Source: Craspedostauros australis (Eukaryota; Bacillariophyta; Bacillariophyceae; Mastogloiales; Achnanthaceae). From it: 64,000 nucleotides of DNA. A program made the position numbers and the translations under genes. The DNA lies in assembly GCA_026770025.1 (NCBI GenBank), contig JAMXDE010000027.1:744001-808000 (forward strand), in the 5' to 3' direction. The notes under the pieces were generated by a model. That model did no database searches. It saw nothing but the letters and a program-made list of their open reading frames with translations, and was not told the origin of the DNA. Of this stretch, positions 1-64,000 are shown one piece after another; position 1 is the stretch's first letter, and every line of letters begins with the position of its first letter.

Positions 1-1
1 C

Positions 2-2533
2 GGCGCCACCACCATCCTCACACAACAAGAAGCCGGTGCCAAGACCATCGTCTGCAATGCCAACAAGCCTTCCTGCCGCAACGCCGTGACCGCGGTGAGA
101 GAATCCAAGCAACTGCAGAATTTCTTTGGGTGCGCAGGAAACCTTGGCGAAGGAGCAGCACGCAAGCTATTCAACAAGTACGCATGCGATGATAGACTCG
201 CTGAGCATTTGGCGCTGATTGTTACCACCAAAACAGTTCTTGTCACTGAACGTCCAGATGCAATGAAGGAGGCATGCGTAGCCATCGGAATGGCCCAGTC
301 GCCACCTACCGCCAATCCATGCTGTCAAGGAGATTCGGGATGCACCTCAGTCACCGGTTCCGCCTCCAACTCTCCTCCCTTCATGACTGTTGCTATCACT
401 GCATGCACCGGCGACAGCGCGTGCAAGGACATCGGACCCAATCCTCTCATTCTCGATTCCTCCTGCACTGGCGCGAGTGCATGCGAATCTATGAACCAGA
501 ATGTTGCCAATCCCTCTATCACAGGAATAACCTTCGTTAGTGAAGTGGCATGCACCAGTGCACGATCTTGTGAGGGAGTGGGACACCAATCCCTTGGTGA
601 TGTGATCATCCAGAACGGCTCGTGCATCGGATCAGACGCATGCAATGCAGCCGGGCGCCGCGCGAAACAACCAGCATCATCCTTTCGCTTCCGAAGTCAC
701 ATCGAGATTGGCTCGAATGCTTGTGTTGGCAACAATGCCTGCAAGGACGCCCATTCGACTGTGAATCGTAGTGGTGGTGGAAAAAGAAGGGGTAGCTTGG
801 CGATTGGTGACGGTGGCTGCGCTCGTCGTAACTCTTGCGAAGGGATCGGTTTCAGTGACCTGATGAGAACGGACATCGTTGTCCCTCCTGATGGATGCAA
901 CAATGTCAGTAGCTGCAGGGGATGCATGACGCAGTCCGAGTGCATGTTCGACGAGGTGTATCTTATCAGTGATGCCGACGGAGCCTGTCCAAAACGAGGC
1001 AGCAACCGCAACCCAACAGGAGAGAAGGTGGAGGAGTTCTGTGTTGGTACAGACACCTTGCCCACAGACTGTCCAACGTTTTCTCCAACTCCTTTCCCGA
1101 CATCTCTTACATCCAGCCCAACCAGCACCCCAACAGTCAGGGCTGACCTCCCGAGTTCAGCACCATCTCGCTCTCAAGGTCCCTCAGACTCGCCGTCAGA
1201 TTCGCCGTCTAGCCTACCGTCCAGTCCGCCGTCCAATTTCCCGTCTGGCTTGCCGTCCGATTCACCATCCGATCTACCATCTCACCAACCCTCAGCTACT
1301 CCGTCTGTATCTCCGTCAGATATCCCGAGTTCATCGCCATCCGTTCTTCCGTCTGGCATGCCGTCCAATGCACCGTCCGATCTACCGTCCAACCTTCCAT
1401 CGACTCTTCCCTCTGACATGCCGTCAAGGTTTCCCTCACAAGCGCCTACAACATCGAATAGTCCAACCATCCCTCCAGCCTCCATGCAAATTGGATGTCT
1501 CGAGGGTCCAGGAGATACAACATCAATGTTCAATCTGATCACTGATGAAGTATTGTGCGACGGTGCAACAGGCACATGTGCGAACTTCGTCTCCATGGTT
1601 GATGCTCTTCCTGACAAGGGAAAAATGATCAAGAGCATCTTTGGGTGCAACGATGAAGACCCTCCACAGACCTTGTCGTTGGAGATGGCGCAGGAACGTT
1701 TTGACAAGATCAAGAACGATGCGAGCGTGACAGGAGCAATATTGGATGTAGTGAATGAGGGCAAGAAGCTCTTCACAGGTAACGCGACTTTGGTGACTGC
1801 AGCTTGTGGCACTGACTGCTGCAACGGAAACTCAGCTTGCGTTGCCGACTCTACTGGCAGTGTGATGACAGTGAGCACAGGGTCCTGCATTGGCAATATG
1901 GCTTGCAACGACGAACCTTCCGACACAATCATACTTGACAGTTGCAAGGGATTCCTTTCCTGTGCTGGAGTTGGCTTTTTCTCCCCAACGCAGCCACTTG
2001 CTGGTGTCGAAGTCGGATTCAGAGTGATCGGACCAAGAGCTTGCACTGCAACCCACAGTTGCCTCACCGTTGGACGTAATGTCTTTGGTAACGTACGAGT
2101 GGAAGAAGGAGCATGCAACGCAGAGAGCGGATGCAGCAGGGTTGGGGCTCGCAGCAACCAAGATGCTACTGTGTCACCGACAGTGGCAAGTATCTTCGTT
2201 GGAAAGAATGCATGCCAAGGGACGAACGCTTGCAACGTTGTGCATGGAGTAAGTGGCTTCGGTCCGAAAACTGCAGGAAGTTTGATCATTGAGGAGGATG
2301 CATGCAACGGGGAAAACGCATGCAATGCCCTTGCCTTCATCAACAGCGCAGTCAATGACATTACTATCAAACAAGGAATCTGCAAGGATGTGGCGGGCCT
2401 TGAATGCACTGGCTGTGCCAGGGGACAGTTGTGTGGCGGAGATCCGACAAAAACGTACGTAATCGATGACGAAGGCGAGGACTGTCCTGGACCATTTGCC
2501 GCATCTTGCGTCCAAAGCAACTCGACACCATAA
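2..2533 (+). CDS. Cys-rich repeat surface-type protein (gene A), 5' end missing
   Basis: The frame is already open at base 2, so the signal peptide and first exon lie outside the window; an apparent start at 86 is a GTG inside the frame. The protein has two copies of one module. Each module is a helical stretch of about 100 residues ending near FFGCAG or SIFGCN, then a CC pair and a run of motifs of the type C-x-G-x-x-A-C every 20-30 residues. A Pro/Ser-rich linker of P-S-x-x repeats (about bases 1135-1460) separates the modules. The last Cys cluster lies just before the TAA. Gene B on the minus strand is a close paralog and has the N-terminus missing here. I know no named family for it. The Cys repeats and P/S linker suggest a secreted or cell-surface protein; that is inference. 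Confidence 0.85.
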   Translation, partial: GATTILTQQEAGAKTIVCNANKPSCRNAVTAVRESKQLQNFFGCAGNLGEGAARKLFNKYACDDRLAEHLALIVTTKTVLVTERPDAMKEACVAIGMAQSPPTANPCCQGDSGCTSVTGSASNSPPFMTVAITACTGDSACKDIGPNPLILDSSCTGASACESMNQNVANPSITGITFVSEVACTSARSCEGVGHQSLGDVIIQNGSCIGSDACNAAGRRAKQPASSFRFRSHIEIGSNACVGNNACKDAHSTVNRSGGGKRRGSLAIGDGGCARRNSCEGIGFSDLMRTDIVVPPDGCNNVSSCRGCMTQSECMFDEVYLISDADGACPKRGSNRNPTGEKVEEFCVGTDTLPTDCPTFSPTPFPTSLTSSPTSTPTVRADLPSSAPSRSQGPSDSPSDSPSSLPSSPPSNFPSGLPSDSPSDLPSHQPSATPSVSPSDIPSSSPSVLPSGMPSNAPSDLPSNLPSTLPSDMPSRFPSQAPTTSNSPTIPPASMQIGCLEGPGDTTSMFNLITDEVLCDGATGTCANFVSMVDALPDKGKMIKSIFGCNDEDPPQTLSLEMAQERFDKIKNDASVTGAILDVVNEGKKLFTGNATLVTAACGTDCCNGNSACVADSTGSVMTVSTGSCIGNMACNDEPSDTIILDSCKGFLSCAGVGFFSPTQPLAGVEVGFRVIGPRACTATHSCLTVGRNVFGNVRVEEGACNAESGCSRVGARSNQDATVSPTVASIFVGKNACQGTNACNVVHGVSGFGPKTAGSLIIEEDACNGENACNALAFINSAVNDITIKQGICKDVAGLECTGCARGQLCGGDPTKTYVIDDEGEDCPGPFAASCVQSNSTP

Positions 2534-2799
2534 AGCCTTCACGGAGTCTCTGTTGGGCCGCAAAGATCTAGAGCATTGGCACGCACGAGTAGTCGTAAGG
2601 TAGTCGTATGTCCAAACAATTTATTGTATCCCATTCCATTGCCACTGTGACCCACAGGGTGCCTCGAGCCGTCCGTAGAAGGTATGCCGAACATGCAACA
2701 CGAGAAACGAACACAGATGCAGGGACAGCGCGTATCCCGCCAGCTCCAGTAGTTGTATGTCGTTGTCGCGATTCACATCTTCAATCTCGTACAATTGCA

Positions 2800-3352
2800 G
2801 AACACCGTTTCACTTGTGGGGAACTGCTCGCTGTCGAAAAGGTGCGGCCATCAAACTCGGTCTCCATGAAGGAACGCCACGAGTATGTACGTGTGCGTGT
2901 GGAAGGTGGCGCAGTGTATCCATCGCAAACAAGTCGGGCGGCGTGATAATAAAGCTATGGAGCAGCATGAAGAAACTGAACAGTTCCGCCATATGCGCCC
3001 CGGCAATGACGAAGCGCGGCACCACCAGGGAGACAAGCTGCATCGCAGCTCGGACGTTAGCAAGGCGAGGCATATGTTGAGGAAGTACCAGAAGGGATCG
3101 TTGAGCTTGAGCATCGTCATGACGATGGGAGAGACCAGGAATGGCAGCAGCCCGAAGCCTGGGGCCGAGGCAAGGCCTTGCGCTATCTACCAGGTGATGG
3201 GATGGTAGTAAGTGTTGAGGATCTGGTTGTCGACGATGCCGCGCACGATGGCGGTGAGGGGCAGAGCATGGAGTGCATGGCGACGCTCCCGAAGATGAAA
3301 AACGCGATGCAGTTGAGCAACACCGTGGCGTGTGTGAGGATGCTCTCACCAC
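2800..3352 (-). pseudogene. decayed multi-pass membrane protein, possibly ABC-2 (ABCG) type
   Basis: Read on the minus strand, three frames in turn give membrane-protein-like sequence: ATVLLNCIAFFIFGSVAMHS, GLLPFLVSPIVMTML, then VSLVVPRFVIAGAHMAELFS and a closing piece FHTHTYILVAFLHG. The order and spacing of the hydrophobic stretches, and an aromatic His-Thr piece after the last one, resemble the C-terminal membrane half of ABCG transporters. The frame changes several times and contains stops, so this is a fossil of a host gene. More hydrophobic pieces continue upstream, near 4500 on the same strand. The ABC assignment is a guess from pattern only. Confidence 0.35.
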
Positions 3353-5371
3353 CGTGTGGAAAAATCATATCGTCTCGCGCCAATCTGCTGGTGATGTCTG
3401 AGACCGACAAGACCGAACTAGCGACACCGATGGTGGCATCATCTTGTACTCCGTGCTTTCGGACATCAAGAGCGGAGGACTCGTGCAACGTTCATAGAAC
3501 GTAGAGGAGAGTGCCATGCTACCAGAGTACGGCACGGCGCTGTTGTCTTCAGCATGCCATGCCAAGTGAAATTCACCTTTCGCCGGCTCCCGCTGGAGCT
3601 GTTCTCTTCGCATGGCGTGTAGAAAGAATAGTAGATTCCCGCAGATCCACCCGCAGCCTTTGTTAGATGCCATCGGTGATTCGGTGCCTGGGGACTCGTT
3701 CCTTGGCAGATGGTGCTCTTCGTATGGCAGCGCAGTCTCCGCACCGTGCTCATGCCCATATCTGATTCTTGCAGGTGGCTCCACGTCCGTCTTCAATCGA
3801 TCGTGTACGATGCCCATGAAAAGGGTGGATACGCATTGTCCGCCAGCGTTTCACGGTACGCAATGCATGCAGAAACGACGCGATGCTGCGACGATGGCCA
3901 GGTGGCGATCGATTCGTCTGGTGCTTGCACCACAGGTGCAACCTCCGTTCTCGCAAGGACCAAGTGCGTCAGCAATGCTGCAGCTGCAGCGACCTGGCGA
4001 GAATCCAAGATGTGAAGCAAGTCTCTGGAGGCACTTGCCTGCCTTTACTTCATGTCTACTTCGCGTCATGGTGCAACAGCAGCAGCATGTCAGCCAGCCA
4101 ATGCAATGCCCTGCGCCGTCGCAAGGCAGTGCGATGCACGAGCGCAAATCGTTCTTGACGCACCGTCGACGTGTTCCTGCATTTCGGTGACATTGAAACG
4201 CGTGTTGGACTGCCTCATGCGTGGGCGGAAGGCCGTACGGCGTGTCTGCTCCCGCACCGTCCGAAGATGATGGGCATGATGATGGTGAAGGAGACAGTCG
4301 CGTTGGTACCGCCCACGTCGTTTGTGGAAAAAAAGGAGTCGGAAGTAGCATGGCATTGCATCGCATCCAACCAAGTTTCTCCAAGCCGGAGGCAAGTAAT
4401 GTGTCGTCGAGGATCGCTTGGTGCGCTCGTTCCATTGTCGTCCAGAAATGTTCCTTGATGGCAGCACATGGATCAATCCTATCACGCGAAGGATGCAACC
4501 ACGTCGCGTGCCATGGTCCACAGAACAAACTGAGAAGGAATGCGAACAAAACCAATGCCGCCACTTCGCTGTGGTGATTCGTGTTTGAATGATTCGTGCT
4601 TGATCATGTGAAACAGAACAAACTTGTATGTGTTGTGTCTTGGATGAGATGGCGTTCATTAAGTATGACGTCACGAGGCACATGAATTAGTTAAATGTAG
4701 CGCGGAACACGACATGTCTTTGAACCATCACCGTCAATTGGCGCCAAAACCGCGAGTGAGCTTCCGCCAATCCACAAGATAGAGTTTCTCCATTTTGATG
4801 ATGTTGATCTTGTCGATTTGTGTCGTTGCGTTCCCGCTCGCAGTTGATGTTCTTTTTGTTCCCACCAACCATGGCCGCCGGCGCACACTCCATCATCCGC
4901 ATGTTTCGCCATCACACGTCGATGTGGTGCACTGCGTTGCGCGCGCAACAAGACACAAACACGGCGAACATCCCCTCCTGACAAGGCATCATCGTGAAGC
5001 ACGAGTCATAATAGATCGCCAGAGAGCAACTCCAACCAAAGGAATCGGAAGCCACCAACGACTGTCACTGCAGAACGGTACCGAGCAGTACCGAGCAGTC
5101 GGAGGGGACTGTGCTGAAGTGGGTCGAAGTGGGTCGAAGTGTGTTGAAGCGTGCTGCATGTTGCGCGTTGACGAGCAGCGCAACTGCCATAGTCGTGCCC
5201 TGACATCTGCAGCAACCTCCCACAAACAGCTGCGGTGCAGCGTCAGCAACAGCAACACTCGCATTGCCAGCATCGCAAGCGCTGCCGTCCGTTGAGAGAC
5301 ACCACCACGCAAGGTGCCAACTTCCCCGCTTTGCTCCGATGCAACACGAAGCACCAAACGAAAGCAGCACG
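3353..5371. other. intergenic and possible upstream part of the decayed membrane gene
   Basis: No intact gene was found here. On the minus strand, 3851-4564 is an open frame beginning with a signal-like stretch (LVLFAFLLSLFCG). A neighbouring frame gives a hydrophobic stretch (VSFTIIMPIIFG, about 4270-4310). These may be upstream exons of the decayed gene at 2800-3352 or chance. The last several hundred bases before 5372 should hold the promoter and 5' UTR of the LRR gene. No clear TATA box was seen. Confidence 0.3.
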
Positions 5372-8028
5372 ATGGACTCGTCCTTCGAAAAACTGTGGAA
5401 GTCGGCACCGACGTCGTCATCCACGGCCTCGCCTCCCTCGCCACCGTCCAAGCGATCGGACACGGACGTGACGAGCCGCGTGACGGACGAGTTCGAGATC
5501 TCCATGCCGCAGGAAGTCTTCGCGGATGATGATCACGGCGACGACCGATCGCACTACACCAAGGCGGGGTCCATCCAGGCAGTGCGCACGGACGACAACG
5601 AATCCATCGAGTTGGACATGGAGTCGCACGTGACGCCTGCGGACCTCGATCAGCCGGAGAGCGCGCCGCAGAAGCTCACTGCCAGCCAGCACAGCGGATC
5701 GGCCAAGCGGTCGTCGCGCGGCATAGCGCGGTTGGAGCCTGTTCCGGAGCCCGATGTTGCTTGTTACGATGCGATCAATGCTGGTCTCAACCAGGCGCAG
5801 CAATGCAACGAGCGTCCTTCCACGCCAACGCGGCCGGCGCCATTCAACTTCACGTACGAGACCACCACGCGGTCCAAGAAGCCCGTGCCTCCCTTCGTCT
5901 TCGTTCATGAAGATGGACAGGCCAAGGTGTCCATGACACCGACTGGTCACGCTCTGCGTCCATCTCCAAATCAGCAGCAACAGAACGTACCGCCACCCAA
6001 ACGGCGATGCACATTCACGAGATTGTTCGTCGCGGTCATCGTTGTCGTCTTGATCTTGTCGGCTATTTCAATCACCTTGGGTGTGCTGCAGAAGCAGCAG
6101 TCGTCGTCATCGTCGGATGCGCGCGTGACGCAAGATGTGACGAGCCCTCCGGTCGCTGCCATCACGTTGTCGCCAACGCCGACGCCACAGCAAACGCTGT
6201 CACCTGTGCTGGAGGCGCCGACGGCGGATACTGCGACACCTGTCATGACGCTGCCGCCGGATCCCGGCATCTCGCCGCGCGACGATACGGAAGAGCCAAC
6301 GGTAGCGCCATATGATACGAGACCGCCGCGAACGCGTCACCCAACGCAAGCGCCGACGCAACAGGCTCCCACCACGTTGAGTCCGACGCGATTGGATATT
6401 TCGCCGCGAGATGATACGGAAGCTCCCACGGAATCACCGATCGGTGCTGCTCCCACCAGACCACCCAGGGCCACGCTGCGACCGACCATATCCACGCACG
6501 AGCCGACCGTGCAACCGACCTTGGCACCGACTGCATCATTCTCACCCACCGCAACGCCAACGACTGTCCCAATCCGGATACTTCTGCAGGAGATCATCTT
6601 CGAAGCCGCGCCCGCTTCGTACAGCAATTTGTTGACGCAAGGAACTTCGCAGAATCGCGCCCTCAACTGGTTGGCATCCGAAGACGACGTGCTGACTTTG
6701 ATCGACGGCCCACCCGAAAAGGTCGTCCAGAGATGGGCGCTCGCGACTGTCTTTTACGCAACCAACGGGCAGGACTGGTACCAGCTAGCTGGTTGGCTCA
6801 CCTCGTCCGATGAATGCGACTGGTTCTTTCGAACAGACCGAGGCAATACCTGCAACAATGACGGGTACATCGAAATCCTTGATCTGGAAGACAACAACCT
6901 CTCGGGGTCGATTCCGGATGAAATCGGCTTGTTTGGATCTGCCATCCGTAAGTTCTCATGTGCTTCTGTGCGCACTGCCCACCAGCAGCATGCCGTATCC
7001 GGAAAGATGAACTTGTCAGCGAAAGCAATAGGCAACGCGCTCACTCACTCATGCACTCACATATGCACTCATGCGCTTACTTTCCCTCTACCTTCTCGGT
7101 TTCATCTCACAGGCATCTTGTCCTTCATCGACAACACGATCGCGGGAGCCATCCCGTCCGCAATCGGTCGCTTGGTATCGTTAGGTGAGTCCGCGAAAGC
7201 TACATTAGCGTGAGAAAATTTGATTCCGAGTCGTTGATGCACGCGTGGAACTTGCGTGAACTCGGCGTTCGCACTGCAGCGTATCCGATACATGAATGAC
7301 TCCTCACATGTGTATGCACCTCTACTCTCGATAATGTTACTCTATTTGTATCGTTCTTGACACAGAGCGATTGGAGCTAACACGAAACGAATTGGATGGC
7401 CCCATCCCAACGGAGGTTGGCGAGCTTCGGCAACTGAGTAAGTTCACAAACAGCGACCGAATCAGGGATTTCTGCACTTGTCCTTACATTCCATTGTGCT
7501 GGTGTTGCTGCCGTGTGAGTGCACAGCCTTCGTAGAACATTCACTTGGCAGGACGATGACTCACCCATTAGCGCACACTGTTTGATTCGCCTACGGTTAC
7601 ATATGCTTTCACCAACAGCCTTATTCGGAGTGGGACGCAATCAGCTCATCGGGCCGATCCCATCGGAAATAGCAAACATGGTCGATCTCACTGCGTTGGG
7701 CCTTGAGCGAAACAGGCTCACCGGATATCTCCCGCCGGAGCTTGGAAATATGTCAGCTCTGAGATATCTTGCTGTTGATTACAACGACTTGAGGGGTGAA
7801 GCACCATCGAGCCTGGGGCAGCTTGTGAATTTGAGAAACCTCAAGCTTAATCAGAATGCTTTCACGGGCACGATCGGTCCGCAGATCTGCTCATTGGCAA
7901 CGTCACGCAACACGCTGATTTCTGTGGATTGCGCGGAGGTCAGTTGCACATGCTGCGTCGGATGCTGCACCGGTACCAGCTGTCCATTGGATTGGGGCGA
8001 TCGCAATCTGAGAGGGAAACTGAACTGA
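5372..8028 (+). CDS. type II membrane leucine-rich-repeat protein (LRR 1), 4 exons
   Basis: Exons are 5372-6947, 7113-7184, 7366-7437 and 7619-8028. All introns are GT-AG and the phases agree, giving 709 residues. The ATG at 5372 has A at -3 and G at +4; an in-frame ATG at 5339 is weaker. The cytosolic half (about 1-215) is acidic and low complexity. One transmembrane helix (about 218-240, RLFVAVIVVVLILSAI) precedes a Pro/Thr stalk. After that comes a domain with a Trp-rich N-cap (WLTSSDECDWF) and about seven plant-type LRRs (LxxLxLxxNxLxGxIP). Exons 2 and 3 are exactly 72 nt, one 24-residue repeat each. The tail is a Cys cluster (CTCCVGCCTGTSC). Two more proteins of this design lie at 49.8-59.4 kb. 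There is no kinase domain. A cell-surface recognition or adhesion role is inference. Confidence 0.88.
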
Positions 8029-8552
8029 GAAAGCCTGGTTTTCTTGGCTTCCCCGCCTCGGATCGAATAGGAGAGCCAGATACTCTTTCTCATTCCATAG
8101 CGCTCCCATGAGGGTGAATGTAGCTCGAATATGTCGCAGAGCACAAGCAAAGATATTGTAGGAGTCAAATCAATGGTAAACCGATCCTCAACAAGTGCTT
8201 GTCGCCAGAAAAATTACTGATTGATTGGTTCTTCGCCGCCCCCATCTCACCACACGGACACCACCAAGTCCTCCTTCGATGCTCCGCTGTACAATGGACA
8301 ATCTGCAGAGAGAGAGAGAGAGAGACCGAGAGATTTATCGTCGTCTGTCATCAGTCTTGCAGATCTTTGGAGTGTATTCGTAGGCGATACGTCGCTGCCT
8401 CCCACTTCCTGACACGCTTTGTTCAGACTCGGAACGGAAAGGGTCTCATCCATGGTCGTATGCGTACATTAAAATATAATTGTGCAGAGAGGCACTTATG
8501 GACGTATCCATCCTTGAACACGCGGAGTTCCGGTGGTATGGCCACGAACACC
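8029..8552. other. intergenic DNA with an (AG)n microsatellite
   Basis: This is the 3' flank of LRR 1. It contains an (AG)n run at about 8307-8326. No gene was recognised before the start of the duplicated SET segment near 8553. Confidence 0.5.
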
Positions 8553-8817
8553 TGTCTCTCATGATGACCGCACATGTGGTTGGATGCTCCACACACAAGG
8601 TACGAACAACAACAGATCATATTACGGGACGTACAACACATCCTCATCCACTTCCCACACTCCTCGCACACTCCCGCCATCCATCCTCCATCATCTATCC
8701 TCCATCCTCAATCTCCCATTCTTCGACGACGTATCCGTATCCGCATCCAGCCCTGTGCCTTCCATCCTGGTATTCTTGTGGTACCACACCAGTACAGGAC
8801 GTCTGCACAATCTCATC

Positions 8818-10959
8818 ATGACACTGAGACGCAACCATCTGCTGTCTCCCCTCTCCATCATCCAGCTCGCACATGCCCTGCTGCTCATCGCCACGGATCT
8901 GTCGACTTCGATACAACCATTATCCATACCACTATCGTTGCCATCGTCATCAGCGCCATCGATAGGTGCATCGATAGGTGCATCGATAGGTGCATCGATA
9001 GGTGCATCGATAGGTGCATCGATAGGTGCATCGATAGGTGCATCGATAGGTGCATCGATAGGTCCATTGTTGGTGCAGGCAACAGAATCGGGAGGATTGA
9101 CAGCACGCAAACACAGGAGGAGGCGGAGATTCAGGCAGACAAGCAAACACACAAGTACGAGTACGAGTACAAGTACAAGTACAAGTACACACAAAGAATG
9201 GAAGCAAAGAGATGGACATGATGGTGATGATGATGATGCACCACCTGCACAGCCATACGAAGTCATTGATGATGATGATGATGAGACGGATGAAGATGAT
9301 GATCATGCTCTCGATTATATGAGCAACATGGACACACCCACCAAGCCAACCACCACATTCAAAAGAACATCACGGAACAGCTTCAAGGAACAGTGTCGTC
9401 TCTTCGTCGCGCCATCGACCATCCCCAACGCCGGACTTGGGATCTTCACAGGCATCGAGCTCGAACAGGATGACACCATCGGATACGCTGACATGGTCAT
9501 CCCCGTGCCAAAGATCGCATCCTCCATTCGCAATCCCATCGAGGACTACGCCTGGCATGGGCGCATCTACAGGGGGAGCATGGATGCCTTCGCACCGGGC
9601 TTTCTGTCCCTCATGAACAGCCACCTGCCCTTGCTCAACATCGGGCAGATAGAACCGGCCGCCAACGTCTTTCCGCAAGAGATGGATGCCACCAAGTACC
9701 ACTATCTACAGTCGATGGCTGAGGAGCATGTGCCACCCGGTGGAGAGCTGTTCACATTCTACGGCGATCATTGGTTCGAGGGACGGGATCGATACAAGGG
9801 ACGTCCCATGCGGTCCGATTTCAAGCAGGCGGAGGAGCTCACGAAGCGATTCCACTCGCTCGCACCTACCAACGCAACGCACGCCAGAGATCTGTGGAAG
9901 ATCATCCGTCGCTTCCCGTTCCGATCCCACACCCTCCAGGCCTTCCCCCACAAGTACGAATACGTGCATGATGTCGTCACGAACGGCGTCCGATCGCTGC
10001 ATCAGCCCTACGCGGTCCGAAGTGTCGAAGAGCTGATGTATGGTGACAACTCGCGTTGCTTGGACATGATCCGTCAGGGACCATCGAAGGTCCACAACCT
10101 CGGTGCGTTGGCCAACATGGCCATCAGCAGAGGCACCGTCATCACCGGTTCCCCGCTCATCGTCACCACCAAGGAGCGGATGGACAGCTACGGGCAAGTG
10201 TGGGATTCGTTCGTGAAGGACTACAGACCATCCAAGTCGACCCGTCACGAATACTCCCTCCTCATGAACTACTGCTTCGGACATGTGTCGAGCACCATCC
10301 TCCTGTGTCCGTACGGCATCGCCGTATCCTACATCAACCACAGCCGCAGACGACCGAACGTGGCCATACGCTGGACTCCCAACCACGAGCTCTCCCAGCT
10401 GGACTGGTCCTTCACACAGAGTCCACTGCGGCTGGCAGATCATCGGAATATCACCCTGTCGATGGACTACGTCGCAATCCGCGACATCAAGAAGGATGAA
10501 GAAGTCGTCATCGACTACGGCAAGGCGTGGGATCAGGCGTACAAAGGACACTCCAGGCAGCAGCTGCAGCCGTTGGCTGTGTCAGTCGAGAAGTACAACC
10601 ACCAGCCCGTCCTCCTCACCGAAGCAGAACAGCAGACTCTGCCATATCCCATCAACCTGGGCCTGCAATGTCACAGCAACATCCTGGACAGCCCGATGCA
10701 GTTCGTCAACAAGGATCTGTGGAAGAAGTCGTCGATTGGGTACGACTGTCAGATCCTGGAGCGCTATCAGCATCCGGAGCACCCCCAAGTGACCGTGTAT
10801 GCCGTGCGCATGATGGTGAAGGATACGTTCCGATCGTTGGGTGGGGTCCCTCGCGACTACGTCCGGTTCGTCGAAAAGGAGGTTGGGGAGGTGCCATTTC
10901 GATTTCCGATGCAGTTGCCGGACAAGATGGTGCCGAACGCTTGGCGGGATGCCAAGTAG
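8818..10959 (+). CDS. protein with two SET-like domains, copy 1
   Basis: This intronless gene encodes 713 residues. The ATG at 8818 is preferred because it gives a signal-like hydrophobic start (LSIIQLAHALLLIA) and has A at -3; the frame is open upstream but only weakly coding. Residues about 48-80 are IGAS repeats, followed by basic and Asp-rich low-complexity stretches. Residues about 190-320 look like a diverged SET fold (NAGLGIF at the start, GGELFTFYGDHW at the end). Residues about 425-570 are a clearer SET domain with YINHS and VVIDYGKAW, the usual NHS and substrate-tyrosine region. SET proteins transfer methyl groups from S-adenosylmethionine to lysine; the substrate here is unknown. 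A predicted signal or anchor segment is odd for a histone methyltransferase and suggests an organelle or secretory target. Confidence 0.85.
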   Translation: MTLRRNHLLSPLSIIQLAHALLLIATDLSTSIQPLSIPLSLPSSSAPSIGASIGASIGASIGASIGASIGASIGASIGASIGPLLVQATESGGLTARKHRRRRRFRQTSKHTSTSTSTSTSTSTHKEWKQRDGHDGDDDDAPPAQPYEVIDDDDDETDEDDDHALDYMSNMDTPTKPTTTFKRTSRNSFKEQCRLFVAPSTIPNAGLGIFTGIELEQDDTIGYADMVIPVPKIASSIRNPIEDYAWHGRIYRGSMDAFAPGFLSLMNSHLPLLNIGQIEPAANVFPQEMDATKYHYLQSMAEEHVPPGGELFTFYGDHWFEGRDRYKGRPMRSDFKQAEELTKRFHSLAPTNATHARDLWKIIRRFPFRSHTLQAFPHKYEYVHDVVTNGVRSLHQPYAVRSVEELMYGDNSRCLDMIRQGPSKVHNLGALANMAISRGTVITGSPLIVTTKERMDSYGQVWDSFVKDYRPSKSTRHEYSLLMNYCFGHVSSTILLCPYGIAVSYINHSRRRPNVAIRWTPNHELSQLDWSFTQSPLRLADHRNITLSMDYVAIRDIKKDEEVVIDYGKAWDQAYKGHSRQQLQPLAVSVEKYNHQPVLLTEAEQQTLPYPINLGLQCHSNILDSPMQFVNKDLWKKSSIGYDCQILERYQHPEHPQVTVYAVRMMVKDTFRSLGGVPRDYVRFVEKEVGEVPFRFPMQLPDKMVPNAWRDAK
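8957..9063 (+). repeat. in-frame 12-bp minisatellite encoding IGAS
   Basis: The unit ATCGATAGGTGC is repeated eight times plus a partial unit, all identical, in the SET gene. The inverted copy has only four. As the unit is 12 bp, length change keeps the frame. Confidence 0.95.
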
Positions 10960-11101
10960 GAGCATATTGTGGCAGTTTGTACGCATTGTGGGCAATGAGC
11001 AAAAGATGGAAGAAGGTATGGGCGCAGGTGCAGATGCAGATGCACATGTAGGTACTCTCCGAGAATTGCCTGCCAGTTCTTCATACTAGTTGTGGTACTC
11101 T

Positions 11102-11961
11102 GGTGCCTTCAAGAGCCAGACCAAAAAATTGGCGATTTTTGGCTACAGTTGGCTACAGATTTTGGATCAGTTTTTCCCAAACTCCGCCTTCGTTTTAGAG
11201 ACACTCAATCCAACATCTCTTCATATCTACGAAAACTCAAGAGCCAGGGCTATCCAGGCAAGTGATAACATTATAATGTTGTTACTACCATCTCGTCGAT
11301 CTTTTTGTGTTTGTTGACCCCCTTGGTGTGGTTCTGCCGTCGAACGACGGACAGACCGGTTGTTTTTTGGATATCGTTGGCTACAGTTGGCTACACGTAG
11401 AATTCTACAGGAGTTCGGTAGGATCTTGCTTCTTGTTTCGAGAAATTCGACCCTCCATCTTTGAAGTCTCCGCGCTGAGCATTCGTTGGCCCATTCGCAA
11501 CAATGCGTATCATTTTAGAATCCCCTCTCCGAGGCGGTCACAACCATATGATCTATACATTGTTGGATTGCCATGGTGTGTTGGTATGCTTGCGTTTAGT
11601 GTTCCCATGGAGGTCGGAACGATATTTGACCACTCGGATCCCCGATTTCGGTGGCTGTGCAGGTTTTCACGTGACCGGAGGTATTGGGGGTGAAACCTGT
11701 CTGTTCTGAAAATTATAACTGTGCGGAACGGTCATTTGCTCAACGTGGATCCTACACGTGGTTTGTGCGGTATCGTCTGTCCATCGACACCCATCGTTCG
11801 GATTCGGCCAGATTCGGGAATTGGCACTAAATCTGCACAGTGGCAAGTTTGGCGAATTCTGGTCCCAATGCTTGCGTCATCATGACGTCAGAGATGGTTG
11901 GAACACTGCTTTGGACCAATCAGAACAAGACAACATGCCAACCAGAAGCCAAAAAACGTCC
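11102..11961. other. intergenic, repeat-like
   Basis: No gene was recognised. The decamer GTTGGCTACA occurs in doublets near 11140-11160 and 11375-11395, each beside a T-rich run, so this may be remnant mobile DNA. Confidence 0.35.
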
Positions 11962-12238
11962 GTGAATGATGGGGGTGCTTGGCGGATCACATCAGTGCTC
12001 ACCGAGCAAGAGAGCAACAGCCACCAAACTTTAGGATTGTATATATAAACGCCATTTAATGATATAGAATCAAGATGAGTACAGGAACACTCACAGGAGC
12101 TGAGTGCGGAGAGTTGGACTACGGTTGACACCGTATCATTAAATGGCGTTTATATATACTATCCTAAAGTTTGGATGCTGTGGCTCTGTTTCTCGGCGAC
12201 TAATGATGCGATACGTCAAGCACCCTTGTCATTCACGA
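11962..12238. repeat. foldback element: long inverted repeat with conserved core
   Basis: The core arms 12024-12064 and 12134-12174 are 41 bp each and differ at one position. They face each other across 69 bp. Outside the core the arms continue imperfectly (roughly three quarters matching by eye) to about 11962 and 12238. The DNA or its transcript could form a hairpin of about 100 bp. It could be a MITE-like foldback element or a small-RNA precursor. No flanking target duplication was identified. Confidence 0.75.
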
Positions 12239-12485
12239 ATGCGTTTGACCATTCGAGACGTGTTTGGGAACCGCAGACACGTTTGGAGTCGTCAAAAACA
12301 TCAGGCATTTGGCACCAAGACAGCATCCTTGACTCGATTAGTGACTGAGTTAGTGTAGAACACACAGGTGAAGCTAGTTTACATCGTCATCACAGAGTGC
12401 TCTGCTTTGACAACAACAAAAATAGTAACATGGTGGCAGAGTACGAGCTAGAGCATGATAGTATGCGTTTCAATGTATGTGATAA
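12239..12485. other. 3' flank of gene B
   Basis: No gene was seen. A short piece near 12430 (ATGGTGGCAGAGT) resembles an initiator-tRNA primer-binding site of a copia element but has no supporting context. Confidence 0.3.
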
Positions 12486-13043
12486 TTAGACGACTTCACA
12501 GGCAGATGGGGATGGCCCAGGGCAGTCTGTGGCTGCGTCGTCGATTACGTACGTTTCTGTATCTGACGCACACAGTGATCCACTGGCGCATACGGTGCAG
12601 GCGTCTGCCGTGCAGACTCCTGCTCTAATGATGATGTCATTGGTTGCACTGTTGCTGTTGCCAAGGCTACTGCACGCATTCGCGCCCGAACAGGCACCGG
12701 TTTCGATGATCACACTTCCTGCGAATTTGCCTGAGGTACCAGCATGCAATTCTCGACAAGCGTTAGTCGATTTGCACGCATTCTTTCCGATGAAAATATT
12801 TGCCACGACTGGTGTCATAGTTGTAGACCCTTGGTTGACGCGCTGCGCAGCGCCACTGCATCCACCATTTGTATCGCATGCTCCTTCTTCCACTCGTATA
12901 TCGCCAAAGATATTCATTCCAATACCGTTGCAGCTCCGGTCCACAACACAAGCTCTTGGTCCGATCACCCGGAATCCGACTTTGGCATCAGCAGCTGGCT
13001 GATCTTCGAAGAAGTTGCCCAACCGAAAGCAAGAAGTGCCTCC
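12486..13043 (-). pseudogene. gene B, 3' part (C-terminal Cys-rich block) cut off by a copia insertion
   Basis: This reads on the minus strand to a TAA at 12486-12488 and matches the last third of gene A closely, for example KVGFRVIGPRAC, IFIGKNAC and ETYVIDDA. The Cys motif C-x-G-x-x-A-C recurs. The coding sequence stops being continuous at the left edge of the retrotransposon. The CCTCC at 13039-13043 is repeated at 22194-22198. This part now lacks its own start and is separated from the rest of the gene by 9.15 kb. Confidence 0.9.
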
Positions 13044-13730
13044 AGTTGAGATTCAATGAGGGACAGACTAGTACCGAACACGGTATCAACCCGATGGGAG
13101 AAATTCCTGTTTTGGCGCGAAATCTTCCGACTTGATTGACCACCAAACCTTTTTCTCCTCCTTTCTCTCCTCCATTCACGAATCCATCATGACTCAAACC
13201 TGACCGACCTGACTCACACCCCACCTGGGAACTATATGCTCTTCAGATCCTCCTTACTAAAACTTATCTCGATTCCTTCATTGCTGATGACCACCACACT
13301 ACCACCGTGGTCTCAGCATGCGTATCCAACTTGCTTCAACTCAAGCAATGGAATCCGAGTGTCAGCTTCAGCCACAGCCACTGCTTCATGACCGTCACCA
13401 CTGATTGTCATGACCTACACTGCAGTGTAACTACATGTGCGGAGAGCAAGGTACTGTATTGACTGTCTACTCTGTTGCACTGAATCAAGTGCATCAGTGC
13501 AGGGTCTCGCCAAGTTGTGTGGCATCGTTTCTTCACCCTACTAACACCAATAAGCTAACTCATAATAACGGACAAGGATTAGCTACAAAGCACTCTACTT
13601 CTCATCGTTACAAGTTATAACTATTCAAACAGCACACCTCTCTTGAACTGCATCACACGGCTATCCCGAAGCCGGCAGATTCACGAGGCATTCTCCACCG
13701 ATTCGCGACGCCTACGCACGAATCCTAACT
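13044..13730 (+). repeat. left LTR of the copia element
   Basis: This 687-bp copy starts AGTTGAGATTC and ends CCTAACT. It matches 21507-22193 throughout by eye. A TATA-like CTATATG near 13232 may belong to its promoter. Confidence 0.93.
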
Positions 13731-13749
13731 GGTAGCTGCGAGTGGTTGC
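13730..13749 (+). other. primer-binding site of the copia element
   Basis: TGGTAGCTGCGAGTGGTT begins at the last base of the left LTR. It resembles the complement of the 3' end of initiator methionine tRNA (TGGTAGCAGAGGATGGTT), the usual copia primer. The match is imperfect and recalled from general knowledge. Confidence 0.6.
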
Positions 13750-14157
13750 CAAATACTCTCTTATCAACTCCACCGAGCATCTTCCTCTGCCAACCGATCG
13801 CAAGAGTCTCTCTGAGACGAAGCCAAAAGGCACAGCTCGAAGACCGAGCTTCCAACAAGGACCACGTCCTCACCGCATGCATCTGATCTGAAATCAGATC
13901 CCCACCGCTCGAAAACCGAGCCACTCAAGAGGACAAAAGTCCCAGCTGAAGGTAAGCGACCCAAGGTCGAACTTCAGTAGCCTCTGCCAAAGCAAGCAAT
14001 AACCGCACTCGCCGACCGAGTGCGAGCCCCTCCAAGCCTGCATCGAACTTCAGTGCACACCTTCCCAACGAAGTGAAGTCGAGCAAGAGCAAGAGAAGGC
14101 AAACAGATCGATCCCCTCGAAGTCCGAAGACTATTCGAGAAGTCCCCGTCATCCATC

Positions 14158-17100
14158 ATGGCGGAAGAGACAACTCCTGCCACGCTGGAAGAGCTGCAAG
14201 CGCAGCTCGAAGCGATCACGGTCGAGAACGCTCGCCTCACACAGGCGACGTTGGCGGCCGAAGCCGCTGCAGAAGCAGCAAACGCGGCCATAGCCACTGC
14301 CCAAGCAGCGGCGACAGCCACCACGACCCCAAGCCGTCCCGGTCTCGAGCGCAGCCGCTCCGCTGGCGACACAAGACCTCGAACGGAACAGTCCTTCCTC
14401 GGCGACAGCATCTTCGACATGGAAACCCCCATGCCCAAGAAGAGCAGAAAGTCAGAAGAGGACAGCGAAGACGACGACCACGACCTCTCTGGGAAACCAA
14501 CCGTTCCCATCATGGGAGGTATCCTCAAGCAAGGACGCAACTGGGTGCCCTGGACCGCAGGCGCGCCGAACGGGCATTGGACGGGCCTCCAAGACGAGTC
14601 ACACACCAGGTGGACCAACTCTCAACAACAGAGAATCCTCCATAACGGTGCTGACTCAACCAACCAGTCCAAGCGAGAGCAAGGACTCACCGACAAGTTC
14701 AAGAAAGGAGGGAACATCCAGCAGTTCATTCGCCTGGTGCGAAACCACATGGCAAGAACCGGACTCCTCACCATGGCGTACATCGCTGACGCCAACGCAG
14801 AGTCAGGAATGACTTGCGTCTTGGACTCACCAGCCGCCTTCACTCTTGAAGATGCCACCAAGCACTTCGACGAGTTCCATCTGAAGTGGGATCACTACGA
14901 CGTCCAGAACAACGAGACAGCCTCAGCGTTCTTCCGTGACAGTCTTGATCCAGCCCTCGAAGACCAACTCATGAACCGAATCGAGCCGAAGTTCCACGAT
15001 AACTTCATCACTCTCTTCGTTGAGTTCATGAACAGCAACTCGGCCAACTCCTTGGATGAACAAGACGCCCTCGCAGCCAAGATCCGCGAAGTCAACTGCA
15101 GACGTTTTCCAAACGAGAACGTTGGTCTCATGGCAGTCCACCTCCGTGCTCTTTGCAAGCGCCTCGACGACGCCGGTCGCTTCGACCTTCGTCTCCTCCG
15201 AACGATCCTCGACGCCTTCCTGCAGGCTGGAGGACAGATCCGGTCTGGTGAACAGTACCGACGTCCTCTCTATGTGATGAAGGATAACCTTGAGGAAATC
15301 CTCATGCGTCTCCCCGTCTTCACGTACGAGTACGCTCGCCCCCAGCTTGCCGCAAAAGATCTCACATGGATGGCAATCTGCAACAAGGCCGAGGCGTCGT
15401 ACGAAAACGAAGTGCGCGGAAATCGCTGGCATGCCATCAGGCGTACCAGAGACAGCAACGTGCCCAGGTACTCGTACGCCAACAACGCCGTCCAGAATCC
15501 AAGCGCCAACGTTCTCGAGCAACACAAGGGTTTCTCCAAGAACGACGGAAGGAGAAACAACTTCAAGAAGCCCAAGGAACGCGACGCCAAACGCAACGCC
15601 AGCCAGGGCTGGTCGTCCAAAGCTCCCAAGCCCGGTGAACCACAGCGCAAGCTTGTCAACGACAAGACTTTCATGTGGTGCGCCAAGTGCCGCCGCTGGC
15701 GTCTCTCGCACAACACTGAGAGTCATCAGGACAACTTCAAGTTCAAGGCGAAGGCAAAGGGCAAGCAAGCTCCCAAACAGGACAACCTCTCCATTGACAT
15801 GGCTGCGTGGACATGCTTCACAGCCGCCTCCAGTCAAGACGAAGACACCTGGTGGTCTCTCGTCTGGAACCTCTTCACCTCCTTCAACTACTTCGGTAGC
15901 ATCGTTGGAATGGTTCTCCTCTTCGCCTCACTCCAAGTCATCACTATCGGAGTAGAGTATGGGTGGTACATCGCGGCAGCAAATGCCTGGATGCTAATTG
16001 CCGTAACTCTACTACTCCTCCACACGAACGTACCACGAAGACCTGACTCAATCAACTCTGCTGATCTAGTCTACAACAAGGCACGAGTCAAAGAACGGTA
16101 CAAGCAAGTGCATAAACGTCCAACACACTTCAATGGAGCCGTGAAACGCAGTCTCTACGATCTCGTAATGGAAAGTCTCGACCCAGATGGACCCAAACCC
16201 GTGAACGTGTCGAAAGGAAACTCCCCACGAACAAAACGTGTGTGGCGTCCCCAGGCTCGGACCAAAACTCGCAATCACAGATCAAAACGTCGTCACTGGA
16301 ACCAATCGAAAAATTCCACTTATGGTAAAAACCAAACACCCACGACAGCAAAATTGCCCCGCCAAGAAGGTCGCACCTCATCCATCTCACGAAATCTCTG
16401 GAGCCTGTACCCAACTCGCGGAATTGACTTGATGTATGATCGAAGTCAAAAGCAACAATGTGACAATGACATGCCCGCACTACTCACTCTGCAAGGTCTA
16501 GCCTCCTTCTTCTCCAATCGCAATGCTTTCGCATCTCCAGCTAAAGCTGAGAGTTATCTCTCACCCGATGCTCCATTCGAACTCGTTTGGGACAGCGGAG
16601 CATCAATTTCTGTGACAAATGACCTCAACGATTTCTGTTCTACTCCAAGTCCTCCACCAAGACCGACCTTTCTCAACGGATTCCTCAAGAAAATCCAAGT
16701 GAATGCGTTGGGAACCGTCGAATGGTATGTCCTTGATGTAACTGGAAGCCCTCGCAAATTGCGACTGCCTGCTTTCCATGTTCCCGAATCAAAGGTCAAG
16801 CTAATCAGCACTTCCAGTCTCCTTGAAGAGTATCAGGGCGAAACGATCGTTTTCAACAAATCCTCCTGCAAACTCAGCGGAATCCTGGGAAACGACGATC
16901 GCAACGCAATCGTAGCGAATTACAAGAAGTCCACAAGGCTACCAACATCAGTCGGCTACAGTGCCGACAACATCCATGACGTGCCAGCTGCACTAACTTC
17001 CATCGTCTCCACCGTGTCGGACCACAACGTGAACCTCACCCAACCGCAAAAGGAACTTCTTCGGTGGCACTATCGTCTCGGACATTTATCCTTCAGTCGA

Positions 17101-20100
17101 GTGAAGTTCCTGCTGCGTTCGGGTACTCTCACCGGGTCAGAATCGTCTAGAAAGATGCACACAGCTGCGGCAAGGGTCACAAGCCTCCCGCTTTGCGCTG
17201 CATGCCAATTCGGAAAGCTGCACCGTCGCCCTTCCCCAGGAATAACTCAACATGTCGTCCGTGACAAACAAGGAGTTTTGCGCACCGATCACTTGTTCCC
17301 TGGACAACAAGTATCAGTGGACCACTTCGTCGGTCGAACGCCAGGACGCCTCTTCTCAGGACGAGGCAAAGGCGATCCAAACGAAATGTACAAAGGCGGA
17401 GCCATCTTTGTCGATCACGCATCAGGATACATTCACGTGGAACCTGTGGCAGCGCTAACCACGCACGCCACCCTCGAAGCCAAGGAACGGTTCGAACTGA
17501 TGTGTCGTGATGTTGGAGTCCCCGTACGATCGTATCTATCAGACAACGCCACCACCTTCACCTCACCCGAATACTCCAAACACCTTGAAATCTTCCATCA
17601 AGTCCATCGATTCGCAGGTGTCGGCGCACATCACCACAACGGAATAGCCGAGCGAAGCATTCGAACAATTGTCTCAATGGCCCGAACCATGATGATGCAT
17701 CAAAGCATCCACTGGCCAACGATGTTTGATGCTCAACTATGGCCAATGGCCGTCGTACACGCCGCGTACATCTACAATCGCGTGCCTAATCCCGCCACCG
17801 GTCTCACACCCTACGATGTTCTATCACGCATCCGTCTTCCCCTCAAGCAACTTCATAACCTGCACGTATGGGGCAGTCCAGTCTATGTCCTTAACAAAGC
17901 GCTGGCCGATGGACGCAAGATACCCCGATGGGAACCAAGAGGAGAGAGATACGTGAACATGGGTCTCTCTACGAAGCATGCTTCAACCGTACCTCTAGTC
18001 CTATCACCACGGACAGGTTCAATCACCCCTCAGTTCCACGTCGTGTTCGATGACTGGTTCGCAACGATTGCTACCGACTTGAAGCAACTTCCAAGCTATC
18101 AATCGGAAGAATGGACTCGCATGTTTGGTGACACCACCTTCCAATATCCATTCGATGACGACGATGTGGAATCAATGGAGCAGGACGACATCTTCGCATC
18201 AGACACGCGAGACCACAACCGGTTACAACGCAACGACGATAACACTCCACCACCGAGTTTTGATACGCGAAACCAACAAACCATCCGTGAAAGAACGCCA
18301 CAGGTATTGGCGAAAGGGTCGCAACCAATGACACAACAGATCCCCGATCTCATGAGTGAAGCTCTCGCCCCTCCGATGCCAGTTTCAGAGGGAGCCAACA
18401 GGCAAATGTCCTCGACAGAGGGAGCTCCCGATGAGTCCCCGGTACCTGACTCTACTATAGAGTCACCGGATCAGCGAACACTTCAACCGCAATTGAGCTC
18501 ACCTCTCCGAGAATCACCAACATTGGAATTAGCAACTCCATTACCACTTCCAGCTCCGACGCCAATTCAGACGAGCTCCACGCCACCCATGATACCTAAG
18601 TCTGAGCCAACGCCAGAAAGACCTCAAAGCACGAGAATTCGCAAACAACCAAAGCGATTCACGTACGCACGTATGGGAGGCAAAGCAGCCTGGCTGGACG
18701 ACGAAGACACCGATGATTACTACTTCTGCCCTGCAGTAGCTACCTTGGAAGAGATCGAACAGGCCGCAACACCCAGGGAACTGCACCCCGACTCATCATC
18801 GATCATCACATTCTCACAAGCTATCGTCGATTGCTTACATACAATCGAACCTCTCCAACGCAAAGGTAGCGACTCTCTCTCCATCGATCTACACCAATTC
18901 AAGGTGGACGCTCACTACTTGTTGCGCAGACTCCGAGGTCGATTCAACACCTTGAATCCACAGCCAACCAACGTCGTCCTCCCAACGTTCGCTCCAAAGG
19001 CGGCTGAAGTAGAAGAAGCAAGCATCAACATGGCTGACTGGTGGCAACCGGACCCCGACAACATGACCGAGGAAGGAGCGACTCCATTTCAGGAGACGTA
19101 CAACAACTTTCACTCGGACATGGAGGACCATTTCGAGAAAGACCTCAACAGCGTCTTTCTCAACGAAGACCTCCTCCGACTGGCCACTGACCACGCCGTC
19201 GAGCAATTCGTGGAGAAGCTGAGCACCTTCATCAGTACTGGCACGATGGAACCCCACTTCGACGCTCTCGACTTCATGTCCAAGGCCAAATCAGGGCCAT
19301 GGTACTACCAAGACCCCGAACATTTGATGAACCAAGGGTACCTTCCACCCAAATCTGCGTACAACGCAGAAGCGTTCGTCCAAAGGACTCGCTCCGTGTG
19401 GAATGCGATGATCGAAAATCATCATTACCGTCTCGCATTCGAGCTACTCCGTCGCCAAGTGACGACGATCCGACCAGGACCGTGGCCACTTCCAAGCGAA
19501 TACGAGATTGAGCAATTCGTCCAAGGCATGATTGAGTCGAACACGGCGCCACTCACTTCGGCCCCAGCGACTCGCTCCGCCAACAAAGGATCCATGCTCG
19601 ACATCGACTCGTCATCCACGCTCGACATCAACCCGTCGTTCATCCTCGACACAGCGAAGTGCATTCCACCAACTACATGGGCGAACATCGAACAGCATGC
19701 CTACTCTGTCGCAATCATCGAGCCACAGAAGGATGCAACAAACTACCCCACCTACGTCGATAATCGCATGATCAGCTACTTTGCCGCAGGTGGCGACTTG
19801 GAGATCGCCGAACGCACCTCGGTGTACAAGGCATCCAACACCGACCCGGATACTCTCTCCTTCGACGAAGCCATTCGCGACGACAACAAAGACGAGTGGA
19901 TGCAAGCCGCCGAAAAGGAGATTCGAGATCTCACGGAAAAGGGCACGTGGGAGGAAGTGAAGAAGATCGACATCAAGAACGATCGCATCTTTCCAGGAAC
20001 CTGGGTCTTTCGCCGCAAGCGCCTCCCCGACGGAACCATCAAGAAATACAAGGGACGCTGGTGTTGCCGTGGAGACCTCATGCAAGAGGACTCCTCCACC

Positions 20101-21423
20101 TACGCACCAGTCGTCGCATGGTCATCCGTCCGCATCTTCCTCAGCACTTCCATCGTCATGGGTTGGACAACAACGTCCATCGACTTCACGAACGCTTTCG
20201 TGCAAGCATCCATCCACAAGCCAGTCTACCTTCATCTCCCTCGTGGATTCAAATCAACGAAGGGTCCCGACACCTGCCTCAAGCTCCGCAAGAGCCTGTA
20301 CGGCTTGACGATTGCTCCTCGCCTCTGGTATGAACACCTCATCCGAGCCCTCACTACGATCGGCTTCAAGGCCTGCGACCAAGAGCAGTGCTTGTTCATC
20401 AAGAAGGACATCATGATCGTCCTCTACGTTGACGATGCGGGCATCGCCTCCAAGACCAAGCAAGCCGCCGACGACTTCATCAAATCAATGCGCGACCTCG
20501 GCTTTGAGCTCACCCAAGAAGGAAGCTTCACCGAGTTCCTGGGAATCGAGCTCAGCCGTGATCCAAAAGCAGACACGGTCCATCTCCGCCAACCAGGACT
20601 AATCAAGAAGATCCTCGCCACTACGAAGATGACGAACTGCAGTCCGTGCCCCGTACCAACTACGCAGCTCGCACTGGGACAATGCAAGCATGAGCCTCCC
20701 ATGAACGAACCATGGAACTACCGCTCCGTCGTCGGCATGCTGTTGTATCTCACGACCAACACTCGCCCCGACCTGGCATTCGCAGTCTCCCAAGTCGCTC
20801 GCTTCGGAAGTGACCCTCGCCGCTCACACGCCAAGGCCGTCAAGCGCATCATGCGCTATCTCAAGCACACTGAGGACAAGGGTACCATCGTGCGTCCCAC
20901 CGGGCAGCTTGATCTCAAGTGCTACGTGGATGCAGACTTCGCAGGACTCTACGGACGAGAAGACAGCAAGGACCCCGTCTCAGTCAAGTCGCGCACTGGC
21001 TACCTCATTACGCTGGGAGGGTGCCCCCTCATTTGGAAGTCCAAACTCCAAACTGAGATTGCTCTATCTACGATGGAGTCCGAGTACGCCGCTCTCTCTC
21101 TCGCAATGCGCACGCTGATTCCCATTCAACAGCTCATCCGCCAAGTCATCAACAATGCCGGCACCACCATGCCACTGCACACCAACCTCCAGTGCACGGT
21201 GTTTGAGGACAACCAAGCCTGCATTTCCCTTGCTACCAATCATCAACCAACCGCGCGCACCAAGCACTTCCTGACTAAGTGGCACTTCTTTTGGTACTGG
21301 GTCAAGGCAGGGTTCATCTACATCCAGCACATCGCAACACCGGAGCAACTGGCCGACATCTTCACCAAAGGACTGTCCATCGCAGTCTTCGAATACCTGC
21401 GATTCAAGATCATGGGTTGGTAA
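14158..21423 (+). CDS. copia Gag-Pol polyprotein
   Basis: One frame encodes 2,421 residues. The ATG at 14158 follows a leader of about 430 nt. The Gag part starts with an Ala/Glu-rich coiled-coil-like segment and has one Cys/His cluster near 15680 (CAKCRRW). Two hydrophobic segments follow at about 15880-16030. The protease motif DSGAS is at 16591. The zinc-binding start of integrase lies at about 17060-17215 (WHYRLGH, CAAC). The integrase core follows (VDHFVG, LSDNATTF, HHHNGIAER). A long variable Pro/Ser linker comes next. Reverse transcriptase spans about 19.97-20.7 kb with YVDD near 20428. RNase H ends the frame (YVDADFAG, MESEYAAL, LADIFTKG). Gag and Pol are fused without a frame change. 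Confidence 0.95.
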   Translation: MAEETTPATLEELQAQLEAITVENARLTQATLAAEAAAEAANAAIATAQAAATATTTPSRPGLERSRSAGDTRPRTEQSFLGDSIFDMETPMPKKSRKSEEDSEDDDHDLSGKPTVPIMGGILKQGRNWVPWTAGAPNGHWTGLQDESHTRWTNSQQQRILHNGADSTNQSKREQGLTDKFKKGGNIQQFIRLVRNHMARTGLLTMAYIADANAESGMTCVLDSPAAFTLEDATKHFDEFHLKWDHYDVQNNETASAFFRDSLDPALEDQLMNRIEPKFHDNFITLFVEFMNSNSANSLDEQDALAAKIREVNCRRFPNENVGLMAVHLRALCKRLDDAGRFDLRLLRTILDAFLQAGGQIRSGEQYRRPLYVMKDNLEEILMRLPVFTYEYARPQLAAKDLTWMAICNKAEASYENEVRGNRWHAIRRTRDSNVPRYSYANNAVQNPSANVLEQHKGFSKNDGRRNNFKKPKERDAKRNASQGWSSKAPKPGEPQRKLVNDKTFMWCAKCRRWRLSHNTESHQDNFKFKAKAKGKQAPKQDNLSIDMAAWTCFTAASSQDEDTWWSLVWNLFTSFNYFGSIVGMVLLFASLQVITIGVEYGWYIAAANAWMLIAVTLLLLHTNVPRRPDSINSADLVYNKARVKERYKQVHKRPTHFNGAVKRSLYDLVMESLDPDGPKPVNVSKGNSPRTKRVWRPQARTKTRNHRSKRRHWNQSKNSTYGKNQTPTTAKLPRQEGRTSSISRNLWSLYPTRGIDLMYDRSQKQQCDNDMPALLTLQGLASFFSNRNAFASPAKAESYLSPDAPFELVWDSGASISVTNDLNDFCSTPSPPPRPTFLNGFLKKIQVNALGTVEWYVLDVTGSPRKLRLPAFHVPESKVKLISTSSLLEEYQGETIVFNKSSCKLSGILGNDDRNAIVANYKKSTRLPTSVGYSADNIHDVPAALTSIVSTVSDHNVNLTQPQKELLRWHYRLGHLSFSRVKFLLRSGTLTGSESSRKMHTAAARVTSLPLCAACQFGKLHRRPSPGITQHVVRDKQGVLRTDHLFPGQQVSVDHFVGRTPGRLFSGRGKGDPNEMYKGGAIFVDHASGYIHVEPVAALTTHATLEAKERFELMCRDVGVPVRSYLSDNATTFTSPEYSKHLEIFHQVHRFAGVGAHHHNGIAERSIRTIVSMARTMMMHQSIHWPTMFDAQLWPMAVVHAAYIYNRVPNPATGLTPYDVLSRIRLPLKQLHNLHVWGSPVYVLNKALADGRKIPRWEPRGERYVNMGLSTKHASTVPLVLSPRTGSITPQFHVVFDDWFATIATDLKQLPSYQSEEWTRMFGDTTFQYPFDDDDVESMEQDDIFASDTRDHNRLQRNDDNTPPPSFDTRNQQTIRERTPQVLAKGSQPMTQQIPDLMSEALAPPMPVSEGANRQMSSTEGAPDESPVPDSTIESPDQRTLQPQLSSPLRESPTLELATPLPLPAPTPIQTSSTPPMIPKSEPTPERPQSTRIRKQPKRFTYARMGGKAAWLDDEDTDDYYFCPAVATLEEIEQAATPRELHPDSSSIITFSQAIVDCLHTIEPLQRKGSDSLSIDLHQFKVDAHYLLRRLRGRFNTLNPQPTNVVLPTFAPKAAEVEEASINMADWWQPDPDNMTEEGATPFQETYNNFHSDMEDHFEKDLNSVFLNEDLLRLATDHAVEQFVEKLSTFISTGTMEPHFDALDFMSKAKSGPWYYQDPEHLMNQGYLPPKSAYNAEAFVQRTRSVWNAMIENHHYRLAFELLRRQVTTIRPGPWPLPSEYEIEQFVQGMIESNTAPLTSAPATRSANKGSMLDIDSSSTLDINPSFILDTAKCIPPTTWANIEQHAYSVAIIEPQKDATNYPTYVDNRMISYFAAGGDLEIAERTSVYKASNTDPDTLSFDEAIRDDNKDEWMQAAEKEIRDLTEKGTWEEVKKIDIKNDRIFPGTWVFRRKRLPDGTIKKYKGRWCCRGDLMQEDSSTYAPVVAWSSVRIFLSTSIVMGWTTTSIDFTNAFVQASIHKPVYLHLPRGFKSTKGPDTCLKLRKSLYGLTIAPRLWYEHLIRALTTIGFKACDQEQCLFIKKDIMIVLYVDDAGIASKTKQAADDFIKSMRDLGFELTQEGSFTEFLGIELSRDPKADTVHLRQPGLIKKILATTKMTNCSPCPVPTTQLALGQCKHEPPMNEPWNYRSVVGMLLYLTTNTRPDLAFAVSQVARFGSDPRRSHAKAVKRIMRYLKHTEDKGTIVRPTGQLDLKCYVDADFAGLYGREDSKDPVSVKSRTGYLITLGGCPLIWKSKLQTEIALSTMESEYAALSLAMRTLIPIQQLIRQVINNAGTTMPLHTNLQCTVFEDNQACISLATNHQPTARTKHFLTKWHFFWYWVKAGFIYIQHIATPEQLADIFTKGLSIAVFEYLRFKIMGW

Positions 21424-21497
21424 TAACCAACAACAACAAACAACAACGAAGGATGAAGTTTTCATCGATACCACAACTCCAATCACGACCCAACACT

Positions 21498-21506
21498 GAG
21501 AGGGAG
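21498..21506 (+). other. polypurine tract of the copia element
   Basis: GAGAGGGAG lies directly before the right LTR, the expected place for plus-strand priming. Confidence 0.75.
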
Positions 21507-22193
21507 AGTTGAGATTCAATGAGGGACAGACTAGTACCGAACACGGTATCAACCCGATGGGAGAAATTCCTGTTTTGGCGCGAAATCTTCCGACTTGATT
21601 GACCACCAAACCTTTTTCTCCTCCTTTCTCTCCTCCATTCACGAATCCATCATGACTCAAACCTGACCGACCTGACTCACACCCCACCTGGGAACTATAT
21701 GCTCTTCAGATCCTCCTTACTAAAACTTATCTCGATTCCTTCATTGCTGATGACCACCACACTACCACCGTGGTCTCAGCATGCGTATCCAACTTGCTTC
21801 AACTCAAGCAATGGAATCCGAGTGTCAGCTTCAGCCACAGCCACTGCTTCATGACCGTCACCACTGATTGTCATGACCTACACTGCAGTGTAACTACATG
21901 TGCGGAGAGCAAGGTACTGTATTGACTGTCTACTCTGTTGCACTGAATCAAGTGCATCAGTGCAGGGTCTCGCCAAGTTGTGTGGCATCGTTTCTTCACC
22001 CTACTAACACCAATAAGCTAACTCATAATAACGGACAAGGATTAGCTACAAAGCACTCTACTTCTCATCGTTACAAGTTATAACTATTCAAACAGCACAC
22101 CTCTCTTGAACTGCATCACACGGCTATCCCGAAGCCGGCAGATTCACGAGGCATTCTCCACCGATTCGCGACGCCTACGCACGAATCCTAACT
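21507..22193 (+). repeat. right LTR of the copia element
   Basis: This 687-bp copy is identical by eye to the left LTR. The CCTCC target duplication follows at 22194-22198. Confidence 0.93.
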
Positions 22194-24340
22194 CCTCCCT
22201 TACAACTGTCAAGGATGATTGCGTTGGGATATGTGAACTTGCATGCGTTTTTCCCAGAACATGATCCTGAGGTCACCGTCATGACACCACCATTCGTAGA
22301 GTCAATGGTGCAAGCAGTAGTGCCGCTGCAGCATGAGCCACCACACGCTGTCGCCACCACACCCGGGCTACCAGTGAAGATCTTCGTGTTTTCCTTCGCG
22401 ATGGCCAACAATGCGTTGGTCACACTTTCGACATTCTTGATCTTGTTAAAGCGTTCCTGCGCCACATCCACTGTCACAGGCTGTGGGGGGTTTGCATCAT
22501 TGCATCCAAAGATGCTCTTGATCATCTTCCCCTTGATGCCAACAAGCTCAAGCTCGGCAAGGAAGTTTGCGCATGATCCCGTCGGAGAATCACATACGGG
22601 ATCGCTGCCAATCTCATTGTATGTTGATTCGACATCTCCAGGGGTGCTAAGACACCCAAAGTTGAAGGGGGCTGCTATTGGAGCTGCCGTCGGATCTGAT
22701 GTAGGAGCTGCCGTCGGAGCCGATGTGGGAACTGTTGGGGCTGATGTAGGAGCTGACATAGGGGCCGATGTAGGAGCCGATGTAGAACCTGAAGTGGGGG
22801 CTGATGTGGGAGCTGACGTGAGAATCGTAGGGAAAGGAGTGGGAGAAAAAGTCGGAGAGTCTGTGGGCAAGGTGTCCTTGCCAATACAGTACTCATTCAC
22901 TTTGTCACCAGTAGGATTGCCCCCGGAGCTGCTGCCTCCCTTTGGACAGGCCCCATCGACATCGCTGATGAAGTAGAATTCATCAGGGCTGCACTCGTCC
23001 TTCGTCATGCATCCTCTGCAGCCTTTGGCATCGCCGCATCCACCAGGAGGGACGATGATGTCCGTCCTCATCATGTCATTCAAGCCCATCTTCTCACATG
23101 ACCCATCGGCGGCACAGCCACCAGCACCAATGGTGAGGCTGCCTGCCGGCTTCCCACCAGTACCATAGTTGACAGTGGAATGGGCATCCTCGCAGGCATT
23201 GCTGCCCACGCACGCATTCGCCCCGATGTCGATGTGGCTGCGGATGCGGATGAGGCCCTTCTGTGCGACGCGGCGGCCGGCTGAGCTGCATGCGTCTAAT
23301 CCGATGCATGCGCCAGTCTGGATGGTGACATCGCCATGGGAACGGCGTCCCACTCCCTCACAAGATTGAGGGGTGGTGCATGCCATCTCACCGACGAAGG
23401 TGACTCCTGTGATGGACGGATTGATTTCATTTTCGTTCATCAACTTGCATGCGCTGTCTCCAGTGCAGGAGGAATCGAGAATGAGGGGATTGGGCCCCAT
23501 ATCCTTGCAGGCGCTGTCGCCAGTGCATGATGTGATCGCGACGGTCATGAATGGAGGAGAGTTGGAGGCGGAACCGGTGACTGAAGTGCATCCCGAGGGT
23601 CCTTGGCAGCATGGGTCTGCGACGACAGGCGATTGCATCGCAGCGATGGCCACGCATGCTTCCTTCATGGCATCCGGACGTTCGGTGACGAGGATCGCGT
23701 TGGTGGCAGCAACCAGGGCCAATTGGCCAGCAAGGATGTCGCTGGATGCGTACTTGTTGAAGAGCTTGCGTGCAGCTCCTTCGCCGAGGTCTCCTGCGCA
23801 TCCGAAGAAGTTCTGCAATTGCTCGGATTCCCTCACGGCAGTCACGGCCTCGCGGCAGGATGGCTTGTTCGCATCGCAGATAATAGTCTTGCCGCTTGTT
23901 TCTTGTGATGAGAGGTCGGTGATTCCATCGGGCTCGCAAAAAACTTCGATGGTGGAATCGAAGATGGCTGGAGCGGCTGTTGGCTTTGATGTTGGCAGGA
24001 GAGTTGGTTGAGAGGTCGGCGAAGAGGTTGGCTGGGCCACAGGCGTCATCGAGGGCATCTCCGAAATCAAGCCTGTCGGCGGTCCAGTGGGCAATGCGGT
24101 TGGCGCGATTGTTTCTGGATCAACCGGGTTCTCAGTGGGTGGCACTCGTTCGCCCTTGTTTTGTTTCGCCGCCTTCGCGTTGTCATCAGCGCCGTCCTTG
24201 AGGGCGCGGATCTTGTTCATCGCCGTGCGGAGTTCCTTGGTTGGGTCCAAGGGGGTCCTGTTGCCGCGCAGCACAGCGTGGACCGTTGCCGTGTCGACGA
24301 GAGCGAGAAAAGCGACGAAGGCTGCCTTGATGTAGATCAT
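22194..24340 (-). pseudogene. gene B, 5' part: Cys-rich repeat surface-type protein split by the copia insertion
   Basis: The ATG at 24338-24340 gives a signal peptide (IYIKAAFVAFLALVDTA). A Thr/Pro-rich segment and a helical module (AVRESEQLQNFFGCAG) follow. Then come the C-x-G-x-x-A-C repeats, a Thr/Ser/Ala-Pro linker of S-A-P-T units, and the start of the second module (KGKMIKSIFGCND). Gene A is closely similar throughout, though its linker is built from P-S units. About 715 residues precede the insertion. The frame then runs a few residues into the LTR and stops, so any product lacks the last Cys-rich block and would be expected to be defective. Paralogs A and B likely share a secreted or cell-surface role; the function is unknown. 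Confidence 0.9.
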
Positions 24341-25222
24341 GGTTGCTGTCGGTGTCGTTGCTGTTGTCGTAACGAGAGCGGTTGGATCAATTATGTGTGC
24401 GCCAAGTTCGCGTTGAATCCGAATAGAGCACAGATAGATTGTGCAATCAGCAGGATGTTGCGATGATTCGACGAGGTGTACATGCGAAAGGAACGACGAT
24501 TTTGAAAGGAAAAGCGTGAGTCAATCAAGGCTGATAGAGTTGGAGGATTTGACAGGAAGATGTTGACTAGTGCGAGTCTGAAAATTGCCATGGGAAGGCA
24601 GGATGAGGATCCATCGTGACTTTGGATAGCTCGTCGTCGCTTCAGCCTCGGATTGACCTGCGCTCACCTTGCGATAGTTGTTGGTTCCCGGCTGTTGGAT
24701 GTTGGCTGTTGGCTGTTGGCTGGTGATTTGATGTCTTGCAATCTGGTGGTCGATTGGTTTTATGAGACTGACGGGATCAGTTTCGGAGGAGGACAAGTGA
24801 TTTCTCGAGGGGCGGGGCGAGCCAACCAGCGGTGAACACCGCGACGTGCGTTGATGTAATGCCGTAAATGGCTGATGGCTTCCACCGTCCTCCTGCGCCA
24901 GATGTGGTCGTATCAGAGTCGAACGCTGGTGCGCATCGCATTGCAAACCCTTGTTGCGAGTGTCTGCTTGGTGGTTGACCACCTCTCCCGTGTAACTCGG
25001 GTTTGCTTCTCGAGAGGCTCCACTTCGATTCTCGGCATCGGAGGTTGCCTCCTCCGAGTTGGCAATGTGCAAGGGTAGAATTCTACAGCAAGATCTCCAG
25101 GCGCACGAGAAAGTCCAATGTCATCCAATCATGGATGTGGCATCTCTTAGTCGTAGTACAGCTCGTGCGTGTGTTCCTTGCTGTATCAGCCAACCTTCGA
25201 CGCTTGGTTCGTGTGATCCGAT
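24341..25222. other. gene B upstream region
   Basis: The promoter of gene B is expected here. The minus-strand open frame at 24521-25072 has no recognisable domain and biased composition. No gene is called. Confidence 0.4.
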
Positions 25223-25319
25223 GGCTTCCCCGGGCCGCCGACGAACCTGAATTCTGGCTTCCCCAGCTGCCGACGAACCTGGATTGTGGCTTCCCCAGCT
25301 GCCGACGAACCTGAACATT
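25223..25319. repeat. tandem repeat, three units of 32-33 bp
   Basis: The unit GGCTTCCCC...GCCGACGAACC is repeated three times with small differences in the middle and at the end. Confidence 0.85.
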
Positions 25320-25489
25320 CCCTTGGTGGGGATGAGAAGAAAGACTGAGATTTGATGCTATCACGTGACGAAGGGAACAACACGTCCATTTGGATGGTAC
25401 AAATTTTAGCTTGATGCAGGGCACGATACCGCACCATAACATACGATACGATACGATAGATGCGAACCTCTTTGTTCTTAGTGTGGGTG

Positions 25490-25657
25490 AAAATCTCCTC
25501 TTTTCAATTCATTCCTGGATGTGATGTACCTGAGAAGCACTAAGAAAAATCTCCTCTTTTCGATTAATTGTGGATGCGATCAACCCAGAGGAGCGCTGAG
25601 AAAATCCACTCTTTTCAATTAATTATGGGGGTCATGCACCCAGAGAAGCACTGAGAA
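25490..25657. repeat. tandem repeat, three units of about 56 bp
   Basis: Each unit begins AAAATC[TC][CA]CTCTTTTC and ends AGNNGCNCTNAG. The copies are diverged, so the array is old. Confidence 0.8.
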
Positions 25658-26447
25658 ATAGAACAAAGATGTTGAAGTGTCAACGGGGTCATCCTGTGTG
25701 TCCATTGCGACCTGCGCAGCTTCCTTCACATTGTCACAAGGTGGTTCGTCAATACAACCCCGTTCATTCTGTCCTCCTTCCGCCGTTTGGGCCTTGTTCT
25801 CGATTCTCAAATTTCCGGAGCGTGACTCTGCCTCGTGCTCACACAGAATCGTTTGTGAGCACGAAACTGTTCTGGTGAGTTGCGAGTGATGGGATGTAAT
25901 GTGATGCGGTACGATGTGCCACAAGCCGTCCGCCAGGATGGTGGGCACGGTCCTTGTTCCTCTTCCTCCTGTCTGTTATGTCAGTGGGGGAGCAAGGTGG
26001 ATGCACAGGCTACAAGCACGAGAAGCGCACGATGCAAGTGGCGCAGCGTTGAATTGGATGCTGCGAATTGCTGATGCCGGACAGCACCCTCGCCACAGTC
26101 CTGTACGCAGTGGCAACCCCAACCCACACATCTCTAACCCAGATCTTGTCCCTCTGGCCCCCTAACCCCAGTCCTAACCCTAAGCAACCTTATGACTCTG
26201 TCTGATCAATGTCATCCGCACACAGTTACCTCCTCCATCACCCCGGTGTTGCCCTTGCCGGTAACTGTTGCCTTCTCCCCATCACTTCGTTTTTTGCTTT
26301 CTGACGTGTTCTTGTCTTATCTGAGGTGGTTGTGCACTGTTTCGATCCATTTCAACGGTCGCCGTTCCAACGTTTTTTCGATTTCACAATTTCTACAGTT
26401 TGTTTCATCGAAGGTATCCTCCAGAACGTCTGTCAGGAATCGGGTGT

Positions 26448-26582
26448 TGTGAAACACCAAGTTGCCGCACCTCCCAAGAATGTGGAGTTGAGCATTGTGG
26501 AATGATATATTACCGCACCTCCCAATAAGTCAAGAGTGAGGAGTCGAATGTCATGAAATGCTACATTACCGCAACGCCCACC
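26448..26582. repeat. degenerate tandem repeat of about 60 bp
   Basis: Three diverged copies carry the common phrase TNCCGCACCTCCCAA and a preceding TGAAA or TGGAAT. No coding potential was seen. Confidence 0.55.
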
Positions 26583-27359
26583 TTTGGTCATTGTGACACA
26601 GAAAATTTTGAGCTGCACGTGTTTCGTAATGGAGAACGACACGTGCCGAATGCGAACCAGACTATGGTGTCCATGACCTCAATGCAGGAATACCAATCAC
26701 ACATGTATGTTGCAGGGGGCAGAGATGTTGGAATCATGACCAACATCACGATACGAGCAACTACGGCCCCCATGTTGCAACCAATGAAAAAGAGTACTGA
26801 AGGAAGGCCGATGTCACGAAGTTTGAGATGGCCTGTGAACGAACCTGAGATGAGGAACATCCAGGAAGCCAGTGAAGTGATCGGCGAAGAAACCAGCAGA
26901 AACAACAGGAGAAGCATCGGAGATGATCAGTGATGATCGGAGATGTGAGATGGTCAAGGAGCTGAATGAGCTCCCAACCAAGGTGTTCCTGTGACGAATG
27001 GGAGACTGTGATCTGATTGAATGAACCAATCTGTGTGATGCCTATGACTCGGCAATGTCTAAGGCATCGAAACTATCAGTGGAGGACCATGTGCTTGTGT
27101 GCACGAACATGGGGTACTCAGTGGTGCATGCATGTCCATGATGAATTTGCGATGAACGCAAGATGGATGCCTGCTAGATCAACAGAGGGACCCATGGTGA
27201 TCTCAGGAGGAGATCGAACTTTGAGATTGAGAGCAATGAAGAGCTCACAGTTCAGAGAAGTAGATTCTAACAAACGTTTAGTTCTCTACTATCACACCAC
27301 CCTGGATTTCCAACACGTACATCTTGACATACACTCACATGTACATCTTGACAAACGTG

Positions 27360-27812
27360 CTTTGTTGATGCTGATCATGCAGGTGACCGCGTCACGCGAC
27401 GTTCACGCACTGGTGTGCTCTTGTTTTTGAATACGTCACCAATACTGTGGTACGCAAGAAACAGAACAGCATTGAGACATCCACATTCGGCAGCGAGTTC
27501 ATGGCGCTCAAGATAGTAACCGAGATCATCATTGGAATGAGATACAAGCTTTGCATGATGGGTATCCTGCTGGATGGACCCACGGACGTACGTGTTCACA
27601 ATCAAAGTGTGGTGTACAACTCATCATTACCAGAATCACAACTATGGAAGAAAGCCAATGCCATCGCCTATCACTTCGTAAGAGAAAGCATCGCTGCGGG
27701 TACCCTGGTAGTCCAACATGAACCATCAGAGACCAATCTATCCGACATGCTCACGAAGCCACAACAAGGACCGAGACAAAAAGAACAAGCACAACGGGTC
27801 CTCTTTTGACCT
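27360..27812 (+). mobile_element. broken copia remnant, RNase H end
   Basis: Sequence typical of the C-terminal RNase H end of copia Pol is recognisable (DADHAG, SIETSTFGSEFMALK, LSDMLTKP). The remnant is broken and has no recognised LTRs. It differs clearly from the whole element at 13-22 kb and so belongs to another, older lineage. Confidence 0.8.
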
Positions 27813-29564
27813 CGGCGCTGCGCAATAGCACCCAAGGGTGGTCAACCATGAGCTCTGTTCATGGTTGATGGGGTGAGTACCCTGTGGTGTCCATACATGG
27901 GGCATGCAGCAGGTACATCCCGAATACAACCAAAATGTGACGATACGACGGCCAGCAGAGCCACCGCGGATCGAGGGGACCAAACCGGGATATGTGTGAA
28001 ACCGTTGAGCAAGCGTTACACGGTAAACACGTGCACCAATCACGAACGACACAACATCAAAGCAGTTGCACAGACTCGTACGACATCGATAAGACTCATA
28101 ATCTGCATCTTTACCTCTTTTCATCTTAATTTGGTTTCACGTGTGTAATAACTTGGTACGACCTATTATATTATAGTTTATGATGCAATGCAGGTGCAGA
28201 TAAGCACTTGTCATCTTCGACGCTCGTTCGTCGACGTCCCAATCAGAGTTGCTCTTCCGTTTGCTCTCCGTCATTGACGAATGAGAGGAGGAATGTTGAG
28301 GACGAATGTTGAGGACGACCGTCGCCAGATGCAAACCCACAAGAACACTTGACCAGCATGGGCACACGGACACATGGGTGCTTGGGCGCATGGCTGACTT
28401 GATTTCCAAAGAGGAAGAGACGGCTGGCAGTAGAAGGTATGATTGGTCCATGGCAATGTTGTTGGCAATGCATCTTGCGGCTGACCACCTCGTGCCATGA
28501 TTTACGTACAAGTACTACGAATATGTGAGTGGAAAGGGAGCACCTGGACAGTGGGGGTATGGTAGGGCGAAGCGCAAAGCGTGACAAGTCGGGGAAAGGC
28601 GCCCAAAGAAGATAAGGAAGGAGAGGAAAATGTATGAGTAGGACATGGTGGGGTAGTAGAGATGAAAGGCGGATGTTGTCTACAACCATGCTGGTGCGAT
28701 TATGTATTCATTTATGGTATGGTATGGTATGGTATGGTATGGTATGGTACAGATACGAATAAGAGTGCGTCTGGTTCCAAGGAGACGAGTGCGACGGTAC
28801 AACTGCAAACAGGGGTGGAATGGGGAAGCGTGTTACAAAGTGATGTGAGTCCTCACGTCAAAACGTATAGATATTTTGATTCGATGCCGCTGATTGTCCC
28901 GGTCTTTGACCGAGGACATCAAACAATAGCTTATATTATACAGAGAAGATTAGCATGGTCTCTGAGCAAGAATGACACGCATAATCGAAGAGAAGCAAAC
29001 CTTTTTTTTGCACCCCGACCCGATTCCCAACAGCGCGACCTCACTCAGCGGGGTCTCACGAGTACATGAACTGTTCCAACGTACATCTGCATCATAGAAT
29101 ATAATGGATCGTACTCATCCCAACCAACCCAGCTGGGTACAACACACTGCACAACACCGACACGAAGATCATTCTATGGTATTATGTACGAGCAAGGTGC
29201 AATTGAGTACTTTTTCGTCTCTTGCCTCCCACCACCTCGTGCGAATACTCGACAGCATTGCCACACTTTTGGCGGTGTGTGCCGTGCCGGTACGAATATA
29301 GTTGCGGTATATTCTATTATATGTTCGTGCTTTGGCTGGTACAAACTGAAACTCAAACATTGCCATCCAGCATTGCCATCCACAGTCCCCAATCACACTG
29401 TTGTGTACGCTGCCCTGCACATTGCCATGTGCCAATGATGCTGCTCTGCAGGTCCGTTTCGTCTCGCTCCTCTCTGTCAACCATCGGTCACTTGCTTCCA
29501 TAGTTCACACCGTTCTCTCCGCACCCACTCCATCTTTCCACATCATTCTCGTGCCATCCGTACT
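27813..29564. other. intergenic with a (GGTAT)n microsatellite
   Basis: The run GGTAT repeats six times at 28716-28745. The first few hundred bases may be the 3' flank of the broken copia remnant. No gene was recognised. Confidence 0.4.
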
Positions 29565-29712
29565 AGAGTACCACAACTAGTATGAAGAACTGGCAGGCAA
29601 TTCTCGGAGAGTACCTACATGTGCATCTGCATCTGCATCTGCACCTGCGCCCATACCTTCTTCCATCTTTTGCTCATTGCCCACAATGCGTACAAACTGC
29701 CACAATATGCTC

Positions 29713-31806
29713 CTACTTGGCATCCCGCCAAGCGTTCGGCACCATCTTGTCCGGCAACTGCATCGGAAATCGAAATGGCACCTCCCCAACCTCCTTTTCG
29801 ACGAACCGGACGTAGTCGCGAGGGACCCCACCCAACGATCGGAACGTATCCTTCACCATCATGCGCACGGCATACACGGTCACTTGGGGGTGCTCCGGAT
29901 GCTGATAGCGCTCCAGGATCTGACAGTCGTACCCAATCGACGACTTCTTCCACAGATCCTTGTTGACGAACTGCATCGGGCTGTCCAGGATGTTGCTGTG
30001 ACATTGCAGGCCCAGGTTGATGGGATATGGCAGAGTCTGCTGTTCTGCTTCGGTGAGGAGGACGGGCTGGTGGTTGTACTTCTCGACTGACACAGCCAAC
30101 GGCTGCAGCTGCTGCCTGGAGTGTCCTTTGTACGCCTGATCCCACGCCTTGCCGTAGTCGATGACGACTTCTTCATCCTTCTTGATGTCGCGGATTGCGA
30201 CGTAGTCCATCGACAGGGTGATATTCCGATGATCTGCCAGCCGCAGTGGACTCTGTGTGAAGGACCAGTCCAGCTGGGAGAGCTCGTGGTTGGGAGTCCA
30301 GCGTATGGCCACGTTCGGTCGTCTGCGGCTGTGGTTGATGTAGGATACGGCGATGCCGTACGGACACAGGAGGATGGTGCTCGACACATGTCCGAAGCAG
30401 TAGTTCATGAGGAGGGAGTATTCGTGACGGGTCGACTTGGATGGTCTGTAGTCCTTCACGAACGAATCCCACACTTGCCCGTAGCTGTCCATCCGCTCCT
30501 TGGTGGTGACGATGAGCGGGGAACCGGTGATGACGGTGCCTCTGCTGATGGCCATGTTGGCCAACGCACCGAGGTTGTGGACCTTCGATGGTCCCTGACG
30601 GATCATGTCCAAGCAACGCGAGTTGTCACCATACATCAGCTCTTCGACACTTCGGACCGCGTAGGGCTGATGCAGCGATCGGACGCCGTTCGTGACGACA
30701 TCATGCACGTATTCGTACTTGTGGGGGAAGGCCTGGAGGGTGTGGGATCGGAACGGGAAGCGACGGATGATCTTCCACAGATCTCTGGCGTGCGTTGCGT
30801 TGGTAGGTGCGAGCGAGTGGAATCGCTTCGTGAGCTCCTCCGCCTGCTTGAAATCGGACCGCATGGGACGTCCCTTGTATCGATCCCGTCCCTCGAACCA
30901 ATGATCGCCGTAGAATGTGAACAGCTCTCCACCGGGTGGCACATGCTCCTCAGCCATCGACTGTAGATAGTGGTACTTGGTGGCATCCATCTCTTGCGGA
31001 AAGACGTTGGCGGCCGGTTCTATCTGCCCGATGTTGAGCAAGGGCAGGTGGCTGTTCATGAGGGACAGAAAGCCCGGTGCGAAGGCATCCATGCTCCCCC
31101 TGTAGATGCGCCCATGCCAGGCGTAGTCCTCGATGGGATTGCGAATGGAGGATGCGATCTTTGGCACGGGGATGACCATGTCAGCGTATCCGATGGTGTC
31201 ATCCTGTTCGAGCTCGATGCCTGTGAAGATCCCAAGTCCGGCGTTGGGGATGGTCGATGGCGCGACGAAGAGACGACACTGTTCCTTGAAGCTGTTCCGT
31301 GATGTTCTTTTGAATGTGGTGGTTGGCTTGGTGGGTGTGTCCATGTTGCTCATATAATCGAGAGCATGATCATCATCTTCATCCGTCTCATCATCATCAT
31401 CATCAATGACTTCGTATGGCTGTGCAGGTGGTGCATCATCATCATCACCATCATGTCCATCTCTTTGCTTCCATTCTTTGTGTGTACTTGTACTTGTACT
31501 TGTACTCGTACTCGTACTTGTGTGTTTGCTTGTCTGCCTGAATCTCCGCCTCCTCCTGTGTTTGCGTGCTGTCAATCCTCCCGATTCTGTTGCCTGCACC
31601 AACAATGGACCTATCGATGCACCTATCGATGCACCTATCGATGCACCTATCGATGCACCTATCGATGGCGCTGATGACGATGGCAACGATAGTGGTATGG
31701 ATAATGGTTGTATCGAAGTCGACAGATCCGTGGCGATGAGCAGCAGGGCATGTGCGAGCTGGATGATGGAGAGGGGAGACAGCAGATGGTTGCGTCTCAG
31801 TGTCAT
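29713..31806 (-). CDS. protein with two SET-like domains, copy 2
   Basis: The 697-residue product is the same as that of the gene at 8818-10959 except for four missing IGAS units (16 residues). The start codon at 31804-31806 is equivalent. Both SET-like domains and the YINHS and VVIDYG motifs are kept, so this copy also looks functional. The genomic flanks differ on both sides, and the upstream 200 bp differ by small insertions and deletions. The two copies may therefore be expressed differently. It is intronless like its twin. Confidence 0.85.
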   Translation of the reverse strand: MTLRRNHLLSPLSIIQLAHALLLIATDLSTSIQPLSIPLSLPSSSAPSIGASIGASIGASIGASIGPLLVQATESGGLTARKHRRRRRFRQTSKHTSTSTSTSTSTSTHKEWKQRDGHDGDDDDAPPAQPYEVIDDDDDETDEDDDHALDYMSNMDTPTKPTTTFKRTSRNSFKEQCRLFVAPSTIPNAGLGIFTGIELEQDDTIGYADMVIPVPKIASSIRNPIEDYAWHGRIYRGSMDAFAPGFLSLMNSHLPLLNIGQIEPAANVFPQEMDATKYHYLQSMAEEHVPPGGELFTFYGDHWFEGRDRYKGRPMRSDFKQAEELTKRFHSLAPTNATHARDLWKIIRRFPFRSHTLQAFPHKYEYVHDVVTNGVRSLHQPYAVRSVEELMYGDNSRCLDMIRQGPSKVHNLGALANMAISRGTVITGSPLIVTTKERMDSYGQVWDSFVKDYRPSKSTRHEYSLLMNYCFGHVSSTILLCPYGIAVSYINHSRRRPNVAIRWTPNHELSQLDWSFTQSPLRLADHRNITLSMDYVAIRDIKKDEEVVIDYGKAWDQAYKGHSRQQLQPLAVSVEKYNHQPVLLTEAEQQTLPYPINLGLQCHSNILDSPMQFVNKDLWKKSSIGYDCQILERYQHPEHPQVTVYAVRMMVKDTFRSLGGVPRDYVRFVEKEVGEVPFRFPMQLPDKMVPNAWRDAK
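31609..31668 (-). repeat. IGAS-coding minisatellite, short allele
   Basis: Four units of the 12-bp repeat plus a variant unit occur here, against eight in the other copy. Confidence 0.93.
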
Positions 31807-32018
31807 GATGAGATTGTGCAGACGTCCTGTACTGGCGTGGTACCACAAGAATACCAGGATGGAAGGCACAGGGTGCTGGATGCGGATACGTCGTCGAAGA
31901 ATGGGAGATTGAGGATGGAGGCTGGATGATGGAGGATGGATGGCAGGAGTGTGCAAGGAGTGTGGGAAGTGGATGAGGATGTGTCGCACCACATGTGCGG
32001 TCATCGTGAGAGGAGAGA

Positions 32019-33149
32019 CAAAAGGGGATCAGTTGCCCTTCGCCTCTCTTTGATTGGAAGATCCACGACTTGGTCTGTTCGAGTTGGTTCAGGTGGATTG
32101 CTCGAATGGGTCGTCTTTCGCTCTTTGTGCCGTCTGGACTTGGCGGAGAAGTGTGGAGATGATGTACTATGTGTGTGGCAGAGTAAGTGCATATTCCTGA
32201 CCTTCGAGGTAGGCACGTAGGTACTTCTGCTCTTCAGCGACGTGCGGGCAAGCACCCTTTGATATGAGTCTCCAGAGACAATGCGCGATGCACAACTCAG
32301 CGAGTACCAAGAGAGACCGCCAGTTCCAATCGCGAGTCAAAACACCCATCACCCATACTCGTACGACGTCATTGAAAATGCGATCTGATCTAGGAGATGC
32401 CCATGCGCACTCGGCCTATGGCGTTGCTCACTCAAGATCATTCAACAGGCTTAGTTGACGCAAGAATTCCCATCCAATAGTATTGCAAAGCATTGGAAGA
32501 GATTGCTCTACCAGGCATGCCAAGACTTACATTGATATGCTTGTAGTGCCGAGTGATGATGGCTCAGGTTCGCCAACGTTCCCAGAATCGATGCACTCGT
32601 ACGCTGCGTTTGACATACCCATATGTCTCCGGCGCTATAGATCATGAATGAGGCTCCTGATTCCAATTTGATGTGTAAAGTATATACTATTTCACATACT
32701 CCACGTACTCCATGGGAAGGTGATGAAGATGGTGTGAAGATTACTGTTTTGGGTTGTGTCAGAGACGACTCAACGGACTCCATTTCTTGCAGATCCAGAC
32801 TCGTCTGTGACAACCACCAACGCACACATCAAGAAACACAAACGCATGAGCCATCAACTCAACCGAATCCATTCAACAGAAAGCACCAACACCTCAGGTT
32901 GCAACACAACGCGGAGACGGCATTGCAACGTTGCAACATTGCGACAATTGCTTTTGACATACCAAGAGCTTCGACGTCTCCTCACCAAAGCCTGATACCT
33001 GTACGACCAACTCCACAACAAGTGAAAGAGTGGAACAATCAACGTTCCCAATCAAGTTGCGTGATCAAAAGAAGTACACTCTGCTTCACGCTCCAAAGTC
33101 CTCCACCAACAGCGCTGCTGCAGCAACCACCGTCACCGCCAGCAACAGA
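32019..33149. other. intergenic, between SET copy 2 and the glycyl-tRNA synthetase
   Basis: This is a divergent promoter region. No gene, tRNA or clear TATA box was recognised. The frame of the downstream gene is open from about 33030 but has no ATG before 33150. Confidence 0.5.
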
Positions 33150-35232
33150 ATGAAAGTTTCACCCATGGTTCTTCCGACGCTCCTCGCGAGCATGATGCCT
33201 CGGACATCGCGTGCCTTCGTCCCATCTCGTGTCGCCTCGACGGCGCGATGGATGGCATCCACTGCGGCGTCGGAGGAAGCCGCCACGGCACCCAAGGACG
33301 ACCAGGAGGAGGAGCCAATGCCTCTGCCGGACATGGAAGAGATCGTGTCGTTGTGCAAGCGACGTGGAATCATCTTTCCATCGAGCGAGATCTACAACGG
33401 ATACGCTGGATTTTACGACTACGGTCCGTTGGGAGCCGAGATGAAGAAGAATGTCAAGGATCTTTGGTGGAACTACTTTGTGCGCCGACGTGAGGATGTC
33501 GTTGGTTTGGATTCGAGCATCATCCACAATCCAACCACCTGGAAATCGAGTGGTGAGTTGCGAGTGAGGAGATTTGATCAGAATGAGCCAATGTTCGTCA
33601 TCGATGGAATTGTTTTGTGGATGATGACACAAGTACATACTCACACCCACACAACTGCTTGCTTCATCCCTTGCTATCTTTGTGCTCGCACTTGTGGGCG
33701 TCCTCGTTCTCACACGAAATGCGCACTTCAGGTCACTTGGACGGATTCTCCGACCCCATGGTGGATTGCAAGGAGACCAAGTTGCGGTACCGCGCCGATC
33801 AGCTCTTCTACGCCCCGATCGTGCTACAGGAATCTGGTGAAACCGTCGGCTACGTCTGCGTGCAGGAAGCCAACGATGAGGACATGGTCAAGGCAGCCAA
33901 AAAGATGTCCAAGATGATCCTCAAGGAAAAGGACCTGAAAGGCTCCAAAATCGAACCTTTTTCCTTCACGGAGGTTGTGGAGGCCACGGAAGAGTTGATG
34001 GCGCAGATCCCATCGCCTGCCAGTGGCAAGCCGACGTTGACCATGCCACGCGACTTCAATCTCATGTTCGAGACCAAGGTCGGTGCCATGGCCGGCAACG
34101 AAAACACTGCGTACCTGCGTCCCGAAACCGCGCAGGGTATCTTTATCAACTTCAAGAATGTCGTGGGTGTCTCGCGACAGAAGATTCCGTTCGGTATTGC
34201 GCAGATCGGAAAGGCCTTCCGTAACGAAATCACGCCCCGCAACTTCATCTTCCGATCCCGAGAGTTCGAGCAGATGGAGGTGGAGTACTTCATTCCACCA
34301 GGCGATGATGTGTGGGGAGAGTTCCACGAGCAATGGATCCAGGACTCGAAGAAGTTCCTGCTTTCCGTTGGTTTGAGAGAGGATTTGATGGGCTGGGATG
34401 TCCACGAGGGAGATTCCTTGGCGCATTACGCACGTGCCTGCACCGATGTCACCTTCAGATTCCCATTTGGCGAGCAGGAGTTGATGGGAATTGCTGCGCG
34501 TGGCAACTTCGATTTGACGCAGCATTCCGAGGGATCTGGAAAGAGTAAGTTGCCTCACGTGGCGTCTATGTGTTCGTTGGCAAGGAGTGCGTTGATCATC
34601 AAGCGAGTTCTGGGGTGGCGGCATCTTGCGTCTCACAGTATGCCATGCCATCACCATCACACCATTGCCAATGACAACAACGATCTCACATTCCAACACT
34701 TGCGATCGATGTCTCTGAATCACTTGCCATGGTACCCTGCTATGGTACCCCGCCAATCACAACAGGCCTTGACTTCTTCGACGACCAAACCAAGGAGAAG
34801 TACATCCCGCACTGCATCGAGCCTTCGCTGGGTGTCGACCGCCTCATGCTCGCCCTCATTTGCTCTGCCTACGCCGAAGATGAGGTCGGCGGAGAGAAGC
34901 GCACATTCCTCAAGTTCCACCCCGCCATCGCACCCATCAAGGTCGCCGTCCTCCCGTTGCTGAAGAACAAGGAGCAGCTCGTGAGCGTTGCCAGGGAGCT
35001 GTTCGAGAAGCTCCAGATGCGTTACAACGTGCAGTGGGATGCCGCCGGTGCCATCGGCCGACGATACAGAAGAGCCGATGAGGTCGGTATTCCATTCTGC
35101 ATCACGGTTGACTTTGAGACTGTTGAGGATGATGCTGGTGTGACCATCCGTGATCGCGACTCCACGGAACAAATTCGCGTGCCTTTGGATGAAGTCATCC
35201 CGTACTTGAGCAAGGCCATCGATGGGTTCTAA
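33150..35232 (+). CDS. glycyl-tRNA synthetase, organelle-targeted type, 3 exons
   Basis: Exons are 33150-33552, 33732-34544 and 34766-35232, giving 560 residues. The enzyme joins glycine to tRNA-Gly using ATP. The start of the catalytic domain ([16 protein letters not shown]) and [10 protein letters not shown], which the first splice restores, match the homodimeric class II enzyme of bacterial type. Motif 2 is [19 protein letters not shown] (about residue 297) and motif 3 is [13 protein letters not shown] (about 425). The anticodon-binding domain follows ([17 protein letters not shown]). The leader [15 protein letters not shown] then TSRAFVPSR resembles a diatom plastid presequence with cleavage before Phe or Ala-Phe. 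Mitochondrial or dual use is also possible. The ATG at 33150 has A at -3. Confidence 0.93.
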
Positions 35233-35556
35233 ACGCAATAGAGTAATAATACCATTATTATGTAACACAATACTGTTGTAGAGAGAGGAGCACACTTCCC
35301 GGACATATCATGGACGGCAGCACCTTGCAATGGATTGGATGCTTTTACATTCACTATAGCAGACCGAAAGAGACTCCAGCGTCTACTTGCTTTGGCTGTC
35401 TCTTGTTCAGCGACCTGATGCCTGCACATGGACACTCCGACGCATTCATTGAGCAGTCGCAACACAACTGCATGCTTCGATAAAATGCACTACATGCACA
35501 AAAAAGAACGAAACCAGTAGAGTACCTCCTTTGTTTATGACTCCTGATCGTGCAAT
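35233..35556. other. short intergenic between convergent genes
   Basis: This holds the 3' UTRs of the synthetase and uS11. Nothing else was seen. Confidence 0.6.
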
Positions 35557-36287
35557 CTAGAGACGACGACCGCGGCGACCACTCTTGCGTCTGGTACTGT
35601 CAGATGGAATTGGGGTGACATCTTCGATACGGCCGATCTTCAGACCGTTTCTTGCCAGCGCTCGGAGAGCGGACTGCGCTCCTGGTCCTGGACTTCGGCT
35701 CTTGTTTCCTCCGGTTCCACGGATCTTGATGTGAAGGGCGGTGAGGCCGAGCTCCTTGCATCGCACAGCGACGTCCTGTGCGGCAAGCATAGCAGCGTAT
35801 GGGGAGGACTCGTCACGGTCGGCCTTGACCTTCATTCCTCCTGTTACTCGGACCATCGTTTCTCTTCCGGAGAGATCGGTCACGTGTACGAATGTGTCAT
35901 TGAAGGAGGCGAAGAGGTGGGCAACGCCGAAGACTTCCTCGCCCTCGAGGAGTCGGACTCCGCCCATTGCTTGTTCGTTCTCACTGCACGCGTGAGGGAA
36001 TAGGCGATGGTGTTTCGTATCAACACAGCGTCGATATCACGGTCCCAAGCATCGGTTCATCGTTTCATTCCGGCGGTTGCATCCAGTTGGCGTTCCCAGC
36101 ATCATCGTTATCGTCGCATTCGTGATGGATCCAAAGGGTGAAGCAAGCGACGTGATATGGTGAGTTGAATTGAGATGGAATCGTCTTGGCATGTGGCAGG
36201 GAGCACCTCCGTCAATCCGAGAATCGCCATCATCGCTGCTTCTCAAAACACTCCGCCGCGAGGCAACATCCTCAACACTCACGCCAT
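35557..36287 (-). CDS. RPS14: 40S ribosomal protein uS11 (S14), 2 exons
   Basis: Exon 1 is only 5 nt (36283-36287, ATG GC). The intron is 299 nt (35984-36282; GTGAGT...GCAG) and exon 2 is 35557-35983, giving 143 residues. The splice yields [10 protein letters not shown] then [20 protein letters not shown], as expected for the family. An ATG inside exon 2 would drop seven residues. Conserved stretches include [32 protein letters not shown] and the C-terminal [13 protein letters not shown]. The protein binds 18S rRNA on the platform of the small subunit near the mRNA exit and aids its maturation. Confidence 0.96.
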
Positions 36288-36897
36288 GGTTGCTAATTCG
36301 GTCTGTATCTCAGTTCAATTCGACGATGGTTGGAAGTCGCAAAGGTGATGCGGACAGTGCTGTTGCTGTTTGGTGTCAGTCGCTGCGGATGGTGGTGTTG
36401 TTGTTGGCGCTGTTGCGGGAGGTTTCTGTCATGGTGTTCCACCAACAATTCCGACCTCTGTCAGACTCTTTAGTAACCGCGTAACTTTGCCACACAACGC
36501 CAAATATTATTCGACTGAGTCAAAATCATGGATGATAAATACGACTCAACAAGAGTCTACACACAAATGTAGAGAAGAGAAATGCAGCACGGCCTCAAAA
36601 TGTTCCGTCGATCAAGGCCGATATCGGCTCAACGCAACAACTATTCGAATACGACAGATCATACTCTCTCCCAAGACATATACTATTTTTGTTCGTGCTC
36701 ATTCATTCGTTTATTCGATCGTCCAATTTGTTGATCTGTGTGATTGTTCATTCCTTCATCGTTCGTTTGTGTGATTGTTTGCTTACATGTCATTCATTTC
36801 GTAGTTCTTGCGTCCTCATGCGCGTGTTCTTGATTCGAGTGGAATGTTACATCGTGCCATGTGCCATTATTGCTCCCAATTTCCCAGTATGAAACCT
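36288..36897. other. intergenic, 5' of uS11
   Basis: This is probably the promoter of uS11 and the 3' UTR of the helicase gene. T-rich stretches with ATTCATTCGTTTATTCG-like repeats occur near 36700-36790. Confidence 0.5.
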
Positions 36898-39393
36898 TTA
36901 GGTGCTCATGTAGGTGGCCATGTCGATCTCATCTGGAAGCTCTGGGATGTTGACCTCGAATCGGCTCTGCACCTTCTCCAAGATGCCCTGGTCAGCATCG
37001 CTGGAGGCGAATGAGATGGCGATACCCTTGGTTCCGAAACGTCCGGCACGTCCCTGCAGTTTTTGCGAGCAGGAGTGTGTCGATGGTTGTTGTCGTGTCG
37101 TTGTAGTTGTAGTGAGAGGAAGACAAAGAATGGGTTAAACTCTGTGTTAACATTGGAAGGGACGACAACAAAAACAAATGCAATATCGCAACCCCATAGA
37201 ACACAAACACAAGCAGAAGCACAGAACCGTAACCACGATGATCCACCACGTACCACGCGGTGCAGGAACTGGTCGCTGTCATCTGGGAAGTCGTAGTTGA
37301 TGACGACGTTGACACGCTCGATATCGATACCTCGGCCGAAGAGATCTGTGGCGACGAGAATTCTTGCATTGAAATCCTTGAAGCTCTTGTACTTGGCGAT
37401 ACGCTCGTCCTGTCGCATACCGGCGTGGATGCAGATGGACGGGAAGTTGCATTCCGTGAGGAGGCGGTTGAGTTCCTTGGCGCGCGCGACCTTGGAGACG
37501 AAGATGACGACTTGGTTGAACTCGAGGGCGTCGAGCAGGTCATTGAGCTTGCGGTTCTTCTCGGCTTCGGCGAGTTTGGCGTAGTACAGCTGGAGACCGT
37601 GGAGGGTGAGCTTGGTCTCATTGTCGACGTAGATCTCCATGGGGTCCTGGCAGAATTTCTTGCAGACTGGGCGGATTTCCTTGGAGAGGGTGGCGGAGAA
37701 GAGCATGACCTGCTTCTCGTGCGGGGTCATGCGGAAGATGTCCTGGATATCGCGTCGCATGTCCAACGATTCGAGGATGCGATCGCATTCGTCCAGCACG
37801 AAGTGCTTCAAGGCGTCGAGCTTCAGGTACTTGTCACGGCAAAGCGCCAAGATGCGGCCTGGTGTTCCGACGACGACGTGCGGGGTGTTGTTTTTCAGGA
37901 TCTCGATGTTTGATTTGATGTTGACTCCACCGTAAAAGACTGCGGTCTTGACGTCTGGGAGGTACTTGGAGAAACGTTCGTATTCGTGGGCGATCTGGAA
38001 CGCGAGCTCACGTGTGTGACAGAGGACGAGGGCGGAGACCTTGTCGTCCTCAACCTTCAGCTGGTGCAGTGTCGCCAGGACGAAGACTGCTGTCTTTCCC
38101 ATGCCGGACTTTGCCTGGCAGACGATGTCTCCACCGAGCACGGCCTGCGGGATGGTCTCGTGCTGGACCTCACTGGGATGCTCGAAACCGGCATCAACGA
38201 TGGCGCGGAGCAATTCTGGCTTGAGGAGGAAATCCTTGAATCCAGATGCGTGGATGCCAGCGTAGTGCCCTCTGCTCATTGATGCGTGGTTTGTTTGTTT
38301 GTTTGTTTGTTTGTTGCGATGGATTGGCAGATCAATCGGACGGTGGAATGTCGACGACGGTGCGAAGGAATAAATTTCGATTCATTTCATTTCGTTTGGT
38401 TGGACAGAAATACGGCGCGTCAACATTTGATTGAATTTGAAATCGACGCGAGCGTTGCCATTGCCATTGTCGTTATCGTCGTCGTCATTATCGTCGTTGT
38501 TGTGTAGTGTTGCGTTGAATCCAATTTGAACGTTGCAAAGGATGGATGGGGGTCGGAAAGGATGACCAGATGTATGGATTGAGAAGGAGAAGAGGAATCG
38601 GGAGATTTGACTTTGCCATCATTTGCTGCTGTTGTCTTCATGTTCGTAGCTGGAATGCCACGGTTGTCGCATCATCAACTGCAGGAAGGCTCACAAGCTG
38701 ACCAGCTCACTAGTTGACTGGCTGTTTGGTTCAGCAGCCGACGGCATGGCTCCGCTTGTATTCCCTGCTACCATACAAAGCGTTCCATGAATCATGCCCA
38801 AGTATGCTGATTGTGGCAATGGCATCCATTCTGATGAGCACCTGACGAATCAAACGGATCGGCGCCCAAGGGCTCGTATGAATGGACGCTCGATGCTTGA
38901 TCCTCGCACCCAAACACGCTCAAATGCAAGCAGGGCACAAGATGCGCAAACACAAAGCAACGGCGCCCATGACAAAGGCTTCGCCATTGCCGTTTTTCGT
39001 GCGAAGCTGAAATGAATGACCGTTTGATGCCGATGTCATCGATCTGTGTCTCTTGGATGCAATTGGATCGCATGCAACTCACCTCTCGGCTGCGCCGCCG
39101 CTGTCTCCGGCTGCGGCATTGTCGGCTGTGACTCCGGCGGTCTGTTGCAGGAGGGATGGCATGTAAAGCAGAGGCAACGCATGCAGGCGGGTGGGTGAGT
39201 CATTCGTCCATGCTCTCCTTTGCATCTTTTCGTTGACTCACTTCGCAGAATCCAACGACATATCTTTTTGATACCACCCGATTCGGCCCATGATCGGATC
39301 GATGGCGTTGTCTTGGCTTGGTTCGGAATCTCCTCCTCCGGCACGCACCTCCTCCTCGTCGTAATCGACAAGCTCTTCCTCGTTATCGGCCAT
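36898..39393 (-). CDS. SUB2: DEAD-box RNA helicase UAP56/Sub2, 3 exons
   Basis: Exons are 39242-39393, 37254-38271 and 36898-37053; introns are 970 and 200 nt. Phases agree and give 441 residues, the usual family length. Exon 1 supplies the acidic N-terminus ([16 protein letters not shown]) and splices to [13 protein letters not shown] shorter product from the ATG at 38279 would lose this. Motifs: AKSGMGKT (about 104-111), DECD (211-214), SAT (243-245), and [13 protein letters not shown], which the second splice restores. The end [10 protein letters not shown] is typical. Sub2/UAP56 acts in spliceosome assembly and recruits export factors to mRNA in the nucleus. It uses ATP. Confidence 0.95.
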
Positions 39394-40136
39394 GGTTGGA
39401 TGTGTCGTGTTGGTATTGGTATTGTTATTGGTGTCGATAGTGGGGTTATGGTTTGTGGTATGTGTGGTTTGTGTGGATGTTGCTGTCAGCAGTCTCGAGT
39501 TGCTCTCTTGTGGATTGGCGAACGTGGCTGGTTTCTTGGCGCAGCTGTTCGCGCACATTTCGTGCGGTGTTGTGTCGTGTTGCGTCACTCTTTGCGTTGG
39601 GGTTTGCGAGACCTCGACAAATCATGGTGTTGTTCGTGCTTTGTTGGTTTTCGTGCGACATCGAAAGACATTTCAGAACTGTTTGAAAAACGGAGAATTT
39701 GGTCGCATGAATCATACAGCAAAGTCTAGTCCATATTTAGCTAGAGAGAAAGCCATTAGCGATACTCGAACAGCCACTCCACCGATACTCAGCTGCACCA
39801 TCAATCTCGCTGTGTCCATTCTACTCATAGTTGGGGATCTGTATTACAATAATGATGGTTGGTACGTATTATATGTCGGTATGTATGATATAATACTTGA
39901 ATAAAAATGAATATCCACATGAAGTGCGTTCCAAGCGTGTATTCGCGCGGCAATCAGGATCGAAGGGACTTTGTGCGCAGTCCAAGCAAAGTAAGGTGAA
40001 GCATAGCCGTGTCGTTCTTGCCCCGTCTTCGCTGTCGACCCTTTCACCGCCAATCGAACTCGCCGCATCTAGTCTCCTCCCGCCATAACATCTCCACTTC
40101 ACTCCACCCGACCGGCTTACCACACCAAAAGCGCAA
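39394..40136. other. intergenic, promoter side of the helicase gene
   Basis: This lies between two minus-strand genes. TA-rich DNA surrounds 39840-39905. No further gene was seen. Confidence 0.5.
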
Positions 40137-43100
40137 TTACTTCGCGTAACCGTTGGACCATTGCTGGAAGGAATCGTAGAGGTTGGTACCTCGGTGGTTG
40201 TTGGCCGTGGAAATCAGAGCCAACGCACGTTTCTCCACCTGGTTGTCCGGGACGTTGAGCATCAGCCGCTCCTCGAATTTTCTCAGCGCAATGCCTCCGC
40301 CGTACCTCCATCCGGAGAAGCAGGGGTAGTTGCTCTTGTACATCATGATCTCCACCAACCCGAGCGCGATCTGCGAATTGGCGCGCGCCTGCTTGAATCC
40401 TTCCACGAACAGTCGCTGGAATTCCTTGTAACACGCGGATCCTTCGCCGCCCATCACATCGACGTACTCGCTCGTGAATTTGAACGGTGCGCGTTCCATG
40501 CTGAATTCGTGACCAGGGGCCATGCCCATGGCGAAACCGAAGTCGATGAAGATGAGACGTCCCTTGGTGTCGATCATAATGTTACCATTGTGCCGATCCT
40601 TCAGGCCGAGCAGGTAGGAGACCAGGGAGTACGCCGCCAGACTCTGCATGAAGTTCTGTTGCGCCGCCTTGAAGGCCTTGCTGTCGGGACCGCCGTACGT
40701 TTCCTCGAAGTACCTGCGCATGCCACCCTCGGTCGGGTAGCCGTCCGCCTTCTTGAGTCCGTCGATGGATGTCGCATCCACCAGGACTTCGATGAGGCCG
40801 GTGCTGCTGGAGGTGCTGAGGATGCGGTAGGTCTTGAGCCAGAGCGGGAGCTTGGCCTTGGCGAAGACGGACTTGTAGAAGTGGATCATCTGCATGACGA
40901 ACACTTCCTGGCGCAGATCGTCGTTGGATTTGGACATGAGACTGACGACTTCGTACTGCGCGCTTGAGGATTGGCTAGCAGCGCTCTCCCCCAGCATGCG
41001 CAACGACTTCTCCGCCCAGCTCTCGCCACCGCTGACGATCTGCTTGGCCCGGTTGAGGCTCGCCTGGTCGATGTCGCCTCTGTCCTCGGCGCCAAGAACG
41101 ACCTTGTTCTTGCTCAGGATGCTGCTGCCACCGACCGAGACCTCGTCTTCGGCATTCTCGTACTCGCCCTCGAGGATTGGGATGGTCTGCATATGGGTTG
41201 CGTTGTCCAGAACGCTCGGTCTGCGGTTGCCACCTTCGATGCGCGACGCCAGCTTTCTCGGGATGGATGTCCAGCTCTCCTTGAGGAATCCTTGGAGCCT
41301 TCGGTTGCCCGATGAGCCTCCATCGGCCGTGTCCGATCCGGAAGGCTGCATGGTGTCGTGCCAAACCGAACTGCTCTCCGTCGCCTCGCTGCGGTCGGAC
41401 TGGGCCACGCCGTTGGAGTCACCGTTCGAAACAGCGACGTCGTTGGTGGCACCGTCATCCTCGTCGGCCTTGTAGGCTTCCGACTCCGTCTCCTCGACGA
41501 TCTTGTCTTCGTCATCGTACAGATCGAAGCGCTTGTGCATGTATTCGGCAACATCGAGGTTTTGGTTCATGTGCGTGGACTCCTTCAGGTTGACGGTTTC
41601 ACCGCGCGCGCCGAGGAAGTACATGATGACAGGACAGCGCTCATTCGTGTTGAACACCCGCGTGTCCTTGTGGAAGGTTGCCGTGACGCGACGCCACGTG
41701 TCGGTGGATCCGCAGAGAGGGACGTAGACGCATGGTGGGATGGTCATCTCGTTGAGCAGGGCAGGCGCGAGCTTCTTGCGTTCGGCACGGTCCTTGAAGC
41801 GGAGCTCCTCCGCGATGTCGGTCACCCGGCGGATGAAGTCGCGTTCGTCGCGGAAGAATTCGTAGCGGCTGCGCTGGGCGGGCGTCATGTCCTGGATGAT
41901 CTGGTTGTCCTTGTCGTTGGGCGCCATGTTCATGGACTTGTCGGTGCGTCCGAAGATGGAGGTGGATGTCGACTCGTCGCGCAGAATGTTGATCCACTTG
42001 TGCATGTCCTCCTGCGAGTCGGCGCGCATGCGGAACTCGAAGTTGCGGTTGACGACGTCGAAGGCGAATTGGTACTTGTAGTTGGTGACCTCGGCGATCT
42101 GGGCACCCTCGAGCGGCATGCTGCGGATGAGACGGCGCGATCCGTCCTTGCTGGATGCGTTGTAGCAGTTGAGCATGCGTTCTTCGACGGCGAAGTAGCG
42201 TTCCTTCCATGGCTTCGCCTTGAGGCAGGATGTGCGGATGGCGCGTTTGTAGAGGAGCATGCCGCCGAACTCGGAGCCGTCCTCTGCGTCCTCCTCCTGG
42301 GTGATCTGAAGCGCGGCGAAGCGACGGTCCGCCTGCTCCAGGATCTGGTACTCCGACTTCGTGATTTTGCCCTTCTCGTAGAGACGCTGCAGCTCCTGCG
42401 ATCTTGGGCGTTTGTAGACGACGCACCGTTCCATGTTGGTGAGCAATTTGATACATCTGATGTAGAAGAGCGGGTTGTGATTTGGATTCTCCTCCCCGCT
42501 CGGAAGCTCCGGCTGGTAATCCTCGATGGCGCCCTGCAGGATCCAATTGAGCTGCAGCGCGAAATGCACGCTCTGCTGACCGATGACCAAGGCGAAACGT
42601 TCCAGGATGGCGTCATCCCACTCTGCCTCCAAGTGAATGATCATGTGCGCAAGCTGCGGGAGGTAAAACTCGATGCCCTCGAACACATGCCGCGATCCAG
42701 CGTACTGTCATCAGCATGATTGTGCGTGTTCGAGTGCGTGTACGTTTGCGTGTGCATATGTAGTATAGTGCATATGTAGTATAATGCATGCGTTTGTGTA
42801 TGGTGTGCATTGTGAGGGTGTGCACCGCGAGTAGGATGGAACGAGAACGAAAGCAAGACAACAGCATGAGTTTGATTCCATTGGATTCTGGTGGATTGCA
42901 TCAAGATTCCTGCTTCGCTGATGGAGGTCGAATCTGCGGGGAACCAAAAGGCCTGCCATTGCTCCCACTGCTTTGCATTCGGCTGCGACTCAACTGAACT
43001 CAATCCAATTCGATTGCAGCGAGCATGGTGCTGTGAATGGACCGTTGCTCCTCCCAAGCAAGCAGTTGGTCTTGGAGTACACTACATACCTTGGCAACGA

Positions 43101-43962
43101 ACTTGGTCATGAATTTGACGACCTGCGGATCATCACGGAATTGCCAAATGAGCATGACGACCTTGTCCATCGGCACCTTGTCATCGGCTGAATATCCCAG
43201 GACCTCATCGATGAGTCTGCGCACGAACGGAGTTGGTGCAAATGCGTTGCGGGCGGTGCATGCAGAGCATCGAAGAGTCGCAGCGTACGAGAAGTGCCAA
43301 CCACATGCGTAACAGCGACATTGACAAAGGCAGGCTGTGAGAAAAGGAAGGCACAGGCAGTTGCACAGTTGTCTCGATGTGTTCCATGCAACTCAACTCA
43401 ATTCAATTCAACTCGATTTGATTCAACTCGATTTGATTCAACTCGATTCCAACACCATCTGTTCCATCGATCGCACTTGAATTGTCGCGATGTGATTGTT
43501 GCCAATGGGTTGACCAATCAGCGTTTCGCCGTTCCGTTTCTCCAGTTCTTCGCGGCCGCTTGCGGGAGAAGAAAAGACTCCGAATCCACCAACGACTCTA
43601 TTCTCTTTGCGGAGACGCAGAGAGCCGAACGAGCGTACGTACCTCGCCTTGAAGGCTTCATGCTTGCTTCGGAGATGCGTGCTCATTTGGTTGGCTGGCA
43701 CGGGATCTTCGTAGTAAGCGTTCTCGGTCGGTTCGATGATGAGGTATGTCTCGGATGCGGGCGGTTGGTGCTGGGCGCGTCCTGCCGATCTGCTCGAGTG
43801 CTGCTGGCCTTGAGGATGACTGTGGGGATCCTTCAGACGCTGCTTGACTCGGCTGGTCTCCTTCTGCAACCGAAGCAGTGTGGGGGATGGCGCTGCCGTT
43901 GCGGATGCTGTTGCTGAGGATGGGTTCGTCACCGGTGAGCGGACGTCGACAATGGTAGCCAT
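40137..43962 (-). CDS. phosphatidylinositol 4-kinase (type III beta-like) with PH domain, 3 exons
   Basis: Exons are 43643-43962, 43090-43216 and 40137-42704, giving 1,004 residues with consistent phases. Splices join HEAFKA to RLIDEVLGYS and FMTKFVAK to YAGSRHVFEG. Residues about 107-210 form the helical accessory domain (MDKVVMLIWQFRDDPQVV, FALQLNWILQG). Residues about 296-393 are a PH domain (GGMLLYKRAI, KERYFAVEERML, DMHKWINILRDE). After a Ser/Glu-rich linker comes the lipid-kinase domain with catalytic loop DRHNGNIMID (about 852) and IDFGFAM (about 869). The enzyme makes PI4P at Golgi and related membranes; the PH domain would help membrane binding. The first exon boundary is the least certain; an exon extended upstream with many Cys is an alternative. 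Confidence 0.9.
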
Positions 43963-45673
43963 GGGCAGATTTGTGCCGGGGTGGGTAGCTGTTGCGCCTT
44001 TGGCGGGTTCGTTGCTCTACAAGCAGTCTGAAGTAGTGCGGCGTAGCGTGCGCCAGAATGCGAGCTGTTCTGGGTCGTATCCGATCGTTGCGTTGCGTTG
44101 TGCGTTCCGTTGCGTTGTGTCGTTTCAATGCGCCTATTAATTTTTTTTGGGCGCTTCCAAATGTCCCGCCCACAGAAAAGGCACCACGTCGTCGTTGCCG
44201 CGGCCATCGCCGTTCTTCCCTCCTTGGTCATGAGTGTTGGTATCCTGGTTGAGCGCTGTGTGGTCACGTGCGCGCCACCTGTTGCGGGTTGCTATCCCGC
44301 ACAAAACAGAAAAGCAAGGATGTCCCTCACAGACACACGGTCGTGAACGAGGGAAAGAAGCACTTTCGAGTCCCGTTTGCGTTGATTCTCTTGGCATTCG
44401 TCTTTGTGCTTCCGTGTACAAGTATATACCTTATATATAGTATCTATTTCAATCTTGTTTCGACACATATACCATGCGATGTGTACTAGTATGTATCATT
44501 CAGTCACGGAGGACGAAAGAGATTTTTCTTTGTGACTGTTGTTGATGACCGTTTCGGAAGATGTGACATTTGTTATCGTGAGATCGGCCGAATCGGTTTC
44601 TTGTGAGCTTCCCTGTTGTTGTCGCGTTGGGCGTTGTGAGCGCGAACAGATTGTGCAGCAGTGTAGTCCGCAGACATCTCAGCGGGGCGCTTGTTGTGGC
44701 TGGACGATGTCGATGAGTCATGTTACATCATACTATGCGCAGAGGAGTGGAGTGGCTTGTTGCCTGAATCTGCTTTTGGTTTCGACATTGCTGTTCCAGC
44801 AGTCTCTCTGTTGTTTCAGCACCAACGATCTCTCTCTCTCTCTCTCTCTGAAGAGAGTCCTGCGTGTGTCTAGCTATACCTCTCGTTGTTGTGCTTGGAT
44901 CCCCATTTCCAACAACAACGATGGCAACAACAACGATGGCAACAAGAGCAAAATCCCGAATGATCGAAAGTTCGTGATGTTGCGCGAACGAGTTGTGTGC
45001 GCCTTCTCGTCAAACAAAACTGTTCGGTCGTGTGACATTATCCAGTAATAAATGCAATCAGGCGGAACGTGCCACATTTAACCACTCGCGACAAGTTGCC
45101 CTTTCCGCAGAGTGCCCCGAGGCTGACCAACATGAAAGTGAGGGACAGAGAAATCGCGCGGGCGGCCACCAAGATTCCGCAACTCCGATCAGCAACAACA
45201 CGATCAGCAACACGCAAACACCGACAGGAACTCCGGCAAGAGAGGCACCATCTTGGTGGAGGCCACTCCGAGAAACTGGCAGAGAGGAATTATCCACATC
45301 TGCATCTCCAGCAACCAAACTCTCTCGCGTGAAGCATCTCCCAAGGCAGTCACATCGATAACCGTAGCCATAACCGCAACTGCAAACAATTCATCACAAC
45401 CGTTTTCAGTATTGGAGGCAAGGCTCGTGTGTTGTGACATCCACAAAAGAGTGTAATAGGTGGTTGAACACCAACTCATACTCTCCCAATCCTGACAGAA
45501 TACAAAAGACAAGAGGGCAACAACACTTCCCACCACCACATCATCGCCATCTCTCCTCCCACCCCCAAGGCCTCACAACACACAACACACAACAGCCACA
45601 CTCAAGGCAATACCTCGATCGTACACTATTATTAATAACATAGTCGTAATCGAGTAGCTCTCAATCAACAACC
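43963..45673. other. divergent intergenic region with a (CT)n run
   Basis: This 1.7-kb region lies between the kinase and the five-TM protein genes, which are divergently transcribed. A (CT)n run is at about 44828-44849. Two copies of AACAACAACGATGGC sit near 44920-44940. Open frames such as 44539-45048 have no recognisable domain. No gene is called. Confidence 0.45.
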
Positions 45674-47245
45674 ATGACGACAGAGAAGAAGAAGCAAGCG
45701 TCCATCTCCTCAGCGCCTGGAGGTGCCATGCAATCAGAAACCAAAAAGGCGAAGAAGAAGAAGCCCAAGCGATCCAAGTCGGACGGCGATGCGGCAGGCA
45801 TTGCGCAAGCACCAGGCGATGGGACGCCGACGACCAAGCCCAAGAAGAAGAAGAAGAAGAAGTCAGTCACCAACCTCAACGCGGACGGCACCCCGGCATC
45901 TCCAAACCACAATGGGGACTCTCCGGCGGCGCCCAAGAAGAAGAAGAAAAAGAAGAAGAGCGTGGTTGGTGAGTCCTCCGCAGCCAGCACCACCACCACC
46001 AACAACAACAACAACAACAACAGGAGACCGCCGCACATGGCAGGTCGCGGACCACCAGGGCGGGGTTTCGGGCCGCCGCAAGGACGCGGACGAGGACGAG
46101 GACCGATGCCACCAGGTGCGAGAGGCGGGCCACCACCGCGGGGGCATTCCAACACGAGGCCTCCTCCGCGGCGAGCACCGCCACCTGGCTATCCGGGTCG
46201 CGGAGTTCAAGCGCGATCTCAGCCAGGACCGCCGCTCCGAAACCACAGCAACGGGACCATCTCGACCGCCAGATCTGCTGCTTCCTCGGTGCAGCGTTCC
46301 AGCCGCCAGCGCCCCGCAGCACCGCAACATCCGGACCAGTCGCCTTCGGGCAGCCGCGTCAGCAAGAAGACGTCCATGCAGAAGACGCTAGACAACACAT
46401 CCAGCCACAGCAGCGCCGTCCAGCCCAACGGCCAGCCCAAGGAAAGCGAGCAAACCACGGACGACGAGTCGTGGAATCCGCCCAGCAACCTCCTCATCCT
46501 GCTCTGGGTGGTGGTCGGCGCGGAGCTCCTCATGGATCTCATCACCACCATCATCTCCTTCAAGTACTTCGTCGAGACCGGCTCGTGCTGCGGAGAGCCC
46601 ATCGGAAAGGCCAATCTCCCCATCGGCCTCACCGTCCCCTTCTTCCTCATCGTCTTGGTCGAGATCGTCCTGCTGGCCTACTCCATCCGCCTCAGCCTCT
46701 ACATCCGAAAGCGAGGCACGCAGCTCAGCCGGGGCGGATTCATGCAGGATCCCGCCAACCCGGACGACAAGTTCCTGGTCCTGCCAGACATGCACAGCCA
46801 GAGCGGCTCCAAGTGGATGAGCTTCATCAACGTCCTCGTCCTGCTCAATCCATTCTTCGGTTCCGTCATCGCCTGGATGCTGCTGTACCAATCCAGCGAG
46901 CAGGAGTCCTTCACGGTCTTGGGCCTCGAAGCGGCCTCCCTCCTCCTGCACTGGTTCTCAGTCTACCTCGAAGGCCGCCGCCTGTCCTGGTGCTCCAAGG
47001 CCATGCACGCCGTCCCCATCATCCCCTTCTTCGTCACGGTCATCTGCATCCTCGTCTACCTGCAGGAGGGCGGCGTCTGCTACCTCGCCGAGGACTCCGT
47101 CTTCTGGTACGAAGGCTGCCAGCTGTGTGCCGATGGCACGCTGCCCGTGCGCGAGAGCGGCGTCTACGTCTGCGCCGACGAAAGTTCGGCAACGCAACAG
47201 ACCTACTGCGGACTCGACAAGCAGTTCTGCTTTTATCCGTATTAG
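45674..47245 (+). CDS. five-TM membrane protein with Lys-rich and Arg/Gly-rich N-terminus
   Basis: This single-exon gene encodes 523 residues; the start context is ACCATGA. Residues 1-110 hold several Lys runs (KKAKKKKPK, KKKKKKKS) and an Asn run. Residues about 120-180 are Arg/Gly/Pro-rich, like RNA-binding RGG segments. Then come five hydrophobic helices at about 273-295, 315-343, 381-405, 413-433 and 443-463. A Cys-rich tail (CQLCADGTL, YCGLDKQFCFYPY) ends the protein. I do not recognise the family. A long basic cytosolic tail on a multi-pass core suggests contact with acidic lipids or nucleic acid; that is inference. Confidence 0.8.
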   Translation: MTTEKKKQASISSAPGGAMQSETKKAKKKKPKRSKSDGDAAGIAQAPGDGTPTTKPKKKKKKKSVTNLNADGTPASPNHNGDSPAAPKKKKKKKKSVVGESSAASTTTTNNNNNNNRRPPHMAGRGPPGRGFGPPQGRGRGRGPMPPGARGGPPPRGHSNTRPPPRRAPPPGYPGRGVQARSQPGPPLRNHSNGTISTARSAASSVQRSSRQRPAAPQHPDQSPSGSRVSKKTSMQKTLDNTSSHSSAVQPNGQPKESEQTTDDESWNPPSNLLILLWVVVGAELLMDLITTIISFKYFVETGSCCGEPIGKANLPIGLTVPFFLIVLVEIVLLAYSIRLSLYIRKRGTQLSRGGFMQDPANPDDKFLVLPDMHSQSGSKWMSFINVLVLLNPFFGSVIAWMLLYQSSEQESFTVLGLEAASLLLHWFSVYLEGRRLSWCSKAMHAVPIIPFFVTVICILVYLQEGGVCYLAEDSVFWYEGCQLCADGTLPVRESGVYVCADESSATQQTYCGLDKQFCFYPY

Positions 47246-47593
47246 TGCGACGATTGGTGGGCAGTATTGACGATTGGATCGTCAACGCTGTATCCACGAT
47301 CGTCTTTTCTTTCTGTTCCATGCATGAAACAACAACAACACGCGCGTGTCAACACAAGTGGCAATCGCACAGTCTGCAGTTAAGCAGGGCTTGTGAGGTA
47401 CCACACAGGCACATGAATTCTGTATTGCATTTATACTCTACTCTCATTAGCTTGAGACGATCCACATTCTAATTCCTGTATTTGCACGAATGGTAGTATT
47501 CATAGAGAAGCGTAGCGCCGACGCAAACACTCCAGTTTCTGCAGCGTCAGATTACGCCTCGTATTGCTACACGGTTGCTCTTCCGCAACTCGC
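47246..47593. other. intergenic between convergent gene ends
   Basis: This holds the 3' UTRs of two converging genes. Nothing else was seen. Confidence 0.6.
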
Positions 47594-49105
47594 TTACACA
47601 ATCTCCGGTGCATCCCGTCCCAATCCCGTCTGCCGCCAGAACTTGTACCGATGCTGCTTCTCGTCGTGCGTGTGCCGCAGGATCTGAATGCTGACGCAAC
47701 CGGAACAGCAGAAGCCGGCGTACATGAAGTCATCGAGCCGCCCATCGCAGCATGCGCAGGTCGACGGCGGGATCTTGTACTTCTGACGGTAGTAGTACCG
47801 CGTATGCGTGAAGAAGATCCAGATGTAGACGTACCAAATGTACGACACGTAGATCGGCAGCACGAGGAAGGAGAGCGATTGCAGCACAATATGTGTCACA
47901 GTCGAGAGGGCGCACGTGTACCTGTATTCGTTGGAGCGGGTCGATGGCAAGCCGAGGCAATTCAGTTTCAATCGTTGTGCGATCTGGCCGTAGACGATGG
48001 GAGTGCAGATAATGCCGAAGAGGCAGGCTGGTCGGAACAGGATCGATTTGCATTCGCAGAGGCGGTATCTCCAACGTTCCGTCGGAGCGTCATCGGTGTC
48101 ACTGGAGAGATTGCCTGCCATTTCCAGCGGTTGCATATTGGTAGGTGCCGATGGCGCCGCTGCGCCGATCCTGGACATGTTGTGTCTCTGGCAGGGCAGT
48201 TGGTCGGACTCGTTGGCGTCACCGTCGCTTGAGCTGTTGCCCGTGTGGCTGCAATGCTGGTGGTTGGGATTCAATGGGTTGTTTCCATAATCACAATCGC
48301 ACCCACCGCCGCATCCGTTGCCACGTCTATCACCGTATCTGCCGCCGTCGCCATTGCGGTTGCCATTGGCACCCATCATCATCGTTCTGTTCATGATCCC
48401 ACCGACATTGTCCTGTCTGCCTTGTGCGGTCGCTGCGCTGCCCTGCATATCCTTCTCTCCTGTTTCATCGACCGCAGCAATCCCAACGTCGCGCGGCTCA
48501 TCCTCATCATACCGGTTGGTTGCGTGACACTGCCTTGTCGACGCGGACGGATAAGGCACCTGGAACTGTTCACCTTCCACAACGCCCCTGTCTGGGACAG
48601 TGACGACAAAGTCAATGTCATCCACCTGCGCTGGGAACGTGTATCTGCCTGGCAATGATTGCGGGGCTATCACCGTCACCATCTTCACCGCCGTTGCCGC
48701 AGCAGCACCTACAGCAGAAAGCGACGATTGGTGCGATGGCTCGTGCGATTGGCAATGCTGGCCATCCACATCGTTGCTTCCATCGTCGTGAATGGCGTAC
48801 GCTTCACTCGCGTGGATCGTTATGGGATCTGCCTCGGGGATGGCGACAGCAGTGGCCGTCACGATGTCTCCAACTATATCCGCCTCCACGTGAGCTTCTG
48901 CTGGGGCATGCCTCTCTGTTGCAGCCTGCAGTTGTGCCTCTACATCCGCATCTACCTCCGTCTCAGTGTCAGTCTCAGTCTCCACGGCCATCCCCAAGTC
49001 CAACCTTGCTTGCAATGGTGGTTCCACAGGGATGGGCAGTGCCGTCTCCATCGTCATCTCATTCTCCCCGTCGCCATCTTCGCCATTCTCGTTCTTCCTC
49101 GTCAT
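47594..49105 (-). CDS. PLAC8-type Cys-rich membrane protein
   Basis: This single-exon gene encodes 503 residues with the ATG at 49103-49105. The N-terminal half is acidic and low complexity. A short element (SLPGRYTFPAQVDDIDFVVT then VPYPS, about residues 150-195) has the look of a repeated β-type motif seen in stramenopile proteins. A Gly/Asn/Cys-rich linker follows. Residues about 345-490 match the PLAC8 pattern: Cys-rich start (RLCECKSILFRPACLFG), a hydrophobic pair (LQSLSFLVLPIYVSYIWYVY), then CACCDGRLDDFMYAGFCCSG and ILRHTHDEK. PLAC8 proteins are small membrane proteins linked to metal handling or organ size; no substrate can be named here. The long N-terminal extension is unusual. Confidence 0.8.
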   Translation of the reverse strand: MTRKNENGEDGDGENEMTMETALPIPVEPPLQARLDLGMAVETETDTETEVDADVEAQLQAATERHAPAEAHVEADIVGDIVTATAVAIPEADPITIHASEAYAIHDDGSNDVDGQHCQSHEPSHQSSLSAVGAAAATAVKMVTVIAPQSLPGRYTFPAQVDDIDFVVTVPDRGVVEGEQFQVPYPSASTRQCHATNRYDEDEPRDVGIAAVDETGEKDMQGSAATAQGRQDNVGGIMNRTMMMGANGNRNGDGGRYGDRRGNGCGGGCDCDYGNNPLNPNHQHCSHTGNSSSDGDANESDQLPCQRHNMSRIGAAAPSAPTNMQPLEMAGNLSSDTDDAPTERWRYRLCECKSILFRPACLFGIICTPIVYGQIAQRLKLNCLGLPSTRSNEYRYTCALSTVTHIVLQSLSFLVLPIYVSYIWYVYIWIFFTHTRYYYRQKYKIPPSTCACCDGRLDDFMYAGFCCSGCVSIQILRHTHDEKQHRYKFWRQTGLGRDAPEIV

Positions 49106-49819
49106 GTTCCAAATGCATCAGAGGGCTTCAAAGGGCATTGAAGGTATTGAAGGGTAGTCAAGGGTAGTCAAGGCATCCAAGGCATCTGATGGTCTCGTGT
49201 CCCACAAAATCAAGCAATGACGAGCCCCAAACAAGGAGGGGACTATGGTGGTGTTGTGTGATCAGCATAGTCACGCACCAAATGCGGGTGATCTGCGATC
49301 TACTCCGAACAACACCGTGGATCCTTCCCCAGCGAAAGGTGAAACCGTTTGAGGAAACCCGCGCGCCCCTGTTTGTCGTCTTCGCAAGTGTTCGAGTTTC
49401 GGAAAGCACGGACTCCTGTGATGTTCGATCCGACCTTGGCACGACAACAACAACAACACCAACGACAGACGTCATGACGGTGTCGTTCCCGAAGAACATC
49501 TGAAGGCGTTCGCTTTGTGAGTGAAGTGTTCGAATGGAGAATGTCCGTTTAACCAAGGGTACGTCATCGAACAATACTGAATTTATTACCAATTTACCGC
49601 AAGCACCCACATAGCATCAAACAAAAGGAGCATAAATAGTCCCTCACAATTCCAAACATCACCATCGACATCAACACCGTTCTTGTGGTTCGGACCACGC
49701 AAATCAACATGCGTGATAATACTCTTCTTCATCGTGCACTGTGTGTACGTCTACTACTACTAGTATAATATTCTATAATAGTTATCTGCACAATCCCTTC
49801 CAGCATTCCAAATACCTCT
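49106..49819. other. intergenic, 5' of the PLAC8 gene
   Basis: Short imperfect repeats of AAGGGTAGTC and AAGGCATC occur at about 49135-49185. No gene was seen. A TATA-like cluster near 49765-49790 may belong to the 3' flank of LRR 2. Confidence 0.5.
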
Positions 49820-52798
49820 TCAAAAGGTTGGAAATTCGGTTCGAGTTTCGCAGACGTTGGCTGATGCGTTCCAACTGCACGATTGCATGCATAGCTCCTC
49901 GTCGGTGTATTTCGTCATGTTGATCTGAGTGCCCGACGTCGATAGAGCTGTCACGTTCGGATCATTGCAATCGGCGCAGGTCGGCACGAACCTGTTCCTG
50001 CCACAGTACGTGCACTCGCCGTGGTAACAGGTCCTCCTTTTGCTGCGTCTCGCGAAGAGAACGGTGCCGAAATCAGAGCCAGGGCCCGGCGACGAGTCGG
50101 CGCACATAGAACAGCAGGAGCAAACCACCGGCGGCAAGGGATCTGGCTGCGTCATGTCAGCACATTCTGTGCGGAAGAAACTCGGTACGGTCAGCGCGTT
50201 GACGCAGAAGATAGGGTCGAGGTTGCCCGTGATGTATGTGGCCATCATGTCCACAATCTCCAACTGGATCAGATTCGTGTACTGTGTTGGGATCGTCCCG
50301 TTGATGTTGGTGTTCTGCAGACGAAGCTCTTCGAGACGTAGCGCTCTTCCAAGCTCGGATGGCATCGTTCCCGAGATGGACGTATGGTCAAAATCCAAAA
50401 TGAAGAGGTTCTCCAGCATCCCGATCTCTGTTGGGATGGGTCCGTCGAATCCGTTCAGGTACAAATACAGATATTCCAAATTGGCCAGGTTCCCAATCTC
50501 GGAGGGTAGTGTTCCTTTCATCTTTGCCTCAACGACATCGAATGTTTCCAGCTTGGTCATGTTCCCGACCTCCGTCGGAATCATCCCGCTCACCTGCGTT
50601 TTGTACGTCTCCCACAGTGTCAATTCGTGGAGATGAGCGATCTCGGTGGGAATTGGTCCATGCAGGTCTGTTTCTTGCAGGGAGAACTCCACCAAGTTCG
50701 TCAATCGCCCAATGTGGGTCGAGATCGTTCCGCGCAACCACAGGTTGTCGTATAGATCCAGCACTCTTAGATTGGTCAGCAAGTACAATTCGTCAGGGAT
50801 GCAATCTTCATCGTCGCATTGCAAACTGTTTCCGTTCAGCACAAGATTGGTGACGAGTCCATCATCATCGCAGACGACCCCGCCGTCGCTGGTCCTCCAA
50901 TCGCAATGAGTGAGAGACGGAACTAAGAAATTGTACCACAGTTGCCAACCGGTCGGCCCGCCCGTACTGTAGAACAGCACGATCAGCGCATACTCTTCCA
51001 GCAGGCGCACCATGCCGTAGTCGGTTTGCATCGGCGGCTGTTGTTCGTCGAGTCGTCGCTGCGCAACATTGGCCAAGCCCCGGTGCTGCGACAACCAATC
51101 GATGGCTCGATATTGCGGCGTCGTCGGATCGTCGAATATCGAGCGATTGTGCAAACCCAACGCTGCCTCCAAGCTTGGAAAGATGAGGTCAACGACGGAA
51201 TTGAACAGGGTGGTTGGTGCAACGGAGATGGACGGGGTGTTGGAGGGTTGGTTGGATGGTGCCACGGAAGGTACGCGAGACGGAGCATTCGATGGTGACA
51301 CCGATGGCATTGCGGACATGGACGGCGTTGATGACGGCAGAATGGAACGAGACGGCGCCATCGATGGGACTGCCGAAATGGAAGGCGCCGCGCTCTTCAT
51401 CACTGTCGGCGGGGTCGTTTGGATTGAGACGCCGCCGCTGCCTGATTTGATTGTTGTGAGGGCTACCGCGGTTGCGATGGCGGCGACAATCAGAATAATG
51501 ACGACGAGAAAGATCCAACGTCGTCGGCGGCGTCGCAGCTGAGTTGTGTTGACGCCATCCACAATGACTTCGCCTTGGACGGCTTCAACATCATGAGATT
51601 GATACATTGCCTGCCGCGCCGTCCGTTCTCGCAGCTCTTTCTCCATGCGTCGTTCGTATGCCTGACGAACCCGCTCCTGGACAACGACGTCGCGCTCTTC
51701 TGCAGATTGGGCCAGCACGGCGACGAGCGGCGTTTGGGACAGCCTTCCCGTACTGACGCTGTTGGAGGTGCTTTCCTGCGGATTGCCCGTGGATTGCGAC
51801 CCAGCGGAACTATGTTGGATTTGATCAAGATCTTGCGACGTGCTGTTATTGACGCGATGATCTGACATGTGGTCAGCTGTGCCAGTGCCAGTGGCGGTAT
51901 CGCTGTCGATATTGATGCTTGTGGCAGACATGGATGGATTGGTTTGATTCAATGCCACAACACTGATCTGTTCGTCTGTACTTTGCTCAGGTGGTTGCAC
52001 GAGACGTGCTGCATTTCGGCTGGTGTGCCGTTTGGATGGAAGTGCGTCGTCATGCTTCGTGAAGGCCGATGGCTGAATGACGCTGGCGGTCGGTTTCGAA
52101 TTGGCAGTCATGGCTTTGAGATCCCTCATGATCTCAGTGGACGTGCTTGGATGCAGCTTGGTGAGGTCCGGAACGAGCGAAGTTTGATCAACTTTACGAG
52201 GCTCGTCATCGACGTGCAGAAGGTCCTCGTCGTCTTCTTTGCCTGGCGTAGCATCGCCGTTGCTGCCTGCGGAATCACGCAACACAGCGCCATCGAGATA
52301 GATGCTATCGGCCTCCTCCATCTTGGCCATGCGACGTTGCTGCCGATGCTGCGATTCGATTGCTGAATTGCCCGCCTGCACGATGCGGTCCGTGATGGAA
52401 GATGCCTCGGCAGAACTGTTGTGGTGCTGTTTCTGGCGTCGCGCGGTGGATCGGAATGGTTGACTGTCGGCGGCCGTTGCCTGCGAGACACGGGATTGCG
52501 CATTTGCAGCGTCCTGCTTGGCTTCCTTGTTGGTACGTCTTGCGGTGGCAGCACGTATGGGGATGGCGCCTGGCTGCGTCGTGGGACGATCCGCATCGCT
52601 GGCAGTCCCCGCGATAGCTGATGCATCGGGAAGCATTGCAGGCCGACGAGAATGCTCGTGGACGTCATCGCGGACGTTGCCCGTTCGTTGCTGGCGACCG
52701 ACTCTTGTGGTGGTACGAGTTGTTTCCTGGATATTGGTGGAGCGTCCACCCACCTCACCACCTTTGGCGGCCGATTCTTGCTGATCCGCTTTGCCCAT
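49820..52798 (-). CDS. type II membrane leucine-rich-repeat protein (LRR 2)
   Basis: This intronless gene encodes 992 residues with the ATG at 52796-52798. The long N-terminal part (1-420) is polar and Ser/Gln/Thr-rich. A run of Arg (RRRRRRW) sits just before one transmembrane helix at about 427-449, which orients the N-terminus inside. A Pro/Ser stalk of P-S-x-x repeats follows, then a Trp-containing cap (HCDWRTSDGGVVC) and about eight LRRs of the xxIPxExGxLxxL type. The tail is Cys-rich (VVCSCCSMC, CTYCGRNRFVPTCADC) and longer than in LRR 1. Layout matches LRR 1 and LRR 3, but here the LRR region has no introns. A surface recognition role is inference. Confidence 0.88.
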   Translation of the reverse strand: MGKADQQESAAKGGEVGGRSTNIQETTRTTTRVGRQQRTGNVRDDVHEHSRRPAMLPDASAIAGTASDADRPTTQPGAIPIRAATARRTNKEAKQDAANAQSRVSQATAADSQPFRSTARRQKQHHNSSAEASSITDRIVQAGNSAIESQHRQQRRMAKMEEADSIYLDGAVLRDSAGSNGDATPGKEDDEDLLHVDDEPRKVDQTSLVPDLTKLHPSTSTEIMRDLKAMTANSKPTASVIQPSAFTKHDDALPSKRHTSRNAARLVQPPEQSTDEQISVVALNQTNPSMSATSINIDSDTATGTGTADHMSDHRVNNSTSQDLDQIQHSSAGSQSTGNPQESTSNSVSTGRLSQTPLVAVLAQSAEERDVVVQERVRQAYERRMEKELRERTARQAMYQSHDVEAVQGEVIVDGVNTTQLRRRRRRWIFLVVIILIVAAIATAVALTTIKSGSGGVSIQTTPPTVMKSAAPSISAVPSMAPSRSILPSSTPSMSAMPSVSPSNAPSRVPSVAPSNQPSNTPSISVAPTTLFNSVVDLIFPSLEAALGLHNRSIFDDPTTPQYRAIDWLSQHRGLANVAQRRLDEQQPPMQTDYGMVRLLEEYALIVLFYSTGGPTGWQLWYNFLVPSLTHCDWRTSDGGVVCDDDGLVTNLVLNGNSLQCDDEDCIPDELYLLTNLRVLDLYDNLWLRGTISTHIGRLTNLVEFSLQETDLHGPIPTEIAHLHELTLWETYKTQVSGMIPTEVGNMTKLETFDVVEAKMKGTLPSEIGNLANLEYLYLYLNGFDGPIPTEIGMLENLFILDFDHTSISGTMPSELGRALRLEELRLQNTNINGTIPTQYTNLIQLEIVDMMATYITGNLDPIFCVNALTVPSFFRTECADMTQPDPLPPVVCSCCSMCADSSPGPGSDFGTVLFARRSKRRTCYHGECTYCGRNRFVPTCADCNDPNVTALSTSGTQINMTKYTDEELCMQSCSWNASANVCETRTEFPTF

Positions 52799-54057
52799 GG
52801 TTGCTCCTCATACCACGTTCCATCCGATGGTATAAAACAATAATGTTATAGTATTATACACAGCGGTCTGCAAAGAGCGGATTTGTGGACGAGATGCTGC
52901 TGTGATGGTTGTTGCCGTGCCAAGGAAGCTTCTCTTTCTCATGGCGCGCACTGACATGATCGTCCACAACATTCACACCAACAATCAACATCACCCGTTG
53001 ATGGATCATGATCTCTCCCCACATCGCAACGATCCTGTTTGTTCTCAAGGCACCGGTTGCCGATGTGTGTTTCAGGTGAACGCTGACGTTTCTTGTGGTT
53101 CGGGGTGAATGTCCTTGCCGTCGGAGCGAACAAAATCATGTTCGGGGCGAACGCGAACAATATTATTCATGACTCAATCATCATGGAACATTCGAATGAA
53201 TCCCAGTATTCATGACTCGAACATCATGAATGGATCGAATGAATCTCAGTATTCATGACTGAGCTGGGCCGACTCCACAAAAACGGCTTGGCGCGACGAA
53301 CGGAGAATTGGGCACGATCCACAAAATTGTGGAGGCCAAAAAGAACTCGGAAGGCACATGGCACAATAGTATCATGATGTCCGGATTTTTGTGCGGATGC
53401 GCCATTTTCGCGAAGGCGAGCGACTGTTTTTGGGTTTGTGGCGGCGACGCAGGTAGGGGGAGGTGTTTGCCTTTCTGTTGTTCTGTCGTTCCGTTGTTCT
53501 CGGATGCCTCTTTGTTGTTGTGGATGTCTGCACTCGACGAAGAAAGAGACCATGGTCGAGTCTTTGCCACAGAGAGGCATCAACCACACGGAGGCGCACC
53601 AGAACACCATAGTCACACAACACATCGCAACACATCACAACACAGAAGGATTGGTTGAGCGACAGCAAGCACATCGCAAGTCCATTGGGAGCAGCGTGCA
53701 GGTGCCTCTCCGAGTGTCCTCTGAGTGTCCCCTGGGTATCACCAACCTCTCTCTCTCTCTCTCTCTGCGTGTGTGTCTGCGTGTTCTTGGGTGAAGCCGA
53801 GGTTCCATTCCCTCCGCAGTCCATCACTCTCCATCACTGTCCGCTACACCATTGCCCACAACTAACGACAACAGCCAACAGCCAACAGCCAACAGCCAAC
53901 CCACTAACAGGCTAGCTGGCAAGTTGAGGTGCAACATCCCTCCACCCTCCACTAATACACACCACAGCTACCACAACCAGCAAGCTAGCAATACGAGTAT
54001 AACAGCAACAGCAACGTTAACGGCAACAGCAACACTGGCACCAACACGAACAGCAAG
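52799..54057. promoter_or_regulatory. shared divergent region between LRR 2 and LRR 3
   Basis: These 1,259 bp separate the start codons of two divergently transcribed LRR genes. The region contains two units of a 43-bp tandem repeat (53166-53260, TTCATGACT at each boundary), a (CT)n run at 53746-53766 and four CAACAGC units at 53869-53896. The CT run lies close upstream of LRR 3. No other gene was seen. Confidence 0.5.
53166..53260. repeat. 43-bp tandem repeat
   Basis: TTCATGACT recurs at 53166, 53209 and 53252, with similar spacer sequence including GAATGAATC. Confidence 0.8.
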
Positions 54058-57000
54058 ATGAGAAGAGGGCTGTCAAAGGCTGCGTCGGTGAGCAACACGC
54101 GCAGCGCGTTCGCCTCGCGACGATCGCTGTACGAGAATCCGTCTCCGTCGCAGAACCTGTCTCCCAACCCCTCTGCGTCCATCGACGACGACGAGGAGCT
54201 GCAGCAGCTCCTGCAGGACATCCGCCGCATCGGCATCGAAGGCGACGCGCGCGTCACGTTCCGCGAGCTGTACTCCGATGCCGCCGTCGAGAAGTTCTAC
54301 GAGGCCCTGGTGGGCATCCTGCTCAAGGCCAAGAAGCGCGGACTCATCGCCTTCTCGGGACAGATGCTGCTGCGCGGACCGCACGACAATGTCATCATCT
54401 CCATCATGCCCACGGCCTTCGCCAGTCCCAACAGCGCCAAGAAGAAGAAGCTCGACATGGGCACCAACCGCGTCAGCGTGTCGAGTCGCGCCAGCGCCTT
54501 TGGTGGCAGCGGCCATGGTCGCAGATCCAGCCTGCGCCAGTTTGGACGCGGCGCGTCGACGTCGGCCATCAACACCACCATGCCGACGCCGCCGTGGTTG
54601 GATAAGGAAAACTCGAACCAAGGCGTGAGCAAGGCGGCAGCGGAAGCGGCGGAGACGATCCGCCAGCAGGAAGCTGCCAAGGCATCGCCCGATCCATCGC
54701 CGACTCCCGCGCCTCCCACGTCGCCGCCAGCCGAGTCGCCGGTTTCGGGTGTCGAGGAAAAAGGCGAATCGCCAGCGCCAGCAGCAGTACCAGCAGCAGT
54801 ACCGGCCGCGACACCGGCAGATGAAGAAGGCGATGTCGAGATTGATGACAACGAGGACGACGTTGAGATTGAAGAAGCTGACGACGTCGACATCGAATCC
54901 GAACCTGAAACAGAGCCAGAGTCGAAATCGGAGCCTGAGCCACCATCAACACCAACACCAGAACCAACTCCAAAAGCAGAAGCAGAAAATGCAACACCCG
55001 CTGAGAAGAGAACATCGTCCGGCAGCGAAAGCGCCGCCATCACGTCCGTCATCAACGAAAGCGTCCTCAGCTTGACGAGCGATGCTGTCTACTCCGAAGA
55101 CTTGCCACCCGACGATCCAAGTCAAGGCGAAATGAAACTCAATGACATTGACCCGCCCTCGACGCCGGAAAACAACATCCCGGACGACGAGGAAGAAGTG
55201 CCGCATGATGAGGAACCGCGCGGCAAGTTCTTTTACAAGAGTCCCAAACGCGATCGGGAGCTAGGGGGCAGGGCGGGGTTCTTGGCCGCCATTCCTGCCT
55301 TGAAGAAGAAGCACAGCAGCGATGAGGAAGATATCATGGATGAGGATGCGGAAAAGTCGAGGCAGGCGGCGGCCGCCGATGCGAATGCGCCCGAGATTGA
55401 GTCCAGCGCGCATGACAAGAAAGTGCCTGCGGATACGCCTGCTCCTGATACAGACACGCCTGCTCCTGCCAACATCCCCAACGACAGCACGCACGAACCA
55501 CCCCTCGAACGATCCGAGAGCGGAGAATCGTTGGAGCAAGATGAGATCTTCTCCAAACCACCATCCAACAGCGACGTCTCCTTCATGTCGCCAAACAGCT
55601 CGCAAGGCAAGCTCGGCATGAGCCTGCGCATGCGACTCAAGGAGTACGGCGCCTTGCGCAAATCCATCGCCAAAAAGGAGAGCAACAGCAGCAACCTGGA
55701 TGGTCGCAGCCCGCGCAAGGCGGATGGATCCGTGCATTCCGCTGTGCCTGCGCAGCTCGCGTCCACTCTCTCCGTCGATCTGCCCGACGACGATGGCGAC
55801 GAAGATGTCAAGGCGCCATCGCCCTCGGCGGAAAGCGGTGCCACTGACACGACTCCGAAGAATGACAACACGCAAGCCAGCGTCCAAGCCGCAGATGAAG
55901 AGGCAGCAACATCTATTCCACCCAACAGCACATCGTCATCGAAGGTGGAACCCGCCGCGCCAGTCCCCACCGACGAAGCAGATGACATGGATGACTCAAT
56001 GCACGACGACGATGCTGCGCTGGATTCCAAACGTGGTGAGGAGGATGCTGATATCCATCCCAAACTCGTTGCCAATCCATCCGACGAAGCCGAATTGGAA
56101 ACCGACGAGCCCCTCTCCACTGCACCAGTCGATGATGATGATGAAGAAGAGATCTTGGACGATATCGCCGAAGAATCCCTGACCTCCAATGATCGCGGAA
56201 TGGTCCCGAAGGCATCGCCAAGTCCGGCTGCTTCTGATGCCAACAATGATCAAGTATCGGAGGACTCCTTTGTGGAGTTAGCCGACGAAGACATCGGTTC
56301 CGAAACGGACAGGCAGGAACGACGCCCGGGGGGAGGGGTCGAAAGCACCACCACCTTCGATGAAATCATCAGTTATGACGAAGTGGAGGAGGAGCTGGTG
56401 GAAAGCGCCGATGAGGTTCCAGTCACGACCACCGACGACGAGGAGATTATCGAAGTGACATTGCATGAGCACGAGGTTAATTCTGCCGTGGAAAGCCAAG
56501 ATCGATTCGAACCCAGCGTGGAAGAGGTCGTCTACGATAGTCTTCTCGAAGATGAAAGCAATCCAGTCGAAACGGAAGTGATTGACGACGACGGCGACGA
56601 TAACGAAGAGGATGAGGAGGTCACTCTGATCGAAGATGATGAGCCACAAGAGGAGGAAGGAGAGGATGAAGAACTTCTGGAAGAGGAAGATCTAGAAAAC
56701 GAAGAAGAGTTCCAAGAAGAGGAAATTGAAACCACCGTGGTGACGGAGAGCGAGCGCAACAAGGCAAGTGAGCGAGGAGACCGTGGAGTTGGTACGATCT
56801 TGCCGGTTGCTGCTGCAGCCACGGAACAGAGCAGCAGGGAAGTCGCAGAGAATCCCGACAAAGACAACGAACAATTTAATGACACATTCGAGGACCTTCG
56901 CCAAGATGGGCGACAACAAACACTCAGAACTCTTGTCGTCGAAACTGTGAAGGAAGACAAGAAGGACGGCAAGAAGGATGATTCGGAACGCAGCATCCCA

Positions 57001-59395
57001 TCAGACATTTCCTTGTCCCAGTTCAAACCCATCAGCAAGCTCGATCTTGCATCAGAATCCAGCTTTGACGGAGACAAGGAAGCAACGGCAGCAGCAACTG
57101 ATGCTGCGCTCATCTCTTCACCCACCGACGGCAGAGACGACGACGGCATGGCAGGAATGGCCCCGCTCCCGGGCGTGGAGTACACATCCGGTTCATCCCA
57201 TAGCCGCAATTCATGGATGCCGCCACCCGGCGACATGGAAGTTGGCTCTGAGGAACTGGAGCAGCTGCAACGCAAGGATACCTCATGGTCCAGCAACAAG
57301 GACAAGGTTAGCAGGGTCGACTTCGCCGGATATGTCCAACCCGATACCTCCAGCTTCAAGTGGATGCCGCCCGAGGAACCGTTGGATGGCGATCAGAGCC
57401 CCGTCTACGATTCGGCCACGGACTTCACAGACGCCGATGGTTCGGCCATGCCACCTCTCAGCCCAGTAACTACCATCAGCAACCCAGCAAGCGTCGGGCA
57501 TATCCCATCCTCCAACAGAAAATTGGAAGATGTGATGGAAGGCGACGAAGAAGAGACCGAAACGGAAGAAGAGAAGACGGATCACACTTCTGGCATTCCC
57601 GATGTTCCACCAGTTGACATGCTGGACCTAGTGGAGGCCTCCACGGAGAATCTGGGCTTCGCCGACCCATCCGAGAACAGCGGTTCCAACGAGAGCGGGG
57701 CCGCGGGCGCAACATTCAGTGCCGCACCAAATGAGTCTTCCACCGCCCCGCTGGATTCAGGCAACAACAGTAGCAGCAACGTGGGCGGAGCCGATGGCAT
57801 CCGCATCCGTGGCGACAATGGCGATGATGGCATCCGCGTCGTCGGCGAGGGCAGCGACACTGATGCCGATGGCAGTGGTGCCATGGTCGACGTTGAGTTA
57901 GGCGACGGTGCAGCCGGTAACGGTAATGGCGGTGCCATGGGAGCCAAGTCAAGAGGCATTGGCCTTGGAGATGACGAAGATGATGACGAAAAAGAGGAGG
58001 AAGAGGAGGAAAAGAAAAGAGGTTTCTTCGTACTTTCGGCATGTTGCTGTGGCCTTCTCATCGGAGCAGCTATCGCCTTGGCGATCTACATCCTGTTCAT
58101 TGAAGATGATGACAGCAGTCCAGCCATCCGAGCTCTTGTCACGGAGCCACCAACGCAGACCCCAAGTGTTGTGGTTCTCGATACAGCTGCGCCAACGGCA
58201 GCCGTAGTCACCGCCTCCCCCATCGTCACGCCTCTGTTGACGTCGCCGCCGACCGCGCAGCCCACTGTGGGAACGGTGGCACCAACAGGCAGCCCGACGA
58301 TAGCACCAACGCTCAGCGCAGACAACGCGGCAACCATTGCCGGGCTAATTTCATTCATCGATGACGTGTTCCCGGAAGGTGCACCTGCCCTGGCTGACAC
58401 GTCATCCCCCCAGTACCAAGCCTTGCTTTTCATTTTCAACCGCATTCCCAACAACCAAGGAATCTTCGATGACTTCCGGTTCCTTCAACGCTATGCCCTC
58501 GCAACGGTGTACTACAGCACCGGGGGAACAGAATGGAATAACTCCACGGATTGGCTCACGAGCGCCAACGAATGCGATTGGTACACTTCATCGCCTGCCG
58601 CCACGATTTGCGACGGGGGGAACAACGTGGTGGAGCTAGACCTCAGCAACAACAACCTCCGTGGTACCATGCCTATCGAGATTGCCATGCTGGCGGACAG
58701 CCTGGAAGTTATACGGATGTCCGGCAACCGGTTGGTCGGTACGATTCCAGATATCGTCGTGGAATCTAACATCAATCTCGTGGAGTTCAGCGTCTCTGGA
58801 AATCTGTTGCGCGGGCCAATCCCAGCAACTGTTGGGCAGTTGCAAAATCTGGCAATATTGGACTTGAGTCGGAATGGATTGAACGAAACAATTCCCTCAG
58901 AGATTGGATCTCTGGGTTCATTGGGTAAGTGCGAAGCGATGTGGAATGGAATGCTATGGTCTGCTATGCTACGAAGCGAGATGACTTGAAGCAAAGCAAT
59001 TGACGCCCGTGGGCACCACCAGGAGCAACGCACATAATCTCTCTCAATCTTCTCATCCTCACATGCGTGCTGCATTCCCCTCTTTTCCTCTCCTCTGTTC
59101 TGCTCTCTGTACCATCCTTTCCAAACGGTTTGGAACTCTGCTTCTCACCATCATTCGAGTAGTGAACTTTTCCATCGCCGAAAATGATATCACCGGGGCA
59201 ATCCCACCGGAGCTTGCATCAAACATCGCAATCCAAAACCTATTCATCGATCGTACCACATTGACCTCGGGACTCCCGCCGACTTTGTGCGATAACCTGG
59301 TGAATATCCAGCAATTCTGGTCAGATTGTACGGAGATCGGTGGTTGCGAATGCTGTACCACTTGTTGCGAAGGTGACGTCTGCCTTCCTACCTAG
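54058..59395 (+). CDS. giant acidic type II membrane leucine-rich-repeat protein (LRR 3), 2 exons
   Basis: Exons are 54058-58924 and 59163-59395, giving 1,699 residues. The splice restores the LRR phase (LGSL then VNFSIAEND). Residues about 40-125 look folded (LQQLLQDIRRIGIEGDARVT, ALVGILLKAKKRGLIAFSGQ). The next 1,150 residues are disordered and strongly acidic with Asp/Glu runs. A single helix at about 1322-1348 (FFVLSACCCGLLIGAAIALA) leads to a Thr/Pro stalk. A Trp cap (WLTSANECDWY) and about five LRRs follow, closing with CECCTTCCEGDVC. The same order is seen in LRR 1 and LRR 2. The very long cytosolic part could bind partners or calcium; that is inference. Confidence 0.88.
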
Positions 59396-59835
59396 GCTCT
59401 ATGACCAAGCGAGACAAAGAGGGAGAAAGTGAAAGAGCTAAATGGATGTAATCTATGTTCACGTCGGTGCGAGCTAAAGTGAATCTAAATGTAAACAGGA
59501 AGGAAGAAGGGAAGGACCAGGAAGCGTGTCAATGGATCGCACAGCATAGCAAGCGGTCAAAATTGCTTGAATGCAAGATTTAATATAATCTGTTACAACC
59601 ATGTCATGTCACACAATCGTTTGTCCATCGCTGCGCATAGCATTGGGCGCTTGCCTCGCCGTGCGGTCTATGGTATCCAACTCATCCCCCACAGTCAGTC
59701 TGTCTTCGATAGTGAGCCAGGTTCTCAACTATTCTATGCCTGTCCACCATGATGAAGTAGACCAAAATACACCAGCACATCGATAGACACAGTGTGCTGC
59801 TCATTGCACACTCCTAGCTTTGCCAGACTCAACTG
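59396..59835. other. 3' flank of LRR 3
   Basis: No gene was recognised in this stretch. Confidence 0.5.
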
Positions 59836-60548
59836 AAAGACAATGCATCATTCTGCAACATGGCCAATCTTGCTGTCGAACCACTTGCCGGAGACAGGAT
59901 CAATGCATGGCTTCGTTACCACTGCAAGAAACATCATCTTTTTGATTGTAGTTGTGGCTGTGTTGCTGTACTGTGAGTGGGTTCTTCATCCATGATATAC
60001 TATTGCCCGCATGTGGTCAAGTGAACAAACAACCACTTCTCATCCACATGGACAACATCATCCAAACTCTGAAACAGCCCATCATTTGCAATGTGATTGA
60101 TGCAAAAGCATAGATGATCTGCCTAGTGCTTCTCTGAGAGCCCAAATATGTTGTTAATACAATGCCTTGTTGCGATTTTCATATTGAATAGTGTAGTTGG
60201 TGACACACCAATGGCAGCATCAGCTGCACAAAGGGTTGCTGCATCATTGTTGTTAAAGTGTTGTAGGTGTTCTTTCAGGTCCTCTTGGTCCCACTTCCAT
60301 GCTCTACCACAAGGACCACAATGCAACAGCAAGCTCCAAGATGATTGGAAGTTGCTGGCCACAGTCTTTCTCATGTTGGTCATCATTTTCTGGACTGTGG
60401 CATGATAAACATCGTAGTGCGCCACCGGATGATCGAGTGCCCTGTCCTTGCAACAGCCATTGACTTGTGAAAGCAAGAGTGTCACCATGATCTGAATCCG
60501 TTCGTCTGCAGACAAGTGCTCCCTCTTCTTGCGTTCCATCGATTCCAT
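59836..60548 (-). pseudogene. decayed mariner-type transposase
   Basis: The N-terminal DNA-binding part is still open at 60123-60548 (LSADERIQIMVTLLL, then HATVQKMMTNMRKTVASN). Downstream on the same strand, pieces in other frames read DDVVHVDEKWLFV (around 60030) and MFLAVVTKPCIDPVSGKWFD (59880-59940). The DEKW-F block, with the acidic residue of the catalytic core, is typical of Tc1/mariner transposases found in oomycetes and diatoms. Stops and frame changes make it inactive. Terminal inverted repeats were not identified. Confidence 0.75.
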
Positions 60549-61910
60549 TGTCTAGATGAGACTTGTGACAAGAAGTGCATGAAGGGCTCTTGCCCGAAGC
60601 TAAACACTGAGGAATTGGCAAGGTGCATTACGGAGACTGTCGATGACAACAAGTCGGAACAAAACGAGCAAGTTCCAGCGCGCAACGCAAAGCGCACACT
60701 AATTTGATGCACACAAGAAGCTTGAATGAACAGAAGGAGAATGTGATGATCCCAGTAAGATGGAGCACCTTGATAGTGGGGGTAGGTCATCATGTCATCT
60801 AATTCAGTATGGATTATAATGCTGTAATTGTGATCATGATGTGCAGCAGGTCACTCCCAAAAAAGATGACTCGTGGCCCGCGACGAGCTGTGCCATTGTC
60901 TACTCACGAGACTCACATCAACACCCATGATCACCACGAACAGAAAGGCGACAAATCGAACGAAGGTCTGATACCAAAATGGAGGTACCTCAATATCCAA
61001 TTCGAACAGATGACGTCACATGATGACGTACTAATGCGACACCATTCAGACAACAAAGAGATTCTGGATGACATATTTGCGAGCCTGCAACACTTGCGAA
61101 GAAGTCTTGGGCATTCCAAATAATTGTTTTACCGCAGCTTTCAATACAACCCTTCTCCGTTAAATACGGTCCCAACCCATGTCGCACACAAACCTCGACC
61201 GATCGGAGTAGTATGGATTTGTTGTTCCGGTTTTGGACGCTTGTGGGAGACCGGTCATAATTTCATAACGAGTTCTGTGCAACATGCATTTAGTCAATAG
61301 TGTCACGGGACTCATTTCCGCTGAGTCTGTGTTGTCAATACTCCACAGGATTCGTAATCGCCACTTGGGATCAGGATGAGCGAGGCTCGTCAGTTGTGAA
61401 ATTATGTGCCTTGCGACTACCAACACTCACAAAGTGTACGTCTTTGGAGACACAAGGCAATCCGTAGTCGTACTTCCAGATTTGGAGGTGCTCGATGCAA
61501 GCGTGAAATTACAGAAGAGGGAAGCAACATCATTTCCCTCCATCCGACCAAGAATGAAGAGAAAGAACCAACCGATGGCCAACCGATGGCCAACGTATGT
61601 ATGCCAACAATCCCAACACCACGTCGCTACCAAGAATCAAAGGAGGAAGACGACACAACAAGAGGAAGCACCTTGCGGCAATGGTTGTTTCGGACCAGCA
61701 AGAGGAGGGTTGGACGCAGCAAAGCAGAGCACAGAAGGACTGTTGTGGTGGATGAGACTGATTGCGACGAGCAAGCGCAAGCATCCTTGGAAGTGGAAGC
61801 GCAGGTGGAAGTGCAGATGTAAGCGCAAGGACCTACTCTGCTCTACTCGACTCTAATCGTATCAAAAGCGACATCGGCGCCACCAAGATCACGAGGCTCG
61901 TCATCCCATC
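60549..61910. other. intergenic with an uncertain small open frame
   Basis: The plus-strand frame at 61406-61822 reads charged sequence but has no clear ATG at its start and no recognised domain, so it is not called. A short palindrome-rich stretch (TGACGTCACATGATGACGTAC) occurs at about 61010-61031. Confidence 0.35.
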
Positions 61911-63655
61911 ATGGCCGACACCTCCCAAAACCAACACATTGTTCGCCGCCTTATTTCGACTGCGTCTGATGTGCTGTTGCTCTCGTCTGCGTACGGGTTG
62001 CCCGTGCCATCATGGGCAACGACAGCCATCGCGATGAGCAATGGAAACTCCAGCATCTTGCATCGCTCATCTTTCGTGCACAATGCAACAGATGGAGATG
62101 GCAACCACGGTGCAAACAACAATGACAACGATAATGACAGCAGAACCAGCGCAGATGGATTCATGGGCTTCATTCCCTTGTTGCAAACGCTCGTCATCTG
62201 CTGGAGCATAGTCATGGTGATCCTCTTGACATCCATGTTGTCCTACGGACTGTTCTATATCGTTGTGATGCCATCCCATGACATCACGATGCCACTCTAC
62301 TTCGATTCCACTGAGATGTCCATCCCTCCAACTGAACATCATCTCGTGCAACAATGGTGGCTGGAGCAGCAGCAGAAACAGATGCGAGTGCGGATGAGGG
62401 AGGACGGAAAGCACCAAATGGAGAAAGAGGGGTTACAAGAATGCAAACAATATGAGACAGATATAGCCATCATGACAGCAGCAACAGCAGCAGCAGCAGC
62501 AACAGCGAGAGCAGTCATGAAGCTGGCGTCGAGTCGCAACAGGAGACAGTCTCCCACTCATCACCACCACCATCGCATGGGCAAGCTCAAGCCCAAGCAC
62601 AACCTCAGATGCCACCGCAGAACCAAATACCCAATCTTTCAGTCGATCAGCGGCGTGCCTTGCAACGATCGCCTTGAGCAACTGCCGATCTTTTCACCAA
62701 GCACACGCAATGGGAACCATACCTTGACCGCCATCACCCCAAACCACGACCTCGCTCCGCGTTGAAGGCAAACCAACCGTACGCCATCGAAATTGCGCTG
62801 GAACTTCCAGAATCGCTGACCAACCAAGAGTTGGGCATCTTCGGTGTGCACGTGACATTGCAATCCGCAAATGGAATGGCCCTGGCAACATCTGTGCGAT
62901 CCACGCAACATCCGCACGAAAGCGACTGGATATCGCTGATTCGAAAATGGACACTGCTGGTGCTGCATCTCGTCGGTGCTATCCCAGAAAATCGAACCAC
63001 TGTGATCCCGTCGTATCATTACGTCATGGAACGCAATCAGCATCCGTTACGGTCCATCACTGTTCGGTTAGTGAGTAGAACTACAAGGCGGCGGCGAACA
63101 CAGCGCGCGAGCTCTCCAGCAGCGTGGATAGAATGGACACTGTCTCATGATGACGCTCTCTACAATGACGATGTGCAAGTCAGCGCAGCGCACGTTCGTA
63201 TTGGAAGAGAGCTGAAGCCATACCAGTACGTTCTGAAGCACTGGTTCTTCACGCGCGCGATGATTGGCATCAGCGCCATCTTCGTATTCCAATCCGCCTC
63301 TGTAATCCTGCTGATGTATCTGTGGGAACGCCGACAGCAAGGTCTTGAAGAAAGAGCCAGCGATGCTTTGCTCTAGCTGGAACTGGATGGATCGTTAGAT
63401 TTTAACGGCGACAACAATAGTGGGATTGAGGAACATGATGACACTGATGATGGACCCTGGTCGAGCACCTTGGTGCATGGAGTGCAGCCACAGTCGCAGG
63501 CGAATGCCGTAGTCGGCGAGGATGCCAACAGCACCAATGGCCAAAACACCGACGGTGATTCGACCAGTCCCGATATCGACCCCGATATCCACTCCGATGC
63601 TAACGCTGAGACCTCCCCTCGAAGCGAGTCTCCAGCAATCATCGTGGATGAATAG
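61911..63655 (+). pseudogene. seipin-like protein gene with interrupted frame
   Basis: The ATG at 61911 opens a frame with a transmembrane helix (LLQTLVICWSIVMVILLT) followed by VMPSHDITMPLYFDST, as in the seipin N-terminus. The luminal seipin fold is in another frame from about 62680 (PYAIEIALELPESLTNQELG, VRSTQHPHESDW), with the second helix near 63255-63320 (MIGISAIFVFQSASVILLMY). Between them, near 62460, the coding signal shifts frame close to a CAG-rich stretch. In the second frame a TGA at 62675 and a TAG at 63374 interrupt otherwise coding-like sequence, and an acidic tail continues to 63655. Introns may explain the shift, but no strong donor was found. Seipin shapes lipid droplets at the ER. 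Either this is a decaying copy, or the TAG is the true stop and an intron removes the rest. Confidence 0.65.
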
Positions 63656-64000
63656 ACCTATTGTTGGATCGTTGGGAAGACTTCGCTGTGGGCAGCGACG
63701 GGAGATACATGGTTCGAAATTCTCCATCGGAGAACATCAAGCTTTGTGCTCGCACCATGAGTCGCCCACCCGACCATGCTCCGCCGCGTGCAAACTCTAC
63801 TCTGGTCCACTTGAGCGTGCACCATCCCATCCTCCTGCTGAATCAAGGTGAGAACGTGCGTTTCATCGATGAATCACTTTTTTGTCGGAATGCCAACGGA
63901 TCTTTCGCAGTTTGGGCACGGTCAGAGACATGAGGAACATGGAAAGCGTTGCCTGTGGTGTATGGACGGCAGAACAACCTCCGCAACTTGGGACAAGAAC
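63656..64000. other. window end, no gene recognised
   Basis: Nothing supported was seen; open frames here are short and without domains. Confidence 0.4.

Follow-up and report, generated by a model that had tools for sequence, protein, structure and literature searches.

A substitution-free gene body beside a diverged 5' edge in two inverted SET-domain genes of the diatom Craspedostauros australis: a candidate case of gene conversion between paralogues

Detailed comparison of two inverted SET-domain genes in the diatom Craspedostauros australis revealed that the differences between them are distributed very unevenly, with a gene body free of substitutions and a short 5' edge that carries all of them. 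The contrast between edge and body favours, without proving it, the conversion of an older duplicate, and we consider it probable, although far from certain, that the pair is an older inverted duplication in which ectopic gene conversion has recently replaced the gene body of one copy.

Results

Position, extent and copy number of the pair

The two genes were found in a stretch of 64,000 bp (C25:744001-808000, hereafter the window) of a genome of 74.8 Mb in 90 contigs. Self-BLAST of the window aligned positions 8636-11104 with 31984-29562 in inverted orientation (97.3% identity over 2,476 columns, gaps counted), and base-by-base alignment extended the homology outward, through short matches, to 8553 and 32018. 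The left arm of the inverted repeat, the SET-A block, occupies 8553-11101 on the forward strand and the right arm, the SET-B block, 29565-32018 on the reverse strand, with one gene per arm, the two genes facing each other across a spacer of 18,463 bp. This agrees with the first-pass annotation of the window, which had described a reverse-complement pair about 18.5 kb apart with unlike flanks on both sides. In particular, the sequences outside the block scored no better than crude two-base-block shuffles (n = 100), which matched the 5' score in 45 of 100 cases and the 3' score in 40 of 100. Searched against the whole genome, the SET-A DNA matched two places only, SET-A and SET-B (two candidates, both scored). 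An allelic copy on another contig was considered and rejected, the 6.3-kb block to the right of SET-B matching only itself and one 58-bp stretch (two candidates, both scored).

Distribution of differences along the block

The substitution-free tract spans 8789-11101 in SET-A (forward strand) and 29565-31835 in SET-B, with 0 substitutions in 2,265 aligned columns, starting 29 bp before the Met codon shared by both open frames (8818 in SET-A) and ending 142 bp past the stop codon. Only two indels interrupt it, both in tandem repeats, namely one of 48 bp in an array of 12-bp units (8957-9067 on the forward strand in SET-A, 9.2 copies; 31605-31667 in SET-B, 5.2 copies) and one of 6 bp at 11028. 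The 5' edge (8636-8788 in SET-A, forward strand; 31836-31984 in SET-B) harbours all five substitutions of the block (8665, 8675, 8696, 8698 and 8788) and two indels, of 6 bp and 2 bp, within 147 columns, and still further out, at 8553-8635, a short match is interrupted by a length difference of about 52 bp. The copies had been called essentially identical apart from repeat length, a description that fits the gene body and fails at the 5' edge.

None of 20,000 uniform Monte Carlo placements of five substitutions produced a clean run as long as the tract, under a null with a uniform substitution rate throughout the block, the 5' edge being probably non-coding. Fisher tests gave p = 8e-7 for the edge versus the tract (5/147 and 0/2,265, boundary chosen post hoc) and p = 7e-4 for the edge versus synonymous sites alone (0/~483); since the boundary was set after inspection, the Monte Carlo result is the fairer figure. 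Such a sharp change in divergence within a shared homology block, here with a post hoc boundary, is the pattern by which gene conversion between paralogues is recognised.

Protein constraint was considered as the cause of the identity and proved insufficient, as none of the ~483 synonymous sites had changed and the 142 bp of 3' non-coding DNA were likewise clean. Fourfold sites of SET-A display only a mild bias (C120 G111 A77 T35; n = 343), which, together with the non-coding DNA inside the tract, argues that selection at the protein level fails to explain it. Should the mutation rate given for Phaeodactylum (4.77e-10 per site per generation; PMC6604790) apply here, the edge would represent ~3.6e7 generations of divergence, against no more than ~1.4e6 for the tract.

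The SET genes and their protein

Counted from the shared Met, the presumed start codon, the coding region of SET-A runs from 8818 to 10959 on the forward strand, within an open frame from ATG 8584, and that of SET-B from 29713 to 31806 on the reverse strand, within an open frame from ATG 32004. The two open frames are unlike upstream of the shared Met, which makes 8553-8788 more likely 5' non-coding DNA. Because the tract spans the coding region, the proteins read from the shared Met are identical except for 16 residues in an IGAS repeat.

Pfam analysis assigned the C-terminal half of both proteins to the SET family PF00856 (43.5 bits for SET-A and 43.7 bits for SET-B; cut-off 22.4) and reported no SET domain for the N-terminal half. 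NH and YG are core SET motifs, and the corresponding residues N328, H329, Y388 and G389 of the 534-residue fragment bearing the C-terminal SET are conserved without exception in the 15 members aligned, SET-B included; the 14 other aligned members share 25-35% identity with the SET-A/SET-B pair. A protein search of the genome with the SET protein yielded 25 matching stretches, the best of which outside the window had 36% identity. The two halves of the protein were aligned with each other by hhalign (probability 97.6, E 3.6e-12, 138 columns), whereas control alignments of each half with the tail gave probabilities of 0.2 and 0.1. This homology bears out the earlier label of a double-SET gene, and on the profile alignments the protein is best described as a predicted degenerate SET-like half followed by a canonical SET domain. 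The pair thus resembles other PF00856 proteins in a C-terminal half that scores above the cut-off and in its structural matches, and differs from them in the degenerate half placed ahead of the canonical domain.

The AlphaFold model of SET-B residues 230-763 had a mean pLDDT of 76.4 and a pTM of 0.70, and its best Foldseek matches were SET domains, e.g., vSET and MLL1 (best E 7e-7, matching half unspecified); the SET protein returned no match at E 0.1 among PDB sequences. An N-terminal hydrophobic stretch, seen by eye in several SET members, could be a signal peptide.

Transposon at the 3' boundary

The 3' limit of the SET-A homology coincides with the left end of a transposon copy (11101-12303, forward strand; right limit approximate). 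To the right of SET-A lies sequence that recurs across the genome as a dispersed family (40 scored of 244 candidates), and when the query began inside the SET gene, 24 of the 39 other copies scored started at 11093-11103 and 15 further in (40 scored of 158 candidates, window copy included). Inverted termini with TA on both sides, as expected of an inverted-repeat transposon with a TA target, were seen in 3 of 3 fetched copies, and we take such an element to be of the Tc1/mariner-like MITE type. The left end of the window copy reads TG, and no right end was recognised for this copy. The boundary dinucleotide is this TG at SET-A and a bare TA at SET-B, TA making up 2.4% of the dinucleotides of the window. 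On the simplest reading, the transposon would have inserted at a TA downstream of SET-A, thereby cutting the homology short, and the A of this target would have changed since. Against this step, a simple insertion predicts that the 3' flank of SET-B resumes behind the transposon; it was searched for in the window and not found, and more must therefore have happened at this boundary.

The transposon copy contains an imperfect palindrome of 277 bp (11961-12237), whose predicted fold is far stabler than shuffles (z = -17.3). Two other copies (L063, C20:1079801-1081300; L064, C13:1743801-1745300) are 99.9% identical over 973 bp, and nine copies of the element tie in search score among the matches listed. 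As judged from these sequences, the TA-flanked family has probably been mobile recently.

The spacer and its neighbourhood

A second gene and a retrotransposon had been placed between the SET copies, and this was substantiated: the spacer holds a DUF7640 gene with a copia-type LTR retrotransposon inside it. The element (13044-22193, forward strand) encodes RVT_2, has identical LTRs of 687 bp (13044-13730 and 21507-22193) and is bordered on either side by CCTCC (13039-13043 and 22194-22198); it separates the 5' part of the DUF7640 gene (22194-24340, reverse strand) from its 3' part (12512-13001). In at least 19 places in the genome, including the window, two LTRs lie at a spacing of exactly 8,463 bp and match the window LTR at 1235-1240 of 1240 bits (40 scored of 371 candidates). 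The identical LTRs and the many near-perfect pairs of the same spacing point to a very recent retrotransposon burst. The inverted arms could, in principle, let the 18.5-kb middle flip by recombination, as the first-pass annotation had proposed.

The DUF7640 family is large and dispersed in this genome (40 scored of 1,438 candidates). A larger inverted duplication that included them was rejected, since gene A (86-2533, forward strand) and the split paralogue (reverse strand) are only 67-77% alike, in three pieces, and since the order of the DUF7640 genes relative to the SET genes is incompatible with one inverted duplication. The region behind SET-B contains a dispersed repeat, as well as a stretch with at least two further copies on C33 (27400-28156 and 28181-29040; 40 scored of 115 candidates). 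The gene adjoining SET-B (33617-34963) matched the core domain of class II tRNA synthetases, and the gene after it matched a DEAD-box helicase; overall, repeats prevail on the left side of SET-B, with ordinary single genes on the right.

Other paralogues in the genome

Clean tracts beside diverged stretches were also found in other gene families, in paralogues picked for equal or near-equal search scores and hence not a random sample. Three light-harvesting genes (L047, L048 and L049) lie on C3 at 1.69, 1.75 and 1.80 Mb, 50-60 kb apart and in alternating orientation, and are 98.4-98.9% identical by BLAST. Their longest clean runs of 695, 657 and 1,069 bp were reached in 0.42, 0.78 and 0% of 5,000 uniform placements, respectively. 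The coding regions differ at 0-1 of 591 positions and the 300 bp behind them at 0 of 300, versus 1, 5 and 6 of 300 immediately upstream of them; in the 300 bp beyond that, L048 and L049 are identical (0/300), both comparisons with L047 being left out as the stretch overruns the end of homology. No substitutions separate L048 from L049, which are inverted relative to each other, at 2599-3630 (the coding region and 428 bp behind it) or at 3703-4770; outside these two stretches, 23 were counted (2,648 columns). Codon usage in the trio is strongly biased, with C65 T19 A19 G1 at the fourfold sites of L047; the argument from the coding regions is weaker for it, and that from the non-coding DNA is unaffected. 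One light-harvesting protein matched multi-domain LHCI chains best (9vfj), and its best single-domain match was the fucoxanthin chlorophyll a/c protein 8iwh (E 4.9e-32), presumably a diatom entry; we also take the protein to carry a plastid-targeting motif.

Seven further light-harvesting copies form two arrays of opposite orientation on C2, ~350 kb apart. In the 21 pairs compared, coding divergence was 1.6-4.1% and that of 300-bp flank stretches ranged from 0 to 20.8%; two copies of one array differ at 0 of 300 positions just upstream and at 46 of 297 in the next 300 bp, and many upstream stretches are unremarkable, with 5-11%. An eighth copy, on C13, has flanks that are 24-48% different and no clean tract. 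Finally, a pair of DUF7640 genes in direct orientation on C6 (L052/L053) shows no substitution at 1607-2761 (1,155 bp, one 15-bp gap), followed by 45 substitutions, a clean run that appeared in none of 5,000 uniform placements. Patchy homogenisation is thus not restricted to inverted pairs, and these comparisons do not single out inverted orientation as a factor.

Discussion

Origin of the pair

The first-pass annotation had offered a recent duplication or gene conversion, and these are the options between which the evidence has to be weighed. A single, recent event that duplicated the whole block in inverted orientation, and in which error-prone repair or template switching left a cluster of errors at the 5' junction, would account for an identical body, for the genome holding two copies only, and for differences that are found at one end, by the breakpoint, and include the length change of ~52 bp. 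It requires, however, five substitutions and at least three indels in ~240 bp in one event, and the tract is clean up to the end of homology on the 3' side, with no counterpart of the 5' cluster. Since the edge differences are few and a single genome was compared, we give a duplication with a damaged junction real weight, although we think it unlikely. The confinement of surviving differences to ~240 bp of one edge could alternatively reflect the assembly, if collapse, or polishing with ambiguously mapped reads, had erased differences except near unique flank. Such an artefact should have spared substitutions at the 3' edge, which also borders unlike flanks and has none; moreover, two internal indels survive, and the L052/L053 pattern is reversed, with a clean edge and a different interior. 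These three points make the artefact improbable. The size of the block, about that of one transcript, and the lack of an obvious intron in either copy would suit the retroposition of a spliced transcript, yet inspection by eye found neither a poly(A) stretch nor a target duplication flanking either block, and the similarity extends upstream of the shared Met; we regard this origin as scarcely credible.

Conversion of an older duplicate would instead proceed as follows. An inverted duplication, which we infer to be older, gave rise to both SET genes, and their 5' edges would have drifted apart by substitutions and indels. A TA-flanked transposon would then have landed 142 bp behind SET-A and shortened the shared 3' end, as the bare TA in SET-B suggests. 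One SET copy may subsequently have served as repair template for the other, in an ectopic, non-crossover conversion between inverted copies, which would have overwritten ~2.3 kb between a point slightly upstream of the shared start codon and the edge of the transposon. The whole-unit differences between the tandem arrays in the tract might be due to slippage after the event or to incomplete transfer. The uneven distribution of differences, the boundaries and the copy number are observed; the age of the duplication, the conversion and its direction, and the place of the transposon insertion in this order are what we infer.

Conversion is further supported by the clean tracts beside diverged stretches in L048/L049, in the C2 light-harvesting array and in L052/L053. 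On the other side, the edge amounts to five substitutions with a boundary picked after viewing, homology stops at the transposon, so that there is no diverged 3' edge, and the older age of the duplication is judged from two copies in one genome that has no third close copy. A broader proposal, that gene conversion acts generally and continually in this genome among copies that are not adjacent and often inverted, and so keeps light-harvesting and SET pairs identical, with transposons setting tract ends and middles able to flip, appears doubtful to us.

Comparison with known systems

The closest diatom parallel is that of the silicon transporter genes SuSIT1 and SuSIT2 of Synedra ulna, two identical copies ~5.2 kb apart, for which a very recent duplication, in particular gene conversion, has been proposed (excerpt of PMC6114903). 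The SET pair is likewise a pair of gene copies in a diatom, with bodies identical apart from repeat length, and it differs in its diverged edge, the same excerpt giving neither such an edge nor the orientation of the SuSIT copies (PMC6114903). According to that excerpt, diatom genomes had by 2018 yielded no case of non-crossover gene conversion as far as its authors knew (PMC6114903). Among titles and abstract openings, mostly from outside subscription journals, we found no diatom study that dealt with conversion between inverted paralogues of the nuclear genome. If confirmed, the SET pair would provide a clean example from nature of inverted paralogues undergoing gene conversion in a photosynthetic alga, and identity between paralogues in such a genome would not date their duplication.

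The palindromes of Y chromosomes are said to undergo ectopic (interlocus) gene conversion between inverted paralogues. Like them, the SET pair consists of inverted copies with near-identity limited to the arms and with unlike flanks; unlike them, it has arms of one gene in length, separated by an 18.5-kb spacer and diverged at the 5' edge, and lies on an algal contig that is not a known sex chromosome.
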